A stretch of 64,000 bases of DNA, from the IMG/VR virus record IMGVR_UViG_3300042867_001289, positions 1 through 64,000 of that record. One strand, written 5' to 3'. Origin of the DNA: a virus. Each line of letters begins with the position of its first letter. Position 1 is the first letter of the stretch. Positions 1 through 64,000 of the stretch are shown here, piece after piece. Under the pieces are notes generated by a model, which was not told the origin of the DNA, searched no databases, and was given only the letters and a program-made list of their open reading frames with translations. The position numbers and the translations under genes were made by a program.

Positions 1-1315
1 TACCCGTCGGCTTGCCATCCTCGTCAAGACCGAGACGCTCACGCTCCTCTTTCAGCCGACGAGCACGACGCTCTTGAGGTGTCTCCCCAACTGGAGGCTC
101 AGGAGTTCCCTCAGGAGTAGCATCACCCTGCTCAGAAGTACCCTCAGCCTCACCCGGCTTCGCACCCTCAGGCTTACCCTTATCTGGATCAGAAGCACCT
201 TCAGGAGTAGCATCACCCTGCTCAGAAGTACCCTCAGCCTCACCCGGCTTCGCACCCTCAGGCTTACCCTTATCTGGATCAGAAGCACCTTCAGGAGTAG
301 CATCACCCTGCTCAGAAGTACCCTCAGCCTCACCCGGCTTCGCACCCTCAGGTGGAGCTTCCGGCCCACCTGGCTCAGGAGTACCCTCAGGCGCATCCTC
401 AGGCGCATCCTCAGGTGGCTCTTCAGTCTCACCTGGCTCAGGGGTTCCCTCAGGAGGATAAAGGTTTTGTGGTTCAGGGGTTGAAGACGACTCATCCCAA
501 GGATCTTCCCTATCCTTACGCTCCTGCTCCCGTTTCTTCTGCGCCTCTGCTCTTTTCTTATCTTTCTCTCTCTCTTTCTTGGGTCTAGGATCAGGGAATC
601 TGGAATCATCAGGTTCAAAATAAAAAGCAGGATATTCCCTGTCAAGATAATTCAATATCCGATCTAGCTCTTCAGGGCTAAAAGGACCCTCATCACCAGG
701 ATTCTTAAGACGATCTAACCACTCATCAAGAGTTTCTATCTTCCAATCTTCATCCAGCTGACCTGGACCAATAAATTTCTTTTCTTGAATTTTCCTTGCC
801 CGCTTAATGAGGTCCTCAACCTCACGTTCCTTCTCCTTATCCCTTACAACAGGCTCACCCCCACCCGTTTCAGGAGTCCCAGGCTTTGGAGTACCTTCAG
901 ACCCACCAGGCTTAGTAGTACCACCATTGGTACCACCAGGCTTGCTAGTACCACCGCCATTGCTACCACCGCCATTGGTGCCACCAGGCTTATTAGTACC
1001 ACCGCCCCCAGGAGTAGCAGGCCGCTCCCACGGACTATCATCATCAACCAGCCCATCGCCATCACCATCCTCGGCATTAGGATTAGGCCCATCGGCATCC
1101 GTACCTTTAGGAGGCTTCCCAACACCACCAGCATCACCACCATCACGCCTAAAAGCCTCACCAATAGCCTCAGCTAAACTCCCACCGCCACCGCCACCAC
1201 GACCACCCCCACCAATACGGCGAAGAATACCCATACCAAACATCTTCGCGTCAATATCATCCCCAGACGAATCAAGCGAAGCGTTAATCCGATCCTCAAT
1301 TGGGATATCACCCAT
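1..1315 (-). CDS. Repeat-rich Pro/Glu head-operon protein (3' end outside window)
   Basis: Open frame from an ATG at 1315 that runs off the left edge, so at least 438 residues are seen and no stop. The start follows the upstream stop by two bases (TAG-TT-ATG), the same arrangement as at 6781, which supports it. The N-terminus has a FGMGILRRIGG segment, then a Gly-rich stretch and an acidic NAEDGDGDG box ending in DSPWERPA, a tag shared with other proteins of this operon. It continues with a Gly/Thr/Lys-rich linker, a charged coiled-coil region (KKEREKDKKRAEAQKKREQ) and 30-residue EGAKPGEAEGTSEQGDATPE-type repeats. No enzyme motif is visible. Last gene of the head operon inside the window; could be a capsid-associated or scaffold-like protein, function unknown. 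Confidence 0.8.
   Translation of the reverse strand, partial: MGDIPIEDRINASLDSSGDDIDAKMFGMGILRRIGGGGRGGGGGGSLAEAIGEAFRRDGGDAGGVGKPPKGTDADGPNPNAEDGDGDGLVDDDSPWERPATPGGGGTNKPGGTNGGGSNGGGTSKPGGTNGGTTKPGGSEGTPKPGTPETGGGEPVVRDKEKEREVEDLIKRARKIQEKKFIGPGQLDEDWKIETLDEWLDRLKNPGDEGPFSPEELDRILNYLDREYPAFYFEPDDSRFPDPRPKKEREKDKKRAEAQKKREQERKDREDPWDESSSTPEPQNLYPPEGTPEPGETEEPPEDAPEDAPEGTPEPGGPEAPPEGAKPGEAEGTSEQGDATPEGASDPDKGKPEGAKPGEAEGTSEQGDATPEGASDPDKGKPEGAKPGEAEGTSEQGDATPEGTPEPPVGETPQERRARRLKEERERLGLDEDGKPTG
111..352 (-). repeat. 90-bp in-frame tandem repeats
   Basis: Two full copies (111-200, 201-290) and a third, partial copy (291-350) of a 90-bp unit, almost identical, each encoding 30 residues rich in Gly, Glu, Pro and Thr. 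The repeats keep frame with the minus-strand gene at 1-1315. Near identity suggests recent expansion by slippage or unequal recombination. Confidence 0.9.
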
Positions 1316-1317
1316 AA

Positions 1318-1521
1318 CTAACCCTCATCAACAGAATCAGAATCTAAAGTAGCTGGCATGTCCAGAATAGCCTGAATCTCAAGCTGAACCTTAGGGTCCT
1401 CCAAAATGTCCTGCTGAGAATAACGATGAGGAATCATGGAAAGCTTCGCAACACGCTCCCAATTCGTATTTTTATTCAAACCTGAAAACGAAGTCACAAA
1501 ACAACTTTCACATAGTCGCAA
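1318..1521 (-). CDS. Small hypothetical protein of the head operon
   Basis: About 54-67 residues ending two bases before the next gene. The start is uncertain: the longest version begins at a TTG at 1521; a GTG about 24 bases downstream is an alternative. The product has a mixed N-terminus and an acidic C-terminus (DSDSVDEG). No family recognised. The tight packing between the 1642-residue protein and the repeat protein supports translation. Confidence 0.5.
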   Translation of the reverse strand: MRLCESCFVTSFSGLNKNTNWERVAKLSMIPHRYSQQDILEDPKVQLEIQAILDMPATLDSDSVDEG

Positions 1522-1539
1522 AGCACAAACAAGACAAAT

Positions 1540-4500
1540 TTAAGCATATTGATCATTCTCAAACATCTTCAAAAGATCATCTGGATCAATATCCGTAACC
1601 TCTTTAAGTCTAGACGCAAGACCATCCGTCAGCCTAGAAAGTTCATAATTAGCATCAAATCTAGCAGCGCCTATTATTCGCCCAATAGCCTCATTTATTT
1701 CCAAAGCAGAATCGGCCTCTCTAAGAGAAGCTTGCGCCGCACGAATAGCAACCAAAATATCAGCCCTACTCAAACTGTCCGAAACACCAGACCGCTCATT
1801 AGCCAAAACCTGCTTAACACGATCCAACATCTCCCTAGTGCCAGATATCATCCCACCCGTTAAACCACCCATCCAATCAGGCTTAACAATCGTATCCCTA
1901 TATTCCATATTGCTCTTGCCGTGATCAATTGGAACAAACCACGCCATATCGCCACTAGGGGTTTCCCCCGTAAAGAAATTACCGCCATGCCGATCCCCAT
2001 TTTGAATAATCAAATCCAAAAGCAAACCAGAAATAAGAGAATCAGCAGAAGCCTCGCTTGGATACCCCGAATCACCACCATGTTCTAAACTTAAAGCATC
2101 AGCAGGATCACCCGAAAGATTCGCATAATTATGCAAAAGCTCAAAAACTATTGGCCTAGCACCCGGATCGTAACCCCTCGGAGGAAAAGCATCAACTGGT
2201 GGAGGTCCGCCCCAACGCATAGACCCGTAAGCAAAACCTAGCCGTTCAGCAACGTGAGCAGCTAAAACCTCGTTAACGTCTTCATTTGGAAAATACGAGG
2301 TACGCTTACCTGCAGCAGTACCATACTTAATGCCGATACGCTGCTGGCTAACACGATCATAAAACATGGCAATACCGTTAAGACCATCACCTTCAATCTC
2401 ATTCAGGGCAATAAACCGACCAGGGATTTCGCCCCCGGACCGTCGTTCAGTACGCATAAGATTAGTTAAAAAATCTTGCAGCTGATCATCTGCTGGTGCA
2501 AACTCAAAATCTGTTAATTCAATAGGGTCACCCGGATATCCCATTAACTGATGTGCCCGATTAATCTCAGCTTGCAAATCATCTTTAATAAGAGCGTTTC
2601 CAAAAATTGCTTGAGCAAGAAAATCGTCAGGAACTTCAGACAAAGCACCGCCACCAGCTAAATGCTCAACTGCCCCATCTGCATCCATGCCACCATCAAC
2701 AACAGGAATTTCAACAGGCAAATGAAAACCCTCAGGGCTCCTAAGACCCAAAACACGGTCTACGCCTTTCACAACGCTACGCCTAGGCATCAAACCCTGA
2801 CGGGCAGGCCTAAGATCCCCACTTGCAGCAACTGACTCCTCGCGAGAAGGACCATCATATTTTGCCACTTTAGGTAAAGTCTTATTAATTTCATCAACAA
2901 GCCCTGCAAGCATTGCTTCATCATCTCTGGAAATATCAGGAATCTGTTCAGCAACCGCCTTCTCACCCTGTTTATAATGATCAACTATTCTTTTTAAACG
3001 CTTATCATCAACATCTTTCATGTACCGTTCCGTGTCATCCATTTTTGATTGGATAATATTCACAACCTCTTGTTCCCGATCCCTGGTACCCACAAATTCG
3101 GCATCGGTCATTAAAGGATTTTCGAATTTAAGAGCAATAGAATCAAGTTCTTTAAAAAGTTCCTGCATACTGGAATCATTTGCAAAAAATCCTGCGTCTG
3201 GGTCCCAGAGCCAGTCTTCACTTTTTTCTCTAAGCGTGCGAAAGAATCTCTGAGCCTCTTTTTCTGTTTCAGTTAAAACAGGCTCAGGATTCTCGGATTG
3301 CCAGATACCTCTAAGAAGTGCCTGGTTTTCATCCCCCCTATCATGAAGATGAGTTTGTATGATCCTCCCAAGTTCTTTCAAAGATTCAATGTCGGAAACA
3401 AGCCCAGACTTCCTAACCTTTCCTATACGCTTGTTATAATCTTCGAGTAAACGGTCAGCCAAACTCTTGTTGCGTTCTTCTTCAGCCTTAACAAATTCGT
3501 CAATTCTATCAAGAATAATTTTAAGCGTGTATTCGTTCTCACCCGGGTTAGTCTCGCCTGCAGAAATATTAGGGATCTGCTCCGTAACGGCTTCATTTCG
3601 TTGATCAAGCCAATCATAGTAAGCATCTCGATTTCGACCCCTAATAGCTATATTAGCTACATCAACGCTCTCCATTTCCTCACCAAAAGTCTTATCTATT
3701 TTTTTAATTTGCGAAATCAGCAAATCGTATTGACGCTCAAGATCTGTCTTTCTTCCTTTTCGGCCAACACGAGTCCCAGCCTTTGAATCTTTTTTCTTTG
3801 CAGCCTTTAAAGCGTCCGCTGCCATAGTGACAAGTCTGGCCCTTTTCTTATTCAGTTCATCAAACTTAGGATCGGTAGCAGAAAATTCTTGCTCCGGCAA
3901 ATCAACAGGTTTAGGATTCTTAGATTCCCAATCAGCTTCAAGAGCTAGCCTATTTTCAGGTTTATTATCATCAAAATAGGCTTGTATAACACTTCTGAAT
4001 TCCTTTAAAGATTCAAGATCAGCAGCTGACCCAGACTCCTCAATTTTTTTTCTTAGCTTGTAATATTCTTCAAGTGACCTATCACCCAAACTTGTGGCTT
4101 TACGAACCCTTGGCTTAGCAGGAACAGGTTTACTAGGGGGAGGGAACTCGCGCTCGCTTATCGGAACAGCAGGAACGTTAAGGTATGGGAACTTCCTTCT
4201 ATCCCCAATGTCTCTGCTCTCCGATATGTACCTTCTGCGAACAGGGCGCTCCCTCTCGCGAGAAATGCCAGGGGTAAGCGGAGAGCGGACCCTACGCGCG
4301 TTTCTCATAACATCAGACCTCCTAGGCGTAGGAGGAACGTCAGGAGTTGGTTCGATAACCGAAAGAGCAGGAGGTACACTGGAGAACCCTTTACGAGGAG
4401 AAAACCTCTCCGAAATCCGCTCCGAAACTAAACCACCATCACCAGGCTCAGAAACCTTATCCGCACTAAAACTAGAAACCTCAGCCACACGAGGCCTATC

Positions 4501-6468
4501 AACAACTCTCCGCATAAAATCAACAAGCGCCTGCCCAGAATCAGAAAGCCCCTCAGTATCAGCATCCAACATCACAGCAGTGAAAGTCTCAGCAAAAGCC
4601 TCTAATTTATTCGTAAGAGAATATTGTGATATCTGTTGATTGACAGGAACATTCATCTGCCTAACAGCCTCAATGAGCCGTTCAGCAGTCGCTTCAGCTT
4701 CCTCGTCAAGGAAACCAGCTTCCCTCTTACGGTCGACCTCTAACCGCATTTGCTTTAGGTTCAACCAGCTTTTTTCAGAATAAGATTCGTCCCAAACCCA
4801 CTGCTCTTGAAGAGCGTCCAACTCTTCAGCGTTTTCACTTTGATAAAAATCCCATTCACCTAAAATGTCTTCCATTTCAGAAAAATAGTTACCTGCCAGC
4901 TGATCCCATTCCCTACTAAGATCAGTAACTGAAACCATAGGCGTAACATTATTATTAATGGCTTCGTGGAATGCATGGCCCATCTCATGAGCAACAGTAG
5001 CTACATGGTCATCTGGTCCACCTTTAACGAGCCAGTCGCCTATGGCCCTTTCAGTGTCCTTAGGTTCTGAGATTAAGGTATAGACACCAGTTTTTGGTTC
5101 AAAGTCATCGACTACCCCAACGGTGATAAAACCCTCGCCATATTGCCCAGAGACACCACCCGCCCAGTGGGAACCAGCATGCGATGCCAAAACCACTGCA
5201 GGAGTAGGATTGTCAAACTTCTCAAAGAGTTGTCCAATTGGAGAATCAGGACCAAATTTGCTTTCAAAAACACTTTGCAGACTCTCGACAAGAGCAATTC
5301 CTTCTGGGGAAGATAATGCTGCTACCGCATTTTCATGACCATACATTTCCCGATGCCGGGCTTCCCAAAAGACATCTAAATCTTTATCTGTTTTTAAATC
5401 AGCATTAGGGGCAACTAAATCTCTTGATTCTCTTTCCTCGTAACCTCGTAAAAATTCATAAAAATTATCAGGATCATCATCCAGGGCTTGTTCAAGAAGT
5501 AACCCATCATAATCCTTATATGTAGAATCTATATAATCACCAATATCATTTAAATCTAATTTACCAGAATCCGATATAGGGGGATTTGAAACCACATCCT
5601 GCCAGGGGATATCTGGATCTAGATCATCAGAAAAAACTATTTCATCAACCTCTCTCGAACCATACCTTTCGAAAGCTGATTGCAATGCTAAACCCTTAAA
5701 ATAATCTACTGCCCAATCAGGTTCATCAACTGTTAATAGATTATATAAAAGCTCTTCAAATTCCCTATCAGGCAACTCATTAAAATGTGAATGCTGCAAG
5801 AGCAATCGATCTCTCATAACTTGCAATCTGCCCATCGCTGCTTCACGAGGCGAAACAGCAAGCCTGGAACGATCCCATATATCTTGATCTTCAGCAAATG
5901 CAGTAGCAATGGCTTGTAGACTTTCACGCGCTAGTTCGACGTCTTGACTAGTTTCCCAGTCTTCATTACCAGATCTGAATTTGGCGTTGAGTCGATCAAG
6001 CCTAGCCTGTACCTCTAATGCCTCAGCTTTAGCTTGCTCTTGCGCCTTTAATTTATCCTCTTCTTCCACTCTAAGGATTTCGTCGAAGTCGGGTTTAGCA
6101 GATCCCTTTTTACGCTTAGCAGGTTTTTTGGGCTTATCAGGCTTTTTGGCTAAAGAAACAAGCTCACGGGCAGGACTATTCTGATCAAGCGGGTTACTCG
6201 AAAGTACACTCCCAGGAACTTCAAGCTTCGGAGTAACAGCATGCTCCTGATTAGTCCCTTCCTGAGCCCTCCCATCATTATCACGGTCCTTGGCATTTGG
6301 ATCGTACACAGCACGACGCAAAAACCTTTTTAACGGATTCCCACTCCCAGCATTACCACCCCGCCTACCAATACGACTACCGCGAAGACCCCTACCCAAA
6401 ATTTTTGATTCAACATCAACAAACAAATCATCGGCTTTTATGTCATCAATGTCAGTACGTTCAAACAT
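1540..6468 (-). CDS. Giant protein with lethal-factor-like metallopeptidase and kinase-fold domains
   Basis: 1642 residues from the ATG at 6468, one base after the preceding stop; a start 30 bases upstream would overlap that gene. Residues 40-70 hold the shared tag (ILGRGLRGSRIG, then DPNAKDRDNDG). A zinc-peptidase signature HEMGHAFHE lies near residue 493 and TNKLEAFAETF near 621; the pair resembles the HExxH and YxxTNxxEFFAEAF elements of the anthrax lethal factor peptidase fold (family knowledge). The centre is long, charged and coiled-coil-like, with two related segments. The C-terminus carries a kinase-like set: IGIKYG (about 1376), NGDRHGGN (about 1488) and PIDHGKSN (about 1512), as in PI3/4-kinase/HipA-like folds. 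No signal peptide. Likely a virion-associated or injected effector; this role is inferred from its place in the head operon. Confidence 0.8.
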   Translation of the reverse strand: MFERTDIDDIKADDLFVDVESKILGRGLRGSRIGRRGGNAGSGNPLKRFLRRAVYDPNAKDRDNDGRAQEGTNQEHAVTPKLEVPGSVLSSNPLDQNSPARELVSLAKKPDKPKKPAKRKKGSAKPDFDEILRVEEEDKLKAQEQAKAEALEVQARLDRLNAKFRSGNEDWETSQDVELARESLQAIATAFAEDQDIWDRSRLAVSPREAAMGRLQVMRDRLLLQHSHFNELPDREFEELLYNLLTVDEPDWAVDYFKGLALQSAFERYGSREVDEIVFSDDLDPDIPWQDVVSNPPISDSGKLDLNDIGDYIDSTYKDYDGLLLEQALDDDPDNFYEFLRGYEERESRDLVAPNADLKTDKDLDVFWEARHREMYGHENAVAALSSPEGIALVESLQSVFESKFGPDSPIGQLFEKFDNPTPAVVLASHAGSHWAGGVSGQYGEGFITVGVVDDFEPKTGVYTLISEPKDTERAIGDWLVKGGPDDHVATVAHEMGHAFHEAINNNVTPMVSVTDLSREWDQLAGNYFSEMEDILGEWDFYQSENAEELDALQEQWVWDESYSEKSWLNLKQMRLEVDRKREAGFLDEEAEATAERLIEAVRQMNVPVNQQISQYSLTNKLEAFAETFTAVMLDADTEGLSDSGQALVDFMRRVVDRPRVAEVSSFSADKVSEPGDGGLVSERISERFSPRKGFSSVPPALSVIEPTPDVPPTPRRSDVMRNARRVRSPLTPGISRERERPVRRRYISESRDIGDRRKFPYLNVPAVPISEREFPPPSKPVPAKPRVRKATSLGDRSLEEYYKLRKKIEESGSAADLESLKEFRSVIQAYFDDNKPENRLALEADWESKNPKPVDLPEQEFSATDPKFDELNKKRARLVTMAADALKAAKKKDSKAGTRVGRKGRKTDLERQYDLLISQIKKIDKTFGEEMESVDVANIAIRGRNRDAYYDWLDQRNEAVTEQIPNISAGETNPGENEYTLKIILDRIDEFVKAEEERNKSLADRLLEDYNKRIGKVRKSGLVSDIESLKELGRIIQTHLHDRGDENQALLRGIWQSENPEPVLTETEKEAQRFFRTLREKSEDWLWDPDAGFFANDSSMQELFKELDSIALKFENPLMTDAEFVGTRDREQEVVNIIQSKMDDTERYMKDVDDKRLKRIVDHYKQGEKAVAEQIPDISRDDEAMLAGLVDEINKTLPKVAKYDGPSREESVAASGDLRPARQGLMPRRSVVKGVDRVLGLRSPEGFHLPVEIPVVDGGMDADGAVEHLAGGGALSEVPDDFLAQAIFGNALIKDDLQAEINRAHQLMGYPGDPIELTDFEFAPADDQLQDFLTNLMRTERRSGGEIPGRFIALNEIEGDGLNGIAMFYDRVSQQRIGIKYGTAAGKRTSYFPNEDVNEVLAAHVAERLGFAYGSMRWGGPPPVDAFPPRGYDPGARPIVFELLHNYANLSGDPADALSLEHGGDSGYPSEASADSLISGLLLDLIIQNGDRHGGNFFTGETPSGDMAWFVPIDHGKSNMEYRDTIVKPDWMGGLTGGMISGTREMLDRVKQVLANERSGVSDSLSRADILVAIRAAQASLREADSALEINEAIGRIIGAARFDANYELSRLTDGLASRLKEVTDIDPDDLLKMFENDQYA

Positions 6469-6469
6469 T

Positions 6470-6781
6470 TTACAAACCTGGTTCCCAAGACTTAACAACA
6501 GCTTTATCCATAGGCGGATTCATCCTTGATAGCAAAGATAAGATCTGCTCATCGGTAACATTTTTGAAAATAAAAAACTTTGCATCGCTCTGAGAAGAAG
6601 GCTGATTAAGGTAAAACGCCTCTTCAGGATCATCAAAACTGTCATCCTTGTAACTAAAAGCTTTACCGTTCCAGTACTCTTCATAGCGGCCAGGCTCACG
6701 GCAAATACAGGTAAGGTATATTCCATCATCAGGACTCTTATAAAAATATGCAATAGGATACAAAGCGTTATTTTCTTTCAT
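6470..6781 (-). CDS. Small hypothetical protein between two kinase-fold genes
   Basis: 103 residues from an ATG at 6781 placed two bases after the upstream TAG; an in-frame ATG at 6796 would overlap. The protein is acidic and aromatic-rich (YEEYWNGKAFSYKDDSFDDPEEAFY), ends one base before the giant effector gene, and has no recognisable domain. Its place between two kinase-fold proteins suggests a partner, chaperone or immunity-like role, but nothing in the sequence proves this. Confidence 0.7.
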   Translation of the reverse strand: MKENNALYPIAYFYKSPDDGIYLTCICREPGRYEEYWNGKAFSYKDDSFDDPEEAFYLNQPSSQSDAKFFIFKNVTDEQILSLLSRMNPPMDKAVVKSWEPGL

Positions 6782-6783
6782 AA

Positions 6784-8721
6784 CTATCCAATCCACTTTA
6801 ACAAAGTATCTAGAATCTGGCGTGAACCATCCCGTTGCAGAATAGCTAACCTTGCTTCAGCAATTGTCCGAACAGCATCAAGGTGTTGCAACTCTTCAGG
6901 AGTCAAAATTTTTCCTTTAGAAGAAATCCTATCAGCTGAAACAATTTTACCTAAATCTTCTTCGAGCCGTTCAATAGCCCGATCAGCTGCTTGCTGAAAC
7001 TTTCGACGACGAACCTGAGCTGCACTTGAAGTACCTTTTAAGCCAACACTTAAATGTCTAAAAGGCTTCCTGCATGTTGATGACTCGTAATATTGTTTAA
7101 ACGATTTTGTGCTAGCAGCAGCAAGACCCGAAGAAATGGCGCTCTCCAACCCACGACCACCATATAAAAGACCATGATCGATAAGGCCTAACCTAATCCG
7201 ACCGTCGCTATCCATTCGTGCCATATAATTCCCACCGTGCCGATCAGAATTATCAAAGATGTAATCCAACAAAAGCATCCTAGCCATATCTGAAGGATCA
7301 AGTTTTGTATGATCAGTGAACCCGGCCCGATTCCATTCTTTCCACTTGCCTTCTCGCCCTGCAGCAGGCGTATGATCAAATTCCCACTCTTCTATAGATT
7401 TAACCATCATCCACCGATAAGGCGTAGCGGTCCCTTGCCGTTGAACGTTTTGACCAACCCTAAAATTCTTTTCACTATTACCAAAACCAAGAACCTCAGC
7501 AGCTTTACTCCCAATATTTTCAAGCAAAGAATCATGGTTCCCGAAAGTAGAAACTTTCACATACCAAACACCACCATTTAAGGTATCCGTAACTTGCATT
7601 ACTCTCCAGGGAACATCACGACCTCCAGCCTCATCTTTAATAATCTCAAATTTAAATCTCTGATTCTTAAAACTCACCCCATCACGGAGAAGACCGCCTT
7701 GGCCACTAGCCGTAACAAGATCCTCCTTCGTCAACGTATAACCAGCCAGAGGTCTTCCCAAAATTTCTAAATTTTCGTCAAATAAAACATCAATAATATG
7801 CTCATCAGCAATATCGGTTATATCCCCATCTTTTTCATAAACATGCTTAAGCCCCTTTTCATAATCTTGGATTCCCCATTTCTTAGTACGTCGCGTTTCT
7901 CCGATTTCACCTGGATCAATCCGTCCTGCAAGACGCTCTAATGCCGAAGCAAAGATACGGCGACCAGGGGCATCAGGAGTCTGCACGGCGGGCGGAGCAG
8001 GAGCAGCAGGAGGGGGAGGAGGTGGGTTAGGGGCAGCACGCGAAGCACTAGGAGCAGGAGCAGCACGGCGAGCACGGCGAGCACGGCGAGCAGGAGCAGC
8101 AGGAGCAGCACCCTGGGTCGAACTATCACTACCAGAAACATCAATAGCATTAGCTAGGCGATCAAGTATCCCCACTCTTCTACGAGCAGGTTCGCCACCC
8201 GTGGGAGTAGTCGCCCTGCCAGCAGTTCTAGGACCCATACGGCGACGCACAGCAGCGGCTACGCCACGAGCTCCAGCAGGCCGTTCCCACGGCGTACCAT
8301 CTTGAACCGTATTGTCACTCCCAGGATCACCATTTACAGCATTAGCATCATAACGATCAGCACTACGCCGAATCCTGCCAAAACCCAAAACCTTCTCTTC
8401 AAATCCGTTTAAACGAAAATCAATTGAAGAAATAATTTTCTCGTTATAAAAATCCGACTTACTATCAACAGAATAGTTTTGGTAACTAAGTTTCTGAAAA
8501 TCAGCCCACACCAAATCATCCAAAGGCTCAGGCCCAATAACAACCAACGAAGGATTACTGATCGCCGACTTAATACCCTCTAAAGACGAAGATTCCGACT
8601 CCGACCAAACAGCAAAATCTTTTAACGTACCAGAACCCGCTGCCAAAATATCAAAAGCATGTTCAATCACAATAGCTTTTGAACCAGAAAACGGATCAAC
8701 AATAGTAATAGCATTAGTCAT
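6784..8721 (-). CDS. Kinase-fold protein with intact catalytic motifs, head operon
   Basis: 645 residues. Order: an N-terminal unknown domain (1-105); the tag (VLGFGRIRRSADR followed by NAVNGDPGSDNTVQDG and TPWERPA, about 110-145); an Ala/Pro/Arg-rich low-complexity linker (150-250); and a C-terminal PI3/4-kinase/HipA-like fold. Visible kinase elements are VWYVKVSTFG (lysine near 387), DNSDRHGGN (near 490) and LIDHGLL (near 511), matching the catalytic DRHxxN and metal-binding D of that superfamily. It overlaps the upstream gene by ATGA, so the two are co-translated. Predicted to phosphorylate a protein or lipid; the substrate is unknown. Substitution of the catalytic D or the metal D would test activity. 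Confidence 0.82.
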   Translation of the reverse strand: MTNAITIVDPFSGSKAIVIEHAFDILAAGSGTLKDFAVWSESESSSLEGIKSAISNPSLVVIGPEPLDDLVWADFQKLSYQNYSVDSKSDFYNEKIISSIDFRLNGFEEKVLGFGRIRRSADRYDANAVNGDPGSDNTVQDGTPWERPAGARGVAAAVRRRMGPRTAGRATTPTGGEPARRRVGILDRLANAIDVSGSDSSTQGAAPAAPARRARRARRAAPAPSASRAAPNPPPPPPAAPAPPAVQTPDAPGRRIFASALERLAGRIDPGEIGETRRTKKWGIQDYEKGLKHVYEKDGDITDIADEHIIDVLFDENLEILGRPLAGYTLTKEDLVTASGQGGLLRDGVSFKNQRFKFEIIKDEAGGRDVPWRVMQVTDTLNGGVWYVKVSTFGNHDSLLENIGSKAAEVLGFGNSEKNFRVGQNVQRQGTATPYRWMMVKSIEEWEFDHTPAAGREGKWKEWNRAGFTDHTKLDPSDMARMLLLDYIFDNSDRHGGNYMARMDSDGRIRLGLIDHGLLYGGRGLESAISSGLAAASTKSFKQYYESSTCRKPFRHLSVGLKGTSSAAQVRRRKFQQAADRAIERLEEDLGKIVSADRISSKGKILTPEELQHLDAVRTIAEARLAILQRDGSRQILDTLLKWIG

Positions 8722-9686
8722 TCGGCACTCACAATACTGTTAGCCTTAATCAGCCGAGTTTCTAAAAACTCTAACATTTTGGCCTCATCCATCACTAAGC
8801 CCAACGTAACCAACGAAGCATTTTCATCAGATTCTAAAAGATCTAACCGCTGATTGTATGTAGCACGAATCGTTTTAAAATAAGCTTTTTCCGAATCAGA
8901 CAGAACCCCATCAAACCCATAACCCTGCTGATACTCATCCCAGTCAAAACTTTTGGCACGTTCCAACAAAGCTTTATACAAAGATAGAAGAGACTTACGT
9001 TGAGTTTGCGAAAGGCCCGTAAACAGGGTTTTAAACCCTTCCCAGCCCATATAGCCTTCGCCCAGCACCAGACTGCCTCTGTCTTCCAATTCGTCGCTAG
9101 GTAATCCGGCACCTAAAGAGCACTGGTCAGGGACAACAAAAAGGTTTATTTTTTTACCGTTCATAACAGGTATCAAAGATGACGGATTTCTCCGTCTTTG
9201 ATCAAGCAGATAGTCAGAAATTGCTAATCGCAAAAACTGGTCATCATCAACGTGATGCAACCTAAGACGCTTTGAGCGAACAATTCGAGGCATCGACTCG
9301 GGTGTAGAAAACAGCAGCTTGCGAGAAGAACCAGAGTTCAGATACCTGACTTTGCAAAGAGGTAACCCAAGCCACTCCCGGATGTCGGAAGATACCTTTA
9401 TGGACATACCGGCTAATTCACTGCTATGACTTAAGCGATAATAAGATTCATTTTTGCGTCCAGATAAAAGATCTGCCCCAGTTCCCAAACTGGTAATCTC
9501 AAAAGCGTCAGACAGCCGAATAGCATCATTGAGAAACTTATCGGGAATCGGATCTATTGAACCGCCATCTAAAAGAAACGTTACAGCTTGCTCAACGTTT
9601 TTGATTTTATCAGAGATCGGCGAATCCGAAACTTTCGTAAAAAAGATTGGATTTATAGCGTTTTCGGCGTTAGGCCCAGTCCGCAT
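8718..9686 (-). CDS. Probable pseudokinase paralogue
   Basis: 322 residues. The C-terminal half aligns by eye with the kinase encoded just downstream: AGMSIKVSSD (about 94) matches the VKVS lysine strand, SDYLLDQRRRNPSS (about 160) sits where LDYIFDNSDRHGGN is, and LFVVPDQCSLGAG (about 185) where LGLIDHGLLYGG is. The catalytic DRHGGN has become QRRRNPS and DH has become DQ, so phosphotransfer is unlikely. It is co-translated with the active paralogue (ATGA overlap). A regulatory subunit or inhibitor is the natural guess. The relationship rests on motif spacing seen by eye and needs a profile or structure search. Confidence 0.7.
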   Translation of the reverse strand: MRTGPNAENAINPIFFTKVSDSPISDKIKNVEQAVTFLLDGGSIDPIPDKFLNDAIRLSDAFEITSLGTGADLLSGRKNESYYRLSHSSELAGMSIKVSSDIREWLGLPLCKVRYLNSGSSRKLLFSTPESMPRIVRSKRLRLHHVDDDQFLRLAISDYLLDQRRRNPSSLIPVMNGKKINLFVVPDQCSLGAGLPSDELEDRGSLVLGEGYMGWEGFKTLFTGLSQTQRKSLLSLYKALLERAKSFDWDEYQQGYGFDGVLSDSEKAYFKTIRATYNQRLDLLESDENASLVTLGLVMDEAKMLEFLETRLIKANSIVSAE

Positions 9687-9689
9687 TTT

Positions 9690-10844
9690 TCACGACTCGT
9701 TGATTTCAGTTTCCACTTCAATCACTTCAAACTCCATCAAAGAAGCCAAAAACTCGGGATCATCGCTAGCCTTGATTTCAACCTCTGGAGCAGCCTTTGA
9801 TTCAAGCTCTGCCTCAACCGCCGAATCCACGATCTCACCATCAGTAGCCACGATCACAGTGTGATCTTCGCCGTCATCAGTCTTGATCTCAACCATATAA
9901 ACTTCACGGTTATCAACCGCACCAGAACTGATCTCAGTGACCTTGCCGCCAACAGACTTCACAGCAATATCTGCTGCAGCGTCAAACCCGACAACAACAA
10001 CAGGTGCGACTCCAGCTGACTTCTCACTCATCGGACCGACGTTGAGACGCTTCCAAGAAACACACTCAGCAGTATCACCCTCATAGATGACTTCGACGAT
10101 ACGACCGTCCTTCTGCATGACGTCAACCAGAAACATGTCAGCGGTATCTGAATAACCAGAATCAAGGACCTTGACGCCAGCGTGCTCTTCCAAAGCCAAA
10201 CCTTCAACCTCAACAAGGTTAGGCAAATTGCCTTCAGGGGCACAACCGCCGACACACCCGGCGCAAGGGGTTGAGCCACCAGTCAGAACCTTCTTCTGAA
10301 GGCCACAGATGTAAGCAGCGTCATCCTCAATGCCTTCAGCGGTCTTCATGCCACCCATCATCGCAAGACGGCGAGCACGAGCATCACGGCGGCGCTTCAT
10401 AGCCATCTCAGGGTCCTCGGCTACGGCACTTTCATCAACGTCAGAGATGTCATCAACCTCAGACTCATTAGGGTCAACCGAGGCAGCAGGGTCTTCCATG
10501 TCCGCAAGATTTTCGCCACGCTTACGACCAGGCTTAGCTACAGCAGAACGAGCAGGGATCTCGGCATCAGGAACTTCGTCCATGCCAGGAATGCCAGGCA
10601 TTGACATAGCGCCCTTCTTATCGACCTCGTCCATAAGGGTCTCATCAAGTTTCTTGTCAACCTCGTCCATAAGGGTCTCATCTTCTTCGGAGTTTTCCTC
10701 ATCACCAGACTTTTTTTGCACCGACATAGCTCCGCACTTACCACAGACCTTGCCGCCCTTATAGCCGCAATCCCCTGGATCGCCCATAGGGCAGGAAGTC
10801 ACATTTCCTTCAGTGCCGATCTCTACGACTGCTTTTTCATCCAT
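9690..10844 (-). CDS. Cysteine-cluster protein with PepSY-like segments
   Basis: 384 residues from the second ATG (10844), which stands 10 bases after AAGGAG; the ATG at 10853 is only one base from it. The N-terminus has SCPMGDPGDCGYKGGKVCG then CGKCG, and the middle a second cluster (TPCAGCVGGC), so two zinc- or metal-binding knots are likely. Between them is an acidic linker with a duplicated 12-residue unit. The C-terminus has two related beta-rich segments (DMFLVDVMQKDGRIVEV and EVYMVEIKTDDGEDHTVIV) resembling PepSY-like repeats. It follows the prohead protease fusion gene in the head operon. Function unknown; a capsid-associated role is inferred from position only. Confidence 0.72.
   Translation of the reverse strand: MDEKAVVEIGTEGNVTSCPMGDPGDCGYKGGKVCGKCGAMSVQKKSGDEENSEEDETLMDEVDKKLDETLMDEVDKKGAMSMPGIPGMDEVPDAEIPARSAVAKPGRKRGENLADMEDPAASVDPNESEVDDISDVDESAVAEDPEMAMKRRRDARARRLAMMGGMKTAEGIEDDAAYICGLQKKVLTGGSTPCAGCVGGCAPEGNLPNLVEVEGLALEEHAGVKVLDSGYSDTADMFLVDVMQKDGRIVEVIYEGDTAECVSWKRLNVGPMSEKSAGVAPVVVVGFDAAADIAVKSVGGKVTEISSGAVDNREVYMVEIKTDDGEDHTVIVATDGEIVDSAVEAELESKAAPEVEIKASDDPEFLASLMEFEVIEVETEINES
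10615..10682 (-). repeat. In-frame 36-bp tandem duplication
   Basis: Two near-identical copies (10615-10646 and 10651-10682), encoding DETLMDEVDKK twice with a 12-residue period inside the acidic linker of the cysteine-cluster protein. Confidence 0.85.
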
Positions 10845-10920
10845 TTTGACCATTCTCCTTATTCAACTTAAAGATTTTGCATGCATCCGAGATGAATACA
10901 CACTATACGAATATCAGACC

Positions 10921-13005
10921 TTACAATATTGTAGAGTCCAATGAATTAATTGCACGGTCCAAAGCCCTACGATGATCTTCGGATTTGATTTCAAAAGTCA
11001 TCAAATTTCCAAAATTCGTGTCAATGAAGACTTCCGATTTGTAATATTCACTAATTGGATCAATGTGTTGCTTAACTTTAAAAAGATTTTCTGGTTCAAC
11101 ATGCAGATACCAAAGACCCTTTTCTTCCACCGCTTCAGGAAGGGCAAGCGATTTAAGAATTTCATCAATCAGCTCAGCAGCGAGACGCAAACGCTTCTCA
11201 TTACCCCCATTGATCGAACGCCCAACTTTCATCTGAAGAACATTTTGAGGAATCTCAACCTCTCTGCCAACCCGACGAGGCTCATCTTCTTCATCTTCCC
11301 CATCCAACCTTATGACGACAGCCCTCGCAGGGCCACCCTCTCTACGCTCGCCTCGCCCTCCACACTTATCACACCCACAGGACTTAGACCAACGATCCCA
11401 CTCATCATCATCAATATCAGCCTCTTCACCATCATCGCCATCGCTATCAGCCCAATTGTCCTTATCGGACACATAGCGCATAAAATCTTCTTCTTCATTA
11501 ATAAACTGGCCCATGACTTTCATGGCGTATTCCATGTCTTCGTCAGTGATAACGTCTTCTTCGTCATCACGCTCAACAGCACCAAAATTGTCAGGAGTGC
11601 CTTCAGGGCTAGCAGAATAAAGATCCTTGCCATCAGGCTTATTATCGAAACGAGCGTTGAACTTATCATCAGAAATGATGCTGCCATTCACCACGCCACG
11701 CAATTTGCGGCGACAATTTTTCATGCCAGGATGATGACAACCCTCGTTCGGCCAAAGACCCGTAGTCTCATGATGCAACCAGGCGCACAAAGGCTTCAAA
11801 GGATACAACTCAGGGTGATCCGCAAGTATTGCCAGACACCGCCTAAACCCACCCGGTTTACGCATAATTGGACGCCAATACCGCAACAGGCGCTCAAGCC
11901 CGCCACGACGAGGACCGTAACCACGAAGAACATCTCCGGTGATCCGTTCCTGAGGGATAGCATCAGGGGGAGCAGCTTTTTCAGACAACGGGAAATCAGT
12001 GCTACCAGAACCCCACACGACACGAACAGCCTTAAACCCAAGCTCGTAACTAGGCTTAGTCGGCAATACTGACATTTTGTACCCAGCAGTTATATGAGGC
12101 TGAAAAGCATCCTCAGCGTCCATTGTGTCTGGACCCGTTTCATCATCAATCATACGAGACAGACGGTCTCTCTTAGAGGCGAGACCCGGAACGTTCATAT
12201 AGTAAACAGATGCATCATCAGGGCCCATGATCCCGACACCACTACAAGCACCTTTCATGTGCTCGCCGCCACAGCTCTTAGTCCAAATATCGACCATTCC
12301 TTGGACTTTATCTCGATCAGCCATTGACCAATTTTCAGAGCGGCCAAGCTTCTTAAGAGTGAGAGTCAGATTCTCTTGAGGTTTACCACCTTCGACAGCC
12401 ATTGCCCTAGCGGTCTTGTCATCTGGAACCAATGAAATACGCGCATCCCCCATGTCGGGAATCGGACTAGTCATATCATCTGACTTAATCGACAAGGTAC
12501 CCACAAGCTGATTAGCGCCATGTAAAACTGGTGAAACTTCGTAAAGTTCAAGCTCTTTTAAAAGATTTGCTTGATACCGTGGATCAAAATCATTCTTAAG
12601 CGTCTTATAGCCAATTGACCATTCCTGCTCTTCACCAAAGAAAACTACGTTTGAGAAGGCTTCCCGCCCACGCTCGCTCTTAAGGTTAAATTGCACTCGG
12701 GCATAGAGTCCGCCAACTCCAGCATTTTTCATCTTGGATGAGAGTCGCGAATCACCAGGACTGACTTCGAAGATTTCTAATACCTTGCCGATTGGCTCAT
12801 TCCAGTTATGACCCCAGACAACTCTAGGCTTACGCCTTCTCAAAGATGCTTCAAAGGCCCCAGGAACGATGATGTCATTTACTGAATCCTTATTGCCGAT
12901 CGCAGCGACAAAACACTCTACGATGCCTTGTGCTTCATCGATGTTAACTGGATTAGTTGTAGCTTTGAATTCAACATCTTGGGGGACCTGAGTTAGGGTC
13001 TGCAT
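10921..13005 (-). CDS. Prohead protease fused to a 2H-phosphoesterase-like domain and a C-terminal extension
   Basis: 694 residues from ATG 13005, which has GAGG five bases upstream (a GTG at 13011 is the alternative). Residues 1-180 look like an HK97-type prohead protease: VVWGHNWNEPIG (His near 63) and EEQEWSIGYK (Ser near 127), the usual His-Ser pair. Residues 205-340 resemble a 2H phosphoesterase: QENLTLTLKKLG and FQPHITAGY, but the first HxT motif has lost its His (NLT), so this half-site may be inactive. Then come a conserved-looking RGGLERLLRYWRPIMRK block followed by a Cys/His-rich stretch, an Asp-rich linker with SCGCDKCGG, and a C-terminal alpha/beta domain. It matures the capsid and probably carries extra head-assembly modules. 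The protease part is sure, the rest less so. Confidence 0.85.
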   Translation of the reverse strand: MQTLTQVPQDVEFKATTNPVNIDEAQGIVECFVAAIGNKDSVNDIIVPGAFEASLRRRKPRVVWGHNWNEPIGKVLEIFEVSPGDSRLSSKMKNAGVGGLYARVQFNLKSERGREAFSNVVFFGEEQEWSIGYKTLKNDFDPRYQANLLKELELYEVSPVLHGANQLVGTLSIKSDDMTSPIPDMGDARISLVPDDKTARAMAVEGGKPQENLTLTLKKLGRSENWSMADRDKVQGMVDIWTKSCGGEHMKGACSGVGIMGPDDASVYYMNVPGLASKRDRLSRMIDDETGPDTMDAEDAFQPHITAGYKMSVLPTKPSYELGFKAVRVVWGSGSTDFPLSEKAAPPDAIPQERITGDVLRGYGPRRGGLERLLRYWRPIMRKPGGFRRCLAILADHPELYPLKPLCAWLHHETTGLWPNEGCHHPGMKNCRRKLRGVVNGSIISDDKFNARFDNKPDGKDLYSASPEGTPDNFGAVERDDEEDVITDEDMEYAMKVMGQFINEEEDFMRYVSDKDNWADSDGDDGEEADIDDDEWDRWSKSCGCDKCGGRGERREGGPARAVVIRLDGEDEEDEPRRVGREVEIPQNVLQMKVGRSINGGNEKRLRLAAELIDEILKSLALPEAVEEKGLWYLHVEPENLFKVKQHIDPISEYYKSEVFIDTNFGNLMTFEIKSEDHRRALDRAINSLDSTIL

Positions 13006-13059
13006 AGCCACCTCGTGTAGTCGACTTGTTCATCATAGATGATAACTACCCAGCGTAGG

Positions 13060-13101
13060 AGCACATTGATGTCAATTCAAAATAATTGATGTCAATGTGC
13101 T
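13060..13101. repeat. Near-perfect inverted repeat between portal and protease genes
   Basis: 18-bp arms (13060-13077 and 13084-13101) with a two-base mismatch and a short loop; within them ATTGATGTCAAT occurs twice as a direct repeat 20 bp apart (13065, 13085). It lies in the only sizeable gap of the head operon. It could be an operator, an internal terminator/processing hairpin or a promoter element (TTGACA occurs on the minus strand in both copies). Confidence 0.7.
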
Positions 13102-13108
13102 ATTGGTA

Positions 13109-15424
13109 CTATTTCCCAGGCGTAAACCGAAGCTTACACCTACAATTGATAGTCAAAGCAGCTGGAGCTAGCGGATCTCCAGGGAATCTGATTTTCACAC
13201 CACCGACATTGAAAGCGTCACCAATACTCACAACGTCATTATCCAATTCCCGATGCGCAGGGCGGACACTCTCATCACTCTTTGAAACCCAAACCTTACG
13301 GCCAGGAGAGCCTGACTTAAGCGCAGACAAGAAAACTCCGGCATTAATAGCAGTCTGCGCTTCCGTCTCAGCAATAACTTTACGCCGAGAGCCCATCAGA
13401 TCCGCAAAAACCGCAGCAAGGCCAACCTTTAGAGTGCCTAAGCGATCTTCGCTTTCCTTCATAGCCTTCACCGTGATGATAACGCCTTCAATAGCTTTCT
13501 TGGTATTCGAGTTCACAAGAAGAATACGTTCCATCTGCTGATCTAAAAGCTCTTTGACTTCTGAAAGCTTAGGCAAAGCCTTTGTATCAACACCAGAAAG
13601 TTCAGACCCATCAGAAAGAATCGCAGAGAGTAGCGGCTGCACATCTTCAAGCAACTGCTTATTCCAAATATCTAGATCGAAGATTTGATCAATTGAGATC
13701 GAATTAGCACCTAAAGATCTCCTAGATTTAGCACCCAAAGCCTTTTCGGTAACAACTCTTTCTTGCCTGTCAAAAAATCTTTCCAAATTCTGGCTTAGGA
13801 TCTCTGTCCAACGATCAGAAACTTGAGCCGCCTTAGCATTCCAATCATCGTGTTCCTCACCACTCAAAGAATCTTCAGAAATTTCAACTTCAAGTGTTTT
13901 AGATTCAGGATCTCCAAGTGCAGCTTTTCTTGACAATACCGTCTTCGGAGCCGGAGCTTCTAGGTCCACACCGCCATTACGGCCCTCGGCATCAAAACCC
14001 GTACCGGGCTGTTCAGGTAGTTCAGTAGCAGCAATTTGAGCTGCAAGCTCTTCAGGCGTAGGAACAGGCGGAGCCTCTGGTGCGCCTGGAACTGGTGCCC
14101 CAGGCACTGGAGCTCCCGGAACTGGTGCACCTGGTGCTCCTGGCGCTCCAAGAGGTGCTGGAGCCTCAAAAGGCTTCTCCGTATTGCCAATAGGCGTCAA
14201 GTTCGGATTTGCCAACAATGAATCTGCAAGATCAGAGTCAACCTTCTTGCGACCAGTACCCTCACGGTATTCGTTAAAACTAATAGCCCCATTAGTAAGC
14301 TCTTCCTTCAAAAACCGATCTTTTTCTTGCTTCACGGCAATCATCGTCGGAAGTTGAGCTGTATCAAAATCAACATAATGAAGATCGTCAAGCTCATCCA
14401 TAGCACGAGCCATAATCTCAAGATGCGGCTGCATCGTCTCAATCCAAAAAACACGGACCTCTTCAGCAGCATTGGAAAAAGTTCGACCAGAAGCATTACC
14501 GATAACCGACTCAGGAACACCAAAAGCAGCTAAAATCTCTTCCTTAGTGATCTGGCGCATTTCCTGATACGAAGCGTCACGAGGACTCGCCCCAGTATCA
14601 ATATAATCGACACCATCAGCAGAAGAGATAACAGACGTACCCCCAACCTTGTTCAGATTGCCACGAAACCGTGAACGAAGTTCGTCCTTATCATCATCAT
14701 CCATCTCTGACTTGACAACAAGCAAGCCACCAGGACGACCGTCATTTAGCAAAAAGTTACGGTTATAAACCTTTGCAAGATTCTCAATCTCGATAGCCAT
14801 ACCAGCTGACTCCATCGGAGTCATAGAAAGGTAAGGGTTCAGAGGATGAGGCCTCCGCATCCAAACAACCTTATCTGGAGAAAGAATCTTTGGACCCTGA
14901 CCAGGCAAGGCCACTTCATAACCCTCAACAAACTTTTTCGCTGAAGGAATTGGAGAGGTATAATCGGGTGGCAATAACTGAAGAGCGATAACATCGCCCG
15001 CTCTACTACGGATGATTTCAATAAAAACTCCCCTGCTACTCATCAGCATCTGAGCAGAAAGGCGATATCGGAAAACGAAACTATTTTCGCCTTCATTAGA
15101 TTTTGTGTTAAGGATAGACAACAAGGGGTGATCGCCCCTTCGGACAATTTCACCTTCAGGCGAGTTTCCCTTACGCAGCATTACAGGCAAACGGGCCTGA
15201 TTACCAGAAATTGCATCGATGCACCTGAAAACCCAAGTGGCCTTCTGCATGCCCTCGCGATGAGCTTTTTGGATATCCCAAGCATCACGATAACCACGGC
15301 CAACATAGCCCTGCATCGTCGAAACCGGCGCACCCACACCGATCCCAGCCTTAGCCTCAGGGGCAGAGTTGAACTCCCCCCTAGGAACCTCTATAGACTT
15401 TGATGAAAAACGGTTCCAACCCAT
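13109..15424 (-). CDS. HK97-type portal protein fused to MuF-like domain
   Basis: 771 residues from ATG 15424, 10 bases after AGGA; a GTG at 15433 would start on top of that site. Residues 1-400 are a phage portal: WVFRCIDAISGNQARLPV, PHPLNPYLSMTPMESA, ITKEEILAAFGVPESVIG and FWIETMQPHLE are typical of the family. A GAPGAPVPGAP repeat linker (about 440-475) joins a helical region and a C-terminal SPP1 gp7/MuF-like module (ETEAQTAINAGVF, SKSDESVRPAHRELD, TINCRCKLRF). It forms the DNA entry ring of the head, and the fused tail would put MuF on each portal subunit. Portal and MuF are usually separate neighbouring genes. Confidence 0.92.
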   Translation of the reverse strand: MGWNRFSSKSIEVPRGEFNSAPEAKAGIGVGAPVSTMQGYVGRGYRDAWDIQKAHREGMQKATWVFRCIDAISGNQARLPVMLRKGNSPEGEIVRRGDHPLLSILNTKSNEGENSFVFRYRLSAQMLMSSRGVFIEIIRSRAGDVIALQLLPPDYTSPIPSAKKFVEGYEVALPGQGPKILSPDKVVWMRRPHPLNPYLSMTPMESAGMAIEIENLAKVYNRNFLLNDGRPGGLLVVKSEMDDDDKDELRSRFRGNLNKVGGTSVISSADGVDYIDTGASPRDASYQEMRQITKEEILAAFGVPESVIGNASGRTFSNAAEEVRVFWIETMQPHLEIMARAMDELDDLHYVDFDTAQLPTMIAVKQEKDRFLKEELTNGAISFNEYREGTGRKKVDSDLADSLLANPNLTPIGNTEKPFEAPAPLGAPGAPGAPVPGAPVPGAPVPGAPEAPPVPTPEELAAQIAATELPEQPGTGFDAEGRNGGVDLEAPAPKTVLSRKAALGDPESKTLEVEISEDSLSGEEHDDWNAKAAQVSDRWTEILSQNLERFFDRQERVVTEKALGAKSRRSLGANSISIDQIFDLDIWNKQLLEDVQPLLSAILSDGSELSGVDTKALPKLSEVKELLDQQMERILLVNSNTKKAIEGVIITVKAMKESEDRLGTLKVGLAAVFADLMGSRRKVIAETEAQTAINAGVFLSALKSGSPGRKVWVSKSDESVRPAHRELDNDVVSIGDAFNVGGVKIRFPGDPLAPAALTINCRCKLRFTPGK

Positions 15425-15425
15425 A

Positions 15426-15647
15426 CTATTCACTTCCTAATAGGTATCCGTAAATGCCCGACGTCACACCAAGCGTTATGAACCCTGCAGGAAAATAGAT
15501 CAATGCAGCGCCCAAAGATGTACATATAACAAAAAAAAGCATTAAGATATAAGCGAGCATTGCTCGCGCTTCAGAATCCGAATCTTCAAAAATCGTCTTT
15601 TTGTTGATTTCAGAAACTTTATCGTCTTTATTCTCTTCAGCTGGCAC
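15426..15647 (-). CDS. Small two-helix membrane protein
   Basis: 73 residues from a GTG at 15647 with AAGGTG five bases upstream. A charged N-terminus (1-25) is followed by two hydrophobic segments (AYILMLFFVICTSLGAALIY and PAGFITLGVTSGIYGYLLG). It ends one base before the portal start and is the first gene of the leftward head operon. The shape would suit a holin or a membrane anchor; neither is provable from the sequence. Confidence 0.65.
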   Translation of the reverse strand: MPAEENKDDKVSEINKKTIFEDSDSEARAMLAYILMLFFVICTSLGAALIYFPAGFITLGVTSGIYGYLLGSE

Positions 15648-15662
15648 ACATACACCTTAACA

Positions 15663-15695
15663 TTGACAATAGGTTTAATAATGATAGCTTAACAA
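15663..15695. promoter_or_regulatory. Divergent promoter region between head operon and terminase
   Basis: On the plus strand TTGACA (15663) is followed 16 bp later by a weak TAGCTT; on the minus strand TTGTTA (15690-15695) is followed 18 bp later by TATTGT (15666-15671). Both are weaker than the promoters of the small-gene zone. This 75-bp gap is the only place from which both the terminase and head operons can start. Confidence 0.4.
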
Positions 15696-15722
15696 GTCTA
15701 CTCACCTTCGGAGCATAACAAG

Positions 15723-17042
15723 ATGTCAGTACCAGATAAAGTCGATTGGACAAAAGTTCTAGATTATCTAGAACCAAAGCCGCCACTTTACTCGCCTGAA
15801 GAAGCTTCACTTACCCAAAAAGTCTTTTTACGAACATATGCTCGCGAAGCGCTCTTCGGGGGTGCCGCAGGCGGAGGAAAATCCTCAGCGCTCCTAATGG
15901 CAGCATTGCAGTACGTCGACGTTCCAAACTACTCCGCTATCCTCTTTCGCCGCACATACGCAGACCTTGCGCTCCCCGGAGCTTTGATGGACCGTTTTCG
16001 CGACTGGACAGCAGGGGTAGATGACATCCACTGGAATTCAAATAGCTATGTAGCGACCTTCCCCTCAGGGGCAAGAATCAGTTTCGGGTACCTAAACAAC
16101 AAAGACGACTACCTTCGATACAAGGGAGCAGAGTTCCAATTTATCGGAATGGACGAAGTCACCGAAATTCGAGAAGTTGATTACCGTTACATGTTCTCAC
16201 GCCTACGTCGCCCCAAAACAGGCCCACTAAGCAAAGTCCCACTCAGAATGAGATGCGCCACAAACCCGGCACCCAATTGGGTTCGTCAACGATTCATCGT
16301 AGAAGGCAAAAGCAAAGAACGCATATTCGTGCCCTCCCTATTGACCGACAATCCTGGTGTTGACCACGATTCGTACAGGGCGATGCTTTCAGAACTCGAT
16401 CCCGTAACCAGAGCCCAACTTGAAATGGGCGACTGGTGGGTCACCTCATTGGGTTCAATGTTCCAAAGGGAAAACTTTGAAGTAATAGACCGTGGCGATC
16501 TTCCCATGTTTTCGCGAGATACAAGACTTGTCCGCTTTTGGGATCTTGCCGCAACTAAACCTTCAAATTCAAATCCTGACCCAGATTACTCTGTCGGAAC
16601 GTTAATGGCTTTCGATCAGGGTAGGGCATACATCTTGGATGTAATCAGATTTAGAGACCGTGCTGAAGTTGTAGAACAAAAAATTGCGAATACCGCATAT
16701 GCCGACGGTCCAGAAGTAGCTATCCGAATAGAGCAAGAGCCAGGATCTTCCGGGAAAGGTTACATTGACCACTTTGCCAGAAACGTTGTGTCAGGTTACG
16801 ATTTCTCAGGTGAACGCCCAACTGGAGATAAAATAACAAGAGCGCGCCCGTTTGCTGCAGCAGCCGCTAATGGAAACGTCAGACTAGTGAGCGGCCCATG
16901 GATTAGCGATTGGCTAGACGAGCTTTCTTCTTTCCCCGAGGCTTCCCCACACGATGATCAGCTTGACTCTTCTGTAGGGGCATTTTCGTTCCTCACAGGC
17001 TTAGGTGGACATACGAGTAGGAAAGCTGCTATAATTATCTAA
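15723..17042 (+). CDS. terL: Terminase large subunit
   Basis: 439 residues. The N-terminal ATPase has Walker A GGAAGGGKSS (46-55) and Walker B FQFIGMDEVTE (D144, E145); LRRPKTG and CATNPAP follow as in phage terminases. The C-terminal RNase-H-like nuclease shows RFWDLAATK and SPHDDQLDSS with the expected acidic residues. It cuts concatemeric DNA and drives packaging at the portal. It is read away from the portal gene. No small terminase is recognisable next to it; it may be one of the unassigned genes or lie elsewhere. Confidence 0.96.
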   Translation: MSVPDKVDWTKVLDYLEPKPPLYSPEEASLTQKVFLRTYAREALFGGAAGGGKSSALLMAALQYVDVPNYSAILFRRTYADLALPGALMDRFRDWTAGVDDIHWNSNSYVATFPSGARISFGYLNNKDDYLRYKGAEFQFIGMDEVTEIREVDYRYMFSRLRRPKTGPLSKVPLRMRCATNPAPNWVRQRFIVEGKSKERIFVPSLLTDNPGVDHDSYRAMLSELDPVTRAQLEMGDWWVTSLGSMFQRENFEVIDRGDLPMFSRDTRLVRFWDLAATKPSNSNPDPDYSVGTLMAFDQGRAYILDVIRFRDRAEVVEQKIANTAYADGPEVAIRIEQEPGSSGKGYIDHFARNVVSGYDFSGERPTGDKITRARPFAAAAANGNVRLVSGPWISDWLDELSSFPEASPHDDQLDSSVGAFSFLTGLGGHTSRKAAIII

Positions 17043-17066
17043 TCTACTAAAGAATGGTTACCTATA

Positions 17067-17624
17067 ATGCCTAACGAAGAACTAGACAAACCTTTAAACT
17101 TATATCTAAAACCAGATCAGATGGCTTCTGAACCAGATTTCGTTTATCAGCTAAGAGATCGACTTTGCCTTTTCGATGCTGACATAGCCAGATACCTGGA
17201 AGATCAACCAGAAATATCAGAGATGATTGAAGCAGCGACAGCTATCGCTCTAATCGTTGACGATGCTAAAACCATTTACGAAACGCTTCTAGCGCACCTC
17301 AAAGACAAAATGCTTGAAGAGGGAACCGAAGAAGCTGTCGCCACAAACGGGCAACAAGTCGAAATATCTTTCTCTAAAACCCGTCGGGCTTGGCAGCATC
17401 GTGAACTGGCATCAATCGTAGCTGGAAGAATTTTCCAATCTGCGACAGATCCAGATACTGGGGAAATCCTTTTATCCACTCAAGAAATGATTGAGTCAAT
17501 GCTCGATTACGTTCAACCAAGCGGTTGGAAAATTAAAGCACTTGAAAGTATCGGCCTCAATGCCGACAAATACTGTGACGCTGGAGATTCCAGTAGCAGA
17601 ATCTATATTAGAAAGGCAAAATAA
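17067..17624 (+). CDS. Hypothetical protein upstream of the annealing protein
   Basis: 185 residues, start 24 bases after terL. The first half is helical and acidic, the second ends in basic SSRIYIRKAK. The stop overlaps the start of the Rad52-like gene, so it belongs to the recombination cassette. A Gam-like or other recombination accessory role is possible but no signature is visible. Confidence 0.75.
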   Translation: MPNEELDKPLNLYLKPDQMASEPDFVYQLRDRLCLFDADIARYLEDQPEISEMIEAATAIALIVDDAKTIYETLLAHLKDKMLEEGTEEAVATNGQQVEISFSKTRRAWQHRELASIVAGRIFQSATDPDTGEILLSTQEMIESMLDYVQPSGWKIKALESIGLNADKYCDAGDSSSRIYIRKAK

Positions 17625-18337
17625 TGTCTACAAACGAACAGGTATCAGACCTAGTAGCAGCAGAGACAGTACGAAGCGAACTGGCAAAGGATTTCCCTGA
17701 CCAGTCGTTACGCCAGCTTGTAAAACAAGGGACATCGCTAACATATGTTCCTATTGCCGAAGTAATCAACAGAATGAACCGTGTTGTCGGTATCAACAAC
17801 TGGTCTACTGAAATCGTTAAAGTTGAGCGAGACGCTCTAAACCCTGAATGGGTTATTGCCTGGGTCCGAGTAAACATCCGCATCGGGGATCGTGTTGTTT
17901 CCAAAGATGGTGTTGGAGGGCAGCAGGTAAAGATGAAGCGAGACAAATCTGGCCCAGTTGACCTAGGCGACGAATTCAAGGGCGCTGTTAGCGATGCAAC
18001 CAAGAAAGCCATCCAACAACTAGGTGTCGCCCTATACCTTGCTCGCGATGAGCAATCAGCGGCATTGGATGAAACCGAATACGCTTCGGAAACAGATAAA
18101 AAGCGTGACGAAATGTGGAAAATGTTTGAGGAACACGCTTCTTCGATGACTAACGAAGAAAAAGTCCAAGTCAAAACATGGTGGCAAGAGACTTACAAAA
18201 CTGCCGACGGGGACGCTCGCCCAATGAAACGCACAGAAGTTTCACTTGAAGAAACTGAAGCGCTGCTCGTCCATGTTGCAGCAGTTCGTTTTGATGCCCA
18301 ACTCACGGAAATTTCAAACCCTGTAGAAAGCGAATGA
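17624..18337 (+). CDS. Rad52-family single-strand annealing protein
   Basis: 237 residues. The region LTYVPIAEVINRMNRVVG, a central beta-sheet core and FKGAVSDATKKAIQQLG followed by VALYLARDE match Rad52/22-type annealing proteins of phages. It anneals complementary single strands during recombination or replication restart and would work with the nuclease gene that overlaps its 3' end and with SSB (29443). The C-terminal 70 residues are an acidic helical tail. Confidence 0.88.
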   Translation: MSTNEQVSDLVAAETVRSELAKDFPDQSLRQLVKQGTSLTYVPIAEVINRMNRVVGINNWSTEIVKVERDALNPEWVIAWVRVNIRIGDRVVSKDGVGGQQVKMKRDKSGPVDLGDEFKGAVSDATKKAIQQLGVALYLARDEQSAALDETEYASETDKKRDEMWKMFEEHASSMTNEEKVQVKTWWQETYKTADGDARPMKRTEVSLEETEALLVHVAAVRFDAQLTEISNPVESE

Positions 18338-19119
18338 GCCTTCAAGAGGTGGTGGCAGGGAGCACTCTGCCACCATACCTATCCCCAAGCTCAATCGCTA
18401 CTTTCAGGCAATGCCCGCTACTCTACAAACTGACGCGCATTGATGGCCTTTCTGACGGCGAAACAACAGACATGCTTCGAGGAACATTTGTTCATGAGGT
18501 TCTAGAAAACCTATTCATGCTTGAACCCGAATATCGCACTCCAGAACAATCCAAAGCAATAATGCGCGATCTTTGGGAAAAGCAATGGAATGAAAAGATG
18601 GGAACCCATTTTGGCGATGACCCCAAAGCGATACGTCAATTCCGGTGGGAGTCATGGTGGAGGATGGAAAACTATTTCTCTATTGAAGATCCGACATCAG
18701 TATTTCCAGAAGGGCTAGAAACAGCTATCAAAGGCGAAGTTGGTGGAGTTCTTGTCAGAGGTTTCATTGACCGCTGGAGCAAAGAAAATGGGCGTCTAGT
18801 CGTCACTGATTACAAAACAGGCAAAACCCCCCAGGCAAGATTTAGAAGCGACAAATTTACCCAATTAATGATTTACGCTGACTTTTTAGCAGAACAAGAA
18901 TCTTGTGAAATTGAAAGAGTAGAACTTCTTTTTCTAAAAGACGGTGGCCGCATCACAAGTCCTGCAACTGAACCTCAATTAAAAAAAATGCGAGAAGTTG
19001 TTCAAGAAACCCGTGTGGGTATTGACTTGCGTTTTGAGTCCGCTATTTTTGAACCCAAGACTTCCAAACTTTGTGATTGGTGTAATTTCAAAAACGAATG
19101 TCCTGCATACAAAAAATAA
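18334..19119 (+). CDS. Cas4/RecB-like PD-(D/E)XK exonuclease with iron-sulfur cysteines
   Basis: 261 residues, overlapping the annealing gene by ATGA. YLSPSSIATFRQCPLLYK gives the first cysteine, GTFVHEVLENLF the nuclease histidine, VVTDYKTGK the catalytic D-x-K motif, and LCDWCNFKNECPAY the three C-terminal cysteines of the Fe-S cluster of Cas4/AddB-type nucleases. It probably resects ends for the partner annealing protein. No CRISPR genes are near, so a recombination role is favoured over spacer acquisition. Confidence 0.9.
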   Translation: MSLQEVVAGSTLPPYLSPSSIATFRQCPLLYKLTRIDGLSDGETTDMLRGTFVHEVLENLFMLEPEYRTPEQSKAIMRDLWEKQWNEKMGTHFGDDPKAIRQFRWESWWRMENYFSIEDPTSVFPEGLETAIKGEVGGVLVRGFIDRWSKENGRLVVTDYKTGKTPQARFRSDKFTQLMIYADFLAEQESCEIERVELLFLKDGGRITSPATEPQLKKMREVVQETRVGIDLRFESAIFEPKTSKLCDWCNFKNECPAYKK

Positions 19120-19138
19120 ACTATTTTAAGGAAATTAG

Positions 19139-19642
19139 ATGAATGATGACATTTTTGCCCGTTTAGTGGCAGAAGAAGTTAAAAACCGTATCAGCCCGGA
19201 CCAGTTAGACACTTTGATGCTTCCTGAGAATTGGGGACGCTGGGAAAGAGCTCTAATTGCTTTGACCGAAAATCTTAACCAACAGCTAATAGACATCACT
19301 CAACAAGAGAACAAAGCCAAAGAAACATATGGCGACTCTGGTGCTGAAGGGCTAAGAATTTTAGCTGAGCTATACGACAATAACGAAATCCGCAGACGCA
19401 AAATTGGTCGGTTCCTTTTCCATGTTGAATCACGATTAAATGAAGTTGCCCGACGTATCGCTATCGGAAGTTCCGATGACAGCAGCGAAGATTCAACCGC
19501 AGATTTTTTACGCAAAGCAATAGAACGACATCAAGAACTTATCAATGGTAACGAACTCATTGATGAAGAATTGATCGACGAAGCCCTATGGTCGGCACTT
19601 GATGGATACTGGAAGTTCCCTACCACCTCATCGGCGTCGTGA
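19139..19642 (+). CDS. Hypothetical helical protein
   Basis: 167 residues with a good ribosome site (AAGGAA). Largely alpha-helical and charged, with an Asp/Ser-rich patch (GSSDDSSEDSTAD) and a repeated ELIDEELIDE near the end. It overlaps the glycosyltransferase start by four bases. No family recognised. Confidence 0.75.
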   Translation: MNDDIFARLVAEEVKNRISPDQLDTLMLPENWGRWERALIALTENLNQQLIDITQQENKAKETYGDSGAEGLRILAELYDNNEIRRRKIGRFLFHVESRLNEVARRIAIGSSDDSSEDSTADFLRKAIERHQELINGNELIDEELIDEALWSALDGYWKFPTTSSAS

Positions 19643-20706
19643 AAGTTGCGTTTGCTTCTTCTGACTGGTCGGGAAGCGTTTTTGACGATAACGGTCACCC
19701 CGTTTGGGGAGGTGCCGGATTTATCAGGCTAGGCCAATACGTCAACAACCTTGAAGCAGAAGTAGTTTGTGGTGTTCTAGCTCACCAAAACGGTATTTTT
19801 GGTGTAAGAGACTGGGCCCACCAATTTCATTGGGATTGCGACGTTATCGTTATGCAGCGTGTAATGTTTGAAGATATCCCCGACAAGATGGATGAAGCTA
19901 AAGCCTCAGGCCAGATCATCATAAATGACCTTGATGACTGGTACTGGGGTCTCTCCCCGCTCAATGGCGCATTCAAAGCTTCTCACCCTAAATACAACAA
20001 GGTTGAGAACGTAAACCATTACCGAAATGTGATGGCACGATCAAGCCTTGTCACTACCTCGACACCTTACCTAAAGCAGCGTCTTGCTCAATGGGTAAAT
20101 TGTCCGATCATCGAATTACCTAATTGCGTGGAAGTAAAACGATTCATACGCCATGAGGACTCCGGCAGCGAGGTTCCTCTGGTCGGTTGGGTCGGGTCAA
20201 CCTCGCACAGGTCAGGGGACCTTGAAATACTGAGGGGGATTCTTGAACCGCTAGTGAAGCGGGGTAAAATCCGGTTGCATCACTCTGGGCATCACAGCCA
20301 GGCTAAGACTTTTGCTGAAGGGGTTAATGTCGACCCTAAGTATGTGACTACTATGCCGATGGCTTCACCGCAGTACTACCCAACTTTGTTGTGTTTTGAT
20401 ATTGGGATTGTCCCACTGTCAGATCTGCCTTTCAATAGGGCTAAATCGGCGATTAAAGGCATTGAGTACGCTTCTGCGGGCATACCGTTCATTGCATCCG
20501 ATTTAGACGCATACAAGGACCTACACGCCACTTATGCGTTAGGTAGGCTTGCGTCGAAACCTTCCAAATGGATTCAGCATATCGAAAAGCTTTGCGATCC
20601 TGAAGTTAGGCAAGCCGAAGGCGAATTAGGGTTAAAAAATGTTGATAAATGTGATATCCGTTTCGGTATAAGACGGTGGAATGCTTTACTAGCTTCCCTA
20701 AAGTGA
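19639..20706 (+). CDS. GT-B glycosyltransferase (GT4-like)
   Basis: 355 residues from a GTG overlapping the previous stop. The N-terminal half begins with MKVAFASSDWSG and a GGAGFIRLGQY loop; the C-terminal half has VPLVGWVGSTSHRSGD, FDIGIVPLSDLPFNRAKS and the donor-binding GIEYASAGIPFIAS motif typical of GT4-type enzymes. Likely modifies a virion protein, phage DNA bases or a host surface glycan. No base-hydroxylating enzyme is seen nearby, so a virion or cell-surface acceptor is more likely; this is inference. Confidence 0.85.
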   Translation: MKVAFASSDWSGSVFDDNGHPVWGGAGFIRLGQYVNNLEAEVVCGVLAHQNGIFGVRDWAHQFHWDCDVIVMQRVMFEDIPDKMDEAKASGQIIINDLDDWYWGLSPLNGAFKASHPKYNKVENVNHYRNVMARSSLVTTSTPYLKQRLAQWVNCPIIELPNCVEVKRFIRHEDSGSEVPLVGWVGSTSHRSGDLEILRGILEPLVKRGKIRLHHSGHHSQAKTFAEGVNVDPKYVTTMPMASPQYYPTLLCFDIGIVPLSDLPFNRAKSAIKGIEYASAGIPFIASDLDAYKDLHATYALGRLASKPSKWIQHIEKLCDPEVRQAEGELGLKNVDKCDIRFGIRRWNALLASLK

Positions 20707-20781
20707 TCCCCTAAGCCGCATATAACCGTTCTAAGATACCTAGATGTTTAAAGAACAAATTTTTGCCGGAATTTACGCATA

Positions 20782-22089
20782 ATGTCTTTTACCATCTGGA
20801 CTCAAACAAAATCCACAGCCATAAACTCGTATCAGATACCTGAAGCAGTAAAAGAAAACGCCCGAGTAGGGTTAGAACTAAGAAAAAAGTTTGGCAGAGG
20901 AGGCACCTCAGTCGGCGAAAACACCGCAAGAACCCTAGCCGCAGGCGGAACCATCGGAATCACCAAAGTCCGGCACATCGCCAAATACTTCCCACGGCAC
21001 GCAGGTGACAACCTAGACGACAAAACATCAAACGGATGGATCGCCTGGCAGCTCTGGGGAGGGCACGCCGCAAGATCCTGGGCCGAAACCATAGTAGCCA
21101 GAGCCGAAAAAGAAACCCAAAAAAGCCTCCAACCCATCCAAACAAAAACGATGATCGACGGAGACAACGACGGGCGCTGCGAAGAAGCCGAAACAGAAGG
21201 CGGAATCCCCTGCATACCAGGAATGCCGCCACGCGCAGTAGACAAACTATGGGGCAGAACCGAAGCAAAACGGTTCGAAAAGCGAAGAGACGCCATCAAA
21301 AGGGCACGCATCCGCAGGCAAACAAAACCCCAACCAAAAATGACAGTACAAGAACTAATCGAAGCCGGAAAACAAGGACAAACCCAACAACTAGAAGAAG
21401 AAATAAAAAAGATTTTTGAAATCACAGACCTCGGACGCATGCGAGCCAAAACCGAAGCCGACTTCATCCACGCAGTAGGGCCCGACATGCCAATCAACGA
21501 ACACAACCCCCTAAACATAAATAAAAAAACCGAATGGCCAGACAACGGCATCATCATCGGAGGAAAAATCTACGACCAAAACGGCAACCCAATAGGAAAA
21601 TTCGACCGACAAATAATGATATCCGAAACCGGAAAACCAGAAATCTACCACGAACAACTCATAATCGACGAAGCACACAAAGGACAAGGAATCGGCGGAG
21701 ACTTCATCGCAGACACACAACACGACTACATCAAAATAGGAATACAACAAATCCATGTATTCGCAGGACTAGAAGACGGCGCATACAACTGGGCCGTATC
21801 AGGCTTCGACTGGGCAGAAGAATACGACAGAAAACAATTCCTCAGCTACATCCAAGAAGCCATAGACGAATACCAACAAACCAAAAACACCGAACTATTC
21901 AACACAAACGAAGAAGCAGCAGCAGTACAAGCACTAATCAGACAAGCACAACAAGAACGATTCAACGCCCCCCAAAGACTCACCCCATACGCATTCACCC
22001 TCTTCACAGGAGCAAGAAAAGCACTCAGCGACAAAGAAGGAGCCGAAGACACCAGAGTCTGGTCCGGCATCAAAAAACTCACCACTTGA
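20782..22089 (+). CDS. Phage head-type N-terminal domain fused to GNAT-like acetyltransferase
   Basis: 435 residues. Residues 20-110 (RVGLELRKKFGRGGTSVG, ARTLAAGGTIGI, GWIAWQLWGGHAARSWAE) form a domain known from many actinophage structural loci. Then follow the DGDNDGRCEEAE box, related to the tag of the head-operon proteins, a basic coiled region (150-220), and a C-terminal GNAT-like core: YHEQLIIDEAHKGQGIGGDF carries the acetyl-CoA binding GxG loop. Strongly A/C-rich codon use from about 21.1 kb onward differs from its neighbours. It may acetylate a host or virion protein; the substrate is unknown. Confidence 0.75.
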   Translation: MSFTIWTQTKSTAINSYQIPEAVKENARVGLELRKKFGRGGTSVGENTARTLAAGGTIGITKVRHIAKYFPRHAGDNLDDKTSNGWIAWQLWGGHAARSWAETIVARAEKETQKSLQPIQTKTMIDGDNDGRCEEAETEGGIPCIPGMPPRAVDKLWGRTEAKRFEKRRDAIKRARIRRQTKPQPKMTVQELIEAGKQGQTQQLEEEIKKIFEITDLGRMRAKTEADFIHAVGPDMPINEHNPLNINKKTEWPDNGIIIGGKIYDQNGNPIGKFDRQIMISETGKPEIYHEQLIIDEAHKGQGIGGDFIADTQHDYIKIGIQQIHVFAGLEDGAYNWAVSGFDWAEEYDRKQFLSYIQEAIDEYQQTKNTELFNTNEEAAAVQALIRQAQQERFNAPQRLTPYAFTLFTGARKALSDKEGAEDTRVWSGIKKLTT

Positions 22090-22122
22090 CAAAAAACCCA
22101 ACACACAACTAACCTCCCCACC

Positions 22123-22314
22123 ATGAACCAAACCCAATACCAACAAGCAATACAACAAAAAATACAAACAGCAACACCCGAACAAATCACAACAATCGCC
22201 ACACTCGTCGAAATCCTCTGCCACGACGAAACAGACCAAGCAAAACTAGAAACCGCATACGCCTACTACACCGGCAAAGCCAACTGGCAAACCGACGCAC
22301 AACAACTCCTATGA
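22123..22314 (+). CDS. Small Gln/Thr-rich protein
   Basis: 63 residues (MNQTQYQQAIQQKIQT start). No clear ribosome site but the stop overlaps the next start (ATGA), indicating coupled translation. The sequence is A/C-rich like the end of the preceding gene. No family recognised. Confidence 0.6.
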   Translation: MNQTQYQQAIQQKIQTATPEQITTIATLVEILCHDETDQAKLETAYAYYTGKANWQTDAQQLL

Positions 22315-22484
22315 ACACAAACGAATTCCACGACGCAATCCTCAAAGCCCTCCAACAAATAGACCAAACCATCCAACAACTCAAACAAAACCAAACCCCC
22401 AACCCATACAACTGGACACAAACCCAAAACAAAGAAACCCAAACCCAAAACAAAGAAACACCCAACACACCCCCCACAGTTTAA
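22311..22484 (+). CDS. Small Gln/Asn/Thr-rich protein
   Basis: 57 residues, start overlapping the previous stop. An N-terminal amphipathic helix (MNTNEFHDAILKALQQI) is followed by a low-complexity tail with NKETQTQNKET repeats. Last gene of this plus-strand block before the C-tract spacer. Confidence 0.55.
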   Translation: MNTNEFHDAILKALQQIDQTIQQLKQNQTPNPYNWTQTQNKETQTQNKETPNTPPTV

Positions 22485-22773
22485 TCTAAATACAATAAGG
22501 CAAAAAAATCCCACATAGCTACACACTGGGTCTGGGGATGTTTGACAGGCCGGAGGGTTGTGTGTTTTTGGTGGTTGGTGGCTCACAGAGTTACCTACCC
22601 CCTACCCCCCTACCCCCCCCTACCCCCCCCCTGCTACCTCCTGGCTTGTTTCTTTCTTTTACTATCAATTCAATTCAATTCAATGTGTATGTGGTCAGGT
22701 TCAACCTAAACGCTTTGCTTGTATCCCATACCGGATACCTCTCAAGTCATGACCCATTAGCAGATCACTCAAG
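22485..22773. other. Gene-free spacer with C tract and CAATT repeats
   Basis: No plausible gene is seen on either strand. It holds the C-run cluster at 22598-22630, four CAATT-type units around 22670-22685 and a base composition unlike both sides. The position between two functional modules fits an origin, recombination joint or regulatory spacer. Confidence 0.6.
22598..22630 (-). other. Potential G-quadruplex (minus strand) / i-motif
   Basis: Four C runs of 5, 6, 8 and 8 bases, each separated by TA. The minus strand therefore reads as four long G runs with two-base loops, a very strong quadruplex signature. Such tracts stall polymerases and vary in length by slippage. Confidence 0.8.
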
Positions 22774-22802
22774 TTGACTTGACAACTACAATCAACTACA
22801 AT
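22774..22802 (+). promoter_or_regulatory. Promoter of the HTH-protein operon
   Basis: TTGACT, 17 bp, TACAAT, with a second TGACAA and a repeated CAACTACAAT inside. Lies 78 bp before the HTH gene at 22881. Confidence 0.7.
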
Positions 22803-22880
22803 CAGCTGTCAGACATGGCACACACACGCATACAACGCGATACACAAACTACTAACCAACATACATAGAAAGCACTACTC

Positions 22881-23099
22881 ATGAAACAAACCAAAGACTT
22901 CTTCTTCATAGCACCAGGACGTCTCATCACAACAGATCAGACAGCAGAACGTTTCAACGTTCACAGAGCAACCATCACACGATGGGTCAAATCAGGACAC
23001 ATCAAACCCTCATACAGAACCAACAAAGGTCTCTTTCTCTTTGATCGGATCTACGTTGACGATCTCATCAAGAAGAACAAGGTCTCATCAGATGTATAA
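22881..23099 (+). CDS. Excisionase/MerR-type HTH DNA-binding protein
   Basis: 72 residues. GRLITTDQTAERFNVHRATI then TRWVKSGHIKPS is a helix-turn-helix of the MerR/excisionase class, ending in VDDLIKKNK. First gene of the 22.9-26.1 kb plus-strand operon, so it may autoregulate it or act as an excisionase; no integrase is in the window. Confidence 0.8.
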   Translation: MKQTKDFFFIAPGRLITTDQTAERFNVHRATITRWVKSGHIKPSYRTNKGLFLFDRIYVDDLIKKNKVSSDV

Positions 23100-23223
23100 G
23101 GCATCTCTTGTCAAACGAACCATGACTTATAAGCTTTGCATTGTGACTGTGCTCTCACCTGTTGCGGTTGGGTGTGGGTCCACTAGTCTGACAACACAAC
23201 AAGTCGAATCACTTAAGGAGTAG
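23092..23223 (+). CDS. Small protein with lipoprotein-like hydrophobic segment
   Basis: 43 residues overlapping the HTH gene end. KLCIVTVLSPVAVGCGSTS has a hydrophobic stretch ending in a lipobox-like VGC. It is too short to be sure and may be no more than a chance frame. Confidence 0.4.
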   Translation: MYKASLVKRTMTYKLCIVTVLSPVAVGCGSTSLTTQQVESLKE

Positions 23224-23228
23224 TTGAC

Positions 23229-23609
23229 ATGTCAGGCATTCAAGAAGATGCAGGCTACACAATCATTGCTTGCACCGTGAAAAGTGTATACGGCAAGAAA
23301 CCATATGACATAGAGGTCAAGCATAACCTTGACGGGTTGTACGCTTCTACTATCGCAAGGCGTATAGCCAAGGTTGATTGCATGGCACGCAACACCCTGT
23401 TGCATTCTGATGGCAACACCCTTCTATCCATTGAAGGTATCAAGGTATCCCCAGTTCAAGATACCTCTCATATCGTATTGTCTATAATCGATGACAGGGA
23501 AGACTCAATCTCTTACGGTTCTTATACAACCAAATGGATTGACGGAGACACTGATGACACCGATGACACAGGCACGTTGTACCAGTTCATCCTGATAGAG
23601 AAGGTCTGA
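23229..23609 (+). CDS. Hypothetical protein
   Basis: 126 residues with a strong AAGGAG site. Mixed alpha/beta, with a Thr/Asp-rich segment (DGDTDDTDDTGT) near the C-terminus. No family recognised; part of the HTH operon. Confidence 0.7.
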   Translation: MSGIQEDAGYTIIACTVKSVYGKKPYDIEVKHNLDGLYASTIARRIAKVDCMARNTLLHSDGNTLLSIEGIKVSPVQDTSHIVLSIIDDREDSISYGSYTTKWIDGDTDDTDDTGTLYQFILIEKV

Positions 23610-23614
23610 GCCTT

Positions 23615-23794
23615 ATGCCCATCTATGAGGTCACCCTTATTCGTGACAACGTCACCCCTGAAATTGTCTTAGTGGAAGCTTCTTCACCAAAGATTGCCAA
23701 GAGGAAAGCACAGCACTACCTGTCACCCAACAGCACTGCCGTTTGGGTTCCCATCTCAATCAAACGTCAACCTGATGAGACTCAGCTGACATGA
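23615..23794 (+). CDS. Small hypothetical protein
   Basis: 59 residues, starting six bases after the previous stop and overlapping the next start by ATGA. MPIYEVTLIRDNVTPEIVLV with ASSPKIAKRKAQHYL looks like a compact beta-alpha fold. No family recognised. Confidence 0.65.
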   Translation: MPIYEVTLIRDNVTPEIVLVEASSPKIAKRKAQHYLSPNSTAVWVPISIKRQPDETQLT

Positions 23795-24003
23795 ATGATC
23801 GTTCCATCCAAGCCGCTTTGATCTCTCAGAACATCACCCTTGCCTCCATGGCAGTAGGTTGCCTGATCACCGATCCTGAAGTATGGAACACCCTCTCTCT
23901 CAGAGCCCTTGAACGACACCAACAGCGTATCCGTGAGATACAAGAAGAGTTGTCTGCCATCTCTATGACTATCGCAGACAGGGTCGACTGGTACACAGAA
24001 TGA
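23791..24003 (+). CDS. Small helical protein
   Basis: 70 residues, coupled to both neighbours by 4-base overlaps. Helical with RHQQRIREIQEEL coiled-coil character. No family recognised; it precedes the HNH gene. Confidence 0.65.
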   Translation: MNDRSIQAALISQNITLASMAVGCLITDPEVWNTLSLRALERHQQRIREIQEELSAISMTIADRVDWYTE

Positions 24004-24413
24004 AACATCGGTCTGCCAAGGCGATGGCACAGTACAAGCTGAGACGTCCACTTGTAGCCAAGCTGATAGAAGAACGCCCTTGGTGTGAAGCTTGCGCTGT
24101 GTTCGCAGGGTTCGACAGGTGTGAGGGTGATGATACTTCCATCTATGTTCAAGCCAGGTCGATGGATGCCCATGAGTTGGTACGACGTTCTCGTGGTGGT
24201 TCAATACTGGACGAGACCAATATCCTCATGGTATGCCGCCCTTGTCATACACGGATAGGGAACAGGCCTCGTACTGCTGACAAGGTTGGCTTGGAGCTTC
24301 CTTCGTGGGCTTCTCCTGAGATGTTTGATGAGGCTAAGGAGTTGCGTCAGTCTTGGTCTTCTGGGATTCCTCGTATCCCCTCTTGGAGAGCTGAGGAGAT
24401 TGATGAAGGTTGA
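24000..24413 (+). CDS. HNH endonuclease
   Basis: 137 residues. WCEACAVFAG gives the first zinc pair, DAHELVRRSRGG the HNH catalytic His region, NILMVCRPCHTRIGN the second zinc pair and final His. Free-standing phage HNH enzymes often assist terminase or act as homing nucleases; this one lies 7 kb from terL and beside a RuvC-like gene, favouring a DNA-processing role. Confidence 0.88.
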   Translation: MKHRSAKAMAQYKLRRPLVAKLIEERPWCEACAVFAGFDRCEGDDTSIYVQARSMDAHELVRRSRGGSILDETNILMVCRPCHTRIGNRPRTADKVGLELPSWASPEMFDEAKELRQSWSSGIPRIPSWRAEEIDEG

Positions 24414-24924
24414 GGTTGTTGGCCTTGACCTGTCGTTGACTTCGACTGGGGTTGCCTTTGGTGAGGACTTCACTCAGGCGATCTCTACTGCGCACAAGGG
24501 TCCTAAGCGTCTTGCTGTGATGAGAGACCTTGTGATGACTGCCGTTTCTACTGTGAGTGCCCCTTATGTTGTCATTGAGGGCTACTCGTTTGGTTCTAGG
24601 AACTCTCAGGCGCATTCGATTGGTGAGCTTGGTGGGGTCATTCGTGTCGCCTTGTGGGAACGGGCTATCCCATACGTTGAGATAGCTCCGACGGCTAGAG
24701 CCAAGTTCGCTACTGGCAGGGGTAACGCTTCTAAGAATGAGGTGGTATCAGCGATCTCTGCTAGGACTGGGGTTGTGTGGTCAGGCAAGGGTGGGGATGA
24801 CCGGTGTGATGCTTGGATACTGCAGGAGATGGGTCTCGCCCATTTCGGTCAGGCACGATTCGATTGGCCTGTTTTGAATATGATGTCCTTAGATAAGGTC
24901 GATTGGTCATCCTTTAGTAAGTAG
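24403..24924 (+). CDS. RuvC-like Holliday junction resolvase
   Basis: 173 residues from the ATG at 24403 inside the HNH gene end. VVGLDLSLTSTG (D9), PYVVIEGYSFG (E59) and KGGDDRCDAWIL supply the acidic residues of the RNase-H/RuvC active site. It resolves branched DNA before packaging or during recombination. A longer frame upstream shares no motif, so the short start is preferred. Confidence 0.88.
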   Translation: MKVEVVGLDLSLTSTGVAFGEDFTQAISTAHKGPKRLAVMRDLVMTAVSTVSAPYVVIEGYSFGSRNSQAHSIGELGGVIRVALWERAIPYVEIAPTARAKFATGRGNASKNEVVSAISARTGVVWSGKGGDDRCDAWILQEMGLAHFGQARFDWPVLNMMSLDKVDWSSFSK

Positions 24925-24936
24925 AATGGAGTTCTT

Positions 24937-25311
24937 ATGGTTGATAGTAGAGAACAGACTAGACGGCGTCGTGATCGGCCCATCAGTCAAGTTGAGATTG
25001 AGGAAGAGATCCTGCGACTCGTTGAGCTCTTGGAGCATTCGACTGAGGACTTTGCTGAGCTCGCTCAGAATGCGGCTCAGTACGAATCTGACTACAAGCG
25101 GGCATGGGCAGGCCAGTACCTGTCGGCTTCTGGTGCTGTGAAGGAACGAGAGGCATGGGCAGACTTCAGAACCCAGGACGAGTTCCAGAAGTACAAGATC
25201 AGTGAGGCCCTTGTGCGTTCCAGGCGTGAGATGCTCAACGCCACACGGACGTCTATTGACGCCTTGAGGACATTAGCGGCTAATGTACGGTCCATGGTAA
25301 CCGGATCATGA
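24937..25311 (+). CDS. Hypothetical coiled-coil protein
   Basis: 124 residues with GGAG five bases before ATG. Very basic N-terminus (REQTRRRRDRP) and a long helical body (VEIEEEILRLVELLEH). Overlaps the ParB-like start. It could bind DNA beside the RuvC and ParB-like proteins; no family recognised. Confidence 0.75.
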   Translation: MVDSREQTRRRRDRPISQVEIEEEILRLVELLEHSTEDFAELAQNAAQYESDYKRAWAGQYLSASGAVKEREAWADFRTQDEFQKYKISEALVRSRREMLNATRTSIDALRTLAANVRSMVTGS

Positions 25312-26093
25312 CTCACAACATTCACCCCAACCTAGAATCACTGGCATTGCCTATCGACAAGCTAGTGCTGCTTCCCACGAACCCTCGGCGTGGCGATGTG
25401 GATGCCATTGCTGCTTCGTTGGCTGAGTTCGGACAACTCAAAGCGGTTGTTGTACGACCCAATGATGATGACACCTACACGGTGGTGGCTGGCAATCATA
25501 CGGTTCAGGCTGCCCAGGCTAATGGGTGGACTGAGATTGCTGCCGTCCAGTTCGAAGCTGATGATGATCGTTCGATTGCGTTTGCTTTGACTGACAACCG
25601 CACTTCTGAGCTGGGTCATACTGATTCGATTGAACTTGATGAGCTGCTTGGTGACATGCTTGGCGATTACAGCATCCTCATGGAGGACCTGGGGTGGGAT
25701 GATTTTGAGCTTGCAGCGTTGAACGAGACTGCTCAAAGGAACACTCGTACCCAGGAATCGGTGGGTGGCTACACGGCACCTGAGCTGATTTTGCCTGATG
25801 AGGATGAGTTGGCGATGCTTGATAGCGCACCCTTGCCTGCACCTTCAGACGATGTGCGCATTGTTGCCCCTCAGGACACCAACGTCAAGGATGCGATTGT
25901 GCATGGTGCTACGGCTACTGCTGCCGGTGCGGGCGCTAAGGGCATGGTGCAGTACAACCTGGTCTTTGATAGTACTGAGCAGCAGCGCAGGTGGCACGAG
26001 TTTCTGCGTTGGTTGAAGACTGACGCTGAGGTTGATGGGGATACAACAGCCGAACGGCTACTTAGTTTCCTGGAACCTCGCGCCGATTTCTAG
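25308..26093 (+). CDS. ParB/sulfiredoxin-like protein
   Basis: 261 residues. NPRRGDVDAIAASLAEFG and YTVVAGNHTVQAAQANGW match the ParB N-terminal fold (the usual GxHR box reads GNHT). The following DRSIAFALTDNRTSEL is typical of ParB-like phage proteins. The C-terminal third (about 150-261) is unknown. Such proteins act as nucleases, CTPases or DNA-modification cofactors. A distant ParA-like gene is at 53986. Confidence 0.82.
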   Translation: MTHNIHPNLESLALPIDKLVLLPTNPRRGDVDAIAASLAEFGQLKAVVVRPNDDDTYTVVAGNHTVQAAQANGWTEIAAVQFEADDDRSIAFALTDNRTSELGHTDSIELDELLGDMLGDYSILMEDLGWDDFELAALNETAQRNTRTQESVGGYTAPELILPDEDELAMLDSAPLPAPSDDVRIVAPQDTNVKDAIVHGATATAAGAGAKGMVQYNLVFDSTEQQRRWHEFLRWLKTDAEVDGDTTAERLLSFLEPRADF

Positions 26094-26332
26094 TCTCGGC
26101 TGAGCATCCCGAGGATGCTGGCGAGTACAACGAATATGAGCAGGCATGAGGTGCCTAGTACTGGTATCCATTCGGTTACGTCTGTCCACTGGGATGCGAT
26201 AGCTACGAATAGTTCGCCTAGTAAGAAGACCAGTCCGATGGTTAGCCAACCACAGAAGGTGGTTATGCGGTTGAGTTTCTTGGTTTGGCTGCCGGTTTTA
26301 CGGTTACCTGAGATGACTTTTTGATTATGCAT
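26090..26332 (-). CDS. Small two-helix membrane protein
   Basis: 80 residues from the ATG at 26332 that overlaps the preceding gene's end. Basic N-terminus, then ITTFCGWLTIGLVFLLGELF and GTSCLLIFVVLASILGML as membrane helices. Last gene of the leftward block and convergent with the ParB-like gene (4-bp overlap). A holin-like role is possible; the endolysin (28438) is 2 kb upstream in the same direction. Confidence 0.7.
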   Translation of the reverse strand: MHNQKVISGNRKTGSQTKKLNRITTFCGWLTIGLVFLLGELFVAIASQWTDVTEWIPVLGTSCLLIFVVLASILGMLSRD

Positions 26333-26510
26333 TGTTGTCTCCATTCTTAAGCGCATCCAGTACCTTAGGGTCAACCAGCTTGTTGAACGTGCATACCTGC
26401 ACTGCGGTCCCCAGGTTCTTGCGAGTTAGGTACCTGCTTGCGTTCCCTGACTTCAGACGAAAAATGTTCGCTGCTTCAAGGATTGCTTTGCGTGCTTCTT
26501 CTTTTTCCAT
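26325..26510 (-). CDS. Small basic protein
   Basis: 61 residues (EEARKAILEAANIFRLKSGN, RYLTRKNLGTAVQVC). Helical, overlaps the membrane-protein start by 8 bases. Possibly DNA-binding, no family recognised. Confidence 0.65.
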   Translation of the reverse strand: MEKEEARKAILEAANIFRLKSGNASRYLTRKNLGTAVQVCTFNKLVDPKVLDALKNGDNNA

Positions 26511-26518
26511 TACATGTC

Positions 26519-26977
26519 CTAACTAATAGGTCGGCTCACACCAATAGGCGCAACGCCTGATTTCACTAAGAACAGCTCTGTCTTTAGATAGGTATCGTAA
26601 CTGTTGTCTGCCCAAAATACGACTTGTTTAATACCGGAAGACGCAATGAGTTTGGCACACCCAAAACATGGGGCCCCATTCACCACAAGCGTGCCCTGCT
26701 GTCGAAGCCCATTGTCAGACCAGAGCAGCGCTCCTGCCTCAGCATGCTGCGCAATACAAGTATCGTAGGTAGTGCCACTCTTGTGCTTGTCGTCAGCGTG
26801 TGGGCAGCCTCCGTCGTTACAGTGGATGAACCCTGGCGGGCCACCGTTATACCCTACACCAGCAACCCGTTTGTTTGGGCTGAGAACAACAGCAAAGAAC
26901 TGTCGCCTTGAGCAGGTACTGAACAGCGGTGCCATTAGATCTGTGGCGAGCAGCCAATTCTGCAGGTATCTAGGCAT
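26519..26977 (-). CDS. Deoxycytidylate (dCMP) deaminase
   Basis: 152 residues from ATG 26977 (a TTG 18 bases upstream is less likely). CIAQHAEAGALLW supplies the zinc His and catalytic Glu, GAPCFGCAKLIASSG the zinc cysteines; CSRRQFFAVVLSPNKRVAGV and the GYNGGPPG loop are typical. Converts dCMP to dUMP for thymidylate synthesis. No thymidylate synthase is seen in the window. Confidence 0.93.
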   Translation of the reverse strand: MPRYLQNWLLATDLMAPLFSTCSRRQFFAVVLSPNKRVAGVGYNGGPPGFIHCNDGGCPHADDKHKSGTTYDTCIAQHAEAGALLWSDNGLRQQGTLVVNGAPCFGCAKLIASSGIKQVVFWADNSYDTYLKTELFLVKSGVAPIGVSRPIS

Positions 26978-26991
26978 GCTTTCAAATTCTC

Positions 26992-27276
26992 TCAATTCTT
27001 AGCGCCTTTTCGCATTGTGCTCGTGACAATACCTCGTTCAGATCGGACTCGCCGACGTTCACGTTCGCTCATCCCACCCCAAACCCCATAGTGCTCATGC
27101 TGAAGCGCATGCTCTGCACAGTCTTTAACCACTGGGCAACCAGCACAAATCTTCTTTGCTTCTTTTAGCCGAAGCCGAGGATTCTTTTGACCGTTTTCAA
27201 GTGCAAAGAAAAGCCCTGAAGAAACCGGCACATTACGGCAGGCAGCTTCACGCTGCCAGTTGGCCTTAGTAGACAT
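26992..27276 (-). CDS. WhiB-family iron-sulfur transcription regulator
   Basis: 94 residues with GGGAG seven bases upstream. The four cysteines are in place (AACRN; ICAGCPVVKDC) with the GVWGGMSERERR turn and a basic C-terminus. Actinobacteria-specific regulator that binds sigma factor; phage versions can displace host WhiB proteins. A second WhiB is at 30169. Confidence 0.95.
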   Translation of the reverse strand: MSTKANWQREAACRNVPVSSGLFFALENGQKNPRLRLKEAKKICAGCPVVKDCAEHALQHEHYGVWGGMSERERRRVRSERGIVTSTMRKGAKN

Positions 27277-27279
27277 TAG

Positions 27280-27585
27280 TTATACTCCCGGTTTATCAAT
27301 AGGGTACTTTGCTCGCACTGTAGAAACGTATTGGGCATAAATGTCTGCCTCGCAGTTAATTATAACTAGGTATGCGTATGTTCCCGCACAGTCACAAAGC
27401 CATTGCTTTGTGCACAACACAACAGCATTGAAGCCTTTTTCACTAACCCAGGTGTCAAGAACAGCATGCAGCGCCCCAGGCGCTATCAAGCTCAGATCCA
27501 TGGCTACTAGGCCACAGCGACCACTGGTGCTATCAAACTCAGCAAGTTTTAAAATGTTCTTTGTTGTAAAATATTCAAAGTTCAT
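27280..27585 (-). CDS. Hypothetical protein
   Basis: 101 residues from ATG 27585 with GGAG eight bases upstream. Alpha/beta with several cysteines (VVLCTKQWLCDCAG). The stop immediately precedes the WhiB ribosome site, so the two are likely co-expressed. No family recognised. Confidence 0.68.
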   Translation of the reverse strand: MNFEYFTTKNILKLAEFDSTSGRCGLVAMDLSLIAPGALHAVLDTWVSEKGFNAVVLCTKQWLCDCAGTYAYLVIINCEADIYAQYVSTVRAKYPIDKPGV

Positions 27586-27659
27586 GTGAACAACTCCAGC
27601 CAATTGATTACAATGCTGAATCTATATGCAAAACCATAACAAGTGGTGTTTCTGTACTG

Positions 27660-28064
27660 TCAGACATCAACACCGCTCAACCTAAGGGTAGCTTCATGGT
27701 CCAACCATATGACCGCATGGCCAATCTCCGCACCGTTGACCACCACACTCACTTGTTCCATGTCAATCTTAAGGCGGGCGGCTAAACCTGCTTGTATGCG
27801 GCCAGCTACACCATCTACCCACGCTAGTTCTGCTTGGAAATCGTGGGTATAACCGAGGTCCAAGTCTATTAGAGGGATGGGTTTTGGCACGTTTGGTTCA
27901 CGAGCTATCTCGCAAAGAGTGCACCCAATTTCTGCAGCTTTGGCAGGCCTTTTACGGTCATCCGTGTGCCCACACTCCATGCGGTGCCGGTAAACGATTT
28001 CCCCCCAGTTGCCTATTTTTGTTATTTCAACAACTTTGCGGCGAGGTGCCGACCTTAAACTCAC
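27660..28064 (-). CDS. Hypothetical protein with possible zinc site
   Basis: 134 residues from a GTG overlapping the previous stop. YRHRMECGHTDD and AAEIGCTLCEIARE could form a zinc site (C-x-H...C-x2-C). The C-terminal half is alpha/beta. No family recognised. Confidence 0.68.
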   Translation of the reverse strand: MSLRSAPRRKVVEITKIGNWGEIVYRHRMECGHTDDRKRPAKAAEIGCTLCEIAREPNVPKPIPLIDLDLGYTHDFQAELAWVDGVAGRIQAGLAARLKIDMEQVSVVVNGAEIGHAVIWLDHEATLRLSGVDV

Positions 28065-28438
28065 CGATAGATCTTTGGTTCAGCGTGTTCCCAGGCTTCA
28101 GCGCTTTCGACAGCTTCGCCTAGACGGGCAGCCCATGGGAAAAGAAGGACTTTAGCCCACCATTGCACCGACCATGTTGGGATGCTTGAATTGCCCCCAA
28201 TGATTTCATTGTGGCTAGGCAATGGCCATGAACGCTGCAACTTGTCCATAATGGCATTTGCACGTTCTTGCCAATCAAGTTGTTGAGGCAACCACCATTC
28301 AAAAAACTTTTGATCCCAATTCCCATTGGAAACAAAGTTAACTAACTCAAGAGGTGAATGAGCCTGCGGTTCGAATTCCTCCGCAGACACAATCACCACC
28401 TTGTCAACATCTTCTAGAATCAAATCGGATGGTTCCAT
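28061..28438 (-). CDS. Hypothetical Trp-rich protein
   Basis: 125 residues, start chosen at the ATG that overlaps the endolysin stop (TGATG). Many tryptophans (FFEWWLPQQLDWQ, WSVQWWAKVLLFPW). It is co-translated with the endolysin and might assist lysis; no membrane helix long enough for a classical holin is clear. Confidence 0.65.
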   Translation of the reverse strand: MEPSDLILEDVDKVVIVSAEEFEPQAHSPLELVNFVSNGNWDQKFFEWWLPQQLDWQERANAIMDKLQRSWPLPSHNEIIGGNSSIPTWSVQWWAKVLLFPWAARLGEAVESAEAWEHAEPKIYR

Positions 28439-29391
28439 CACAGATCTCGCATCATGTTCCAGGTTGTTTTGTCAATCTCGCCAGTAACGGGCAGTCCAAA
28501 GAAAGCTTGGATTGCTTCAGTCTTTTCAATCGAAGCACCATTGTGTACGCCTGTTACAGGCACACCAACAGCTTCCTGCCAGCTTGCCACTGCCTTAGCT
28601 TTAGATCCGGCTTTCAAGGCGTTAGAACCACGGAAAACAGGCAAAGGTGCAAGCAAGGTGGGCGCTGCCACAAGGGGGTCAGCGGATACCGGCTCGTCTG
28701 GCAAGAAAACGTTTGCCAACTCTTCCATACCCGTATTGGCCTTAGTCAAAACCTCTACCGGCACTTCGTAAACCGTTGCTTCTGGTTCCTCTAAAACAAC
28801 TTCTATTGGATCTTCGACTAACCCCTCAGCATTCAACACACCAAGATTTTTGAGCAATTTAGCAAAAGCGTCGAAGTTGAAACGCCCTGGGTCCCAACGC
28901 GTAAGCCCTGGAACGTGTTGCATCCCGCAGATACCGTTAAAGGTTTCCCACTCATCCACACGGATACGTTGCGGGGAGTTAGCATCAGCGATCATCCCTG
29001 CTTCCATCCCAACAAAAGTGGGGGCATAAGCCCGAATGTCAAACTCTAGGCAGATTGGGGCTAGAACCTCAGCCATCCACCCGATATCGTCATCGGTCAA
29101 GTTCATAATCTCGGAAGCTCTAGCTTCTAAAGTGACCGAGATGCAAGCAGCGCCAACAATCCCAAAATTACCTTGGGTTGTTTTAGCAATATTTGCGCCT
29201 ACGTTAAAAGGAAGGGCTTGTTTTACTGAACGCTCCTGGAAGTTGAGGTACAAGTGTGTGATACCACGGCTTTCAGTGTCAAAAAACTCTGATGTAGTCA
29301 GAATGATTCGAGAGGGTCCTCCCTTTGTAAGCCTATTTTGCTTTCGGGTTGGAAAGGAAATTTTTTGTGCAAGCAAATGCCAGTTTTTCAT
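28438..29391 (-). CDS. Endolysin: amidase-like domain plus peptidoglycan-binding domain
   Basis: 317 residues. The N-terminal part resembles N-acetylmuramoyl-L-alanine amidases, with ICGMQHVPGLTRWDPGRFNF (about 155-175) matching the H/D-containing end of the Amidase_2 active site. The first zinc His is hard to place. Residues 255-317 are a PG_binding_1 domain (LKAGSKAKAVASWQ, GLPVTGEIDKTTWNMM). A Pro/Glu/Val-rich linker joins them. No signal peptide, so a holin should export it. Confidence 0.85.
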   Translation of the reverse strand: MKNWHLLAQKISFPTRKQNRLTKGGPSRIILTTSEFFDTESRGITHLYLNFQERSVKQALPFNVGANIAKTTQGNFGIVGAACISVTLEARASEIMNLTDDDIGWMAEVLAPICLEFDIRAYAPTFVGMEAGMIADANSPQRIRVDEWETFNGICGMQHVPGLTRWDPGRFNFDAFAKLLKNLGVLNAEGLVEDPIEVVLEEPEATVYEVPVEVLTKANTGMEELANVFLPDEPVSADPLVAAPTLLAPLPVFRGSNALKAGSKAKAVASWQEAVGVPVTGVHNGASIEKTEAIQAFFGLPVTGEIDKTTWNMMRDL

Positions 29392-29442
29392 GAAACCAAT
29401 CTTTTCTAGTTGTGTATGTGTTTGTTGCTTTGATCAGGGGAG

Positions 29443-29862
29443 TTAGAAAGGTTCTTCATCCTGTGCAAATGCTGCTACTGGAGCCTTTGGGGCTGGGGCA
29501 GCTCCGTTGGCCTGAAACTGGCGGCGAGTAATTGACTCTAGGCCGATAACGTGTGCACCGATTTCGTCGACAACAAGTTCAACCTTAGAGCGCTTTTGAC
29601 CGCTGTCCTTGTCTTCCCATGAGCGCTGCTCAAGGCGGCCAGTAACAACAACCTTGGTACCCTTGGTGAGGATCTCACATGCCTGTTCGCCAAGCTTCCC
29701 CCAGATGACACAGTCAAAGAAGGAAGTGATTTCTTCTTCAGAATCGCGAGGCTTGCGTGACACTGCAACTGAAATGTTTGCAACAGCAAGACCGGTCTTC
29801 GTAAACTTTAGCTCTGGATCTCGTGTGAGGTTTCCAGAAAGATGTGTAGATGCAATAGCCAT
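29443..29862 (-). CDS. ssb: Single-stranded DNA-binding protein
   Basis: 139 residues. An OB fold (HLSGNLTRDPELKFTKTG, SFFDCVIWGKLGEQA, VVVTGRLEQRSWEDK) and the acidic tip DEEPF that recruits partner proteins. Coats single-stranded DNA for replication and for the Rad52-like protein. Has its own promoter at 29907-29935. Confidence 0.96.
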   Translation of the reverse strand: MAIASTHLSGNLTRDPELKFTKTGLAVANISVAVSRKPRDSEEEITSFFDCVIWGKLGEQACEILTKGTKVVVTGRLEQRSWEDKDSGQKRSKVELVVDEIGAHVIGLESITRRQFQANGAAPAPKAPVAAFAQDEEPF

Positions 29863-29906
29863 ATTTATTTACTCCTATTAGGTATTTGATGTTTTATGAA
29901 ATGACA

Positions 29907-29935
29907 TTCTTACACTAGTAGTATACACTTGTCAA
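29907..29935 (-). promoter_or_regulatory. Promoter of ssb
   Basis: TTGACA (29930-29935), 17 bp, TAAGAA (29907-29912), 45 bp before the ssb start. The -35 box abuts the start codon of the plus-strand gene at 29936, so the two divergent units share this site. Confidence 0.75.
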
Positions 29936-30172
29936 ATGATCTCTATCGAAGAAGCCCAACTACAGGTGTGGGAATCTATCCAAGCAGTTCTTGTCGACCT
30001 TGCTATTGATGAAGACATTAGCGAAGAAGAACTCCAAGAGCTTGAAGATTCGCTTGGCAACGCTGCCGATCTTATTATTGAAGCTTTAGAGCTAAGGATT
30101 ACAAGCGTCGGTGACGGCACTACAGGAACTGCAGAACTAAACATTTCACCATTGCTCGACATGGAAGCCTAA
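29936..30172 (+). CDS. Small acidic helical protein
   Basis: 78 residues, the only plus-strand gene in a leftward block. Very acidic helices (DEDISEEELQELEDSLG) followed by a beta segment. There is no ribosome site; a TATACA box eight bases before ATG would make it leaderless. Its 3' end overlaps the WhiB-fusion gene by four bases, convergently. No family recognised; DNA-mimic-like charge. Confidence 0.6.
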   Translation: MISIEEAQLQVWESIQAVLVDLAIDEDISEEELQELEDSLGNAADLIIEALELRITSVGDGTTGTAELNISPLLDMEA

Positions 30173-30537
30173 GAGACTAACGTCTTTTTACGGCTCTTAG
30201 CTCTTTGAGCCCGCCGCCTAATCACATAGCATTCTTCAGAACAAATAAACTGATTCCGCTTTACACGAGTGAAGCCCTTACCGCACTGAGCGCAATGCAA
30301 GTTCAGCTGTTTTTCTTCTCTTAGCTTTCTGCGCTCACGGCCTGATGTGCCGCCGTAGATGCCAGCAAATTCTTCTATATTTTCTTCTAAGCAAATATCT
30401 TTAACTGGGCATTCCGCACAGATAGACATTGCCAAATCGGAAGACTCGCCAACACCAGGAAAAAATATGTCTGGTGGGAAATTGCGGCATGCAGCATGAT
30501 TTCTCCATTGATTTTTTTCTTCTACATTTTGAATCAT
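30169..30537 (-). CDS. WhiB-family regulator fused to a zinc-finger-like tail
   Basis: 122 residues. WhiB part: NHAACRN, ICAECPVKDIC, IYGGTSGRERR. After residue 78 it continues with HCAQCGKGFTRVKRNQFICS then EECYVIRRRAQRAK, a treble-clef-like C2-C2 finger with a basic tail. Overlaps the wHTH gene start. The extra finger should add DNA binding to a sigma-binding module. Confidence 0.9.
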   Translation of the reverse strand: MIQNVEEKNQWRNHAACRNFPPDIFFPGVGESSDLAMSICAECPVKDICLEENIEEFAGIYGGTSGRERRKLREEKQLNLHCAQCGKGFTRVKRNQFICSEECYVIRRRAQRAKSRKKTLVS

Positions 30538-30791
30538 TCATTTTCCTTATATAGATTTTCTACAGTGTGAACAGAAACAAGTGGCCGCAGGGTGCCGCTA
30601 AGACCGGCTTGCCACTCTACAAGTCCATGTTTTTTAAGATGAACTAAAGATGCATGCGCCGAGGCCACCGAACAACCTGATAGTTCTGCCGCTTTACGAA
30701 TAGTCACCCGACGCTCCTTGCCGTAAATGTGTATTACAGCAATGAGCACGCGAATAGAAATGTCAGACAGGTAGGTTCGACTTAGCGTCAA
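30534..30791 (-). CDS. Winged-helix DNA-binding protein
   Basis: 85 residues. VTIRKAAELSGCSVASAHAS then LVHLKKHGLVEWQAG is a winged helix-turn-helix. It sits between the deacetylase-like gene and the WhiB fusion with 4-base overlaps on both sides, so the enzymes and two regulators form one operon. Confidence 0.82.
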   Translation of the reverse strand: MTLSRTYLSDISIRVLIAVIHIYGKERRVTIRKAAELSGCSVASAHASLVHLKKHGLVEWQAGLSGTLRPLVSVHTVENLYKENE

Positions 30792-31708
30792 GCCATCTCG
30801 CTAACTTTTGACCACGCTTCCACGGTCAGTAGGTGCAGGTTTACAAGCCCGTCCCAGGATAGGCCTTGATCGACAATAACACCGTTATACCATCGCGGCT
30901 GAGACAAGTACCCACCAGCAAGCGCAAAGATGCCCTGTCGCCCCTGCATAAATTCTACGACTAACCTCTCACGCTCGGCGAGCATCTCGTAGGTTATGCC
31001 TTCGTCGTATGGGTCCATGCCAGCGTTGTAGATAACAAAATCCCAGTCACGATCGCAGTATGACAAAGCGCTATTGATATCGTCTAGGTATTTGAATCGG
31101 TCAGAAATAACCAATCTGTTATCAGAGGTATCACGCTTATCGTCCCAGACGTCAAAGGGTGTGACTGTTACGTCGCATTGGACAACGCCCTTCCAGTTAT
31201 CGCCTTGGGAGTTCATGATGTCCATTGTTCCGCCACCAGCGTGGGCATCAAAATCAAGGACAAGGATTCGCTCTGCGCCATGTCGGCGTGCAGCAAAGAC
31301 TGAGGCCGCTAACCCGTTGAACGTGCAGTATCCTGCTCCCCTTGAGTAGGAAGCGTGATGCAACCCTGAGGACAGTGAGCCTGCCCATTGTCCACCGGAT
31401 TCAAGAACGTGCGCAGTAGCGTCAACTAGCCCCCTGGAATGGGCAACGGCCATCGTGTAGATGCCATCATCCCATGTAAATCCAGATGATTCGGAAAGAC
31501 TTCTTGGTGTGCCACTTTGAATTGCTTCAATGTAGCCAAGATCATGAATTTGCGCCAAGCATCGTTCGACGCTGATATCTGAAGGAGCAATAAGCTCTGC
31601 TTCAGGGCAGCGACCATCCATAATGGCTTTAGCTACCTTTGCTGATTTGCGGGTTGTGTCAAATGAGTATTCGCACGCGTTGTATCGTTCATCGTAATAA
31701 ACATGCAT
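30788..31708 (-). CDS. Histone-deacetylase-superfamily amidohydrolase
   Basis: 306 residues. The whole fold is visible: MHVYYDERYNACEY start, SSGLHHASYSRGAGYCTFNG (active-site His pair and Tyr/Cys loop), VLVLDFDAHAGGGT-type zinc motif (LDFDAHAGGG, near 152) and IYNAGMDPYDEG (second Asp, near 230). Such zinc hydrolases remove acetyl groups from lysine or polyamines. Start overlaps the phosphatase stop (TAATG). Rare in phages; the target is unknown. Confidence 0.9.
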   Translation of the reverse strand: MHVYYDERYNACEYSFDTTRKSAKVAKAIMDGRCPEAELIAPSDISVERCLAQIHDLGYIEAIQSGTPRSLSESSGFTWDDGIYTMAVAHSRGLVDATAHVLESGGQWAGSLSSGLHHASYSRGAGYCTFNGLAASVFAARRHGAERILVLDFDAHAGGGTMDIMNSQGDNWKGVVQCDVTVTPFDVWDDKRDTSDNRLVISDRFKYLDDINSALSYCDRDWDFVIYNAGMDPYDEGITYEMLAERERLVVEFMQGRQGIFALAGGYLSQPRWYNGVIVDQGLSWDGLVNLHLLTVEAWSKVSEMA

Positions 31709-32238
31709 TAGAACGAACCTCCGATGCCGTATGAGGCACCTTCAGGTGCACGGTCAAAGTTGAGTGCAAAATTAGCAAGCGAGCCTGACTTGAGACCGAA
31801 ATGGGTTTCAATGTGGCCAAGCACAAGACCGTTAGGGCAGAACCATTGATCTGCTGGGTGGATCTCAGCAAGCTTTTCAATAGCCTCTTTGGGGGCTACT
31901 CCACGGGCGATTGAGACGCCGATGGCTGTTGCCGTTGAGCGTGAAATCCCTGCATGGCAGTGGATCAAGATGGGCTCGTTGGTCTTTGCACCGAACTTAA
32001 CCAGCTTTTTGACTTGGCTGAAAGTGGGTGCCCAGATGCTTGATACGTCTTCTGTGTCACCAAACTTTTCGATGCAATGGTTGGGGTGCTCCCAACGGAC
32101 TTCGCTGGGTGAAGGGCCTGCAGTGATTACTGCAGGGAAGTATGGGGCGAGCAGTGCTGCATCCTGAATACCTCTGACTGTCGGCATTGCAATGCCTTTG
32201 TAAATTGTTGTGCTTTGGGTTTCTTTAGTATTGTTCAT
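31708..32238 (-). CDS. Dual-specificity/tyrosine phosphatase-like protein
   Basis: 176 residues. ILIHCHAGISRSTATAIGVS has the HC-x5-R phosphate loop of cysteine phosphatases, preceded by an Asp-containing loop region (KFGDTEDVSSIW). The C-terminus is Gly/Ser-rich. First gene of a leaderless operon with the deacetylase-like enzyme and two regulators. Could dephosphorylate host proteins or oppose the phage kinase-fold proteins (inference). Confidence 0.88.
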   Translation of the reverse strand: MNNTKETQSTTIYKGIAMPTVRGIQDAALLAPYFPAVITAGPSPSEVRWEHPNHCIEKFGDTEDVSSIWAPTFSQVKKLVKFGAKTNEPILIHCHAGISRSTATAIGVSIARGVAPKEAIEKLAEIHPADQWFCPNGLVLGHIETHFGLKSGSLANFALNFDRAPEGASYGIGGSF

Positions 32239-32245
32239 AGTTAGT

Positions 32246-32274
32246 ATTGTAAACCATCCTAGTTAGTTTGTCAA
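32246..32274 (-). promoter_or_regulatory. Leaderless promoter of the phosphatase-deacetylase operon
   Basis: TTGACA (32269-32274), 17 bp, TACAAT (32246-32251); ATG (32238) begins seven bases after the -10 box and there is no ribosome site. Confidence 0.85.
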
Positions 32275-32294
32275 GTTAATATTTTCTTGTGGGT

Positions 32295-32331
32295 AAAAAG
32301 TGGGCACCCCGCCCCACCGAAGGGTGCCCAC
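32295..32331 (-). terminator. Rho-independent terminator of the DUF932 gene
   Basis: GTGGGCACCC / GGGTGCCCAC stem (32300-32331) followed on the minus strand by five T residues, directly after the stop at 32337. Confidence 0.88.
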
Positions 32332-32336
32332 AAACC

Positions 32337-33359
32337 TTACGCCAGAGCCAACACCGCTTGCTGAGTCGCAACCTTGCGCTTAGAGACCCAAGAGTTCTGG
32401 TCCATGCTCAGAATTGCCATACGATCAACATCGCCCTCACGGCCATGATCAAGGAACTCTACAACAGCATTGTATAGCGTCCAACCATTATGCCCAGCCT
32501 TGCCAGCGTTGCGTGGGTTGTCCCAAATAGCCTTGACATGGGCGATGTTGTCATCCCTGTTGCGACGGGAAACATCTGTCCCATCCTCATTGACCGGGAA
32601 AGCAACCTTCAACACACGATCAACACTGTTGCTACCTGGCACGCAGGTAGTTGCCAGCATCTTCTCAGCAGTATCAGTAAATGCGTCAGCCCAAGCCGTG
32701 GACATCCCAAGCGCCGTCTGAGCATCCTGTAGGACGCTTTCCACGTTTGAGGTGTGCTTAGCCTTGAATGTGGAGCGTGCCGTGCTAAGGCCCATTCTCA
32801 CGGTGTTTTGGCAAACCGCACGAACATTCGTGTTCGCATAGGTAATAGCAGTCTCACCGTCATGCCCAGTAAAAACGAGCAAGTTGCGGGCAATGCTATC
32901 GTTCGCTCCAAGCGGATCGATAATGAGCGAGCCCAGATCCAGCGAAGCGAAGAACTTGCGGCCCTCGTCTAGTACGCCGCAGGTATCGACAACAGCGCCA
33001 CCTTTAGACGATCCGACAATAGCTAAGGCCCTAGTGAGAACCTCGCTGTTTTGTACGGGCATGTACCGCTTCCCAACGATAGCGAGCGCATTTCGGTCGC
33101 CGTCGACATCGTCACGGATAGTTGCCCGAGCGCTTTCGACAACCAGTGGCTGACCTGCTTCGTCGAGGATCAAATTGCCGTCGTCGTCGATTGCAGCAAC
33201 ACGAGTTGTGCGAACGGTGTAGTCGGCCATTGCCGCCTTAAGCATTTCCTCAGCGGTCTGCAATCCCTGCATTGGTACACCTAGTTGGTGCCAAGGGCTT
33301 GTGTGGTTTGCGTAGGCAAATCGGGTGCGATCGCCGTTGATTTCTAGATTATGTGCCAT
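32337..33359 (-). CDS. DUF932-family protein
   Basis: 340 residues. GDRTRFAYANHTSPWHQLG, AIVGKRYMPVQNSEVL, LLVFTGHDGETAITYANTNV and RAVCQNTVRMGL are typical of the DUF932 family found in phages and plasmids. Biochemical role unknown. Single-gene unit with its own promoter (33392-33420) and terminator (32295-32331). Confidence 0.9.
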   Translation of the reverse strand: MAHNLEINGDRTRFAYANHTSPWHQLGVPMQGLQTAEEMLKAAMADYTVRTTRVAAIDDDGNLILDEAGQPLVVESARATIRDDVDGDRNALAIVGKRYMPVQNSEVLTRALAIVGSSKGGAVVDTCGVLDEGRKFFASLDLGSLIIDPLGANDSIARNLLVFTGHDGETAITYANTNVRAVCQNTVRMGLSTARSTFKAKHTSNVESVLQDAQTALGMSTAWADAFTDTAEKMLATTCVPGSNSVDRVLKVAFPVNEDGTDVSRRNRDDNIAHVKAIWDNPRNAGKAGHNGWTLYNAVVEFLDHGREGDVDRMAILSMDQNSWVSKRKVATQQAVLALA

Positions 33360-33391
33360 GTGTTTACTGCTCCTGTTAGTAGTTAGATCTA

Positions 33392-33420
33392 ACTATACAT
33401 GCTATTGAGGCACCTGTCAA
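33392..33420 (-). promoter_or_regulatory. Promoter of the DUF932 gene
   Basis: TTGACA, 17 bp, TATAGT; leader with AGGAGC upstream of ATG 33359. The -35 lies one base from the tRNA 3' end. Confidence 0.85.
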
Positions 33421-33421
33421 G

Positions 33422-33495
33422 TGGGGGCAATGGGACTCGAACCCATGACCGGCGCATTATGAGTGCGCTGCTCTAACCAACTGAGCTATACCCCC
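33422..33495 (-). tRNA. tRNA with CAT anticodon (Met, or Ile if lysidine-modified)
   Basis: 74-nt cloverleaf on the minus strand: acceptor GGGGGTA/TGCCCCC with discriminator A, D arm GCTC-GAGC, anticodon stem GCGCA/TGCGC with loop CTCATAA, T arm ATGGG-TTCGAGT-CCCAT. CCA is not encoded. CAT anticodon fits elongator Met or Ile2; the sequence does not decide between them. The first 10 bases are shared with the end of the gene at 33486. Confidence 0.95.
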
Positions 33496-33776
33496 TCGTG
33501 ATTTTTCCATTCCAAATACGACTCATAAGATATGTCATCCCAAAATGTCACAGCATCACATCTAACGCAAACCATTCCATCAGCACTCTTAGCATCCCAA
33601 GTCCTTTGCCAGCATGGGCCCAGGATGCCAAGAGCATTCAATGTCGATTTACGGGTAACAAGTTCACTTACAACAATTTCAACATCCGACTCAGCCTTTT
33701 TTACTAAAATCCACCTGTGATTACCACCAAAAAATCTAACCACCTTACACCAGAGGACATTGCAAATGATACGCAT
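33486..33776 (-). CDS. Hypothetical protein whose stop codon lies in the tRNA gene
   Basis: 96 residues with GGAGATCCT before ATG. Basic N-terminus (LWCKVVRFFGGNHRW) and a C-terminal MVCVRC pair followed by acidic aromatic residues. Its final codons and TAG are bases 1-10 of the tRNA. No family recognised. Confidence 0.7.
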   Translation of the reverse strand: MRIICNVLWCKVVRFFGGNHRWILVKKAESDVEIVVSELVTRKSTLNALGILGPCWQRTWDAKSADGMVCVRCDAVTFWDDISYESYLEWKNHEGV

Positions 33777-33785
33777 AGGATCTCC

Positions 33786-34370
33786 TTAACCTGTAAAGCT
33801 AATTTGGGCAGGCGCTAGTTGTACTTCCACTTGAGTTTCCACCTGAATGGCAGCTGGGATAGTTGTAGTAGTTCTGGGGATAGTGGTCGTCGGAACAGCC
33901 GTACTTGTTGTTGTGGTCCTTGGAATTGTTGTACTTGTGGTAGTCGTGGTAGGTGCTGTCGTGCTAGTTGTTGTACTTGTGGTAGTCGTGGTCGTCGGAA
34001 CAGTCGTGCTCGTTGTGCTTGACGTACTCGTTGACGTAGTCGTAGTCGGGTTTACCGGCTTACAGCCATTCCCCCAAATCGCTTGACCCTCCGCGTCCCA
34101 ATTCAGGCCACTATGAATTCCAGCAATCGGCGGAATAATATCATCGGGGTGATTCAAATAGTGATCGCCCTGACCGCTGTCGTTCCCTGCGTCGCCATCA
34201 ACGGAATCCTGCGCCACGGTGAGACTGACAAACGGATTCGACTCCGAGCTCGTCGCATGACAGATATCCACCTTCTCACGATCAGGCGTAGCCGAAACAG
34301 CCCCAGTTAGGCTAAGCAGAACAAAGCCAACAGCGAAGACGGTTATAACAACCAAAGAAAGCTTTTTCAT
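33786..34370 (-). CDS. Secreted Thr-rich protein
   Basis: 194 residues from ATG 34370. A signal peptide (MKKLSLVVITVFAVGFVLLS) is followed by a module starting REKVDICHATSSESNPFVS and ending in DHYLNHPDDIIPP, a domain seen in many actinobacterial surface proteins. Then comes a Thr/Ser/Pro stretch of about 70 residues and a short valine/glutamine tail (QVETQVEVQLAPAQISFTG). Probably host-derived and exported; role unknown. Confidence 0.85.
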   Translation of the reverse strand: MKKLSLVVITVFAVGFVLLSLTGAVSATPDREKVDICHATSSESNPFVSLTVAQDSVDGDAGNDSGQGDHYLNHPDDIIPPIAGIHSGLNWDAEGQAIWGNGCKPVNPTTTTSTSTSSTTSTTVPTTTTTTSTTTSTTAPTTTTTSTTIPRTTTTSTAVPTTTIPRTTTTIPAAIQVETQVEVQLAPAQISFTG

Positions 34371-34396
34371 TAATATTTTTCCTTCCAAAAAGAGAC

Positions 34397-34426
34397 GTAG
34401 GGCAAGCGCCTAAGCGCCTGCCCTAC
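34397..34426. terminator. Stem-loop after the hydrolase gene
   Basis: GTAGGGCA and TGCCCTAC arms with an inner GCGC/GCGC pair and CTAA loop, between the minus-strand genes at 34483 and 33786. Confidence 0.65.
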
Positions 34427-34482
34427 AATATCAAAATGGATTGACGGTACTGTCAAACTTTCTCAATTAGAGTCTTTAGACC

Positions 34483-34896
34483 CTAACAAGGCTTTGGCGG
34501 ATAATGCCAAGGGCTGCGACCGATATTCTCCAAAGTCCAGATAGCTACAGCGTCCTGCACATGAGGAGGAGCTGAACGCGCCGTCGCATAACCTCTATGT
34601 CCTGCGCGAGCCGACAGATTCCGCCAACTGCTGTCAAGGAATTGATACGCTCCAGATGCCGTGCTCGAAGGATTCTTCGCCGAATAATTATTGCCCGACT
34701 CCCGATTCCGAACACACGCCAAAAACCCCCCAGGAGGACTATGAACAGGCTTATTAGACGCCACAAGATGCTGACGAACAGCTTCCTGCTCAACCGTATT
34801 CATCGTGTGGTAAAGAGCTACTTCCTCAGGCGTGCAGGCCGCTACAGATCCAACAACCAATACCGAAAAAACTACAACTCTCATAAATTTGAACAT
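34483..34896 (-). CDS. Rpf/transglycosylase-like lipoprotein
   Basis: 137 residues. The N-terminus has a signal ending VVGSVAAC (lipobox), then a helical spacer and a lysozyme-like core: FLACVRNRESGNNYSAKNPS and SGAYQFLDSSWRNL with the catalytic Glu of resuscitation-promoting-factor-like hydrolases. It may cut or remodel peptidoglycan at lysis or entry. Upstream lies a 130-bp gap without a clear promoter. Confidence 0.87.
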   Translation of the reverse strand: MFKFMRVVVFSVLVVGSVAACTPEEVALYHTMNTVEQEAVRQHLVASNKPVHSPPGGFLACVRNRESGNNYSAKNPSSTASGAYQFLDSSWRNLSARAGHRGYATARSAPPHVQDAVAIWTLENIGRSPWHYPPKPC

Positions 34897-35026
34897 AACA
34901 ATGTTAACCTTTCATAGAAGGCTCCGGGGAGTGGCTATTCAACCCAGAGCTGCGAGGTCACTACTGTAGCACACATATTACAGAAGTGTTACAACTTTCC
35001 AATTTGGCACAAAAGAAAGACACCAA

Positions 35027-35359
35027 ATGACCGAAATATACAGAAACCTACACAGAAAAGACTGGTCAATAAGAAACAAAGGCATCGTCACACAACACAC
35101 AAAAACAACAGCAATCAGCCCAGCCAAATTCGTAGTACAACCAGCCGGACGAAAAAAAGTCCTCAAAGAACAACGCAAAAACGTCCACGCATTCATTAGA
35201 GGCCAAGTCACCGACATCCCACCAAACTGGCAAACCTGGAAACAAGTAAAATACAACCCATACCTATTCGACCACTTCTACGACGTAGACACACTCAAAC
35301 GCATCGACACAGCTACCGTTGTCGTGCTTGCCGAAGACGGCAGCGCCTACTACCAATAG
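35027..35359 (+). CDS. Hypothetical basic protein
   Basis: 110 residues with AAGAAAGA upstream. Very basic first half (RKDWSIRNKGIV, AGRKKVLKEQRKN), C-terminus with a beta strand (TATVVVLAEDGSAYYQ). Codon use is A/C-rich. First gene of the small-gene zone; possibly nucleic-acid binding. Confidence 0.68.
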   Translation: MTEIYRNLHRKDWSIRNKGIVTQHTKTTAISPAKFVVQPAGRKKVLKEQRKNVHAFIRGQVTDIPPNWQTWKQVKYNPYLFDHFYDVDTLKRIDTATVVVLAEDGSAYYQ

Positions 35360-35362
35360 CAC

Positions 35363-35543
35363 AAGCCCCGCCCCCAGTCTTACCCCTAAAATCTGACCCC
35401 TTTTGGTGGTTGGTGTGGTGGTTTGAAAGCCCCGTTCACCCCTGTCTGCCCCCTAAACTTTGACCCCTTTTGGTGGTGGTGGGAGCCCCGCCCCCTCTGT
35501 CCGCCCCCAAAATGTGTCCCCTTTTTGGTGGTTGTCGGGGCTG
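35363..35543. repeat. AGCCCCG...CGGGGCT intergenic repeat, three copies
   Basis: Three tandem copies (about 35363-35408, 35427-35475, 35483-35543) of a unit that begins AAGCCCCGCCCCC, has an inner ACCCCTTTTGGTGG and in full copies ends TCGGGGCT, complementary to its start. Other copies lie at 36259, 37237, 38151, 39786, 40679 and 43522, always between convergent gene ends. Confidence 0.8.
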
Positions 35544-35583
35544 TGGGGTTGGGGAGGCCGTAGCCTCCCTTTCCCCTTTCGGG

Positions 35584-35697
35584 CTAGCGCCGCTCTTTCG
35601 ATTGGCGTGAGGCTTGGCCTCGGCGGTAGCCTCCGTCCCTGACCCCGTTGGGGGCCTCCCGTGCGGCTCGTGCCTCTTTGGCTTGTGCTTTCGTCAT
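35584..35697 (-). CDS. Tiny basic peptide, KERR family copy 1
   Basis: 37 residues, ATG after AGGAGCC. MTKAQAKEARAARE, then GGYRRGQASRQSKERR. Paralogue of the peptide at 39550 (same MTK start, EAR, GGYRR and SRQSKERR end). Likely binds nucleic acid or an acidic partner. Confidence 0.7.
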   Translation of the reverse strand: MTKAQAKEARAAREAPNGVRDGGYRRGQASRQSKERR

Positions 35698-35726
35698 GCT
35701 GGCTCCTCTGCTAGGTGATGTACTCA

Positions 35727-35755
35727 ATCTAGCCGATGGGCCATACCCTTGTCAA
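35727..35755 (-). promoter_or_regulatory. Promoter of the KERR peptide 1
   Basis: TTGACA, 17 bp, CTAGAT, leader GAGTACATCACC. Confidence 0.75.
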
Positions 35756-35915
35756 GTCAATACGACAAGTTTCTGTGATGCGATTCTAGGCCTGCAATCT
35801 CTTGACGGGTACGAGTACCGCCGACAACCGAGAACGCGCCTAGAACGCTCTTGTGGACGCTCTAGAGCGAACATCCGCCGACTGATTAGCCTCACAAACA
35901 ATCTGCAACAATGAC
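35756..35915. repeat. Divergent-spacer repeat, copy 1
   Basis: About 150 bp conserved between divergent promoters: GATGCGATTCTAGGC near one end and GAACGCGCCTAGAACGC in the centre, with CTCTTGACGGGTACG between. Similar spacers lie at 36632, 37621, 38518 and 40180. Confidence 0.7.
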
Positions 35916-35944
35916 TTGACAAGGATATGGCCACCATGTAGTCT
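35916..35944 (+). promoter_or_regulatory. Promoter of the gene at 35974
   Basis: TTGACA, 17 bp, TAGTCT, leader AAGTACATCACC. Confidence 0.8.
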
Positions 35945-35973
35945 AAGTACATCACCTAGCGAAGGAGTACGAA

Positions 35974-36129
35974 GTGCACAACAGCCAATTTGACCGGGTC
36001 ATGCCGGGCGGAGGGTCCGACTGGGTCCACGCCGCCAACATGGCGGACGACCTAGCCGATGTCGATCACGACGACGACTACGACGACGACGACTACGACG
36101 AATGGCCGCCACGCCGAGAGGACTGGTGA
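35974..36129 (+). CDS. Small Asp-rich protein
   Basis: 51 residues from GTG with GAAGGAG upstream. The C-terminal half is an Asp/Tyr run (DHDDDYDDDDYDEW). Strongly acidic; DNA mimicry or metal binding is possible. Confidence 0.7.
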   Translation: MHNSQFDRVMPGGGSDWVHAANMADDLADVDHDDDYDDDDYDEWPPRREDW

Positions 36130-36135
36130 GCCACC

Positions 36136-36153
36136 GGGGGCCGAAAGGCCCCC
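36136..36153 (+). terminator. GNRA hairpin after 35974 gene
   Basis: GGGGGCC-GAAA-GGCCCCC, seven base pairs with a GNRA loop, no T run. Confidence 0.75.
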
Positions 36154-36258
36154 ACCTTCCCCTTTTTTCCTTTGCGTCCCGCACACCCCAAACCCCCACC
36201 ACCCCAACGGGACCCCCAAACACACCACCCACACCCCTGGAAGCTATCCGAAAAGCAC

Positions 36259-36320
36259 AAGCCCCGGCCCCCAGCCCTTCCCCCCAAACTTGTACCCCTT
36301 TTTGATGATTGGTCGGGGCT
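36259..36320. repeat. AGCCCCG...CGGGGCT intergenic repeat
   Basis: Full copy with AAGCCCCGGCCCCC start, ACCCCTTTTT centre and GTCGGGGCT end, between convergent genes. Confidence 0.8.
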
Positions 36321-36395
36321 GTCGAATCAACGTGAGGTTTGCACTAGCGGGGCCGCGAGGCAAGGGTGGAAGGCTTGCGCCCCCCCCTTGCGGGC

Positions 36396-36572
36396 TTAGC
36401 CCCACAGCCCCCCTTCGTCCTCAGCGCGACCGACATGCTCGGAAACAGCCTCGTCGCAGCAGTCCTCGCAGAGCAGCTCCGGCCCTGCGACGGTGATGTG
36501 CGTCCAAGTGGCGTCTGCGCCGCAGACTTCGCACTCGTGCCACACATCTAGTAGGTGAGTAAAAACGGCCAT
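36396..36572 (-). CDS. Small zinc-ribbon protein
   Basis: 58 residues from ATG 36572, directly behind the GTTTCACCAAC leader. WHECEVCGADATW and LLCEDCCDEAV give two CxxC pairs; the tail is acidic. Probably a nucleic-acid or protein-binding zinc knuckle. Confidence 0.78.
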   Translation of the reverse strand: MAVFTHLLDVWHECEVCGADATWTHITVAGPELLCEDCCDEAVSEHVGRAEDEGGLWG

Positions 36573-36602
36573 TGTTGGCCCCTTTCGGTTGGTGAAACAC
36601 TG

Positions 36603-36631
36603 ACAATACACCCTGCCGCCGAGGCTGTCAA
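36603..36631 (-). promoter_or_regulatory. Promoter of the gene at 36396
   Basis: TTGACA, 17 bp, TATTGT, leader AGTGTTTCACCAAC. Confidence 0.85.
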
Positions 36632-36800
36632 GCCAATACGACAAGTTTCTGTGATGCGATTCTAGGCGTGCAATCTCTTGACGGGTACGGATGCACCCGA
36701 GAACCGAGAACGCGCCGGAAACGTCCTTGTGAGCGTCCTGAGAGCAATATCCCCTAGGCGCTCGCAGTCGGTACCCCTGAAATCGGCATGCAGTAATGAC
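36632..36800. repeat. Divergent-spacer repeat, copy 2
   Basis: Nearly identical over its first half to copy 1 (CAAGTTTCTGTGATGCGATT, TTCTAGGCGTGCAATCTC), diverging in the centre. Confidence 0.75.
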
Positions 36801-36829
36801 TTGACAAGGGGACCGGCACCGTGTACAGT
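36801..36829 (+). promoter_or_regulatory. Promoter of the gene at 36860
   Basis: TTGACA, 17 bp, TACAGT, leader ATGTTTCACCAAC. Confidence 0.85.
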
Positions 36830-36859
36830 CAATGTTTCACCAACCGAAAGGGGCCGCAC

Positions 36860-37150
36860 ATGTGGCTAATAACTGATCCGTGGAAAGACCTGAACAAAGA
36901 GGGTCTGACCGCTTGGCAAGCGGCCCTGTCAAAGGACGCTTTCGAGAGAGTCGAAAGCGCTTTTAGGCAGGCGGACGGTCTCGGAATTCGCATCTACCGC
37001 GAACATGACGCGACAGACCGGCCAACGTACTATACGGGCCGCGGCAGTTACGAATATTTTGCGGAATTCGACAATTGCTGGATGAGAATCGAACCAGAGC
37101 GTGACGGCCTAGAGTTTAGGCAGAATATCTACGTCCACATGAAAGGTTGA
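36860..37150 (+). CDS. Small hypothetical protein
   Basis: 96 residues from the ATG after AAAGGGGCC; earlier in-frame starts lie inside the promoter. Helical N-terminus (WKDLNKEGLTAWQAAL), beta-rich C-terminus with many Tyr and Arg. No family recognised. Confidence 0.75.
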   Translation: MWLITDPWKDLNKEGLTAWQAALSKDAFERVESAFRQADGLGIRIYREHDATDRPTYYTGRGSYEYFAEFDNCWMRIEPERDGLEFRQNIYVHMKG

Positions 37151-37155
37151 GCGAA

Positions 37156-37173
37156 GGGGGCCGCAAGGCCCCC
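37156..37173 (+). terminator. GNRA hairpin
   Basis: GGGGGCC-GCAA-GGCCCCC just after the stop at 37150. Confidence 0.75.
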
Positions 37174-37236
37174 ACACTCGCGCACCCTCGCATGCGTCCC
37201 GCTATGGGAACCAGGCACCTGGAACCAAAGAAACAC

Positions 37237-37351
37237 AAGCCCCGCCCCCCAAACTCACCCCGAACCCTGACCCCCCCCTTCAGGAAAGGCAAGCCCCGTT
37301 CCCCCGAATCTTTCCCCCCAAAGTTTGTCCCCTTTTCTCAATTTCGGGGCT
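37237..37351. repeat. AGCCCCG...CGGGGCT intergenic repeat, two copies
   Basis: A partial copy (about 37237-37280) and a full copy (37290-37351, ending TTTCGGGGCT). Confidence 0.75.
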
Positions 37352-37416
37352 GCCGTGTTGAACGTGGAATCAAGTAGCGGGACGCCCTGAAGGGGGAGCC
37401 TTTCGGCCCCCCTAGC

Positions 37417-37563
37417 TCAGTCCTCCCATCCAAAGCGGGCGAGCCATTCCTCACGCTCACATTGGATCTCAGCTTGGTCATCAAGCTCAGCTTGGATTTC
37501 AGCTGCAAACTCGGTGTCAACCCAGTCTTGCCACTGTTGGGATAGGTTAGCTTCGATGGCCAT
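37417..37563 (-). CDS. Small acidic helical protein
   Basis: 48 residues (MAIEANLSQQWQDWVDTEF and REEWLARFGWED), ATG behind GTTTCACCAACGAAAGGGGC. All-helical and acidic. No family recognised. Confidence 0.7.
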   Translation of the reverse strand: MAIEANLSQQWQDWVDTEFAAEIQAELDDQAEIQCEREEWLARFGWED

Positions 37564-37591
37564 TTCGGCCCCTTTCGTTGGTGAAACACTC

Positions 37592-37620
37592 AACCTACTG
37601 CATGGCGGTCACCCTGTCAA
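37592..37620 (-). promoter_or_regulatory. Promoter of the gene at 37417
   Basis: TTGACA, 17 bp, TAGGTT, leader GAGTGTTTCACCAAC. Confidence 0.82.
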
Positions 37621-37802
37621 GTCATTAGAACAAATATCTCTGAGGCCGTTCTAGGCCGTTCTAGGCGGTCGATTGTCGGCCCGCTACCGATACCGCCAGA
37701 ATCGACGAACGCGCTCAGAACGCGCTCACAGTGGCCCTAGAACGAATATCCCCTAGACAGTCGGCAGTCGACAGAAAGAATTGAGATATCCCGTCTAATG
37801 GC
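37621..37802. repeat. Divergent-spacer repeat, copy 3
   Basis: Diverged copy with two adjacent GCCGTTCTAGG units and GAACGCGCTC repeats. Confidence 0.65.
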
Positions 37803-37831
37803 TTGACAGACATTCTCCCATAGAGTATCGT
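37803..37831 (+). promoter_or_regulatory. Promoter of the gene at 37865
   Basis: TTGACA, 17 bp, TATCGT, leader CAGTGTTTCACCA. Confidence 0.83.
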
Positions 37832-37864
37832 CAGTGTTTCACCACAAAGAAAGGGGCCAACAAC

Positions 37865-38056
37865 ATGGCTTCAGAAGATATGGGATGGGCTGTCTGTGAA
37901 GTCTGCGAAAGCGGCACTACAGACTCGGTAGTCATCGACACCGGCGAGGACCTTGCAATAGCGTGCCGGTCATGCTGGTGGGACTACATCGATGTCGAAT
38001 TCATCGATGGAGACCTCGATGCGGAGCGGGAATACCTGCAAGGCAGAGGGTTCTAG
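37865..38056 (+). CDS. Small zinc-ribbon protein
   Basis: 63 residues. AVCEVCESG and IACRSCWWDY form two CxxC pairs; the C-terminus is acidic (DVEFIDGDLDAEREYL). Same size class as the zinc-ribbon proteins at 36396 and 40412. Confidence 0.77.
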   Translation: MASEDMGWAVCEVCESGTTDSVVIDTGEDLAIACRSCWWDYIDVEFIDGDLDAEREYLQGRGF

Positions 38057-38150
38057 GACCAAAGGGGAGTGGGGCGCAAGCCTCACTCCCCAAAGTCGCG
38101 CCCACACTTCTCCGCCCCGCTACGAGAACCCCTGGAACCAAAGAAAAGCA

Positions 38151-38256
38151 AAGCCCCGGCCCCCCAATCCGCCCCCCAAAGCTGCACCCCTTTGGAAGCC
38201 CCGGCCCCAATCTTCCCCCCAAAAATTTGCACCCCTTTTTGGTGAGTATCGGGGCT
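38151..38256. repeat. AGCCCCG...CGGGGCT intergenic repeat, two copies
   Basis: Two overlapping copies ending ATCGGGGCTT, between convergent genes. Confidence 0.75.
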
Positions 38257-38323
38257 TGTGGGTTTTTTGTAGCTGCCCCTTTCGGGACTGCTGGGGTTGG
38301 GGAGGCTTGCGCCCCCCCTTCCC

Positions 38324-38455
38324 TCAGTTCCACGGTGCGTTGCGTTCCGCAACCTCCTCGGCGCTCATCTCGTCCGAGATGTGTTGGTTCTTGACCAACT
38401 CCCACTCGGCCATCAGGATGGCATGAAACCTTGCGTCAACCTCTTCGTCAGACAC
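38324..38455 (-). CDS. Small acidic protein with APWN end
   Basis: 43 residues from GTG after AGAGGGGAC. MSDEEVDARFHAILMAEWEL, ending ISDEMSAEEVAERNAPWN. The ending resembles that of the gene at 39148 (VSDAM...APWN). Confidence 0.65.
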   Translation of the reverse strand: MSDEEVDARFHAILMAEWELVKNQHISDEMSAEEVAERNAPWN

Positions 38456-38486
38456 TTAGTGTCCCCTCTCTTTGTGGTGAGTACCT

Positions 38487-38517
38487 ATTATGCACACACC
38501 TTGCCCCATCCTGTCAA
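38487..38517 (-). promoter_or_regulatory. Promoter of the gene at 38324
   Basis: TTGACA and CATAAT separated by 19 bp, longer than the usual 17. Confidence 0.65.
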
Positions 38518-38678
38518 GTCAATAGAACAAGTTTCTTTGAGGCCGTTCTAGGCGTGCAATCGGGAACCCGCTACAAGTACCGCCGAGAACCGAGAACGCG
38601 CCGGAAACGCGCTTGTGAGCGTTCTGGGCGCAATATCCCCTAGACACTTAGCCTCACAAATAAACCTGCAATAAAGAC
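38518..38678. repeat. Divergent-spacer repeat, copy 4
   Basis: Shares CGTTCTAGGCGTGCAATC and GAACGCGCCGGAAACGC with copies 1 and 2. Confidence 0.7.
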
Positions 38679-38709
38679 TTGACAAGGTAGGGGAAGGTGT
38701 GCGCATAAT
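38679..38709 (+). promoter_or_regulatory. Promoter of the gene at 38741
   Basis: TTGACA and CATAAT separated by 19 bp, leader AGTGTCTCACCAA. Divergent partner of the other 19-bp promoter. Confidence 0.7.
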
Positions 38710-38740
38710 AGTGTCTCACCAAGCGACAAGGAGTTGCGCA

Positions 38741-38941
38741 ATGCATAACAACATAACCGCTCTAGCGTTGGCACTGAATCAGTGTGACCGCTGCGAAGAG
38801 TGGGTCCTAGAATCGCTCACTAGCGATTACAGCGGGGACGGGGAAGTGTGCGAGCTTTGCTACGACCAAAGCGTTGAGGACTCGCACGAATGGCAAGCAT
38901 TCTGCGACGACCACAGAAGGGGAGGCTGGACCACGGGATGA
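38741..38941 (+). CDS. Zinc-ribbon protein, HRRGG family copy 1
   Basis: 66 residues. NQCDRCEEWVLESLTSD, GEVCELCYDQ and HEWQAFCDDHRRGGW. Paralogue of the protein at 44100: the same two CxxC pairs, EW-x2-F and DHRRGG motif. The conserved HRRGG end suggests a functional contact site. Confidence 0.8.
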   Translation: MHNNITALALALNQCDRCEEWVLESLTSDYSGDGEVCELCYDQSVEDSHEWQAFCDDHRRGGWTTG

Positions 38942-38946
38942 GCAAA

Positions 38947-38964
38947 GGGGGCCGAAAGGCCCCC
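38947..38964 (+). terminator. GNRA hairpin
   Basis: GGGGGCC-GAAA-GGCCCCC after 38741 gene. Confidence 0.75.
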
Positions 38965-39147
38965 AAACCCGCGCACCGCCTTATGCGTCCCGCACCCAGA
39001 CTTCCACCAAAATAATCTCGGGGCTCACAAATATCAAACCCCTGGCGACCCGCTCATCACCAAAGCCCCGGCCCCCCGAAACCGATTTCTGAGACCTCCT
39101 CGGTTTCGGGACTGCGAAACCGGTGGAGGGCCGAAGCCCCCCCTTGC

Positions 39148-39378
39148 TCAGTTCCACGGTGCGGCAGCCTCAGCGGGCGGCAGCATCGCATCGCTAACGT
39201 GCGCACGCCTGCGTCGGGCAAGCTCAGCGGCAAGCTCAGCCGCTTCGACCTGACGAGTGGTCTCGGCAGCCTCAGCCGCCTCAAGCTCGGCAGCCTTGCG
39301 TAGCAAGGCCCTGACCATCACTGCAAGCCCTGCGAAGGCCACTGACCATTGCAGGATGAACGGTATCCAGTCTCTCAT
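39148..39378 (-). CDS. Small membrane-anchored coiled-coil protein
   Basis: 76 residues from ATG 39378. An N-terminal membrane helix (WIPFILQWSVAFAGLAVMV) is followed by an Ala/Glu coiled coil (KAAELEAAEAAETTRQVEAA), RRRR and the APWN ending. Predicted N-out or N-in single-pass inner-membrane protein. Confidence 0.72.
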   Translation of the reverse strand: MRDWIPFILQWSVAFAGLAVMVRALLRKAAELEAAEAAETTRQVEAAELAAELARRRRAHVSDAMLPPAEAAAPWN

Positions 39379-39407
39379 GGTAACTCCTGTCCGTTGGTGA
39401 AACCTCA

Positions 39408-39436
39408 AAGCTACAGCATGGCCGATACCCTGTCAA
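39408..39436 (-). promoter_or_regulatory. Promoter of the gene at 39148
   Basis: TTGACA, 17 bp, TAGCTT, leader GAGGTTTCACCAAC. Confidence 0.82.
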
Positions 39437-39454
39437 GTCAATGCTACGGGCAGC

Positions 39455-39470
39455 CTGAGAACGGTCTCAG
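39455..39470. promoter_or_regulatory. Dyad operator CTGAGA-N4-TCTCAG
   Basis: Perfect dyad with spacer ACGG, between the divergent promoters at 39408 and 39489. Confidence 0.7.
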
Positions 39471-39488
39471 CTTCAGCAGTCAACCGAT

Positions 39489-39517
39489 TTGACAGGCCCC
39501 ATTGCATGGTGTAAGGT
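39489..39517 (+). promoter_or_regulatory. Promoter of the KERR peptide 2
   Basis: TTGACA, 17 bp, TAAGGT, leader ATACATATCACCAA. Confidence 0.82.
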
Positions 39518-39549
39518 ATACATATCACCAAGAGCAAGGGAGCCAAGCA

Positions 39550-39657
39550 ATGACAAAGTCAGAACGTCGGGAAGCCCGCCACCGCGACCAATCAGTTCGC
39601 TGGGGAGGTGGCTACCGGCGAGATCAAAAGTCTCGCCAGTCGAAAGAACGCCGATAG
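39550..39657 (+). CDS. Tiny basic peptide, KERR family copy 2
   Basis: 35 residues: MTKSERREARHRDQ, then GGGYRRDQKSRQSKERR. Same layout as the peptide at 35584, which is on the other strand; conservation at both ends indicates a real protein despite its size. Confidence 0.72.
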   Translation: MTKSERREARHRDQSVRWGGGYRRDQKSRQSKERR

Positions 39658-39663
39658 CGGCGA

Positions 39664-39681
39664 GGGGGCCGAAAGGCCCCC
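39664..39681 (+). terminator. GNRA hairpin
   Basis: GGGGGCC-GAAA-GGCCCCC seven bases after the stop. Confidence 0.75.
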
Positions 39682-39785
39682 ACCTTCGCGTACCGCTTTA
39701 CCAGTCCCGCACCCAAACTCGCCCCCAGACCCACCCCCCCCTTTTTTTGTAACCTCGGGGCTCACCTGGCTATCAAAAGAGGGAC

Positions 39786-39856
39786 AAGCCCCGACCCCCA
39801 AACTTTGCCCCCAAAATCTGCGCCCCCTTTTTTGCGAGGTGATCGGTTTCGGGGCT
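39786..39856. repeat. AGCCCCG...CGGGGCT intergenic repeat
   Basis: Full copy (AAGCCCCGACCCCC start, CGCCCCCTTTTTT centre, TTTCGGGGCT end). Confidence 0.8.
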
Positions 39857-39927
39857 GCAAAATCAACGTGGAGTTGGACCAGCGGGGCCAACGGGAAGGG
39901 GGAGGCCGAAGCCCCCCCCTTTTCCGG

Positions 39928-40119
39928 CTACCACCATTTGGTGGGGTCGGTACCCAGTGGGTACCATGTGACCTCCGCAAACGGGATGGTGCCGCTAGAA
40001 CCGTCATCCGACCACACAACCGGTACTCCGATTGTTGGGTCGTCCAGATTGGTGATGAAGGCCGTAAGGCCGATCCTTCCCGACCTGTCGGCTACCTCTG
40101 TGTCGTTTCGGATGTGCAT
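39928..40119 (-). CDS. Small hypothetical protein
   Basis: 63 residues from ATG 40119 with GAGGAG upstream. Beta-rich (RIGLTAFITNLDDPTIGVPV) ending GTDPTKWW. No family recognised. Confidence 0.7.
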   Translation of the reverse strand: MHIRNDTEVADRSGRIGLTAFITNLDDPTIGVPVVWSDDGSSGTIPFAEVTWYPLGTDPTKWW

Positions 40120-40150
40120 GACTAACTCCTCATTGCTTGGTGAAACACTG

Positions 40151-40179
40151 AACTTACACCCTAGGGCCGAGGCTGTCAA
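40151..40179 (-). promoter_or_regulatory. Promoter of the gene at 39928
   Basis: TTGACA, 17 bp, TAAGTT, leader CAGTGTTTCACCAA. Confidence 0.83.
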
Positions 40180-40350
40180 GTCAATACAACAAGTTTCTGT
40201 GATGCGATTCTAGGCGTACAACCCCTTGACGGGTGCTAGCACCGCCAGAATCCGTAAACGTGCCTAGAACGCGCTCACAATGGCCCTAGCGGCAATACCC
40301 CCTAGACACTCGGCATCCTAGGCGGTCGGCAGTCGGCATGAAATAAAGAC
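40180..40350. repeat. Divergent-spacer repeat, copy 5
   Basis: Shares GTTTCTGTGATGCGATTC and TAGGCG with copies 1 and 2, and GTGCCTAGAACGCGCTC in its centre. Confidence 0.72.
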
Positions 40351-40379
40351 TTGACAAGGGTATGGGCAGGGTGTAAGGT
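40351..40379 (+). promoter_or_regulatory. Promoter of the gene at 40412
   Basis: TTGACA, 17 bp, TAAGGT, leader AAGTACATCACCAA. Confidence 0.82.
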
Positions 40380-40411
40380 AAGTACATCACCAAGCAGAGA
40401 GGGACCCGCAC

Positions 40412-40594
40412 ATGTGGGAAGTAATCAAGCACGCCCGTATCGAATGCCACGACTGTCAGTGCATGACAACCGTTGCCGATATGGGAACCATCTACCTAGG
40501 CTACACCTTCGAACTCGGCGGAGAGGAAATACAAGCCACCGCCTTCGCATGCAAGTCATGCCAATGGGACCGCTGGGAAGTGGAGTACGACTGA
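40412..40594 (+). CDS. Small zinc-ribbon protein
   Basis: 60 residues. IECHDCQCMTTV and FACKSCQWDRW give two CxxC pairs around a beta hairpin (GTIYLGYTFELGGEEI). Third member of the short zinc-ribbon class in this zone. Confidence 0.77.
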   Translation: MWEVIKHARIECHDCQCMTTVADMGTIYLGYTFELGGEEIQATAFACKSCQWDRWEVEYD

Positions 40595-40600
40595 GACAAC

Positions 40601-40618
40601 GGGGGCCGAAAGGCCCCC
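40601..40618 (+). terminator. GNRA hairpin
   Basis: GGGGGCC-GAAA-GGCCCCC after the stop at 40594. Confidence 0.75.
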
Positions 40619-40678
40619 ACAGTCGCGCCCGCACTCGCATGCGTCCCGCACCCTGGAACCAGGAACAAAACAAACAAC

Positions 40679-40737
40679 AGCCCCGCCCCCCAGTCTCACC
40701 CCAAAACCCTGGCCCCTTTTCAGAAATCTCGGGGCTC
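40679..40737. repeat. AGCCCCG...CGGGGCT intergenic repeat
   Basis: Full copy ending TCTCGGGGCT. Confidence 0.78.
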
Positions 40738-40783
40738 ACAAACATTGTCATTCCACGCCCCAGCGGGACCCGGAAGGGGAGGG

Positions 40784-40876
40784 TCAGTCCTTCCACTTCC
40801 TGACCCACCGCTCGTTCCAGAGTGCCAGCGCACCCATACTCACTGCCCATCCTGTAGCTATTGCTAGGTATGTCAT
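40784..40876 (-). CDS. 30-residue membrane peptide
   Basis: MTYLAIATGWAVSMGALALW followed by NERWVRKWKD: one membrane helix and a basic tail. Starts behind an AGGAGCC site and the standard leader, so it is expressed despite its size. Could be an inner-membrane modulator. Confidence 0.65.
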   Translation of the reverse strand: MTYLAIATGWAVSMGALALWNERWVRKWKD

Positions 40877-40906
40877 TGCTTGGCTCCTGTTCCTTGGTGA
40901 AACACT

Positions 40907-40935
40907 ATTGTACCATACACCTTGCACCTTGTCAA
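40907..40935 (-). promoter_or_regulatory. Promoter of the membrane peptide
   Basis: TTGACA, 17 bp, TACAAT, leader AGTGTTTCACCAA. Confidence 0.87.
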
Positions 40936-40973
40936 GTCGAAAGGCGAGTGACCGTAGCCACCCGCCTAACAAC

Positions 40974-41183
40974 TCACTCAGCTAACGCCGGTTCTCCCGA
41001 CATTTTTCGCATAACCGCTGTCAGCCGCTCGTATGCGTCGATCAACTCTAGCCCCTGCTCCGGGCTGTAGTTCACGTTGCTCCCGTCCTGTAGCTGCACT
41101 GCCATAAGCTCAGTCGCTTCGATAATAAGCTCCGAAGCTCTGAAGCACTTCTGGAGTGCCGTCCAGTCTTTCTTCTGGTCCAT
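40974..41183 (-). CDS. Small acidic helical protein
   Basis: 69 residues from ATG 41183. Helical (WTALQKCFRASELIIEATEL, LELIDAYERLTAVMRKM). No family recognised; its own promoter precedes it. Confidence 0.72.
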   Translation of the reverse strand: MDQKKDWTALQKCFRASELIIEATELMAVQLQDGSNVNYSPEQGLELIDAYERLTAVMRKMSGEPALAE

Positions 41184-41211
41184 GATGACCTTTCTTTGTA
41201 GGTGAAACACT

Positions 41212-41240
41212 ATTCTTGCACACTGCAGGGCACAATGCAA
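41212..41240 (-). promoter_or_regulatory. Promoter of the gene at 40974
   Basis: TTGCAT, 17 bp, AAGAAT, leader AGTGTTTCACC. Variant -35. Confidence 0.75.
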
Positions 41241-41257
41241 ATCGTGCTACAGGCAAC

Positions 41258-41273
41258 CTGAGAGGCCCCTCAG
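41258..41273. promoter_or_regulatory. Dyad operator, variant
   Basis: CTGAGAGGCCCCTCAG between divergent promoters. Confidence 0.6.
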
Positions 41274-41291
41274 ACAACCCGCACGGTGGAA

Positions 41292-41320
41292 TTGACAAAC
41301 TGCACCCTACATGCAATACT
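41292..41320 (+). promoter_or_regulatory. Promoter of the gene at 41350
   Basis: TTGACA, 17 bp, AATACT, leader AGTGTTTCACCAACC. Confidence 0.85.
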
Positions 41321-41349
41321 AGTGTTTCACCAACCAGCAAGGAGCCACA

Positions 41350-41469
41350 ATGGACAACGACAATTCAGACAATGACGACCTCACCACCTCAGAGATCGAA
41401 GAGATGTTACTCGTCATTGAAATGTTCAAAGAAATCGAAGCGGGAACCCCACCCGCACGAACCGAGTAA
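41350..41469 (+). CDS. 39-residue acidic peptide
   Basis: MDNDNSDNDDLTTSEIEEML followed by a helical segment. AAGGAGCC site four bases before ATG. No family recognised. Confidence 0.68.
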   Translation: MDNDNSDNDDLTTSEIEEMLLVIEMFKEIEAGTPPARTE

Positions 41470-41473
41470 CAGA

Positions 41474-41499
41474 AAGGGCCACCCGCAAGGGTGGCCCTT
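41474..41499 (+). terminator. Long GNRA hairpin
   Basis: Perfect 11-bp stem with GCAA loop (AAGGGCCACCC arm), directly after the stop. Confidence 0.85.
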
Positions 41500-41518
41500 C
41501 TGCCCATCCACGGGACTA

Positions 41519-41779
41519 TCAGATAGTAACAACATTCCCAGGCGGGACTAACGCAACACGATGAGTCTCAACCCAACGCTCACCAGTCCCGGCAACAGGA
41601 GTCACCAACAGGTCAAGATGCCCGAAGCGAAGCCGTGCCTCGACAACGTTGACAGAAATCTGCAGGTCTTCCATCTTCATGACGCCTGACATGCCCCGCA
41701 AGGCTGCGATGTCTTCGGCGGTGATCTTCTTGTTATCGCCGTGTTCGTCCCGGGTTGAAAAGATTGTTCTTGTTGACAT
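41519..41779 (-). CDS. Small hypothetical protein
   Basis: 86 residues from ATG 41779 with AGGAGA upstream. Basic N-terminus then beta-rich (VVEARLRFGHLDLLVTPVAG, HRVALVPPGNVVTI). Resembles the 43654 protein in layout (MST start, amide-rich beta domain) but not clearly in sequence. Confidence 0.75.
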   Translation of the reverse strand: MSTRTIFSTRDEHGDNKKITAEDIAALRGMSGVMKMEDLQISVNVVEARLRFGHLDLLVTPVAGTGERWVETHRVALVPPGNVVTI

Positions 41780-41807
41780 TTGTTCTCCTAATAGTTGGTA
41801 GGTCTGT

Positions 41808-41836
41808 ACCTTACAGGGTGTTGGTGGCTGTGTCAA
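41808..41836 (-). promoter_or_regulatory. Promoter of the gene at 41519
   Basis: TTGACA, 17 bp, TAAGGT, leader ACAGACCTACCAAC, an intermediate between the two leader classes. Confidence 0.8.
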
Positions 41837-41909
41837 ATCGGTGGTATCGAACTTGGGATCAGCTGTCGGGACTGCGGAGAGAGGGAGGGCTTTCGCCCCC
41901 CCCTCAGGG

Positions 41910-42074
41910 TCACTCTGAGCGGAACCCCTCTTCTTGCGAGATTTCACATCGCCAGTCCCAGATCAGGCGCTCTTTCTCAAGCTTGGCGGCTCTCGTCATC
42001 TCGTCGATGCGATCCTGCCACTCTTGGTATCCTCCCTGAACCCACAGGGCCGACAGTTCTAGTTCGTTTAGCAT
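41910..42074 (-). CDS. Small helical protein
   Basis: 54 residues: MLNELELSALWVQGGYQEW, then DEMTRAAKLEKERLIWDWRC. Starts after GGAGGACGAA; all-helical. No family recognised. Confidence 0.68.
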   Translation of the reverse strand: MLNELELSALWVQGGYQEWQDRIDEMTRAAKLEKERLIWDWRCEISQEEGFRSE

Positions 42075-42106
42075 TTCGTCCTCCTCGGACTTGTTGGTGA
42101 AACACT

Positions 42107-42135
42107 ATTATTGCACACTGTACGGCGCAATGCAA
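42107..42135 (-). promoter_or_regulatory. Promoter of the gene at 41910
   Basis: TTGCAT, 17 bp, AATAAT, leader AGTGTTTCACCAAC. Confidence 0.8.
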
Positions 42136-42151
42136 ATCGGATCATCGGCAA

Positions 42152-42169
42152 CCTGAGAACAGTCTCAGG
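42152..42169. promoter_or_regulatory. Dyad operator CCTGAGA-N4-TCTCAGG
   Basis: Perfect 7-bp arms with spacer ACAG, between divergent promoters. Confidence 0.75.
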
Positions 42170-42186
42170 GAACCCATACGGTAAGC

Positions 42187-42215
42187 TTGACAGACTGCAC
42201 CCTGTATGGCATACT
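42187..42215 (+). promoter_or_regulatory. Promoter of the gene at 42244
   Basis: TTGACA, 17 bp, CATACT, leader GGAGTCTCACCAAC. Confidence 0.83.
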
Positions 42216-42243
42216 GGAGTCTCACCAACGAACAGGAGCAGTT

Positions 42244-42414
42244 ATGAATGACCTAGATATGATGATGGCGCTATGCGGCCAGCCAACAGCCGCAGAGACC
42301 GCACAAGAAGCACTGAGCTTCCTGCTCGTGGCTTGCGCAGTCGCAGGGCCAGCAAACAACGAGGAGCTAATCCTCGCAGCAAACATGCTCGCTGACGCAA
42401 TCAACAACCTCTAA
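42244..42414 (+). CDS. Small Ala-rich helical protein
   Basis: 56 residues: MNDLDMMMALCGQPTAAETA, FLLVACAVAGPANNEELIL. Moderately hydrophobic helices; may touch the membrane. No family recognised. Confidence 0.7.
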   Translation: MNDLDMMMALCGQPTAAETAQEALSFLLVACAVAGPANNEELILAANMLADAINNL

Positions 42415-42419
42415 GCGAC

Positions 42420-42450
42420 AAGGGGGGGGGCCGCAAGGCCTCCCCCTTTT
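42420..42450 (+). terminator. G-run hairpin with GCAA loop
   Basis: A run of G then CC-GCAA-GG and TCCCCCTTTT: hairpin plus short T run. Confidence 0.7.
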
Positions 42451-42476
42451 GCGCGCACCCACTTCTGCGTCCCGCC

Positions 42477-42707
42477 CTAGAAAAGCGTTTCCGTTTGCGG
42501 CGGGGCCTTCAACTTCTTCAACATCATACAAGTCTTACACATCCACCCCATCGGGGCTGTCGGCAAAGCCACAGCGTGAGCGCCACCGCCCTTACGGTTC
42601 TCAACCCAGCCAGTCACCTTCTTCCAGGTGCCCCGCTCTTTGGGGTTGATTTCCATTCCGCATTCTTCGCAAGTAAATAGTGGTGGGAGTCCCGATGTGT
42701 TTTTCAT
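42477..42707 (-). CDS. Zinc-ribbon protein, leaderless
   Basis: 76 residues. LFTCEECGMEINPKERGTW and GWMCKTCMMLKKL form two CxxC pairs flanking a basic loop. ATG 42707 starts seven bases after the -10 box, so there is no leader and no ribosome site. It differs from its neighbours, which all use the GTTTCACC leader. Confidence 0.82.
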   Translation of the reverse strand: MKNTSGLPPLFTCEECGMEINPKERGTWKKVTGWVENRKGGGAHAVALPTAPMGWMCKTCMMLKKLKAPPQTETLF

Positions 42708-42714
42708 ACTTGGA

Positions 42715-42743
42715 ATTGTACCAGCCCCAAACCCGTAAGTCAA
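42715..42743 (-). promoter_or_regulatory. Leaderless promoter of the zinc-ribbon gene
   Basis: TTGACT, 17 bp, TACAAT, then seven bases to ATG. Confidence 0.83.
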
Positions 42744-42802
42744 GGATATATTTGAGCGTGGCGGGACGCATGAGAGGGGGGAGGGTCTCGCCCTCCCCTG
42801 TC

Positions 42803-43021
42803 TCACTCCGCGGTGTAAACCTCGATCACTCGCCCGCCGAATGGCAAGAGCCATACGGTGCCGAGGAAGGTCTCTACCCCGTCCGTCTCTAGGGCCGCCG
42901 TGGGGTCCCCATGAGAGTCACGCTTGCTAGGTATACCCACCGTGTAGGTAGCCTCACCCCTAGCGTCCTCCCAAAGGATGACCCTTTGAGCGTCTTGTTG
43001 CCAATCATTCAATGTTTGCAT
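42803..43021 (-). CDS. Small hypothetical protein
   Basis: 72 residues from ATG 43021 with GAAAGG upstream. MQTLNDWQQDAQRVILWEDA, then beta-rich to GGRVIEVYTAE. No family recognised. Confidence 0.72.
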   Translation of the reverse strand: MQTLNDWQQDAQRVILWEDARGEATYTVGIPSKRDSHGDPTAALETDGVETFLGTVWLLPFGGRVIEVYTAE

Positions 43022-43050
43022 TGCACTGCCTTTCATTAGGTGATGACACT

Positions 43051-43079
43051 AGTATGGCATACACCTTACACCTTGTCAA
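43051..43079 (-). promoter_or_regulatory. Promoter of the gene at 42803
   Basis: TTGACA, 17 bp, CATACT, leader AGTGTCATCACC. Confidence 0.82.
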
Positions 43080-43097
43080 ATGCTAGCTGAGAACATC

Positions 43098-43113
43098 CTG
43101 AGAACGCCCTCAG
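43098..43113. promoter_or_regulatory. Dyad operator, one mismatch
   Basis: CTGAGA-ACGC-CCTCAG between divergent promoters. Confidence 0.65.
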
Positions 43114-43131
43114 ACAAACCATACGGTGCAT

Positions 43132-43160
43132 TTGACAGATTGCACCCTACATGGCATACT
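43132..43160 (+). promoter_or_regulatory. Promoter of the gene at 43189
   Basis: TTGACA, 17 bp, CATACT, leader AGTGTTTCACCAA. Confidence 0.86.
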
Positions 43161-43188
43161 AGTGTTTCACCAAACGACAGGAGTTACA

Positions 43189-43401
43189 GTGACAAACAGA
43201 AACGACATAGTAGGAATGTGGCGGGCAGCCTGCCAAGCTGACCCAAGCTTTGACGAGCCGCTAGAAGAGTGGCTAGACCAATGGGAATGGCAACAGCAAG
43301 CCGTTCGCAAAGTGCAGGACGCATGGGGAGTGCAGGATAGTGATATCCCACCCGCATGGTTCGATCCCACGCTCTGTGGTGAGAGCTGGGATGGCGAATG
43401 A
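43189..43401 (+). CDS. Small acidic Trp-rich protein
   Basis: 70 residues from GTG after AGGAG. NRNDIVGMWRAACQADPSFD, EEWLDQWEWQQQ, ending CGESWDGE. Acidic and helical. No family recognised. Confidence 0.72.
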   Translation: MTNRNDIVGMWRAACQADPSFDEPLEEWLDQWEWQQQAVRKVQDAWGVQDSDIPPAWFDPTLCGESWDGE

Positions 43402-43406
43402 GTTGA

Positions 43407-43424
43407 GGGGGGCTACGGCCCCCC
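43407..43424 (+). terminator. GC hairpin
   Basis: GGGGGGC-TAC-GGCCCCCC after 43189 gene. Confidence 0.7.
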
Positions 43425-43521
43425 ACCTCTTCGCGCCCGCACTTATGCGCCCCGCTACGAGAAGCTGCGCTAAGAACAACCAGGAGCCCCGCTAAATCAC
43501 TTCACCAAGCAGTGAAGATCA

Positions 43522-43576
43522 CAGCCCCGCCCCCAATTTCCCCCCAAAGCCTGACCCCTTTCTAAATTTCGGGGCT
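43522..43576. repeat. AGCCCCG...CGGGGCT intergenic repeat
   Basis: Copy with CAGCCCCGCCCCC start and TTTCGGGGCT end. Confidence 0.77.
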
Positions 43577-43653
43577 TTGGGACAACATGGGCACACACCC
43601 CTATCGGGACTGCGGAGGCGGGGGAAGGGCCGTAGCCCTTCCCCCCTTTTCCG

Positions 43654-43932
43654 TTAGCCGATTTCGCTGGCCATGATGGTCAGCTTTGCTGCCAACAGCT
43701 TGAGAGCCTCAGCCTGATCAGCTAGAGAGCCTTTCAGGAAGATGTTTGTGAAGGTTTTCTCTGCCGGGAAAGAGATTGACACAAACGGCTCAACGCGATC
43801 CCCCTTCACGAGGGTAATTGTTGCGTCTCTGACGGCTTCACGATCAACCCCGTGGATGTTGACGCTACCGTCAACATTGATGGACTTGATTTGGTCGCCT
43901 ACTGTCATGTAGGCGGTTGCGGATGTACTCAT
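43654..43932 (-). CDS. Small beta-rich protein
   Basis: 92 residues from ATG 43932. SATAYMTVGDQIKSINVDGS, VEPFVSISFPAEKTFTNIF and a C-terminal helix (DQAEALKLLAAKLTIMASEI). Mixed alpha/beta; no family recognised. Confidence 0.75.
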   Translation of the reverse strand: MSTSATAYMTVGDQIKSINVDGSVNIHGVDREAVRDATITLVKGDRVEPFVSISFPAEKTFTNIFLKGSLADQAEALKLLAAKLTIMASEIG

Positions 43933-43961
43933 GCTCTCTCCTTGTTGGTTGGTGTACTGCA

Positions 43962-43990
43962 ACTGTACTCTATAGGGTGTACCCCGTCAA
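43962..43990 (-). promoter_or_regulatory. Promoter of the gene at 43654
   Basis: TTGACG, 17 bp, TACAGT, leader GCAGTACACCAACC. Confidence 0.8.
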
Positions 43991-44008
43991 ATCGTAGCTA
44001 CAGCGAAC

Positions 44009-44024
44009 CTGAGACCGCTCTCAG
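44009..44024. promoter_or_regulatory. Dyad operator CTGAGA-N4-TCTCAG
   Basis: Perfect dyad with spacer CCGC between divergent promoters. Confidence 0.72.
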
Positions 44025-44042
44025 CTGCCGCTCATACTCGAT

Positions 44043-44071
44043 TTGCATTGTGCTTTGTACTGTGCAATAAT
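44043..44071 (+). promoter_or_regulatory. Promoter of the gene at 44100
   Basis: TTGCAT, 17 bp, AATAAT, leader AGTGTTTCACCAAC. Confidence 0.82.
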
Positions 44072-44099
44072 AGTGTTTCACCAACAGGAAAGAGCAGAC

Positions 44100-44279
44100 A
44101 TGCCAAACACACTCAACCGCTGCGATCAGTGTGAGGAACTCGTGCCAGAGGAACTCACAGAGGATGTCTACGGAAACGGGTTCTACTACTGCGATGAGTG
44201 CCACTACATCGACGTAGATGACGCTAGCGAGTGGGCGCAATTCGTCCACGACCACCGCCGAGGAGGTTACCTCGGCTAA
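44100..44279 (+). CDS. Zinc-ribbon protein, HRRGG family copy 2
   Basis: 59 residues: NRCDQCEELVPEELTEDVYG, YYCDECHYIDV, SEWAQFVHDHRRGGYLG. Paralogue of 38741 gene with conserved CxxC pairs and HRRGG end. Confidence 0.82.
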   Translation: MPNTLNRCDQCEELVPEELTEDVYGNGFYYCDECHYIDVDDASEWAQFVHDHRRGGYLG

Positions 44280-44284
44280 GCGAA

Positions 44285-44304
44285 GGGGGGCCGCAAGGCC
44301 TCCC
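44285..44304 (+). terminator. GNRA hairpin
   Basis: GGGGGGCC-GCAA-GGCCTCCC. Confidence 0.7.
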
Positions 44305-44426
44305 GCATTCGCGTTCCCACGGGGCTCCCACATACACGGCCACCCCAGGCGTCCCGCACCAAAAACTTGCACTCCACGCTATCGGGGCTGCGGGGAAGGT
44401 CCCACCCTTTCAGGTGGGACCCGCTC

Positions 44427-44759
44427 TCAGCCCCAGACCACATCCGTTTCGAGAACGTCCGCGAGCCTTGCGACTGCGATGACTTCCTTGACTCGCATTG
44501 CTGCCACGTTGATGAGTTGGCCGCCCGGAAATTGCACCGGAGGACACTCCGAAGCCTTAGAGAGAGCCTCGTCGGCATTGTCGAGCAGTACTGACGGAGC
44601 GCATTCGCCTTCTGCTTCGTCTCCGGGCATTGCACAGAGGCCGAAGAAGGCCATTGTGGTTACCCATGAGCTATAGCCCATTGAGGCTGGCTCAAAGCCT
44701 TCTGATGCGAGAGCATCGTACTGGCTTCTGGTTACTGATGGTTGGATTTGGACTCCCAT
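44427..44759 (-). CDS. Small hypothetical protein
   Basis: 110 residues, ATG after AAGGCCCTACC. GVQIQPSVTRSQYDALASEG, a central hydrophobic stretch (WVTTMAFFGLCAMPG), an acidic loop and a C-terminal helix (VAAMRVKEVIAVARLADVLE). No family recognised. Confidence 0.75.
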   Translation of the reverse strand: MGVQIQPSVTRSQYDALASEGFEPASMGYSSWVTTMAFFGLCAMPGDEAEGECAPSVLLDNADEALSKASECPPVQFPGGQLINVAAMRVKEVIAVARLADVLETDVVWG

Positions 44760-44788
44760 TGGTAGGGCCTTTCGTTAGGTGAGATACC

Positions 44789-44817
44789 ATTATGGCATGT
44801 ACCCTGCACCTTGTCAA
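44789..44817 (-). promoter_or_regulatory. Promoter of the gene at 44427
   Basis: TTGACA, 17 bp, CATAAT, leader GGTATCTCACC. Confidence 0.83.
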
Positions 44818-44834
44818 GTGTTGTCTGTGAGCGA

Positions 44835-44850
44835 CTGAGGATTATCTCAG
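44835..44850. promoter_or_regulatory. Dyad operator, variant
   Basis: CTGAG-N6-CTCAG between divergent promoters. Confidence 0.6.
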
Positions 44851-44867
44851 GTTGCCATGGCATGGGC

Positions 44868-44896
44868 TTGACAGACTGCACCCTATAGGGCATAAT
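44868..44896 (+). promoter_or_regulatory. Promoter of the gene at 44925
   Basis: TTGACA, 17 bp, CATAAT, leader AGTGTTTCACCAAC. Confidence 0.87.
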
Positions 44897-44924
44897 AGTG
44901 TTTCACCAACAAGAAAGGCCCACC

Positions 44925-45086
44925 ATGGAAACCTACTACGAATACGAAGAGGATCAGTACCTCGCCGAACATGTCGACTGGATGGACGACTACGAAAGCG
45001 AAACACGCGACGAAGATGACTACGAAGAGTGGTGCTACGACTACTGCGAACAACGGGAGCCGGATGGCGACTGGGAATGCGACTGA
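44925..45086 (+). CDS. Very acidic Tyr-rich small protein
   Basis: 53 residues: METYYEYEEDQYLAEHVDW, then DDYEEWCYDYCEQ and ECD end. About a third of residues are D or E. DNA-mimic-like charge; no family recognised. Confidence 0.72.
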   Translation: METYYEYEEDQYLAEHVDWMDDYESETRDEDDYEEWCYDYCEQREPDGDWECD

Positions 45087-45092
45087 GTCAAC

Positions 45093-45112
45093 GGGGGGAC
45101 TTCGGTCCCCCC
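45093..45112 (+). terminator. UUCG hairpin
   Basis: GGGGGGAC-TTCG-GTCCCCCC, an extra-stable tetraloop stem. Confidence 0.85.
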
Positions 45113-45250
45113 AACCCAACCAAAGGAGGAAACGTAAAAAACGCCGCCGACTGGCGGAGAACAGACTGCGAGTCCACACCGGAAATTGACCTACCGGGGC
45201 TTCACGCCGAAACGGGGATGTGGCGCACAATGGAGTTCAACCAGTCACCA

Positions 45251-45268
45251 GGGGGCCGCAAGGCCCCC
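45251..45268 (+). terminator. GNRA hairpin without an obvious gene
   Basis: GGGGGCC-GCAA-GGCCCCC, 165 bp after the last stop; the intervening sequence has no gene with a normal start. Confidence 0.65.
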
Positions 45269-45423
45269 ACTTTTCTATTCCCCAGCCCCGCTGAATCTTT
45301 CACACAAATCTGTTCACGGGGCTAAATAGCAAAAGCCTTTCGGCCCCCTGCACCGGTCACCACCAGTGCAGGGGAAGGGACTCGCTTCACAACAGCGGGT
45401 GAAGCAGAGCCCCGCCTGACCCC

Positions 45424-45639
45424 TTAGCTCTTGGCTAAGAGGTCACGGATATGGTCAGAGTTCGCAGGTGGAACTTCGTTGAACCCGTTCCCCTCTGTCT
45501 GATACAGGATGCGAGTAATTTCGTGGTGAAGGTAATCTGCGATTACTTGCGCAGCCTTTGGGTTATCTGGCAGTAGAGACTCTATGGCCTCATTGCCTAG
45601 GGTTACTAGGTTGATTATGTTTCGGGCTGGAGTTGCCAT
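45424..45639 (-). CDS. Small hypothetical protein
   Basis: 71 residues from ATG 45639. RNIINLVTLGNEAIESLLPD, AAQVIADYLHHEITRILYQT: helical. No family recognised. Confidence 0.72.
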   Translation of the reverse strand: MATPARNIINLVTLGNEAIESLLPDNPKAAQVIADYLHHEITRILYQTEGNGFNEVPPANSDHIRDLLAKS

Positions 45640-45669
45640 GTTTGTTCTTTCTGTTAGGTGATGAGTGTA

Positions 45670-45698
45670 AGTGTACACCCTAGGTGATGTCTTGTCAA
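45670..45698 (-). promoter_or_regulatory. Promoter of the gene at 45424
   Basis: TTGACA, 17 bp, TACACT, leader TACACTCATCACC. Confidence 0.82.
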
Positions 45699-45704
45699 GT
45701 TGTT

Positions 45705-45852
45705 GCGGGTCGCGCCCCTATGCCTAGGAACACAACCCGCCTACCGTACCGTCAAGCCCTGCAAATAGGCTCAAGAGGCTATAAAGCAATATAGACTCGA
45801 TTAGTACGAACCCCTCACTATTGCTTTGCACACAAACGGTGAGGTAACAACG
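45705..45852 (-). ncRNA. Candidate small RNA from an orphan promoter
   Basis: The 300-bp gap from 45699 to 45996 has a leftward promoter but no gene. The predicted transcript has a CCTCACC/GGTGAGG-type hairpin, and AAAGCAATA that can instead pair with a downstream TATTGCTTT, giving two exclusive structures, and ends near a GCGGGT/ACCCGC hairpin. It may be a small RNA or the relic of a lost gene. Confidence 0.4.
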
Positions 45853-45858
45853 AACACT

Positions 45859-45887
45859 ATTATTGCACACTATAGGCCACAACGCAA
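45859..45887 (-). promoter_or_regulatory. Orphan promoter
   Basis: TTGCGT, 17 bp, AATAAT, start AGTGTT as in the gene promoters, but the following leader diverges and no gene follows. Confidence 0.7.
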
Positions 45888-45904
45888 ATCACGCTACAAG
45901 CAAC

Positions 45905-45920
45905 CTGAGAGAGTTCTTAG
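45905..45920. promoter_or_regulatory. Dyad operator, one mismatch
   Basis: CTGAGA-GAGT-TCTTAG between the orphan promoter and the one at 45939. Confidence 0.62.
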
Positions 45921-45938
45921 ACAACTCACGCAGTGGAG

Positions 45939-45967
45939 TTGACAGACTGCAAGGTGTATGGCATACT
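45939..45967 (+). promoter_or_regulatory. Promoter of the gene at 45997
   Basis: TTGACA, 17 bp, CATACT, leader AGTGTTTCACCAAC. Confidence 0.86.
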
Positions 45968-45996
45968 AGTGTTTCACCAACGAACAGGAGAAACAA

Positions 45997-46233
45997 ATGA
46001 TAGACATCAAAATTTGCTCAGACTGCGCAATGTGGGTAGCCAACCTCGATGACTCAGCAGTCGACAATGACGACAGAGGCAACGAGTACCGCCAACGCCG
46101 TGACGAAGGCCTAGAGTCCTTCAGCGGCTGCGTTGTGGTCAATATGGACGACGACGGCTACGGCTTCACTCATAACGGCTGCGACATATGCGGCCAGACT
46201 GGTCACCACGGCATCAGCGCCACAGTGTTCTGA
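45997..46233 (+). CDS. Small protein with two CxxC pairs
   Basis: 78 residues. IKICSDCAMWVANLDD and NGCDICGQTGHHG form a split zinc site with an acidic/basic middle (NDDRGNEYRQRRDEG). ATG after AGGAGAAAC. Similar proteins are common in actinophages, function unknown. Confidence 0.78.
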   Translation: MIDIKICSDCAMWVANLDDSAVDNDDRGNEYRQRRDEGLESFSGCVVVNMDDDGYGFTHNGCDICGQTGHHGISATVF

Positions 46234-46240
46234 GAGAACG

Positions 46241-46264
46241 GGAGAGGGGCGAAAGCCTCCCTCC
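46241..46264 (+). terminator. GNRA hairpin
   Basis: GGGAGAGGGGC-GAAA-GCCTCCCTCCC with one bulge. Confidence 0.68.
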
Positions 46265-46403
46265 CACTTTCTCGCGCCCACGGGACCCCCGCCACCCCCG
46301 ACAACCGGCACGCCCCGCACACAACAAAAGTCAAGTCCACTCAACAAAAGTCAAGCAACGGGGCCAGCAAGCTGGGGAAGGCCGTAGCCCTCCCCTTGCT
46401 CAC

Positions 46404-46691
46404 TCACCAGCCTCTCACGACTATCGAACCGTCACCGACTTCGACGACCGTTGTGTTGTGTCCTAGTTCTTCTAGGCTGTCGATCTCGTGGCCGGTGTCT
46501 TCAACGTACTCCTCAAAAGAGTCGTAGACGGCATAATCGCAGCGAAAACCAATGGGATCTAGTTCGATCCCTGGCTCATCAGCGAAGGTGTCTTCTAGGT
46601 AGTTGAAGAAGGCCACCGCTGCGTTGTAGGGCCAGTCAGCGAATTGCCGCATGGCTTGAGCGAAGTCTGATTCTGAAACTGTCTGATACAT
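46404..46691 (-). CDS. Acidic ESDFAQ-family protein, copy 1
   Basis: 95 residues from ATG 46691: MYQTVSESDFAQAMRQFADW, GIELDPIGFRCDYAVYDSF, then TTVVEVGDGSIVVRGW. Paralogous to the genes at 47171 and 48875. Distantly similar to a widespread small family in phages and plasmids with a FF/LFxYLE, ELDxIxxxCxY and DGSxIVQxF layout (from memory). Strongly acidic, compatible with DNA mimicry. Confidence 0.82.
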   Translation of the reverse strand: MYQTVSESDFAQAMRQFADWPYNAAVAFFNYLEDTFADEPGIELDPIGFRCDYAVYDSFEEYVEDTGHEIDSLEELGHNTTVVEVGDGSIVVRGW

Positions 46692-46721
46692 GTTGACTCT
46701 TTCTGTTAGGTGATAGGTACA

Positions 46722-46750
46722 ACTATATAGGCTAGGTTGCTTGCCGTCAA
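46722..46750 (-). promoter_or_regulatory. Promoter of the gene at 46404
   Basis: TTGACG, 17 bp, TATAGT, leader TGTACCTATCACC. Confidence 0.82.
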
Positions 46751-46768
46751 ATTGACTATAAGAGTTTC

Positions 46769-46784
46769 CTGAGAGCCGACTCAG
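46769..46784. promoter_or_regulatory. Dyad operator, one mismatch
   Basis: CTGAGA-GCCG-ACTCAG between divergent promoters. Confidence 0.65.
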
Positions 46785-46802
46785 CCTCACTCTAGCTACC
46801 GC

Positions 46803-46831
46803 TTGACAAGGTGCAACCTACATGGCATAAT
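46803..46831 (+). promoter_or_regulatory. Promoter of the gene at 46859
   Basis: TTGACA, 17 bp, CATAAT, leader AGAGTTTCACCAAC. Confidence 0.85.
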
Positions 46832-46858
46832 AGAGTTTCACCAACAAGGGAGCCACCA

Positions 46859-46978
46859 ATGAATGCAAATTTGATCAACATCGACTGGGTAAACCAGTTC
46901 AGCGCAGTTCAACAGTTCGGAGCAGGACTAATCATAGCGTCCACAATCCTCTCAATCGACTGGCTAAGAAAGCGGTAA
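46859..46978 (+). CDS. 39-residue membrane peptide
   Basis: MNANLINIDWVNQFSAVQQF followed by a hydrophobic GAGLIIASTILSIDW and LRKR end. One amphipathic helix plus a short membrane helix. Second such peptide in the zone (see 40784). Confidence 0.65.
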   Translation: MNANLINIDWVNQFSAVQQFGAGLIIASTILSIDWLRKR

Positions 46979-47170
46979 CCGGAAGGGGGCGCAAGCCCTC
47001 TGTTCCCGCACGCCCCGCCACCCCAAACCCCTGGTCTCAGCAACGGGGCTCACCCACATCTTCCAGATAGCCACCTCACACATTTCAGGTAGCTACGTCC
47101 CGCCCGGATTGTTTGAACCTGGGCTATCGGGGCTGACGAAGCGGGAGAGGCCGAAGCCCCTCCCAGTCGC

Positions 47171-47479
47171 TCACCATTCTTGGACGACGATTGAACCGTC
47201 TCCAACCTCTAGAACTAGGGTGTGTTCTGCTAGTTCTTCGATGTTGGCGACGTTGTCGTGGCCGTAGTCGCTCTTGTAAGCGTCGAAACTAGCGTGGACA
47301 CTGTAGGCACACCGGAAGGCGATGGGGTCTAGTTCGACCCCTGTGTCACCTTGACCGTAGCCAACTTCCCCGGCTACCTCTTCGATGTAGTCGAAGAGTA
47401 CAACCGAGGCGCTATAGGGCCAGTCTGCGAATTCTCGCATGACTTGGGCAAAGTCTGATTCTGTTACGTTCTGGTACAT
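47171..47479 (-). CDS. Acidic ESDFAQ-family protein, copy 2
   Basis: 102 residues from ATG 47479: MYQNVTESDFAQVMREFADW, GVELDPIAFRCAYSVHASF, TLVLEVGDGSIVVQEW. Close paralogue of 46404 gene with a seven-residue insertion (EVGYGQGD) before GVELDP. Confidence 0.83.
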   Translation of the reverse strand: MYQNVTESDFAQVMREFADWPYSASVVLFDYIEEVAGEVGYGQGDTGVELDPIAFRCAYSVHASFDAYKSDYGHDNVANIEELAEHTLVLEVGDGSIVVQEW

Positions 47480-47509
47480 GTTGGCTCTTTCTGTTAGGTG
47501 ATAAGTGCA

Positions 47510-47538
47510 ACTATACTTGACAGGTGCCACCCTGTCAA
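47510..47538 (-). promoter_or_regulatory. Promoter of the gene at 47171
   Basis: TTGACA, 17 bp, TATAGT, leader TGCACTTATCACC. Confidence 0.84.
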
Positions 47539-47613
47539 ATTTAGGTGCATGAAACCTGAAGCCTTTCTCAGTTTGTTCTCTGTTCGTGACCTCCGAAACA
47601 GAGAACAGATTAG

Positions 47614-47629
47614 CTAAGAGCGTTCTCAG
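47614..47629. promoter_or_regulatory. Dyad operator, one mismatch
   Basis: CTAAGA-GCGT-TCTCAG inside a longer AGCT...AGCT dyad, upstream of the 47647 promoter. Confidence 0.6.
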
Positions 47630-47646
47630 CTAGCCGACACGAAGAC

Positions 47647-47675
47647 TTGACGCCTTGCACCCTATAAGCTACAAT
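47647..47675 (+). promoter_or_regulatory. Promoter of the gene at 47703
   Basis: TTGACG, 17 bp, TACAAT, leader GATGTTTCACC. Confidence 0.84.
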
Positions 47676-47702
47676 GATGTTTCACCTAACGAAAGGCAAA
47701 CA

Positions 47703-47918
47703 ATGAACCTAGACAAAGAAATATGGGAAGGGTGGACAGTCGCCGACTACGTCGGAGAACTTGAACCACTATTTGACATGATCATGAGCAACGGATCATG
47801 GCAGAAACCCTTCACCTCAAAGGCGCAAGTCAAAGAATGGTGCATGGACAACCAGCCCGGATACAAAAAGAACATCCCAGACGTCGTCAACTACCTCTGG
47901 GGGAAAACCTGCAACTAG
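47703..47918 (+). CDS. Small hypothetical protein
   Basis: 71 residues: MNLDKEIWEGWTVADYVGEL, then FTSKAQVKEWCMDNQPGYKK and VVNYLWGK. Helical, Trp-rich. No family recognised. Confidence 0.74.
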   Translation: MNLDKEIWEGWTVADYVGELEPLFDMIMSNGSWQKPFTSKAQVKEWCMDNQPGYKKNIPDVVNYLWGKTCN

Positions 47919-47923
47919 CAGGC

Positions 47924-47941
47924 GGGGGCCGCAAGGCCCCC
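47924..47941 (+). terminator. GNRA hairpin
   Basis: GGGGGCC-GCAA-GGCCCCC. Confidence 0.75.
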
Positions 47942-48149
47942 ACCTTCTTACGCCCACGGGACTCACACCCCAAGCGACAAACACGACAGCCCCGCCGAAA
48001 CATTCGGACAGGGCTTACTGCGGGACTCATGGTGAAATGAGGGAGCAGGTGGGGAGGCTCACCACAACCGTCCCCACCGCTTCACCTCGTTAGCAGGCTA
48101 TCACCTCGAAGAGGTCTTGTGTGACTTCTCCTGGTAGCCCCGCTAAGGC

Positions 48150-48422
48150 TTAGATGTTATTCTCTTCCTCGCAAAGGGTTACTAAAATGGCATCTTCGTC
48201 TGCCTTTTCGTAGTATCCCATAATGTCTATGCCACCTGAGTCGATGAATCCTGTTTCCTCGATCCATGCAGGTGCTTCATATCTAAGACTTTCCCAGCGA
48301 TAACCGGTGCTGCGGGCTGCCTCTTCGATCCAAAGGACCATCTGGGAAACAGCATCTTCTGGGTTGGCTGCATCAAACTTACATGACACGCTTACTGTGT
48401 ATTCTTCAAGTTCTTCGTTCAT
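48150..48422 (-). CDS. Small acidic protein
   Basis: 90 residues: MNEELEEYTVSVSCKFDAAN, SQMVLWIEEAARSTGYRWES, ending CEEENNI. Beta-alpha start then acidic tail. No family recognised. Confidence 0.74.
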   Translation of the reverse strand: MNEELEEYTVSVSCKFDAANPEDAVSQMVLWIEEAARSTGYRWESLRYEAPAWIEETGFIDSGGIDIMGYYEKADEDAILVTLCEEENNI

Positions 48423-48455
48423 CGTGTGGCTCCTTGTGTTGGTTGGTGTGTAATC

Positions 48456-48484
48456 ATTGTAGCAGGCACCTGACAGCTTGTCAA
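48456..48484 (-). promoter_or_regulatory. Promoter of the gene at 48150
   Basis: TTGACA, 17 bp, TACAAT, leader GATTACACACCAACC. Confidence 0.84.
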
Positions 48485-48499
48485 GTACCTGCTACGGAA

Positions 48500-48706
48500 T
48501 TACTTCCTTCTCTCAGCAAGCTCGTCACGAACGGCTGCCCAATTTTCCTGAGCTTCACGAACGGCTGCACGCTCAGCATCGACGATGTCCTGAGCGTTCC
48601 TGATACGAACGTAGGACGCTTCGATACGACGCTCTAAAACGCCTTCAGTGTATTCCAGCTCATCGGTTGTAGAATCTGCAATTCTACTCTCAAAGAATGT
48701 ACTCAT
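48500..48706 (-). CDS. Small coiled-coil protein
   Basis: 68 residues: TTDELEYTEGVLERRIEASY, VDAERAAVREAQENW, AAVRDELAERRK. Continuous helix, probably a coiled-coil dimer. Its 3' end abuts the 48456 promoter. Confidence 0.74.
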   Translation of the reverse strand: MSTFFESRIADSTTDELEYTEGVLERRIEASYVRIRNAQDIVDAERAAVREAQENWAAVRDELAERRK

Positions 48707-48737
48707 TGTTTCTTCTCTCTGCTAGGTGGTAGGTGTA

Positions 48738-48766
48738 ACTATACACGGCACCCGCCTACCAGTCAA
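48738..48766 (-). promoter_or_regulatory. Promoter of the gene at 48500
   Basis: TTGACT, 17 bp, TATAGT, leader TACACCTACCACC. Confidence 0.82.
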
Positions 48767-48783
48767 ATCGACGTACTCGCATC

Positions 48784-48799
48784 CTGAGAAATCGCTCAG
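48784..48799. promoter_or_regulatory. Dyad operator, one mismatch
   Basis: CTGAGA-AATC-GCTCAG between divergent promoters. Confidence 0.64.
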
Positions 48800-48816
48800 A
48801 TTCTCAAGCAGTGGAG

Positions 48817-48845
48817 TTGACAGCTTGCACATTGCATGGCATACT
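48817..48845 (+). promoter_or_regulatory. Promoter of the gene at 48875
   Basis: TTGACA, 17 bp, CATACT, leader AGTGTTTCACCTAG. Confidence 0.85.
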
Positions 48846-48874
48846 AGTGTTTCACCTAGCAGAGAGAAGAAACA

Positions 48875-49165
48875 ATGTACCAACTAGTTGGAGAATCCGA
48901 CTTCGCACAATCCATGAGAACCTACGCAGGCTGGTCATACTCAGCCTCATGCGCGTTCTTCTGGTTCATGGAAGATAACGACAGCACAATCGACGGCTTC
49001 GGGATCGAACTTGATCCCATCGGCCTACGATGCGAGTTCAGCGTCTACGCAGACTTTGACGCTTACGCAGAGTGCTATCCATCTATGGCCACGCTGGACG
49101 ACCTGAGGGAGAGCACCCTAGTCATCGAAGCAGATGACGGCTCTCTGGTCGTGCAAGACATCTAA
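48875..49165 (+). CDS. Acidic ESDFAQ-family protein, copy 3
   Basis: 96 residues: MYQLVGESDFAQSMRTYAGW, CAFFWFMEDNDSTID, GIELDPIGLRCEFSVYADF, TLVIEADDGSLVVQDI. Third paralogue, on the opposite strand from the other two. Confidence 0.84.
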   Translation: MYQLVGESDFAQSMRTYAGWSYSASCAFFWFMEDNDSTIDGFGIELDPIGLRCEFSVYADFDAYAECYPSMATLDDLRESTLVIEADDGSLVVQDI

Positions 49166-49171
49166 GCGATT

Positions 49172-49200
49172 AGGGGACAGGCTCCGGCTTGTCCCCTTTT
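49172..49200 (+). terminator. Rho-independent terminator
   Basis: AGGGGACAGGC / GCTTGTCCCCT stem followed by TTTT, directly behind 48875 gene. Confidence 0.86.
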
Positions 49201-49213
49201 CTGCTGTAAAGAC

Positions 49214-49242
49214 TTGACAAGCAGTGTACAACCATGTACAAT
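49214..49242 (+). promoter_or_regulatory. Promoter of the gene at 49275
   Basis: TTGACA, 17 bp, TACAAT, leader AAGAACCATCACC. Confidence 0.86.
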
Positions 49243-49274
49243 AAGAACCATCACCTAGCAGAAAGAAGCAAACA

Positions 49275-49553
49275 ATGGCAATCACCATTAGCAGTAACGG
49301 ATACAGTGTCGGCGACCAAGTCGGCGACTCCCTAGCCTTCCTAGAACAATTCTGGCCAGCACTAGCAAAGCCAATCCTACTCAACCTGCCAGCATACGAC
49401 CCCGAACTACCGGGCTACGATGACGAAGCACTTGACTGGATCATCGCAGACATCGAAGCGACCGACAAGGTTCGCTGGATCGAAGGCGAACCATGGGGAG
49501 TAATCCCAGCCGGGAACCTCGAATACCGACTCTGGAACTGGGAAGAGGAGTGA
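49275..49553 (+). CDS. Small acidic protein
   Basis: 92 residues: MAITISSNGYSVGDQVGDSL, then YDPELPGYDDEALDWIIADI, VRWIEGEPWGVIPAG, YRLWNWEEE. Acidic and aromatic. No family recognised. Confidence 0.76.
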   Translation: MAITISSNGYSVGDQVGDSLAFLEQFWPALAKPILLNLPAYDPELPGYDDEALDWIIADIEATDKVRWIEGEPWGVIPAGNLEYRLWNWEEE

Positions 49554-49691
49554 GGTGAGGGGCTCCGGCCCTTCCCCCAGTCCCGCTACCCGTTTTCCTG
49601 AACAACCAGGGCGGGGCTAAGCACGCTTTTGCACGCTTTTTGTGGGTACATATGCAGAACCGTGCCCAAATAGGCACGGTTCTGCTACCGA

Positions 49692-49904
49692 TTAGCTGTC
49701 GGCGATAGGTGCCGGTGTAGTGCTAATTGTCTGGTACTTGGATGGGGCGACGCGAACGTCGTTAGCTACGGATAGGACATCCCAGCCAAGTTGCTCGTCT
49801 AGCGTCTCAGCAGCGATCTTGATGGCTACAGCATCGTCGTCGCAGGTTGCCCAAGTCTCAAGGATGAAGTCATCCCCGTAGAAGGTTACTGTCTTGTTTT
49901 CCAT
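49692..49904 (-). CDS. Small hypothetical protein
   Basis: 70 residues: MENKTVTFYGDDFILETWAT, DAVAIKIAAETLDEQLGW, ending Thr/Pro/Ala-rich. Beta-alpha fold. No family recognised. Confidence 0.73.
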   Translation of the reverse strand: MENKTVTFYGDDFILETWATCDDDAVAIKIAAETLDEQLGWDVLSVANDVRVAPSKYQTISTTPAPIADS

Positions 49905-49935
49905 GTTGGCTCTTTCCTGTTAGGTGGTAGTTGTA

Positions 49936-49964
49936 ACTATACTAGCTAGGCAACCTGCTGTCAA
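49936..49964 (-). promoter_or_regulatory. Promoter of the gene at 49692
   Basis: TTGACA, 17 bp, TATAGT, leader TACAACTACCACC. Confidence 0.83.
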
Positions 49965-49981
49965 CCTTTACTACAGACAAG

Positions 49982-49997
49982 CTGTGAGCGTTCTCAG
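49982..49997. promoter_or_regulatory. Dyad operator, one mismatch
   Basis: CTGTGA-GCGT-TCTCAG between divergent promoters. Confidence 0.6.
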
Positions 49998-50014
49998 CAT
50001 TCATGACGCAAGAC

Positions 50015-50043
50015 TTGACACTGTGGCCTGCAGGGTATAAGGT
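50015..50043 (+). promoter_or_regulatory. Promoter of the gene at 50073
   Basis: TTGACA, 17 bp, TAAGGT, leader AGTGTTTCACCAACC. Confidence 0.85.
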
Positions 50044-50072
50044 AGTGTTTCACCAACCAATAAGGAGCCACG

Positions 50073-50258
50073 ATGGCAAAGCAGAAGAAAACCAAACAAT
50101 CCACACGAACAGCCGAGATCGTTCTCGCAATCCGCACCCAAGCACATGAGCAGTACGTCGACGCACTTCGCGACGGTCGCCGCCAACGTGCCGCAACCTA
50201 CCCAGACCGCCGCAAGGTGGCAAACAAGAAGGCTTGTCGCAGGTCAGCATACAGCTGA
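50073..50258 (+). CDS. Small very basic protein
   Basis: 61 residues: MAKQKKTKQSTRTAEIVLAI, DALRDGRRQRAATYPDRRK, KKACRRSAYS. Strong positive charge suggests nucleic-acid binding, like the shorter KERR peptides. Confidence 0.74.
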   Translation: MAKQKKTKQSTRTAEIVLAIRTQAHEQYVDALRDGRRQRAATYPDRRKVANKKACRRSAYS

Positions 50259-50426
50259 CCTAGCGGCTAAGCCGCTTGCACCAGTCCCGCCTGGGCCACC
50301 AGGGATCTAGGCTGCCGGGGCTAAAAGCTTTTTGCTTCTCTGACCATCGGGGCTAAGGAGCAATTTTTGGTCCCTGGCTATCGGGGCTAAAGGCGCAGGA
50401 GGGGCCGAAGCCCCCCCCACAACCTG

Positions 50427-50756
50427 TTAGCCATATACCACCTCAGTGAAGCAGGCCACCTGAACAATCAGGTCTGCAAGGTCTGCGTCGATGTCGCCAG
50501 CCTCGTTCTCACGAACAGCAACAGCGATCTTATTGACGACCACGGGGTGGATGCCGCTAGTGTCTCCACCGATAATCTGCTCAATCGCTTCCTGCACGTC
50601 CGTTGGCGTGATTGGGTAGCGTTGGCCATCTTCCATGTCGTGGAAAGTGGCGTGAGTGTTCTCATCGGCGTGCGAGTAATCGTCCACTTCCGCCCAGTAG
50701 TTACTGCCACCTTCGGCGGCTGTGACGATGATGTCGGATAGGAATTGTGTGTCCAT
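50427..50756 (-). CDS. Small acidic phage protein
   Basis: 109 residues from ATG 50756: MDTQFLSDIIVTAAEGGSNY, WAEVDDYSHADENTHATF, ITPTDVQEAIEQIIGGDTSG. A family of similar small proteins with IIVTAxEGGxxYWA is common in actinophages (from memory); function unknown. Acidic (D/E-rich helices near the end). Confidence 0.8.
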   Translation of the reverse strand: MDTQFLSDIIVTAAEGGSNYWAEVDDYSHADENTHATFHDMEDGQRYPITPTDVQEAIEQIIGGDTSGIHPVVVNKIAVAVRENEAGDIDADLADLIVQVACFTEVVYG

Positions 50757-50789
50757 TGCTTGGCTCCTTGTGTTGGTTGGTATGTAGTC

Positions 50790-50818
50790 ATTGTAGGGTA
50801 TAGAACGTATCCTGTCAA
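50790..50818 (-). promoter_or_regulatory. Promoter of the gene at 50427
   Basis: TTGACA, 17 bp, TACAAT, leader GACTACATACCAACC. Confidence 0.85.
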
Positions 50819-50835
50819 GCCTTGTCACAGGAAGC

Positions 50836-50851
50836 CTGATAACGCTCTCAG
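50836..50851. promoter_or_regulatory. Dyad operator, one mismatch
   Basis: CTGATA-ACGC-TCTCAG between divergent promoters; the last recognisable copy to the right. Confidence 0.6.
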
Positions 50852-50869
50852 AATGCCTGACACATATAC

Positions 50870-50898
50870 TTGACAAGATGCTTTAGGTAAAGTACTAT
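50870..50898 (+). promoter_or_regulatory. Promoter of the gene at 50927
   Basis: TTGACA, 17 bp, TACTAT, leader AGTACACATCAACGAAC: first plus-strand member of the GTACACAT leader class. Confidence 0.85.
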
Positions 50899-50926
50899 GA
50901 GTACACATCAACGAACAAGGAGCCAC

Positions 50927-51253
50927 ATGAGATCCCTACAAGACCTACTAAAATTGTTACGAGGCCTACCAGAGGTCGCAAACCTGCAAGATGCATTCAC
51001 GTTGCTAGACCGTTCTATCGTAACGATAACGGAATACGAACAGCTTGAAAGCGAATGTAGACGCAGAGCCAGAGAACTCAAGTTCTGTCTTGACTCCCTC
51101 GGAATCAAATACGAATCCGCCTGGGGAGAACATCACTCTTGGTCAGTCTACCTAGCCACCAACGACTGCACCGTGAAAGGTGCACCCCTAACAGGACCAG
51201 TCATCGCAGACTGCCGAGCATCCCAGCTAATGACAAGCTTCAGTCGAATCTAG
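50927..51253 (+). CDS. Hypothetical protein
   Basis: 108 residues from ATG 50927 after AAGGAGCC. Helical first half (LLKLLRGLPEVANLQDAFTL, ECRRRARELKFCLDSLG), beta second half. No family recognised. Confidence 0.76.
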   Translation: MRSLQDLLKLLRGLPEVANLQDAFTLLDRSIVTITEYEQLESECRRRARELKFCLDSLGIKYESAWGEHHSWSVYLATNDCTVKGAPLTGPVIADCRASQLMTSFSRI

Positions 51254-51397
51254 CGAGGGTCCGTCCGAAAGGGCGGGCTCTTCACCAGCCCCGGACGCCC
51301 AATGCTGTAGCGGGACTATCGTATGCCCTGGTCGCACGATGAGGCTGGCAGGCCCCGCTTCGGGCGGGGAGGCTTGGGGGCCGAAGCCCCCGTTGCC

Positions 51398-51610
51398 TTA
51401 CCAGCCGACACCTTGTCGCCCTGCCGCTATGCGATCCTCGTAGATCTCGTGGATGCTCATGATCCAGTCAAACGCTTCTGCGATGTCACGAGCGTCTTTG
51501 CAGTGTTCCCAGACTTGTTCGTCTTCCCAGCACTCGTCGATGACTGAGCAGCTTCCGCTGCCGATGATCTGGTTTCCTCGGATGAATTTGATTAGCTCTT
51601 GCTTGTCCAT
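51398..51610 (-). CDS. Small acidic protein
   Basis: 70 residues: MDKQELIKFIRGNQIIGSGS, ECWEDEQVWEHCKDARD, FDWIMSIHEIYEDRIAAG. Helical; last minus-strand gene of the paired zone. No family recognised. Confidence 0.73.
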   Translation of the reverse strand: MDKQELIKFIRGNQIIGSGSCSVIDECWEDEQVWEHCKDARDIAEAFDWIMSIHEIYEDRIAAGRQGVGW

Positions 51611-51642
51611 TGCTTTCCTCTTTCTTGTAGGTGATAGGTGTA

Positions 51643-51671
51643 ACTGTACATGGTAACGGCCTGCCAGTCAA
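51643..51671 (-). promoter_or_regulatory. Promoter of the gene at 51398
   Basis: TTGACT, 17 bp, TACAGT, leader TACACCTATCACC. Confidence 0.82.
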
Positions 51672-51721
51672 ATCGTTGCACAAGAACCCTGTGGACGCTA
51701 TCAGGTTTCCGAGCAGTGGGG

Positions 51722-51750
51722 TTGACACAGTGTAGCTTGTATGGCATAAT
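51722..51750 (+). promoter_or_regulatory. Promoter of the gene at 51781
   Basis: TTGACA, 17 bp, CATAAT, leader AAATAGACATCAACC. Confidence 0.85.
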
Positions 51751-51780
51751 AAATAGACATCAACCAACAGGAGCTAAACA

Positions 51781-52143
51781 ATGAGAATCAACGACACATG
51801 GCGAGACGTAAACTCGGGAACGGTAATCGACCGCATTGCCGAACTGGGAGCGATCAGTCTTGCCGACGCAGATGAGAACGACTCAATCGAACTGGCAGAA
51901 CTACAGAATCTCGATCAACAAGGACGCGAGATTGTGGGCTGGGCCGAAGGCTACGTCATGCTAATCAAGGACGGCTACATGGAAGACCACGCTCAAGAGC
52001 GAGCAGAAGAAGAGGGCAAAATTAGCTTCAACGAGTGGCCAGCAACGGCCATTGACTGGCATCAAGCAGCAGAAGAACTCAAGTTCTCCTACGGCTACAT
52101 CCCAGTCGACTTTTTCAACAGCACCTACTGGGTCGTCAAGTAA
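51781..52143 (+). CDS. Hypothetical acidic protein
   Basis: 120 residues: VIDRIAELGAISLADADEND, GREIVGWAEGYVMLIKDGYM, ATAIDWHQAAEELKFSYGYI. Acidic, alpha/beta. No family recognised. Confidence 0.78.
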   Translation: MRINDTWRDVNSGTVIDRIAELGAISLADADENDSIELAELQNLDQQGREIVGWAEGYVMLIKDGYMEDHAQERAEEEGKISFNEWPATAIDWHQAAEELKFSYGYIPVDFFNSTYWVVK

Positions 52144-52153
52144 GAAACCTCTC

Positions 52154-52186
52154 AGCGCCCCCTTGACAAACCGTCATGGGGGCGCT
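52154..52186. terminator. Terminator hairpin enclosing the next promoter's -35
   Basis: AGCGCCCCC and GGGGGCGCT arms form a perfect 9-bp stem; the loop contains TTGACA of the following promoter and the 3' arm ends at its -10. Confidence 0.78.
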
Positions 52187-52191
52187 ACAAT
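52163..52191 (+). promoter_or_regulatory. Promoter of the gene at 52224
   Basis: TTGACA, 17 bp, TACAAT, leader GTACACATACCACC; spacer is the hairpin arm. Confidence 0.88.
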
Positions 52192-52223
52192 GTACACATA
52201 CCACCTAACAGAAGGAGCCAAAC

Positions 52224-52736
52224 ATGCCAAACTGGTGTGAGAACACATTACAAATCAAAGGACCAATCACAGACCTAGAAGACATGGTCAACAAACTTGA
52301 CCAAGTCGAAGCCAACGCACTACTAGAGGTCTTCGCCCCAATCGGCGACTGGGACTACGACAAAGCCACCAAATCCTGGGGCACCAAATGGGACGTAGAA
52401 TACAACGTCTCTGACGCAATGGACGCAGAAGACGGCCAAGCCATCCTCGTCATGGGCTTCGCCTCCGCATGGGGGCCACCCGTCGAAGGAATCCAAACGT
52501 GGTCAAAGTTGTACCCAGATACGATGTTCCGCATCGCATACTCAGAATCAGGAATGTGCTTCTGGGGAGTTGAAATCATCCAAGATGGTGAAATCATCTC
52601 AAGCAACACTGGTGACATCCCAGACTTCCTCCCATTTGAGAGGCAGGGCGGCCCCACCGACGACGACTACCAGAAAGCATGGGACCTACAAGAAGCATGG
52701 GTAGATACAACCCTCCAACAAGGGGCGTTCACATGA
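52224..52736 (+). CDS. YubB/api92-like (DUF1281-type) protein
   Basis: 170 residues. MPNWCENTLQIKGPITDLED is the signature start of the YubB ferredoxin-like family; DAILVMGFASAWGPPVEGIQ-type middle (FASAWGPPVEGI) and the ALxxxFAPIG loop agree. Common on plasmids and phages, function unknown. Coupled by ATGA overlap to the next gene. A relative with the same fold may be at 55412. Confidence 0.85.
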   Translation: MPNWCENTLQIKGPITDLEDMVNKLDQVEANALLEVFAPIGDWDYDKATKSWGTKWDVEYNVSDAMDAEDGQAILVMGFASAWGPPVEGIQTWSKLYPDTMFRIAYSESGMCFWGVEIIQDGEIISSNTGDIPDFLPFERQGGPTDDDYQKAWDLQEAWVDTTLQQGAFT

Positions 52737-52891
52737 GCGGACGCCAATGGCTTCTAGCCGAAAACTTCGCGCTAGAAGCCAAAATCCAGAAGGTAGATCC
52801 CGTACTACTCATCCAAGCAATAGCTGACCTAAACGGACTCCTGTTAGGAGTAGCTAAACCCAAGCAAAGCAAAGAACAAATTACTCCTTGA
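52733..52891 (+). CDS. Small helical protein
   Basis: 52 residues: SGRQWLLAENFALEAKIQKV, LLIQAIADLNGLLLGVAKP. Amphipathic helices; overlaps the YubB-like stop. No family recognised. Confidence 0.68.
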   Translation: MSGRQWLLAENFALEAKIQKVDPVLLIQAIADLNGLLLGVAKPKQSKEQITP

Positions 52892-52904
52892 GAGAGGAAG
52901 CGAG

Positions 52905-53250
52905 TTTCAAGCCTGAGACCTATGCCCACCACCACCAAAAAGGTGGAGAAGGGGCATAGGTCAATCACTCCCATCGGAGTCGCTTCGTCACGAAGCCATC
53001 GAAATACGGTGTCGGGTATTATCCGATCACATTACCGGCATATGTTTGCGGGGCTTGGCGCTAATATATTTATGCGCACGAAAGCATTCGTTCGGCTCGG
53101 GCATCCTTTATCCGACTGCCCGCAAACGCGAGATTTGCAGACGTCCCGCTTAATGGGAACGTCTGCGGCATGCCCCTCTAACGGGCGACTGTACCGACGG
53201 CTAACCGGCCCCCCAGGTTTAAGACTCGGGGCTGTCTGTGTTTGCTTCAC
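52905..53250. ncRNA. Candidate large structured RNA
   Basis: A 520-bp gene-free stretch (52892-53411) holds many nested hairpins: GACCTATGCCC/GGGCATAGGTC around 52918-52960; ACTCC/GGAGT; GCTTCG-TCA-CGAAGC; a long-range pair GTTTGCGGG/CCCGCAAAC enclosing further stems; GCAGACGT/ACGTCTGC with CCC/GGG inside (about 53137-53166); and GCCCC/GGGGC pairs to about 53235. No protein with a normal start covers it. Strand is undecided; neighbours read rightwards. Alternatives are a replication origin or a packaging site. Confidence 0.55.
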
Positions 53251-53345
53251 GTTTTGTGTAGCGGCAGGGACTGTAGCACCGTGTTTTGTCGCGTGTTGGA
53301 TACTTTGATTAATATGTTTTTCCTCAGTTTGCTCAGACGGTCAAT

Positions 53346-53374
53346 TTGACGTATTGCCTTAACTGGTGTAGAGT
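53346..53374 (+). promoter_or_regulatory. Promoter of the gene at 53412
   Basis: TTGACG, 17 bp, TAGAGT, leader GATACCACTACC. Confidence 0.8.
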
Positions 53375-53411
53375 GATACCACTACCTACTACAGCAATGA
53401 AGGAGCCAAAC

Positions 53412-53912
53412 ATGACTTACATCGATCAAGCGTTTGCAAAAATGATTGAAGCCGGACTTGAAGAAGTGGAAAGAACCACCGAGAAAGTCTCAGTGCCGGA
53501 CGGCATCTGGGCACCGAACTCCCGATGGGAATACGGTGACGACGAGGGACCAGAATGGCCTTTCTCGAAGTTTGAGGAGATCTACGTCGTCACAGCCTCT
53601 GGCTACAGGTATGAGATCACTCCAGTGATCCTGCCGGACTACTGGCGCATCGCGATCCTCGTCCTGTCGCCCGACGTAGGTGATGTACTTAACCTAGGCC
53701 TTCCAGCAGGTAACGACATGGATCTGGCCGTTGAGATTAAGGATGACGAGGTTGAGTTTGCCATGGATCTGGCGGTGGCCGTAGCTGTCGAAGAAATCTC
53801 GACTCAGCTTCATAAGGCATTGGAGACGGACGTTGTTCGTCAGGCGAATGCTTTGGTTGCCAAGTTTCGGGAGTCGGCCAATCAACATTTTGATGCAAGC
53901 TGGCGGAAGTAG
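53412..53912 (+). CDS. Hypothetical protein
   Basis: 166 residues from ATG 53412 after AAGGAGCC. IDQAFAKMIEAGLEEVERTT, beta-rich centre (EEIYVVTASGYRYEITPVIL), C-terminal helices (EEISTQLHKALETDVVRQ). No family recognised. Confidence 0.78.
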   Translation: MTYIDQAFAKMIEAGLEEVERTTEKVSVPDGIWAPNSRWEYGDDEGPEWPFSKFEEIYVVTASGYRYEITPVILPDYWRIAILVLSPDVGDVLNLGLPAGNDMDLAVEIKDDEVEFAMDLAVAVAVEEISTQLHKALETDVVRQANALVAKFRESANQHFDASWRK

Positions 53913-53925
53913 TCGAATAAATCCC

Positions 53926-53954
53926 TTGACAGCCTGATCTAAACAAGCTACAAT
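53926..53954 (+). promoter_or_regulatory. Promoter of the gene at 53986
   Basis: TTGACA, 17 bp, TACAAT, leader AAGAACCTAACTACC. Confidence 0.86.
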
Positions 53955-53985
53955 AAGAACCTAACTACCACACGAAAGAGCCAAA

Positions 53986-54513
53986 ATGCACACACCACAA
54001 GGTACAAGATCAATCTCCGTATGGGGAGCAAGAGGAGGCATGGGCTGCACCACGACAGCACTCCTACTAGCCAAAACAGGGCTAACCGCCATCGTCTACG
54101 ACCAGATACACAACGGTGGGTTCGACATCCCCACCAAAGAAAGCAAATGGTCAGAAACCCCAGGGCCATGGGAACTCGAAATCAGTGACCGTGGACCAAT
54201 CTCCGAAGAAAGCCGATGGGACCTTGCAGACCTAAACTACATCGTCCTACGCGGCCCATCCTTCCTCGGACTTGCAAGCATCGTCGAACTAGCCGAGTAC
54301 TGGATACCATCAGCACACACCATCAGTGTCATCGTCCTAGAAGACGAACATTCAATTCTGACTGTCGAAGAAGTATCAGCAGTGCTTCACAACGTCAAAG
54401 TCACCTCAATGCCACTAACCCCAGCTATCGCAAGGCTTAGCGACAGAGGCATGATCTGCGACATCCCCACGATGGCAGACGAACCACAACTAGTCGAAAT
54501 GCTAATCAAGTAA
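53986..54513 (+). CDS. ParA/MinD-like P-loop protein with altered Walker A
   Basis: 175 residues. SISVWGARGGMGCTTTALLL resembles the deviant Walker A of ParA/MinD ATPases (KGGxGKT), but the position of the catalytic lysine is cysteine, and the signature lysine before GG is arginine. YIVLRGPSFLGLASI corresponds to a Walker B-like strand. Shorter than ParA (usually over 250). It may bind nucleotide without hydrolysis. Relation to the ParB-like protein at 25308 is speculative. Confidence 0.72.
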   Translation: MHTPQGTRSISVWGARGGMGCTTTALLLAKTGLTAIVYDQIHNGGFDIPTKESKWSETPGPWELEISDRGPISEESRWDLADLNYIVLRGPSFLGLASIVELAEYWIPSAHTISVIVLEDEHSILTVEEVSAVLHNVKVTSMPLTPAIARLSDRGMICDIPTMADEPQLVEMLIK

Positions 54514-54516
54514 TCC

Positions 54517-54538
54517 GGCTGGGGCTTCGGCCCCAGCC
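54517..54538 (+). terminator. UUCG hairpin terminator
   Basis: GGCTGGGGC-TTCG-GCCCCAGCC, a perfect 9-bp stem three bases after the ParA-like stop. Confidence 0.88.
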
Positions 54539-54581
54539 ACACCAAATCGCCTACAATGGTGACACCCGACAAGGAGTCCCG

Positions 54582-54944
54582 ATGCCCGACATTCCCCCAA
54601 ACAGCTCTCAACTATTCGTCTCCGACTGGCTTGGTACAAACTACAAGGCATGGGAAATCACAGACGCCCTAAGAGAGCTAGCCTCAGAATTTGGTTTAGA
54701 TGCCGACGATGTTGTCGGGACTGGTATACGGGTTGTTAAACTCCAGGCTTCGAAAAGCCTTGAAACTGATGACGACAAATTTTGGTATGAAAGCAGCAAC
54801 GACACATATGCGTCCCGGGATATCTGGGCTGTTGTAGAAGGAAGTCCCGTTAACGCTGTGATTCTTTACCTTGATATAGAAGCTAATGAATTGAAGGCTA
54901 ATGCTTGGGCTGAGAGGGAAAGGTTCAGGCGACTGAACCCTTAA
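54582..54944 (+). CDS. Hypothetical protein
   Basis: 120 residues with AAGGAG upstream. DWLGTNYKAWEITDALRELA, then beta-rich (DIWAVVEGSPVNAVILYLDI) and a helical tail. A TACAAT box lies 28 bases before ATG but no good -35. No family recognised. Confidence 0.78.
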   Translation: MPDIPPNSSQLFVSDWLGTNYKAWEITDALRELASEFGLDADDVVGTGIRVVKLQASKSLETDDDKFWYESSNDTYASRDIWAVVEGSPVNAVILYLDIEANELKANAWAERERFRRLNP

Positions 54945-54956
54945 GGAGTCCCGTAT

Positions 54957-55322
54957 ATGGTTCTAGATCCGTTCACGTTTTTTTTAGTAAGCCTTGCCGT
55001 TTATCGTGTTGTTAGGTTTTGCCTGTACGACAGTTTGATAGCCCCGCTCAGGGATCGCCTGTTTGAGGGTTTGTCTTTTGATCGTGAGTATGACGACGGG
55101 ACTGTTGAGTTGTTTGGTCGTCCTGGGTTGCGGGGCTGGTTTTTTTCTTTGTTGTCTTGTTATTGGTGTTTTGGGGTTTGGGTTGCGGGGCTGTTTAGTT
55201 TGGTTTGGGTTGTGTGGGGTGGTTTGGGTTGCGGGGCTGGTGTTGTGGTTTGGTTGGCTTTGTCTGTTGTCGGGGCTTGGTTGCGTATGTTTGAGCTTTT
55301 GGTTGTGGGTTTTATTGACTGA
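54957..55322 (+). CDS. Membrane protein, DUF1360-like
   Basis: 121 residues with AAGGAG eight bases before. FFLVSLAVYRVVRFCLYD (first helix), a short arginine loop, LLSCYWCFGVWVAGLF with the WC-x-G-V-W signature of DUF1360 membrane proteins, then LGCGAGVVVWLALSVVGAWL. Likely a three-helix inner-membrane protein. T/G-rich codon use differs from its neighbours, pointing to another source. Coupled in one unit with 54582 gene. Confidence 0.8.
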   Translation: MVLDPFTFFLVSLAVYRVVRFCLYDSLIAPLRDRLFEGLSFDREYDDGTVELFGRPGLRGWFFSLLSCYWCFGVWVAGLFSLVWVVWGGLGCGAGVVVWLALSVVGAWLRMFELLVVGFID

Positions 55323-55351
55323 GAGTTTTGTCAGGTTTCTGGGCAGACGAT

Positions 55352-55380
55352 TTGACGTATCCTTGCTTGCAGTGTACAGT
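55352..55380 (+). promoter_or_regulatory. Promoter of the gene at 55412
   Basis: TTGACG, 17 bp, TACAGT, leader GTACACATCAACC. Confidence 0.85.
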
Positions 55381-55411
55381 GGGTACACATCAACCAACAA
55401 GGAGCCATACA

Positions 55412-55891
55412 ATGTCATACATTTACAACACACTTACACTCTCTGGTAGCAACGACACAATCACAAAGTTCGTCCTTGCTATCAACGACAACAAGAACAC
55501 ACTGCGCAACACATGGTCTGTTCTTGGAACACACCTACCAGAGTGGCATCACCCTGATGAGGCTAACGACCCATTCTATGTGGAAGACGGTCACGCCTAT
55601 ATCAACACTTGCACCACGTTTATGGCCCCTACGGGCGCTCTACAGAAGGTGTCGGTCAACTTCCCTAACTTGACCTTCTCTAATTACTTTACGGAAGAGT
55701 CAGATGCCTTTGCTGGTTACGCTGTAATCAAGGACGGTGTGGTCTTGGATGTCTACGATGAGGATCAGCCTGATTTTGAGTGGGACGATAATCCTGATTC
55801 CGATAATGAGGATTTTTATGACCAGATCAGCGAATGGCAACGTGGCATCGAGGATCGCTGTTACAACAGTGCCGAGAACGTAAAGTCCTAA
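55412..55891 (+). CDS. Hypothetical protein, perhaps YubB-like
   Basis: 159 residues from ATG 55412. MSYIYNTLTLSGSNDTITKF resembles the first strand and helix of the YubB-like protein at 52224 (NTLxxxG), with an acidic end (DDNPDSDNEDFYDQISEW). Relationship is tentative. Confidence 0.76.
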   Translation: MSYIYNTLTLSGSNDTITKFVLAINDNKNTLRNTWSVLGTHLPEWHHPDEANDPFYVEDGHAYINTCTTFMAPTGALQKVSVNFPNLTFSNYFTEESDAFAGYAVIKDGVVLDVYDEDQPDFEWDDNPDSDNEDFYDQISEWQRGIEDRCYNSAENVKS

Positions 55892-55904
55892 TAAGAACCT
55901 TCAC

Positions 55905-55937
55905 AGCACCCCTTTGACAGACCGTCAGGGGGGTGCT
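55905..55937. terminator. Terminator hairpin enclosing the next promoter's -35
   Basis: AGCACCCC / GGGGTGCT arms with TTGACA in the loop. Confidence 0.76.
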
Positions 55938-55942
55938 ACAGT
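55914..55942 (+). promoter_or_regulatory. Promoter of the genes at 55974 and 56183
   Basis: TTGACA, 17 bp, TACAGT, leader GTACACATACCAAC. Confidence 0.88.
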
Positions 55943-55973
55943 GTACACATACCAACTACTAAGGAGCTAAACA

Positions 55974-56186
55974 ATGCCTACAACCTACATGACACTAGTA
56001 CTATCCGACGACACCGAATTTTGTAAGCCTTTCATTGGAAGAGCACGCCCTGACGAGGTAATCGTGGTCGGTGGCATCGATCAGCAAGTCAACGTCAACA
56101 TTCATGCCACAAAGGATCAGTGGGCGGCATTAGCAGTCTATTGCCTACAGTGTGTAGAAGCACTAGTGCTGGATGAAGCAAAATGA
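55974..56186 (+). CDS. Small hypothetical protein
   Basis: 70 residues: MPTTYMTLVLSDDTEFCKPF, VVGGIDQQVNVNIHATKDQW. Beta-rich. Overlaps the next gene by ATGA. No family recognised. Confidence 0.74.
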   Translation: MPTTYMTLVLSDDTEFCKPFIGRARPDEVIVVGGIDQQVNVNIHATKDQWAALAVYCLQCVEALVLDEAK

Positions 56187-56596
56187 ACACAGACATCTAC
56201 GGAAACCAAATCACTACACACTCGCTAAACATCGACTGGAACTTGCTAGCTAAGCAAAAGAAGCTAGTTCTAGACTTTCTAAATAGTGAGAGTCCAACAC
56301 AATTTGCCGACGTATGGAACAACAGCGACGGCCAGGATCTGATGGATGGACTCTTAAACGTCCTTGACAGCTTGCAAGATCAAGCCGCAGAAGAGCTTGG
56401 CGAAGAAGCCGTATTTGGGCCATGGTGGAATTACCGAACGCCTACCCATAAAATTGTCTGGTCAGAAGGACATGGCTTTGTCGAAGATGAACAATTTTTT
56501 ACAAACATTATGGATGCGAAGAATTACAAGGCCGAACACCCATTGGGCAAGTTTGCGTCTGTGGTTCCCATACCTGACGGAAGCGGCTTAATCTGA
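56183..56596 (+). CDS. Hypothetical acidic protein
   Basis: 137 residues: TTHSLNIDWNLLAKQKKLVL, DLMDGLLNVLDSLQDQAAEE, WNYRTPTHKIVWSEGHGFV. Helical N-terminus, aromatic beta C-terminus. The stop lies inside a hairpin (56581-56620). Confidence 0.75.
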   Translation: MNTDIYGNQITTHSLNIDWNLLAKQKKLVLDFLNSESPTQFADVWNNSDGQDLMDGLLNVLDSLQDQAAEELGEEAVFGPWWNYRTPTHKIVWSEGHGFVEDEQFFTNIMDAKNYKAEHPLGKFASVVPIPDGSGLI

Positions 56597-56620
56597 GAGG
56601 ATCCTCAGGTTCAGCCGCTT
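56581..56620 (+). terminator. Hairpin spanning the stop codon
   Basis: AAGCGGCT / AGCCGCTT arms with inner CTGAG/CTCAG; the TGA stop of 56183 gene lies within it. Confidence 0.7.
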
Positions 56621-56625
56621 GCGAT

Positions 56626-56654
56626 TTGCGCCAACATGCATTGCCATGTACGAT
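56626..56654 (+). promoter_or_regulatory. Promoter of the gene at 56684
   Basis: TTGCGC, 17 bp, TACGAT, leader GTACACATACCAACC. Confidence 0.78.
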
Positions 56655-56683
56655 GTACACATACCAACCAACAAGGAGCCACA

Positions 56684-57556
56684 ATGCTAAAGCCACAACA
56701 ACTAGAACAGCACCTATCCCAACTAACAGAACTAGCAGAATCTGACCTAATGAGCGCTAAAGAGGCAAACAGCTTCTACGCACAAGTGAGGGTCCTATTC
56801 GGTTTCAAGCCACTAGCAGGGTTTTTTCTTTCAACAGAGAAAGATATCGCCAAGCTAGACGTGGGAACGGGCCGCCACCTAATCGGCCTATCTCTCCCAC
56901 CGGCCACATCCTCTGGTCTTGCCAACACTTGCGCATTCGAAGACGACTGTCTGACAAAGTGCGTAGGCGTAGGCGGTTCGAATCGCTTCAGTAGCGCTTC
57001 TAACGGCAAGGCGGCCAGACTGCAATTGTTTATCGACAATCCCCAGGCCGCGCTAGCGTTGCTAGTAGGCGGGATCGATAAGGCAGTAGCTAACCATGGT
57101 GCCGAGAATGTAGCCGTTCGATTGAATATCTATTCGGATCTTAGGTGGGAACGCATTCTGCCAAATTGGTTCTGGACACGCTTTGCAAACGTAGTCTTCT
57201 ACGATTACACAAAGCATCCTCTGGCCAGTCGACCAGTAGCAACTATTCCAGCTAATTACAAGCTGACATACTCTGTTAGCAAGCGGTCGACGGTATGGCA
57301 AGTGTCTAACCAGCGTAACGCAGGACGGCCAGTAGCGGTCGTTATCGATACCCGTGGCGGTAAGGTCAAGGGGACCGATAAGTACCGTGATTTGCCGCTT
57401 GAGGCAGACGGTGTGACCATCGTCGACGGTGACGCTAGTGATCGTCGCTATGAAGATCCTGCTGGCGCTTTAGTTCTTCTACGTCGGAAGAATGGTCTGC
57501 CCGCATCTGATCCTCTGGTTCGGAATGCGGAGCAATTGGAAGCAATGCTTTCCTAA
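56684..57556 (+). CDS. Gp88-like phage protein
   Basis: 290 residues from ATG 56684. The order SGLANTCAFEDDCLTKCVG, AVRLNIYSDLRWERILPNWF, VVFYDYTKHPLASRP and NYKLTYSVSKRS matches the phage gene-product-88 family (from memory); three cysteines near 90 could bind metal. Function unknown. Largest gene of the accessory zone. Confidence 0.83.
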   Translation: MLKPQQLEQHLSQLTELAESDLMSAKEANSFYAQVRVLFGFKPLAGFFLSTEKDIAKLDVGTGRHLIGLSLPPATSSGLANTCAFEDDCLTKCVGVGGSNRFSSASNGKAARLQLFIDNPQAALALLVGGIDKAVANHGAENVAVRLNIYSDLRWERILPNWFWTRFANVVFYDYTKHPLASRPVATIPANYKLTYSVSKRSTVWQVSNQRNAGRPVAVVIDTRGGKVKGTDKYRDLPLEADGVTIVDGDASDRRYEDPAGALVLLRRKNGLPASDPLVRNAEQLEAMLS

Positions 57557-57571
57557 GAACCTTCACAGGTG

Positions 57572-57608
57572 GCGGGTGGAATCACTTGACGAGAGTGGTT
57601 TCACCCGC
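57572..57608. terminator. Terminator hairpin enclosing the next promoter's -35
   Basis: GCGGGTG-GAA and TTTCACCCGC arms with one mismatch; TTGACG lies in the loop. Confidence 0.72.
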
Positions 57609-57614
57609 TATCAT
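57586..57614 (+). promoter_or_regulatory. Promoter of the gene at 57645
   Basis: TTGACG, 17 bp, TATCAT, leader GTACACATACCAAC. Confidence 0.85.
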
Positions 57615-57644
57615 GTACACATACCAACTACTAAGGAGCTAGCA

Positions 57645-58133
57645 ATGAGACCACAAAAAACACTAAGAGAACTAGTCGGAATCATAATGGTTCCATCTCA
57701 CGAGCTTGAAGAGCTCATCTTGGACGCTTACGCCGACGAAATTGAGAAGGCCGTACAAACAGCAATCTCTGACCAGATCAGCGAAGAAGTTCGAGATGCG
57801 GGGCTCTACGAGATCACAGATCAAAACATTCTGTGTAGTGACCATAGCGAGCCTTTCACTTGGCACGCTGTTGTTAGTTACGATGAGCCACTTGACCCCG
57901 AGTCTGAGTCTGTGAACGACTTTTACATGCCGACCCAGGAGGGTGATATGGCCGTGGAAGCTGCTGTGCGCAAGGTTCTGGGATCTAAGTCGATTGAAGG
58001 CGCAATGTATTATGTCCAGCTAGAAGTAGCTGAACAGGGGTTTGATCAGTGCAATGCCGTTTATGGCATAGATGTTGCTATGAGGATTCGTGCCGTCTTG
58101 AATGGGACTCAGCGCCTGTACGTCGCAATGTAA
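57645..58133 (+). CDS. Hypothetical acidic protein
   Basis: 162 residues from ATG 57645. Helical (ELEELILDAYADEIEKAVQT), acidic (DEPLDPESESVNDFYMP) and an alpha/beta end (YGIDVAMRIRAVLNGTQRLY). No family recognised. Confidence 0.77.
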   Translation: MRPQKTLRELVGIIMVPSHELEELILDAYADEIEKAVQTAISDQISEEVRDAGLYEITDQNILCSDHSEPFTWHAVVSYDEPLDPESESVNDFYMPTQEGDMAVEAAVRKVLGSKSIEGAMYYVQLEVAEQGFDQCNAVYGIDVAMRIRAVLNGTQRLYVAM

Positions 58134-58136
58134 AGC

Positions 58137-58167
58137 TGAGTGGCCTCACAGCTAGTGGGGCCACTCA
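58137..58167 (+). terminator. GC hairpin
   Basis: TGAGTGGCC / GGCCACTCA arms, adjoining the next -35. Confidence 0.78.
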
Positions 58168-58168
58168 C

Positions 58169-58197
58169 TTGACCATCTATTATCTATCTGTTACCAT
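58169..58197 (+). promoter_or_regulatory. Promoter of the gene at 58228
   Basis: TTGACC, 17 bp, TACCAT, leader GTACACATGACAAAC. Confidence 0.83.
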
Positions 58198-58227
58198 GTA
58201 CACATGACAAACAACGAGGAGCCAACA

Positions 58228-58488
58228 ATGATTGACGAAGAGACAGACCTACCAATCGACACAACCGAACCAAGGTTCCCAGAAGTAGAACTTACGGTTG
58301 ACATCTTTGGAACAGAAGGAAACGCCTTCTTTCTTATCAGCAAGGTGCGTAGGGAGCTGGCATATCACGATGCGAGCGAAGAGGAAGTCGAAGAGTTTGA
58401 TAAGGAAGCCAAGTCTGGCGATTACCAGAATGTGCTTGACACAATTGGTAGGTGGATTACCTTTACTTACTTTCCAGAGCCTTTCTAA
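58228..58488 (+). CDS. Small acidic protein
   Basis: 86 residues from ATG 58228 (an upstream in-frame ATG is part of the leader motif). VELTVDIFGTEGNAFFLISK, then HDASEEEVEEFDKEAKSGDY, RWITFTYF. The layout strand-helix-acidic helix is common in small phage proteins; no named family. Confidence 0.78.
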   Translation: MIDEETDLPIDTTEPRFPEVELTVDIFGTEGNAFFLISKVRRELAYHDASEEEVEEFDKEAKSGDYQNVLDTIGRWITFTYFPEPF

Positions 58489-58498
58489 GAACCTTCTC

Positions 58499-58532
58499 AG
58501 TGTCCCCCTTGACAAGCAGTCGGGGGGACACT
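58499..58532. terminator. Terminator hairpin enclosing the next promoter's -35
   Basis: AGTGTCCCCC / GGGGGACACT perfect 10-bp arms; TTGACA starts at the loop. Confidence 0.8.
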
Positions 58533-58537
58533 ACAAT
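58509..58537 (+). promoter_or_regulatory. Promoter of the gene at 58570
   Basis: TTGACA, 17 bp, TACAAT, leader GTACACATACCAACC. Confidence 0.88.
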
Positions 58538-58569
58538 GTACACATACCAACCAACAAGGAGCCAAAACA

Positions 58570-59022
58570 ATGGAAATACGATTCGAACTATGGCAAGCAT
58601 TCGACGATGAAGACTTCTTCTCCCGTCGCACACCCTGCCCAATGCGCCCACAATACTCAGGAATGATCGAATTCAATGCCGGACCAGACGGCAAGCTGCC
58701 AGTCTACCCAACACTCGACAAGCTGTTCGAGATGTTCAACATCAACCACCCCCACGACTTCACCGGACACTCATTGAGCGTTCACGACATCGTCGTCCTA
58801 GGTGAAACGTCTTACCAGTGCATGCCAATCGGATGGGAAATCTGCTCAGCACCTTCAATCAAAGGGCCAGCAGACGTTGTTGAACTGCCCTTCATGGACC
58901 CTCGGGCCACAGTCTGTGGACACTGCAGACGAGGATGGGACGACACCGTAGCCACAGGCTGGACACCCGTACCATCCGGCAGGTGCCCATTCGAGTACGA
59001 GCATGAGTACGAGGATGACTAA
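58570..59022 (+). CDS. YodL-like protein with zinc pair
   Basis: 150 residues. MEIRFELWQAFDDEDF, then FTGHSLSVHDIVVLGETSYQ, the signature of the YodL-type domain of phages and mobile elements; C-terminal VCGHCRRGWDD gives a CxxC and CPFEYEHEYEDD closes it. Function unknown. Confidence 0.8.
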   Translation: MEIRFELWQAFDDEDFFSRRTPCPMRPQYSGMIEFNAGPDGKLPVYPTLDKLFEMFNINHPHDFTGHSLSVHDIVVLGETSYQCMPIGWEICSAPSIKGPADVVELPFMDPRATVCGHCRRGWDDTVATGWTPVPSGRCPFEYEHEYEDD

Positions 59023-59158
59023 TCCTGGGCACGTCCGGGGCTGGTCGCATTATCGACACTAGCCCCCGACGGCCTGCACTGGGCGAGCCACACGCCCGCC
59101 ATTAGGGTAGCCGACAAAATGCCCCCTGAGCGAATACTTATTAACTTTGTTCAACAAA

Positions 59159-59187
59159 TTGACTAAAGTCCTACATTTTGCTATCAT
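59159..59187 (+). promoter_or_regulatory. Promoter of the gene at 59218
   Basis: TTGACT, 17 bp, TATCAT, leader GTACACATACCAAC. Confidence 0.84.
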
Positions 59188-59217
59188 GTACACATACCAA
59201 CTACTAAGGAGCTAACA

Positions 59218-59817
59218 ATGCTTTATAACAACTACACAGTAATGCCCTCACATTCTTCCAATTTGGAAAACGTCGAATTTATCAACGTTGACTCAGGCCT
59301 AAATGAGAGCACCGGCTATACCGCCACGATCACATTCACCGACCTGCCAGACAACCTACTGACGGGATTCGAGGTCCAACGAGCCATCTCTCAGGCCCTC
59401 CAAAATGACGAATACCATCTGATGGTAACTTGCTTCGGGCCAGAGGCTCCGCTGAGCGACGAAATCTTCGGTCAGATCTTCGAGGGTTACCTCACAGCAG
59501 CCGCATGGCTATCCGTTGACGACACTGGGGCTGGAACTTTCATGCAGTCCGGCAACTTCGACGAGCGAGCAAGAACGCATGCTCTGGGCGAGCTACAGGA
59601 TTTCCTGGGCCTAGCCTCTGTCGATGTTAGGGAATACCTTTCAACGAATCAGCCAGAGCAACTAGGGCACGATTTCTTCCTAACTCGGAATCGTCACGGT
59701 GCCGGATTCTGGGATCGTGGACTAGGTGACCTTGGTCAACGTCTTACCGAGGCTTCCCATACTTATGGTGAGACCAATTACTACGTTGACGAGACCGGTA
59801 ACATTACGTCTTACTGA
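59218..59817 (+). CDS. Widespread phage protein with HDFFLTRNRHGAGFWD motif
   Basis: 199 residues. EGYLTAAAWLSVDDTGAGTF, NFDERARTHALGELQDFLG and GHDFFLTRNRHGAGFWDRGL then RLTEASHTYGETNYYVDE. Proteins with this C-terminal block are very common in phages and plasmids, but no function is established. The His/Arg/Asp-rich core hints at an enzyme or metal site. Confidence 0.83.
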   Translation: MLYNNYTVMPSHSSNLENVEFINVDSGLNESTGYTATITFTDLPDNLLTGFEVQRAISQALQNDEYHLMVTCFGPEAPLSDEIFGQIFEGYLTAAAWLSVDDTGAGTFMQSGNFDERARTHALGELQDFLGLASVDVREYLSTNQPEQLGHDFFLTRNRHGAGFWDRGLGDLGQRLTEASHTYGETNYYVDETGNITSY

Positions 59818-59905
59818 GAATTCTGTCAGGTTGCATCACATCCTGTGCTCTGCTTCAGCCCCTGACAGCTAGGGTCAGATCGGCTCCCCGCTGGTCTGGC
59901 CCGAC

Positions 59906-59934
59906 TTGACAAAGCAAATACTACCTGCTATTAT
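59906..59934 (+). promoter_or_regulatory. Promoter of the gene at 59965
   Basis: TTGACA, 17 bp, TATTAT, leader GTACACATACCAACC. Confidence 0.88.
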
Positions 59935-59964
59935 GTACACATACCAACCAACAAGGAGCCAGCA

Positions 59965-60225
59965 ATGAACGAAGTAATCGCAGTATTCAGCCAGAGTGAG
60001 CTTACTAGACTCAAATTGGCCGTCATGGACAGAAGAGACAAGCTAAGAGAATGCGCAGACCCAAGGTCTTCAGACATGGAAGAGCTTGGAGAGAAGCTGA
60101 ATCAAATAGAAAGTCGAAATGACATGCGGGATCGGGCAGATCAATGGGATCTACTTGAGGCTATAGAGAAGTCCGATTACTTCGCCATCAAAGCAGAGGC
60201 TAGAGCCCAGTCAATGCCAATTTGA
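59965..60225 (+). CDS. Small coiled-coil protein
   Basis: 86 residues: VFSQSELTRLKLAVMDRRDK, MEELGEKLNQIESRND, DQWDLLEAIEKSDYFAIKAE. Helical. Its stop overlaps the -35 of the next promoter. Confidence 0.77.
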   Translation: MNEVIAVFSQSELTRLKLAVMDRRDKLRECADPRSSDMEELGEKLNQIESRNDMRDRADQWDLLEAIEKSDYFAIKAEARAQSMPI

Positions 60226-60250
60226 CAAAGTGGCTAGTAGCTGCTACACT
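60222..60250 (+). promoter_or_regulatory. Promoter of the genes at 60283 and 60462
   Basis: TTGACA, 17 bp, TACACT, leader GTACACATACCAAC; the upstream stop TGA is part of the -35. Confidence 0.86.
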
Positions 60251-60282
60251 GTACACATACCAACAAACACAAGGAGCCAGTA

Positions 60283-60462
60283 ATGAACGTAAACGAATTT
60301 TTAGAAGCAGTAATGACACCGCAATACCATGCGGCCATCCAAGAAGTCTTCGAGACAATCCTGCCCGAGATGTACGACGGCACACTGCCCGACACGATTC
60401 TGGCAGCCATGCAAGACATCAGCTGGGAATTTGGAATCGAATTCAACGGGGAGATGCTGTAA
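60283..60462 (+). CDS. Small acidic helical protein
   Basis: 59 residues: MNVNEFLEAVMTPQYHAAIQ, VFETILPEMYDGTLPDTI, FGIEFNGEML. Stop and next start overlap (TAATG). Confidence 0.7.
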   Translation: MNVNEFLEAVMTPQYHAAIQEVFETILPEMYDGTLPDTILAAMQDISWEFGIEFNGEML

Positions 60463-60725
60463 TGTCTAACAAATATGAAGTATCAGTACATACGCCACAC
60501 CCAAGCATGGAAAATCGCCTTGCACCGGGCTACTGGCGAGCAAACCAAGAGAATGTTGACCAAATGTTCGATGCAGGAGCAACAGAAATAGGTCTTTATG
60601 TTGTTCTAGATGGCGGCAACCGCAGATTTGTGAAGCGGATTTCTGAAGCTTCACGATTTGCTGACGCTCTACGCTTTGCGTACAAGCGGTACGCTCCTTC
60701 TAGTTCTAGAAGAGCATTTTCTTAA
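60462..60725 (+). CDS. Small hypothetical protein
   Basis: 87 residues: MSNKYEVSVHTPHPSMENRL, EIGLYVVLDGGNRRFVKRIS, basic end (YKRYAPSSSRRAFS). Alpha/beta; the layout recalls small nucleic-acid binders. No family recognised. Confidence 0.73.
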   Translation: MSNKYEVSVHTPHPSMENRLAPGYWRANQENVDQMFDAGATEIGLYVVLDGGNRRFVKRISEASRFADALRFAYKRYAPSSSRRAFS

Positions 60726-60843
60726 GAACGTTCCTGATCCCTATACCCGATCAGGAGCTAGTCCTCGGCACCACTGGCCTCCTCTCTCTCAGAGGTGCCG
60801 GGGCTATTTTTAAAAGAGCTTGACCCCGCCCTAGCGTACCGTC

Positions 60844-61260
60844 CTACGCTACGGTGGTGCGGTCAGCATCAGCAACGCGGGGGGAAGTCGATGGCTCCTC
60901 TTCCCTCCGCCTTGCTATTTCCAGAATCTGATGAACCCGTTGGCGTGATAGACCATAGGTCTCCCCAATGACTTGCAAGGTCACACCACTTGACCGCATC
61001 GCCACAATCTCAGTGTTACGGCCTGACTTAGACTTAGGACCAGGCTGAAGAACCCAAGCCCAATCTGCGCGGCCTTCAAGAGCAATGATCATGTCTTGCT
61101 GTAGCTCGCCTAGGCGGTAGTATGTGCGAATCGAGGATACCCACCGCCCTAGTGGTACAGTGCCCTCCATGTGCTTCACAGGGACTCTAGCGGTGCCTTC
61201 TCGGTCGATATAGGTATCAAGTGCTTCTAGGTACTTTGTTGCTTTGTTTAGTGATTTCAT
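60844..61260 (-). CDS. Helicase-associated domain plus sigma-region-4-like HTH regulator
   Basis: 138 residues. TARVPVKHMEGTVPLGRWVS, then SIRTYYRLGELQQDMIIALE resembles a helicase-associated (HA) repeat; GVTLQVIGETYGLSRQRVHQ is a sigma-70 region-4-like helix-turn-helix. Minus-strand gene with a promoter that places ATG six bases after the -10 box and has a perfect palindrome in its spacer, so autoregulation is likely. Best candidate for a regulator of the small-gene promoters (inference). Confidence 0.82.
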   Translation of the reverse strand: MKSLNKATKYLEALDTYIDREGTARVPVKHMEGTVPLGRWVSSIRTYYRLGELQQDMIIALEGRADWAWVLQPGPKSKSGRNTEIVAMRSSGVTLQVIGETYGLSRQRVHQILEIARRREEEPSTSPRVADADRTTVA

Positions 61261-61266
61261 ACTGCC

Positions 61267-61295
61267 ATGTTACATCATCTAGATGACTTTGTAAA
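61267..61295 (-). promoter_or_regulatory. Leaderless, probably autoregulated promoter
   Basis: TTTACA (61290-61295), 17 bp, TAACAT (61267-61272), ATG six bases later. The perfect palindrome TCATCTAGATGA (61275-61286) lies in the spacer. Confidence 0.78.
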
Positions 61296-61314
61296 GCCAT
61301 ACCGCAGCATCAAC

Positions 61315-61343
61315 TTGACAACCCCTGTTTCAACATATACAAT
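61315..61343 (+). promoter_or_regulatory. Promoter of the replication operon
   Basis: TTGACA, 17 bp, TACAAT, leader ACCCACCTACAACAAACG; GAGCC before ATG 61373. Confidence 0.86.
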
Positions 61344-61372
61344 ACCCACCTACAACAAACGAAAAGAGCCAA

Positions 61373-61702
61373 ATGGAATTCATCCTAGCTGAACTAAACA
61401 ACGAAGAAACGCAATCATCAGCACTCGTAGTCGCCGCACCAAAAGCAGAAGACTCCAGACAAAAAATGATTGCCTACCCCACACCCCTAACCCCAGACTA
61501 CGAAATGCGATTCATCATCGCCATCGACGACAACATCGTCAACGAAGTAATCGAACGAGACGCAGAAAACGGTGACACACAATCATGGGATCGCATGATG
61601 GAAGCAGCCTGCTCCCTCGCCCAACACAACACCGAAACCCAACTCAAAGCAAAACAATGGTCCATCCACGAACAGGACAACAAAAATGACTACAACGAAT
61701 AA
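61373..61702 (+). CDS. Hypothetical protein, start of the replication operon
   Basis: 109 residues: MEFILAELNNEETQSSALVV, TPDYEMRFIIAIDDNIVNEV, WDRMMEAACSLAQHNTETQL. Overlaps the next gene by 17 bases. No family recognised. Confidence 0.76.
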   Translation: MEFILAELNNEETQSSALVVAAPKAEDSRQKMIAYPTPLTPDYEMRFIIAIDDNIVNEVIERDAENGDTQSWDRMMEAACSLAQHNTETQLKAKQWSIHEQDNKNDYNE

Positions 61703-62018
61703 AGAAACACAAGAAACACAAGACACCAACCAACACGTCGCAACCGTATTCGAATACTGGGTATCCAAAACATGGACAGGCCGCGGTGTCTACCCCGTAC
61801 TCTCAGAAAAGCGACGCAAACTAATCCAACGCTGCATCAAAACCTACGGATTCGAAGCAGCCCTAGCAGTAGTAGACGGAGCCATAGCCTCAGACTGGCA
61901 CACAGGGTCAAACCCAAGTGGCAAACGCTACCTCTCCATCGAACTACTCTACCGAGACGCAGAACACATCGAGTCATTCGTCGAAAACGCAGAAGAAGCC
62001 AACGGAGAACCCTTCTAA
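61686..62018 (+). CDS. DnaD-like replication protein
   Basis: 110 residues. TVFEYWVSKTWTGRGVYPVL, SEKRRKLIQRCIKTYGFEAA, VVDGAIASDWHTGSNPSGKR then LLYRDAEHIESFVENA follow the pattern of phage DnaD-type C-terminal helicase-loader domains. Overlaps the next gene by one base. Confidence 0.72.
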   Translation: MTTTNKETQETQDTNQHVATVFEYWVSKTWTGRGVYPVLSEKRRKLIQRCIKTYGFEAALAVVDGAIASDWHTGSNPSGKRYLSIELLYRDAEHIESFVENAEEANGEPF

Positions 62019-62461
62019 TGAACAAAGAAGAAACAGTCGCAATCGTCGAACGCGTCTGGGCATCATGGGGGTCCCGACCCGAAAACCCAGAAGAACGCAA
62101 ACAAACCTACGCCGCATGGTTCGAAATCCTCAGCGACATCGAACGGGACCTCGTAGCACAAACTGTCAACGACCTCATCACGGCAGACGGCTACAAGCCC
62201 CGACCAGGGACAGTGCGCCGCAAAGTGCTCCTCAAAGGCAGAGAAGCCCCGACAAAGGCCGAAGCATGGAACGAAGCGCAGAAGCTTCGCCAGTCGCTCC
62301 TCACCGGAAACAACGCCCCGGCAGTCCACCCACTTACCCTAGCTACAATAAACAAGATTGGGTCCGTCGCCGATCTCAACACCGGGGCTGACAGAGAGTT
62401 CTTCCTCAACACCTACACCGAAACCGTCAACGCCTGGGAAGCAGAGATAACGGGACTATGA
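62018..62461 (+). CDS. Helicase-loader-like protein
   Basis: 147 residues. EETVAIVERVWASWGSRPEN, WFEILSDIERDLVAQTVNDL, GYKPRPGTVRRKV resemble the phage G40P-loader/inhibitor family layout (helical bundle ending in a YxPxxxxIR-like stretch). Directly upstream of, and overlapping, the primase-helicase gene, as expected for a loader. Confidence 0.7.
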   Translation: MNKEETVAIVERVWASWGSRPENPEERKQTYAAWFEILSDIERDLVAQTVNDLITADGYKPRPGTVRRKVLLKGREAPTKAEAWNEAQKLRQSLLTGNNAPAVHPLTLATINKIGSVADLNTGADREFFLNTYTETVNAWEAEITGL

Positions 62462-64000
62462 ACCCAATAGACACAGTACTAACTAGCCTCCAAGGAGTGA
62501 AAAAAGTTGGAGAATCAGCATGGTCAGCAAAATGCCCGTGCCGTAACGACGACGACAACCCCAGCCTTTCCATCGGAATAGGCCGAGACAACAGGGTTCT
62601 ACTTAACTGCCACCGCGGTAACGGCGGCTGCGACACCAACCAAATCTGCGACTCAATAGGACTAACCATGACAGACCTCTACGAAAAGAAATCAGAGCCA
62701 CGAGAAACCCTCACGCTCACCAACACCTACCTGTACACCAACGAAGAAGGCGAAGTCCTTTTCCGCAAACTCCGATTCAAAGACAGTGCAGGTAAAAAAA
62801 CTTTCCGGCAGCAACACCCAGAAGGAAACGAATGGGTCTCAGGGCGCGCCGGGGCTGACCCCGTCCTCTACCGTCTACCCGCAGTCAAACAAGCCATCTC
62901 CGACCGTGCCGACATCTGGGTATGCGAAGGCGAAAAAGATGTCGACGCAGTAACCGAAGCGGGACGGTGCGGAACAACAATGCCCGACGGGGCTGGCAAA
63001 TGGAAACCAATCCACACAGCCCAAATTGCCGGGGCTCGCAGGGTAGTTATCGTCGCAGATAACGACCCCATCGGGACTGAGCACGCATGGGCCGTACACG
63101 ACGCCATCGTCGGGGCTGTCGAGAAAGTCATTGTCGTCTCAGCCCCGCAAGGCAAAGATGCTTACGATTTTATTCACGTTCACCGGGGCGACCTAGCCGA
63201 CATGGCACCGCTTGCCCGTCCCGGAGAAACCCAAATTGAAATCCCCACCGGGACTGACGAGTTCAGTGAGATCGCCAGGGGGATCGCAGACCTCGTAAAG
63301 TCCGACGCCCCGCTCACATCCAAATTGATGAGAGCCAGGAACCTGATTGATCGTGCCGAGGTAGATGGCATTCAGCAGGATGGCAGGCTTGTCACCTGGA
63401 CTGACTTCGTAAACGAAATTGAAGACGACAAATATGATTGGGTTATCCCAGGGGTTCTCGAACGGCAAGAACGAGTGATCGTCGTCGCCGCCGAAGGTGT
63501 AGGTAAAACAACTCTTGCCCGTCAAATTGCGATTTGTACCGCAGCAGGGATACAGCCATTCACCCGATCAGGGATGGCCCCCATCAGAACACTGTTCGTC
63601 GACCTCGAAAACCCTGAAAGAATTATCAGGAGAATGTCCAGGAAGATTGTTGCAGCAGCAGAACACTACCGGCCCCACAAAGGAGCCCCAATCAACGCAC
63701 ACCTCCTCATGAAACCCGACGGGATGAATCTCCTCGAAGCAGCAGACCGCATCCTCCTAGAAGAAACCATCGAACGAACCCAACCAGACCTGCTAGTCCT
63801 GGGGCCCCTGTACAAATCGTTTATCGATCCAGGCGGCAAAACATCCGAATCGGTCGCAGTCGCAGTAGCCAAATATCTTGACTACATCAGGTGGACATAC
63901 GACTGTGCACTCTGGTTAGAACACCACGCCCCGCTAGGCGGTTCCGGTGGCAGAGACATGCGCCCCTTCGGTTCCGCTGTGTGGTCCCGCTGGCCCGAAT
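62458..64000 (+). CDS. Bifunctional primase-helicase (TOPRIM plus RepA/KaiC-like ATPase), cut by window end
   Basis: At least 514 residues, no stop before the right edge. The N-terminus has a CHC2-like zinc ribbon (SAKCPCRNDDDNPSLSIG; LLNCHRGNGGC). The TOPRIM domain shows VCEGEKDVDAVTEAG and VIVADNDPIG. The C-terminal ATPase begins VIVVAAEGVGKTTLARQ (Walker A) with TLFVDLENP and LLVLGPLYKSF (Walker B-like) and WLEHHAPLGGSG. It makes primers and likely unwinds DNA at the fork. Overlaps the loader by ATGA. Confidence 0.93.
   Translation, partial: MNPIDTVLTSLQGVKKVGESAWSAKCPCRNDDDNPSLSIGIGRDNRVLLNCHRGNGGCDTNQICDSIGLTMTDLYEKKSEPRETLTLTNTYLYTNEEGEVLFRKLRFKDSAGKKTFRQQHPEGNEWVSGRAGADPVLYRLPAVKQAISDRADIWVCEGEKDVDAVTEAGRCGTTMPDGAGKWKPIHTAQIAGARRVVIVADNDPIGTEHAWAVHDAIVGAVEKVIVVSAPQGKDAYDFIHVHRGDLADMAPLARPGETQIEIPTGTDEFSEIARGIADLVKSDAPLTSKLMRARNLIDRAEVDGIQQDGRLVTWTDFVNEIEDDKYDWVIPGVLERQERVIVVAAEGVGKTTLARQIAICTAAGIQPFTRSGMAPIRTLFVDLENPERIIRRMSRKIVAAAEHYRPHKGAPINAHLLMKPDGMNLLEAADRILLEETIERTQPDLLVLGPLYKSFIDPGGKTSESVAVAVAKYLDYIRWTYDCALWLEHHAPLGGSGGRDMRPFGSAVWSRWPE

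Follow-up and report, generated by a model that had tools for sequence, protein, structure and literature searches.

A phage operon pairing a phosphatase with a divergent HDAC-fold enzyme whose bacterial relatives lie beside ADP-ribose genes

The core of the phage operon described here is a pair of genes encoding a phosphatase and an enzyme of the histone deacetylase (HDAC) fold. By its fold, this enzyme (hereafter, the HDAC) is a divergent member of the classical-deacylase superfamily; its active site is not that of a standard deacetylase. The pairing of the two genes is strongly favored, not obligate. The HDAC family with this type of active site, in which glycine occupies position 159, is apparently undescribed. 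Tentatively, we interpret the operon as an eraser module directed against modifications made by the host, probably those linked to NAD+ or ADP-ribose.

Results

Operon organization and phage origin

The window, i.e., the whole stretch of DNA analyzed, covers positions 1-64,000 of a virus record of 128,048 bases. The operon consists of the following elements:

32274-32246, minus strand: predicted leaderless promoter, sigma70-like TTGACA-17-TACAAT, with the -10 box ending 7 nt before the ATG (32238)
32238-31708, minus strand: phosphatase of R-P (rhodanese-phosphatase)/DSP type, 176 aa, with P-loop HCHAGISR (C94, R100) and D61
31708-30788, minus strand: HDAC-fold enzyme (classical deacylase), 306 aa, with D154, H156, D232, H117/H118, Y267, and Gly159
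30791-30534, minus strand: predicted winged-helix DNA-binding protein, 85 aa; its TTG start overlaps the HDAC stop
30537-30169, minus strand: WhiB domain with a C-terminal Cys4 finger, 122 aa

The open reading frames confirm that the four genes overlap end to start, as was originally proposed; the phosphatase, HDAC, winged-helix, and WhiB genes are successively joined through TAATG, TTGA, and ATGA. The WhiB domain is identified by PF02467 (E 3e-15, above cut-off), and its arrangement with the Cys4 finger is covered lengthwise by the phage family phrog_1333. The winged-helix protein gives weak IclR-type matches only. Judging from the WhiB protein and from the HDAC tree, the host of the phage is probably an actinobacterium.

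A strong leaderless promoter, the other structural element of the original prediction, is likewise predicted from sequence in our analysis. The promoter scan alone returned 6 sites versus 4.4 ± 2.4 by chance; because this count is close to chance, the real support comes from conservation in the phage contig L002, whose HDAC shares 82% identity with that of the window. The L002 promoter, TTGACA-17-TATAAT, retains the spacing and the same ATG, and no Shine-Dalgarno sequence is present near the phosphatase start in either the window or L002. Similar leaderless geometry precedes the phosphatase in L127, L129/L131, L118-L126, L137-L139, L149/L151, L153, L155, and L167, while L105-L110 have a Shine-Dalgarno leader instead.

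Three other features of the minus strand of the window deserve mention. A second strong promoter, TTGACA-17-TATAGT (33392-33420), directly follows tRNA-Met and precedes a DUF932 gene. A putative secreted protein (33786-34388) has a long Thr-rich repeat tail, the length of which differs between the window and L002. A small lipoprotein-like protein (34483-34896) carries an Rpf/transglycosylase-like motif (ESGNNYSAKNPSSTASGAYQFLDSSWR).

Bacterial chromosomes carry HDAC relatives, which favors the view that the operon is a stretch of host sequence fused to a phage contig, or a decayed remnant. This view is nevertheless exceedingly improbable. The same operon, within the same flanking phage genes, is found in other viral contigs at 82-100% HDAC identity, and the window contains terminase, portal, and prohead protease genes. 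An origin from host DNA at an assembly junction, the check attached to the original prediction, thus fails, since independent phage contigs carry the same block. Nor has the operon decayed: the dN/dS ratios between the window and L002 are 0.14 for the phosphatase, 0.07 for the HDAC, and 0.14 for the winged-helix gene, and all three genes are under purifying selection. Orthologs of the winged-helix and WhiB genes occupy the same place in L002. The complete four-gene form is confined to the window, its 100% copy L001, and L002. At other loci, the pair is followed by different genes, and the four-gene form is therefore rejected as a ubiquitous unit.

An HDAC fold with an altered active site

The HDAC matches PF00850 above cut-off (E 6e-20). 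Its AlphaFold2 model, built from 69 family sequences, has a mean pLDDT of 94.6 and is best matched by Vibrio cholerae HdaH (VcHdaH; 9gkv; VIA Z 34.9 over 279 residues, 2.1 Å, 22% identity), followed by Leptospira HDAC11 (9gz5; Z 33.4), a bacterial HDAC11 bound to fatty acid, and by ApaH structures (Z about 32). The zinc ligands D154, H156, and D232, the His pair H117/H118, and the oxyanion tyrosine Y267 are invariant in the 69 sequences.

In classical deacylases, as Graf et al. 2024 (PMC11532494) describe, an Asn or Asp orients and polarizes the second His of the pair (D183 in HDAC8, N186 in KpHdaH). In the phage enzyme this partner is replaced by Gly159. Glycine is found at this position in 155 of 160 family members, whereas canonical HDAC paralogs found alongside them in bacterial genomes carry Asn or Asp there. 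The family is further marked by the signature DxDAHCGGGT and by an L1 motif of its own, FDTTRK. The Asn/Asp-to-Gly replacement raises the question of what allows the general base to work in an HDAC fold that lacks this partner.

L018 (5677-6552) and L019/L020 (5779-6666) encode a second, divergent type of phage HDAC that has kept the Asn/Asp; in L018, a dCMP-deaminase-like gene lies next upstream of it.

The phosphatase and its pairing with the HDAC

The phosphatase, with P-loop HCHAGISRST, matches Pfam DSPc just under cut-off (E 1e-6). Both the HCx5R P-loop and an upstream acidic Asp are present; C94, R100, and D61 are invariant in 19 sequences, and D61 is likely to be the general acid. The phosphatase model (pLDDT 89) matches dual-specificity phosphatases (DSPs), with a VIA Z of 12.1 to 4yr8 (131 residues, 3.0 Å). 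Domain matches, models, and catalytic residues thus agree that a phosphatase and an intact HDAC-fold enzyme are encoded together in one phage operon, as originally predicted.

In at least 33 viral loci, which represent 22 distinct loci at 95% HDAC identity and 10 at 70%, the gene immediately upstream of the HDAC encodes a phosphatase with the motif HCHAGxSRST. An independent search based on the phosphatase placed an HDAC within about 105 bp in 36 of the 65 phage loci among the matches listed. The same search returned about 28 phage loci with the phosphatase but no HDAC, some of them in phages closely related to paired ones. Conversely, an adjoining phosphatase is missing from many phage HDAC loci. 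These locus counts, as well as those given for bacteria below, are samples of scan matches and not totals. The notion of an obligate two-step pathway is weakened by closely related phage groups in which the phosphatase lacks its HDAC partner. Examples of the phosphatase with no HDAC after it are L197, L204, L207, L212, L218, and L230; in L197 and L204, the genes after the phosphatase are similar to the ones found after the HDAC in paired relatives.

No phosphatase relatives were found among 50,697 phage records. NCBIfam has no model for the phosphatase-HDAC pair, and the anti-phage defense models of PADLOC 2.0 gave no match for the pair or for its bacterial neighbors at E 0.01. The phage phosphatases (HCHAGxSRST) and those found with the HDAC in host genomes (HCHMGxNRAPS) are only distantly alike, with 16% identity in the P-loop region. 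Since the host phosphatase belongs to an R-P subfamily different from that of the phage, the partnership of HDAC and R-P phosphatase may have arisen more than once. One viral contig, L116, encodes a host-type R-P phosphatase (3294-4001; HCHMGINRAPS), whose gene precedes the HDAC gene by about 2 kb.

Distribution and phylogeny of the HDAC family

HDAC relatives are encoded by 242 IMG/VR contigs and by 416 contigs in the GTDB genome set, of which the best 80 from each source were analyzed. The IMG/VR contigs are uncultivated, and some are possibly mis-binned. Among annotated phages, the sole full-length relative is gp202 of Rhodococcus phage E3 (42.7% identity over 97%), for which we found no functional work in the literature searched; Staphylococcus phages also appeared among the matches of this search. 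On phage HDAC-fold enzymes, our literature search returned annotations and sirtuins only. Deacetylases of this fold had been described as rare in phages, which holds for cultured phages, with one annotated case, but not for the uncultivated viruses, given the 242 contigs that encode relatives.

In a FastTree phylogeny, computed with no bootstraps and containing no named AcuC or ApaH references, the window HDAC falls into a well-supported, mostly viral clade interleaved with Acidimicrobiia and other Actinomycetota. The interleaving indicates that the gene has been exchanged between phages and these bacteria.

Gene neighborhoods differ among the phage HDACs. In L132, L144, L147, L160, L162, and L168, the HDAC (near position 6000) follows ThyX and a HAD-type gene (HAD_SAK_2, RNA-repair-like). 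The HAD_SAK_2 match in L144 is sub-threshold in Pfam. With the HAD-type gene, this clade has a gene of another phosphatase superfamily near the HDAC. In L003, L010, L013 (HDAC near 6000), and L117 (near 2000), the HDAC is directly 3' of a ParB-like gene and is followed by helix-turn-helix-like and PAPS-reductase-like genes; L003 has a second ParB-like gene.

Gene context of the bacterial relatives

An ADP-ribosylglycohydrolase (ARG; PF03747) gene is located within about 1.1 kb of the HDAC in 8 of 79 bacterial loci (L031, L036, L055, L067, L070, L076, L088, and L096). With 23 strong matches in about 97 Mb, ARG averages roughly one copy per genome, from which we calculate a chance expectation of about 0.13 such loci. 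Even when only five independent lineages are counted, the chance probability is of the order of 1e-7. The arrangements include the following:

L055, L076: NrtR, ARG-vWA fusion, R-P phosphatase, HDAC
L067, L088: R-P, ARG, R-P, HDAC
L036 (planctomycete): ARG overlaps the HDAC stop
L031: ARG-R-P fusion
L070: ARG-R-P-Macro fusion beside the HDAC, the Macro domain scoring above the NCBI cut-off for O-acetyl-ADP-ribose deacetylase

In addition, vWA genes adjoin the HDAC in four Mycobacteriales loci, and ARPP-1 is near it in six bacterial loci, in two of them more than 1 kb away or in a downstream frame. A SIR2 domain is encoded near the HDAC in L035 and DUF1810 in L025.

A different context characterizes eight betaproteobacterial loci (L042, L050, L051, L054, L056, L057, L058, and L066), in which an HDAC cousin closes an operon for a PotABC-like ABC transporter, adjoining or following the transporter genes. 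The best NCBIfam names of the transporter genes are PotA, PotB, and PotC; of these, only potA scores above the cut-off of its subfamily model. In the tree, this Pot-linked clade is distinct from the phage HDAC clade.

No ARG, Macro, or NADAR genes were found in the 18 phage records searched, including that of the window. The link of the phage pair to ADP-ribose is therefore one of kinship and context only.

Discussion

In the eraser module that we propose, a single leaderless, translationally coupled mRNA would yield a phosphatase and a zinc hydrolase, and then two small regulators. Cys94 of the phosphatase would attack the phosphate, with Asp61 as the likely acid. In the HDAC, Asp154, His156, and Asp232 would hold Zn2+, while His117/His118 and Tyr267 would activate water and steady the intermediate. 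Together, the enzymes may strip a phosphate and an acyl-type group from host-marked proteins or from molecules derived from NAD+ or ADP-ribose. The phage may thus have taken over two parts of host ADP-ribose clean-up systems. Since the phosphatase is able to act in the absence of the deacylase, the two would be partners rather than obligate consecutive steps.

The lines of evidence that speak for an eraser module are the invariant catalytic residues, the quality of the HDAC model and its match to VcHdaH, the adjacency of the pair from both search directions, and the location of bacterial kin beside ARG, R-P, Macro, vWA, ARPP-1, and NrtR. Against it stand the lack of ARG, Macro, and NADAR genes in the phage records searched, the distant relationship of the phage and host phosphatases, the loci with one enzyme and not the other, and the betaproteobacterial clade alongside Pot-like transporters. 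Our preference for this reading is tentative. A bolder version, which we consider unlikely, is that the HDAC represents a new class of HDAC-fold enzymes with a rebuilt catalytic dyad (Gly replacing Asn/Asp), whose hydrolytic targets are ADP-ribose derivatives of acyl or ester type, or ADP-ribosyl adducts; bacteria would use it with ARG, R-P, and Macro proteins, and phages would use it together with a phosphatase to disarm NAD+-derived defense signals or tags.

The main alternative to the eraser module involves no ADP-ribose step: the phosphatase would remove phosphate from proteins, and the HDAC would remove acetyl or longer acyl groups from lysine. The closest structures are indeed VcHdaH, a lysine de-decanoylase according to PMC11532494, and the fatty-acid-bound HDAC11. 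Moreover, the phosphatase model resembles protein DSPs, and the two genes are separable, as expected of independent erasers. However, Gly159 is unlike the residue in every lysine deacylase compared, and the bacterial kin lie beside ARG far more often than expected (8 versus about 0.13 loci). We regard this alternative, the strongest rival, as somewhat less likely than the eraser module. Remodeling of host protein phosphorylation had originally been tied to kinase folds encoded elsewhere by the phage, a tie that comes down to one sub-threshold PI3/PI4-kinase match in the head-gene block. That match (E 4e-4) is in a 645-aa protein (6784-8721, minus strand), which is probably the "kinase fold" originally meant. 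A phage acetyltransferase partner was also considered and rejected, all GNAT matches being sub-threshold; a weak one falls within a frame of 730 aa in the half of the phage record beyond the window (G000:C1:112288-112515).

Less likely still than lysine deacylation, and in our opinion improbable, is an acetylpolyamine deacetylase serving polyamine needs of the phage or host. ApaH is among the close folds, and the eight betaproteobacterial cousins accompany PotABC-like operons, which lends the original suggestion of polyamine metabolism some support from a sister bacterial clade. That clade is, however, not the phage clade, and the surroundings of the phage HDAC copies showed no polyamine gene. 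ApaH (cluster 4) is a head-to-head dimeric enzyme of 341 aa with an extended L2 loop conferring polyamine specificity (PMC11532494). Its hallmarks of chain length and L2 loop are absent: the phage chain has 306 aa, its L2 loop in the model comprises only residues 73-82 (10 residues) with no insertion in the family alignment, and no conserved Glu gatekeeper follows the third zinc ligand. The polyamine suggestion is accordingly weakened. Hydrolysis of an acylated nucleotide, an RNA end, or a modified base appears more doubtful yet. It would fit the phage clade with HAD_SAK (RNA-repair HAD) and ThyX genes ahead of the HDAC, the clade in which the HDAC sits between ParB-like and PAPS-reductase-like genes, and the ribonucleotide reductase gene found a few genes from the HDAC in many phages; but such neighbors vary between clades, and we saw no pathway for DNA hypermodification in the window.

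Whichever substrate applies, the family is a large and apparently unnamed one, spanning hundreds of viral and bacterial contigs and tied to ADP-ribose clean-up operons. The phosphatase partner in phages, together with the ADP-ribose context, offers a testable route to the roles of HDAC-fold enzymes in bacteria and phages. The same route bears on how phages answer host responses based on NAD+ or ADP-ribose.

Comparison with known systems

The sirtuins (Sir2/CobB) of KVP40-like Vibrio phages, proposed to change host proteins (PMC5107563), are phage-borne enzymes of deacetylase type, as is the HDAC described here; the sirtuin fold is unrelated and NAD+-dependent. The gp202 protein of Rhodococcus phage E3, annotated as a putative histone deacetylase, belongs to the same family as the phage HDAC, but, unlike in the window, there is no phosphatase beside its gene. 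VcHdaH and HDAC11-like enzymes (cluster 5; PDB 9gkv/9gky, 9gz5) have the same fold, zinc ligands, His pair, and oxyanion Tyr; the phage HDAC differs from them in its 22% identity, Gly159, the FDTTRK and DxDAHCGGGT motifs, and its operon setting. With ApaH it has in common the HDAC fold, not the longer chain or the extended L2 loop described in PMC11532494.

A parallel in gene content is provided by the ARG-centered host systems, built of NrtR, ARG, R-P, vWA, and ARPP and predicted to undo viral ADP-ribosylation (Iyer et al. 2022, PMC9503650). No HDAC-fold member is named in the text of that paper. The phage operon differs from these systems in that it has no ARG, NrtR, or ARPP and has the winged-helix and WhiB proteins in place of a Nudix (NrtR) or WYL regulator. 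A phosphatase of the R-P superfamily, although of a different subfamily, is common to these systems and to the phage pair, and the bacterial relatives of the phage HDAC sit inside such gene sets.

Follow-up and report, generated by a model that had tools for sequence, protein, structure and literature searches.

A phage array of single-gene promoters with a palindrome at a fixed upstream distance

Within 35.7-61.3 kb of a phage genome, we found 53 sigma70-type promoters serving single small genes, and at 28 of these 53 a 16-bp palindrome (the dyad), CTGAGANNNNTCTCAG, stands upstream (shuffles: mean 0.02, maximum 1). This palindrome is the strongest regulatory signal of the array, and it was absent from the earlier, sequence-only reading of this DNA. 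We lean towards the view that the dyad is the site of a putative dimeric regulator, probably phage-encoded, that would switch the array genes in the geometry of a class I activator. In most phages the early region is read as operons, whereas here about fifty genes are wired individually, many of them as divergent pairs around one symmetric site. The near-identical promoters and the symmetric sites at fixed distance look as if one protein controlled the whole set, and the array is a tidy natural set in which to study the control of two opposed promoters by a single regulator.

The analysed DNA (the window) comprises positions 1-64,000 of the 128-kb phage record IMGVR_UViG_3300042867_001289. The virus is a tailed phage with contractile-tail genes, its host is probably an actinobacterium, and 35.7-61.3 kb is an early or accessory region. 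The promoter list was built from the consensus together with the gene start, and spans the following interval:

35726..61402, both strands, whole promoter array of 53 single-gene sigma70-type promoters

About 18 divergent gene pairs occupy 35.7-51.8 kb; beyond them lie mostly single genes on the + strand. As in sigma70/sigmaA promoters, where the two hexamers are 16-18 bp apart, -35 and -10 boxes are found at the gene starts, with a spacer of 17 bp in 50 of the 53, 18 bp in one (35755, - strand) and 19 bp in two (about 38.5 kb, - strand; about 38.68 kb, + strand). The -35 box begins with TTGAC in 48/53 promoters and reads TTGACA in 39/53. The sequence-only reading had proposed more than 40 promoters on both strands, one per small gene, with a TTGACA-type -35 and nearly always a 17-bp spacer, and these counts bear it out. 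An independent scan of 35.6-52 kb returned 38 promoter-like sites, against 6.9 in shuffles, and the identical scan of 64-128 kb of the record gave only chance-like matches. About half of the genes at 36-51.6 kb also have a G+C hairpin 3' of the stop codon, a feature that had not been described before.

The position of the dyad is nearly invariant. At 26 promoters its centre lies 25-26 bp upstream of the -35 box, at about -61, where the dimer-type palindrome of a class I promoter is expected (near -61.5); at 3 promoters it lies 15-16 bp from the -35 box, at about -51 and thus one helical turn nearer, and one promoter has dyads at both distances. Palindromes with the 4-base gap occur 21 times in 35-62 kb, while any other gap length occurs at most 3 times; across the window, 23 matches to the dyad compare with 3.1 in shuffles. 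Counted by coordinates, there are 20 distinct dyads with up to 2 mismatches. In the divergent pairs a single dyad stands midway, equidistant from both -35 boxes. The sites (symmetric, no strand given) are:

39455..39470, dyad CTGAGAacggTCTCAG, common to promoters 39436(-) and 39489(+)
41258..41273, dyad, common to promoters about 41240(-) and 41292(+)
42153..42168, perfect dyad, common to promoters 42135(-) and 42187(+)
43098..43113, dyad, common to promoters 43079(-) and 43132(+), with a second overlapping copy at 43087
44009..44024, perfect dyad, common to promoters 43990(-) and 44043(+)
44835..44850, dyad, common to promoters 44817(-) and 44868(+)
45905..45920, dyad of promoter 45939(+)
46769..46784, dyad, common to promoters 46750(-) and 46803(+)
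47556..47571, dyad of promoter 47538(-)
47614..47629, dyad of promoter 47647(+)
48784..48799, dyad, common to promoters 48766(-) and 48817(+)
49982..49997, dyad, common to promoters 49964(-) and 50015(+)
50836..50851, dyad, common to promoters 50818(-) and 50870(+)
51689..51704, degenerate dyad (3 mismatches) between 51671(-) and 51722(+), at equal distance to each
52140..52155, dyad of promoter 52163(+), centre 15 bp from -35, one helical turn nearer
55319..55334, dyad of promoter 55352(+), directly beside the stop codon upstream
55891..55906, dyad (3 mismatches) of promoter 55914(+), centre 15 bp from -35
56593..56608, dyad of promoter 56626(+), which overlaps the stop codon upstream
57553..57568, dyad of promoter 57586(+)
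58136..58151, dyad of promoter 58169(+)
58485..58500, dyad of promoter 58509(+), centre 16 bp from -35

In the mostly + strand part of the array, the dyads fall on or next to stop codons of unrelated preceding genes at an unchanged distance to the promoter, so not all of them are explained by simple copying. The 28 dyad promoters are nevertheless not 28 independent events, since several divergent modules arose recently from one another by copying. One spacer is repeated in four of the pairs:

35750..35876, no strand given, 127-bp repeated spacer in divergent pairs, the first of four copies (35750, 36626, 38512 and 40174, in the pairs at 35.7-40.4 kb)

No arm change in a correctly placed dyad is compensated on the opposite arm, in a check that leaves out two mis-set dyad coordinates (51707 and 55905). 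An RNA hairpin or terminator was rejected on this ground and because the dyad is untranscribed between divergent promoters. A host regulon was likewise rejected: a search with the perfect dyad gave 3 matches, about the chance number and in unrelated taxa, in 84,980 species genomes, among which the host is possibly absent.

In a strain of 95% identity, complete dyads are kept where covered, as is every covered leader. No related phage was retrieved from INPHARED by megablast; the closest TerL relatives are Gordonia phages (43%), which have ordinary operons, and the right half of Gordonia phage Gray contains no promoter array. Viral contigs scanned with the promoter-leader pattern yielded only the near-identical IMGVR_UViG_3300042450_002567 and the 95% strain, the other matches being chance or single sites. 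Distant relatives have single-gene promoters that carry no dyads, which weakens the reading of the dyad as an activator site.

We also analysed the leaders, from the start region to the start codon. The sequence GTTTCACCAAC is found 43 times with up to 2 mismatches (19.5 expected), and its 10 exact copies are confined to 36.6-50.1 kb, where both strands carry them; GTACACATACCAAC is found 18 times with up to 3 mismatches (4.0 expected), with every one of its 7 exact copies within 55.9-60.3 kb. Both of the leader classes proposed previously are real, and a third was added. Class A (GTTTCACC) accounts for 20/53 promoters at 36.6-50.0 kb, class B (GTACACAT) for 11/53, all on the + strand at 50.9-60.2 kb, and class C (for example TGTACCTATCACCTAACAGAAAGAGTC) for 22/53, mostly on the minus strand, in a promoter-by-promoter table where three registers are shifted by one position or contain a spacer of 19 bp. 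One example of each class is given here:

46803..46858, + strand, class A promoter and leader, TTGACA-17-CATAAT-AGAGTTTCACCAACAAGGGAGCCACCA-ATG
46692..46750, - strand, class C promoter and leader, paired divergently with 46803..46858, TTGACG-17-TATAGT-TGTACCTATCACCTAACAGAAAGAGTCAAC-ATG
58509..58569, + strand, class B promoter and leader, TTGACA-17-TACAAT-GTACACATACCAACCAACAAGGAGCCAAAACA-ATG

The conserved block straddles the presumed transcription start, and its information content is far above that of the adjoining spacer. It is A/C-rich, G filling 2 of the 392 positions around +1 to +8 (p about 1e-49), and the start region runs straight into an AGGAG-type ribosome site, so that about half of the leader is Shine-Dalgarno region. 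The mean folding energy (MFE) is -3.4 kcal/mol, compared with -9.6 kcal/mol for random 46-nt windows; this reflects base composition, as z is about 0 against composition-matched shuffles, and a structured RNA element was rejected because the leaders are no more structured than shuffles of their own composition. The leaders had been described as far longer than a promoter needs, but from presumed start to start codon they measure an ordinary 21-27 nt. They had also been expected to be bound by a protein or RNA, or to set translation. Being short, weakly structured, G-poor and half Shine-Dalgarno, they fit better as a transcription-initiation and translation cassette than as a binding site. The idea of a regulon switch in the leader thus holds in part: a shared regulon is supported, and its switch is placed at the palindrome at about -61 or -51.

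Taken together, these features suggest how the array may work. Almost every small gene would be under its own host-sigma70 promoter, mainly in back-to-back pairs, with leaders that would give an efficient and uniform start and translation. A dimeric DNA-binding protein, most likely phage-encoded, would bind the palindrome and touch RNA polymerase in class-I-activator geometry, so that a single dimer could turn on both flanking genes of a divergent pair. The array may have expanded by copying of the divergent control module, with different genes attached. We regard an activator as more likely than a repressor; however, the need for an activator is weakened by -35 boxes near the consensus, -51 is an uncommon site position for class I activators, and 25/53 promoters lack a good dyad where one is expected.

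Strong -35 boxes, which require no activator, and palindromes at a fixed position, which are typical of operators, would also suit a phage or host repressor that silences the array, for example as the early phase closes or during dormancy, and mycobacteriophage regulons with many repressor sites are known (PMC9283540). We nevertheless consider a repressor unlikely: a site centred at -61 leaves the core contacts of RNA polymerase uncovered, operators need no helical phase, yet the dyads keep to 25-26 or 15-16 bp, and no integrase or immunity repressor was recognised in a non-exhaustive scan of the proteins. Another explanation dispenses with a common regulator and attributes the likeness of the modules, copied and shuffled by recombination, to descent and to selection for strong host promoters, as in the early-promoter cassettes of T4-type phages. 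Repeat families of 88-163 bp do span whole divergent modules, and in the 95% strain genes have been replaced, the breakpoints falling at gene boundaries near 60.2-60.7 kb. Descent alone seems improbable to us, since conservation is patchy and follows function (-35, -10, start region and dyad are kept, the intervening spacer is not) and since the + strand dyads hold their distance in unrelated upstream sequence.

A switch in the conserved leader itself, recognised by a protein or RNA and in class A possibly by a ParB-type protein, appears very improbable, and no result here calls for it. The class A element TGTTTCAC is half of a bacterial parS site and its 16 copies in the window (2.4 expected) are all in class A leaders; in addition, one strain lacks promoter 60222 but has the leader intact. 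Against this, the three classes differ and have in common only an A/C-rich composition without G and, mostly, ACC(A/T)A, and the ParB-like protein of the phage has the ParB N-terminal domain only. No full parS palindrome was found, one match with 3 mismatches standing against 0.36 expected, and a ParB/parS system was rejected.

Two candidate binding proteins with a helix-turn-helix (HTH) were considered for the putative regulator favoured above, one encoded at 68454-68915 of the genome and the other in the window:

60844..61260, - strand, gene whose 138-aa product combines a helicase-associated domain with a sigma70 region-4-like helix-turn-helix

The 60844..61260 product is a possible regulator. 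Its own promoter is apparently leaderless and contains a perfect palindrome, CATCATCTAGATGATG; no dyad is found at the promoters of the two HTH candidates. A MarR-like protein is weakened as dyad binder, there being no dyad within 2 mismatches near its gene.

The array is a variant of known phage promoter arrays, in a previously undescribed form. CRP-type class I promoters have a palindromic dimer site near -61.5, helical phasing and sharing between divergent promoters. The geometry, phasing and divergent sharing are alike here, but the sequence differs from TGTGA-N6-TCACA, and the present case is a phage regulon of dozens of promoters with a putative regulator. Mobile promoter cassettes are known in T4-type phages. 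The T4 early promoters similarly comprise dozens of strong host-sigma70 promoters before small accessory genes, with extra conserved positions outside -35 and -10, but they rely on UP elements and an extended -10; there is no palindrome at fixed distance and no array of back-to-back pairs with a common site (PMC2988021). In Cluster K mycobacteriophages, repeated start-site cassettes (SAS/ESAS) with AGGAGCC precede many small non-structural genes in one part of the genome, and about half have an upstream inverted repeat (PMC3203893). In ESAS, however, the inverted repeats adjoin the SAS with variable spacers (PMC3203893), whereas the present dyad keeps to about -61, well upstream of a complete -35/-10 promoter, and is common to divergent pairs; membership was rejected, as the SAS 13-mer GGGATAGGAGCCC gave 0 matches at up to 2 mismatches. 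The 17-bp palindromes of Cluster O mycobacteriophages are also short, present in many copies and thought to bind a dimeric phage protein, but most lie away from promoters, whereas nearly all dyads here are at a fixed promoter distance (PMC4351075).

A further signal defines a wider region. All 125 copies of CGGGRC, usually with T as the next base, fall at 35.4-65.2 kb, leaving 0 in the other 98 kb of the record:

35364..63255, no strand given, window part of the CGGGRC(T) domain, whose full extent of 35.4-65.2 kb holds every site of the 128-kb record

Tentatively, and with considerable doubt, we suggest that CGGGRC (mostly CGGGRCT) marks a 30-kb early domain and is purged elsewhere on both strands, and that a phage protein, possibly the 60844-61260 product (HA/sigma4-like), reads this label and acts on the domain as a block. 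For example, the early domain would be silenced or its transcription ended when the late genes take over, while the palindromes would switch single promoters. To our knowledge, no phage has been described with an early domain defined by such an address label. If the heptamer is read by a phage protein, it would give a direct handle on how the phage distinguishes early from late DNA. The L5-type stoperators of Cluster A mycobacteriophages are also many copies of one regulator site across a phage genome, and the CGGGRCT domain resembles them more than the dyads do. Stoperators are asymmetric 13-mers oriented with transcription (PMC9283540); the dyad is symmetric and promoter-bound. Membership was rejected, GGTGGMTGTCAAG occurring at the chance level (4 versus 3.1 expected). 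Confinement of CGGGRC to one region is also seen in a distant relative.

The IMG/VR record comprises 128,048 bases, with the window covering bases 1-64000. It belongs to a tailed phage whose tail genes are of the contractile type, as seen from matches to terminase, portal, prohead protease, major capsid protein, tail sheath, baseplate wedge and tape measure genes. The host is probably an actinobacterium, since the closest terminase relatives are those of Gordonia phages (43%) and a gene at 35027-35359 resembles mycobacteriophage L5 gp82. Neither an integrase nor an immunity repressor was recognised among the proteins scanned, in a non-exhaustive scan. Two neighbouring genes, 30788-31708 and 31708-32238 (minus strand), have histone-deacetylase-like and dual-specificity-phosphatase family matches, which is unusual for a phage.

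The sequence-only reading had proposed more than 40 cloned promoters, one per small gene, and such a single-gene array was borne out. We found 53 promoters in 35.7-61.3 kb; TTGAC opens the -35 in 48-49 of them, and 50 have a 17-bp spacer. In 35.6-52 kb, 38 promoter-like sites were found against 6.9 expected from shuffles, and a scan of the genome's other half returned only chance-like matches.

Promoters of the array (first base of the -35, followed by strand)
35755-, 35916+, 36631-, 36801+, 37620-, 37803+, ~38517-, ~38680+, 39436-, 39489+
40179-, 40351+, 40935-, ~41240-, 41292+, 41836-, 42135-, 42187+, 43079-, 43132+
43990-, 44043+, 44817-, 44868+, 45698-, 45939+, 46750-, 46803+, 47538-, 47647+
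48484-, 48766-, 48817+, 49214+, 49964-, 50015+, 50818-, 50870+, 51671-, 51722+
52163+, 53346+, 53926+, 55352+, 55914+, 56626+, 57586+, 58169+, 58509+, 59159+
59906+, 60222+, 61315+

Gene direction alternates between 35.7 and 51.8 kb, giving ~18 back-to-back pairs at roughly one per 0.9 kb, and genes at 51.8-60.7 kb lie nearly all on the plus strand. A G+C-rich hairpin, often GGGGGCC-GNAA-GGCCCCC, follows within 60 nt of 20 of the 39 genes at 36-51.6 kb, compared with ~10% of random windows. Entire control modules of 88-163 bp are repeated while the attached genes mostly differ, suggesting that the array grew at least partly by copying of control modules; some attached genes are related, such as the family 46404-, 47171- and 48875+ (51-58% identity). 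The gaps of convergent genes at 35361-43562 also carry repeats (AGCCCCGCCCCC..CCCCTTTT), C-rich and G-poor on the plus strand, which could serve Rho-type termination.

A further element, which the sequence-only reading lacked, lies upstream of the -35: the palindrome CTGAGANNNNTCTCAG. There are 21 copies in 35-62 kb whose gap is exactly 4, against no more than three for any other gap length, and the window holds 23 matches compared with 3.1 in shuffles. Its centre is 25 bp from the first base of the -35 at 14 promoters, 26 bp at 12 and 15-16 bp in three cases; with transcription assumed to start 7 nt after the -10, these distances correspond to about -60.5/-61.5 and -50.5/-51.5, positions on one face of the helix. 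A correctly placed palindrome is found at 28 of the 53 promoters (shuffles: mean 0.02, maximum 1). Most divergent pairs at 39.4-51.7 kb have one palindrome common to both promoters, and pairs at 36-40 kb have longer, repeated spacers, some with degenerate palindromes at 27 bp. Changes in one arm are uncompensated on the other, which argues for the site of a DNA-binding dimer over an RNA hairpin.

The palindrome geometry is fixed, symmetric, shared by pairs and confined to the array region, and we infer that a dimeric regulator acts there. This regulator is probably phage-encoded, since the dyad-promoter geometry is no commoner than chance across 84,980 genomes of bacteria and archaea. Because the helical phase is fixed near -61, we lean towards an activator that would contact RNA polymerase from about that position; the main argument against the need for an activator comes from the near-consensus -35 boxes. 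The same fixed phase counts against a repressor bound at the palindrome, which we consider rather unlikely.

Relatives with a 45% identical primase (L041, L044, L049 and also L058) have TTGACN-17 promoters that each serve one gene, and their leaders are A/C-rich (CACACCTA is one example); they have no array, and no dyads with up to two mismatches were found at their promoters. On these few genomes, the gene-by-gene promoter style therefore looks older than the dyad system of the array. The published systems that come closest are Cluster K mycobacteriophage SAS/ESAS elements (PMC3203893), the early promoters of T4 (PMC2988021), the stoperators of Cluster A (PMC9283540) and the palindromes of Cluster O (PMC4351075). 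The specific SAS and stoperator motifs, when searched for, were absent from this phage.

Leader motifs occur far above chance, and the two classes described earlier do exist, although the count was wrong and there are three: class A at 36.6-50.0 kb, B on the plus strand at 50.9-60.2 kb and C, mostly on the minus strand. With the same assumed start, leaders are 21-27 nt long (one of 31) and consist of A 44%, C 29%, T 9% and G 18%, and G fills 2 of the 392 cells in the columns around +1 to +8 (p ~1e-49). Leader plus 20 nt has a mean fold energy of -3.4 kcal/mol, compared with -9.6 for windows drawn at random from the region; the low folding reflects base composition, since composition-matched shuffles give similar values (z ~0). 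Given the near-G-free start region and weak folding explained by composition, we read the leader as a probable open start and translation cassette. In a 95%-identical strain (L018), promoter 60222 is missing and the leader and ribosome site are intact, which fits a translational role, though a recent loss would also explain it. At 60222-60725 this strain shows a gene replacement whose breakpoints fall at the boundaries of genes, and its upstream gene reads through into the next gene's leader. All 16 window copies of TGTTTCAC, half of the bacterial parS site, lie in class A leaders (36592-50053); no full parS was found.

The array region also holds a second signal, CGGGRC, found 125 times (CGGGGC 79, CGGGAC 46; 86 read CGGGRCT), always between 35,365 and 65,170.

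CGGGRC domain
35365-65170 of the record, both strands (window part 35364-63255; L006 600-1175)

Both forms are absent from the record's other 98 kb on both strands, and they are two of only three 6-mers missing outside the domain (complementary pairs counted once). Per kb, convergent gaps hold 12.7 CGGGRCT and coding sequence 1.6, whereas the 3.7 kb lying in divergent promoter gaps hold none. Of the 34 sites in the part covered by the 95% strain, two are not kept, and two of the kept ones differ only at the R base. In a distant relative (L049/L041), the first 16.1 kb contain 27 sites and the following 17.4 kb none (p ~3e-9); L058, its kin, also has the signal. Since presence and absence hold on both strands, these data point to a DNA-level signal. 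GGATCC is strongly avoided in the whole record (8 versus ~65 expected), CGATCG is missing inside 35.3-65.3 kb (0 versus 11.5 expected), and TGGAGC occurs 29 times outside that stretch and never inside; restriction-site avoidance differing between domains is possible.

One protein could hypothetically read CGGGRCT.

HA/sigma4-like gene
60844-61260, minus strand

Its recognition stretch, YGLSRQRVHQILE, is identical in both phage groups at an overall identity of 39%, and the protein model, of modest confidence (pLDDT 71), has two helical parts. A perfect 16-bp palindrome, CATCATCTAGATGATG, lies at ~61273-61288 within the promoter of this gene. Only 6 nt separate the -10 from the ATG that follows it, which suggests a leaderless transcript.
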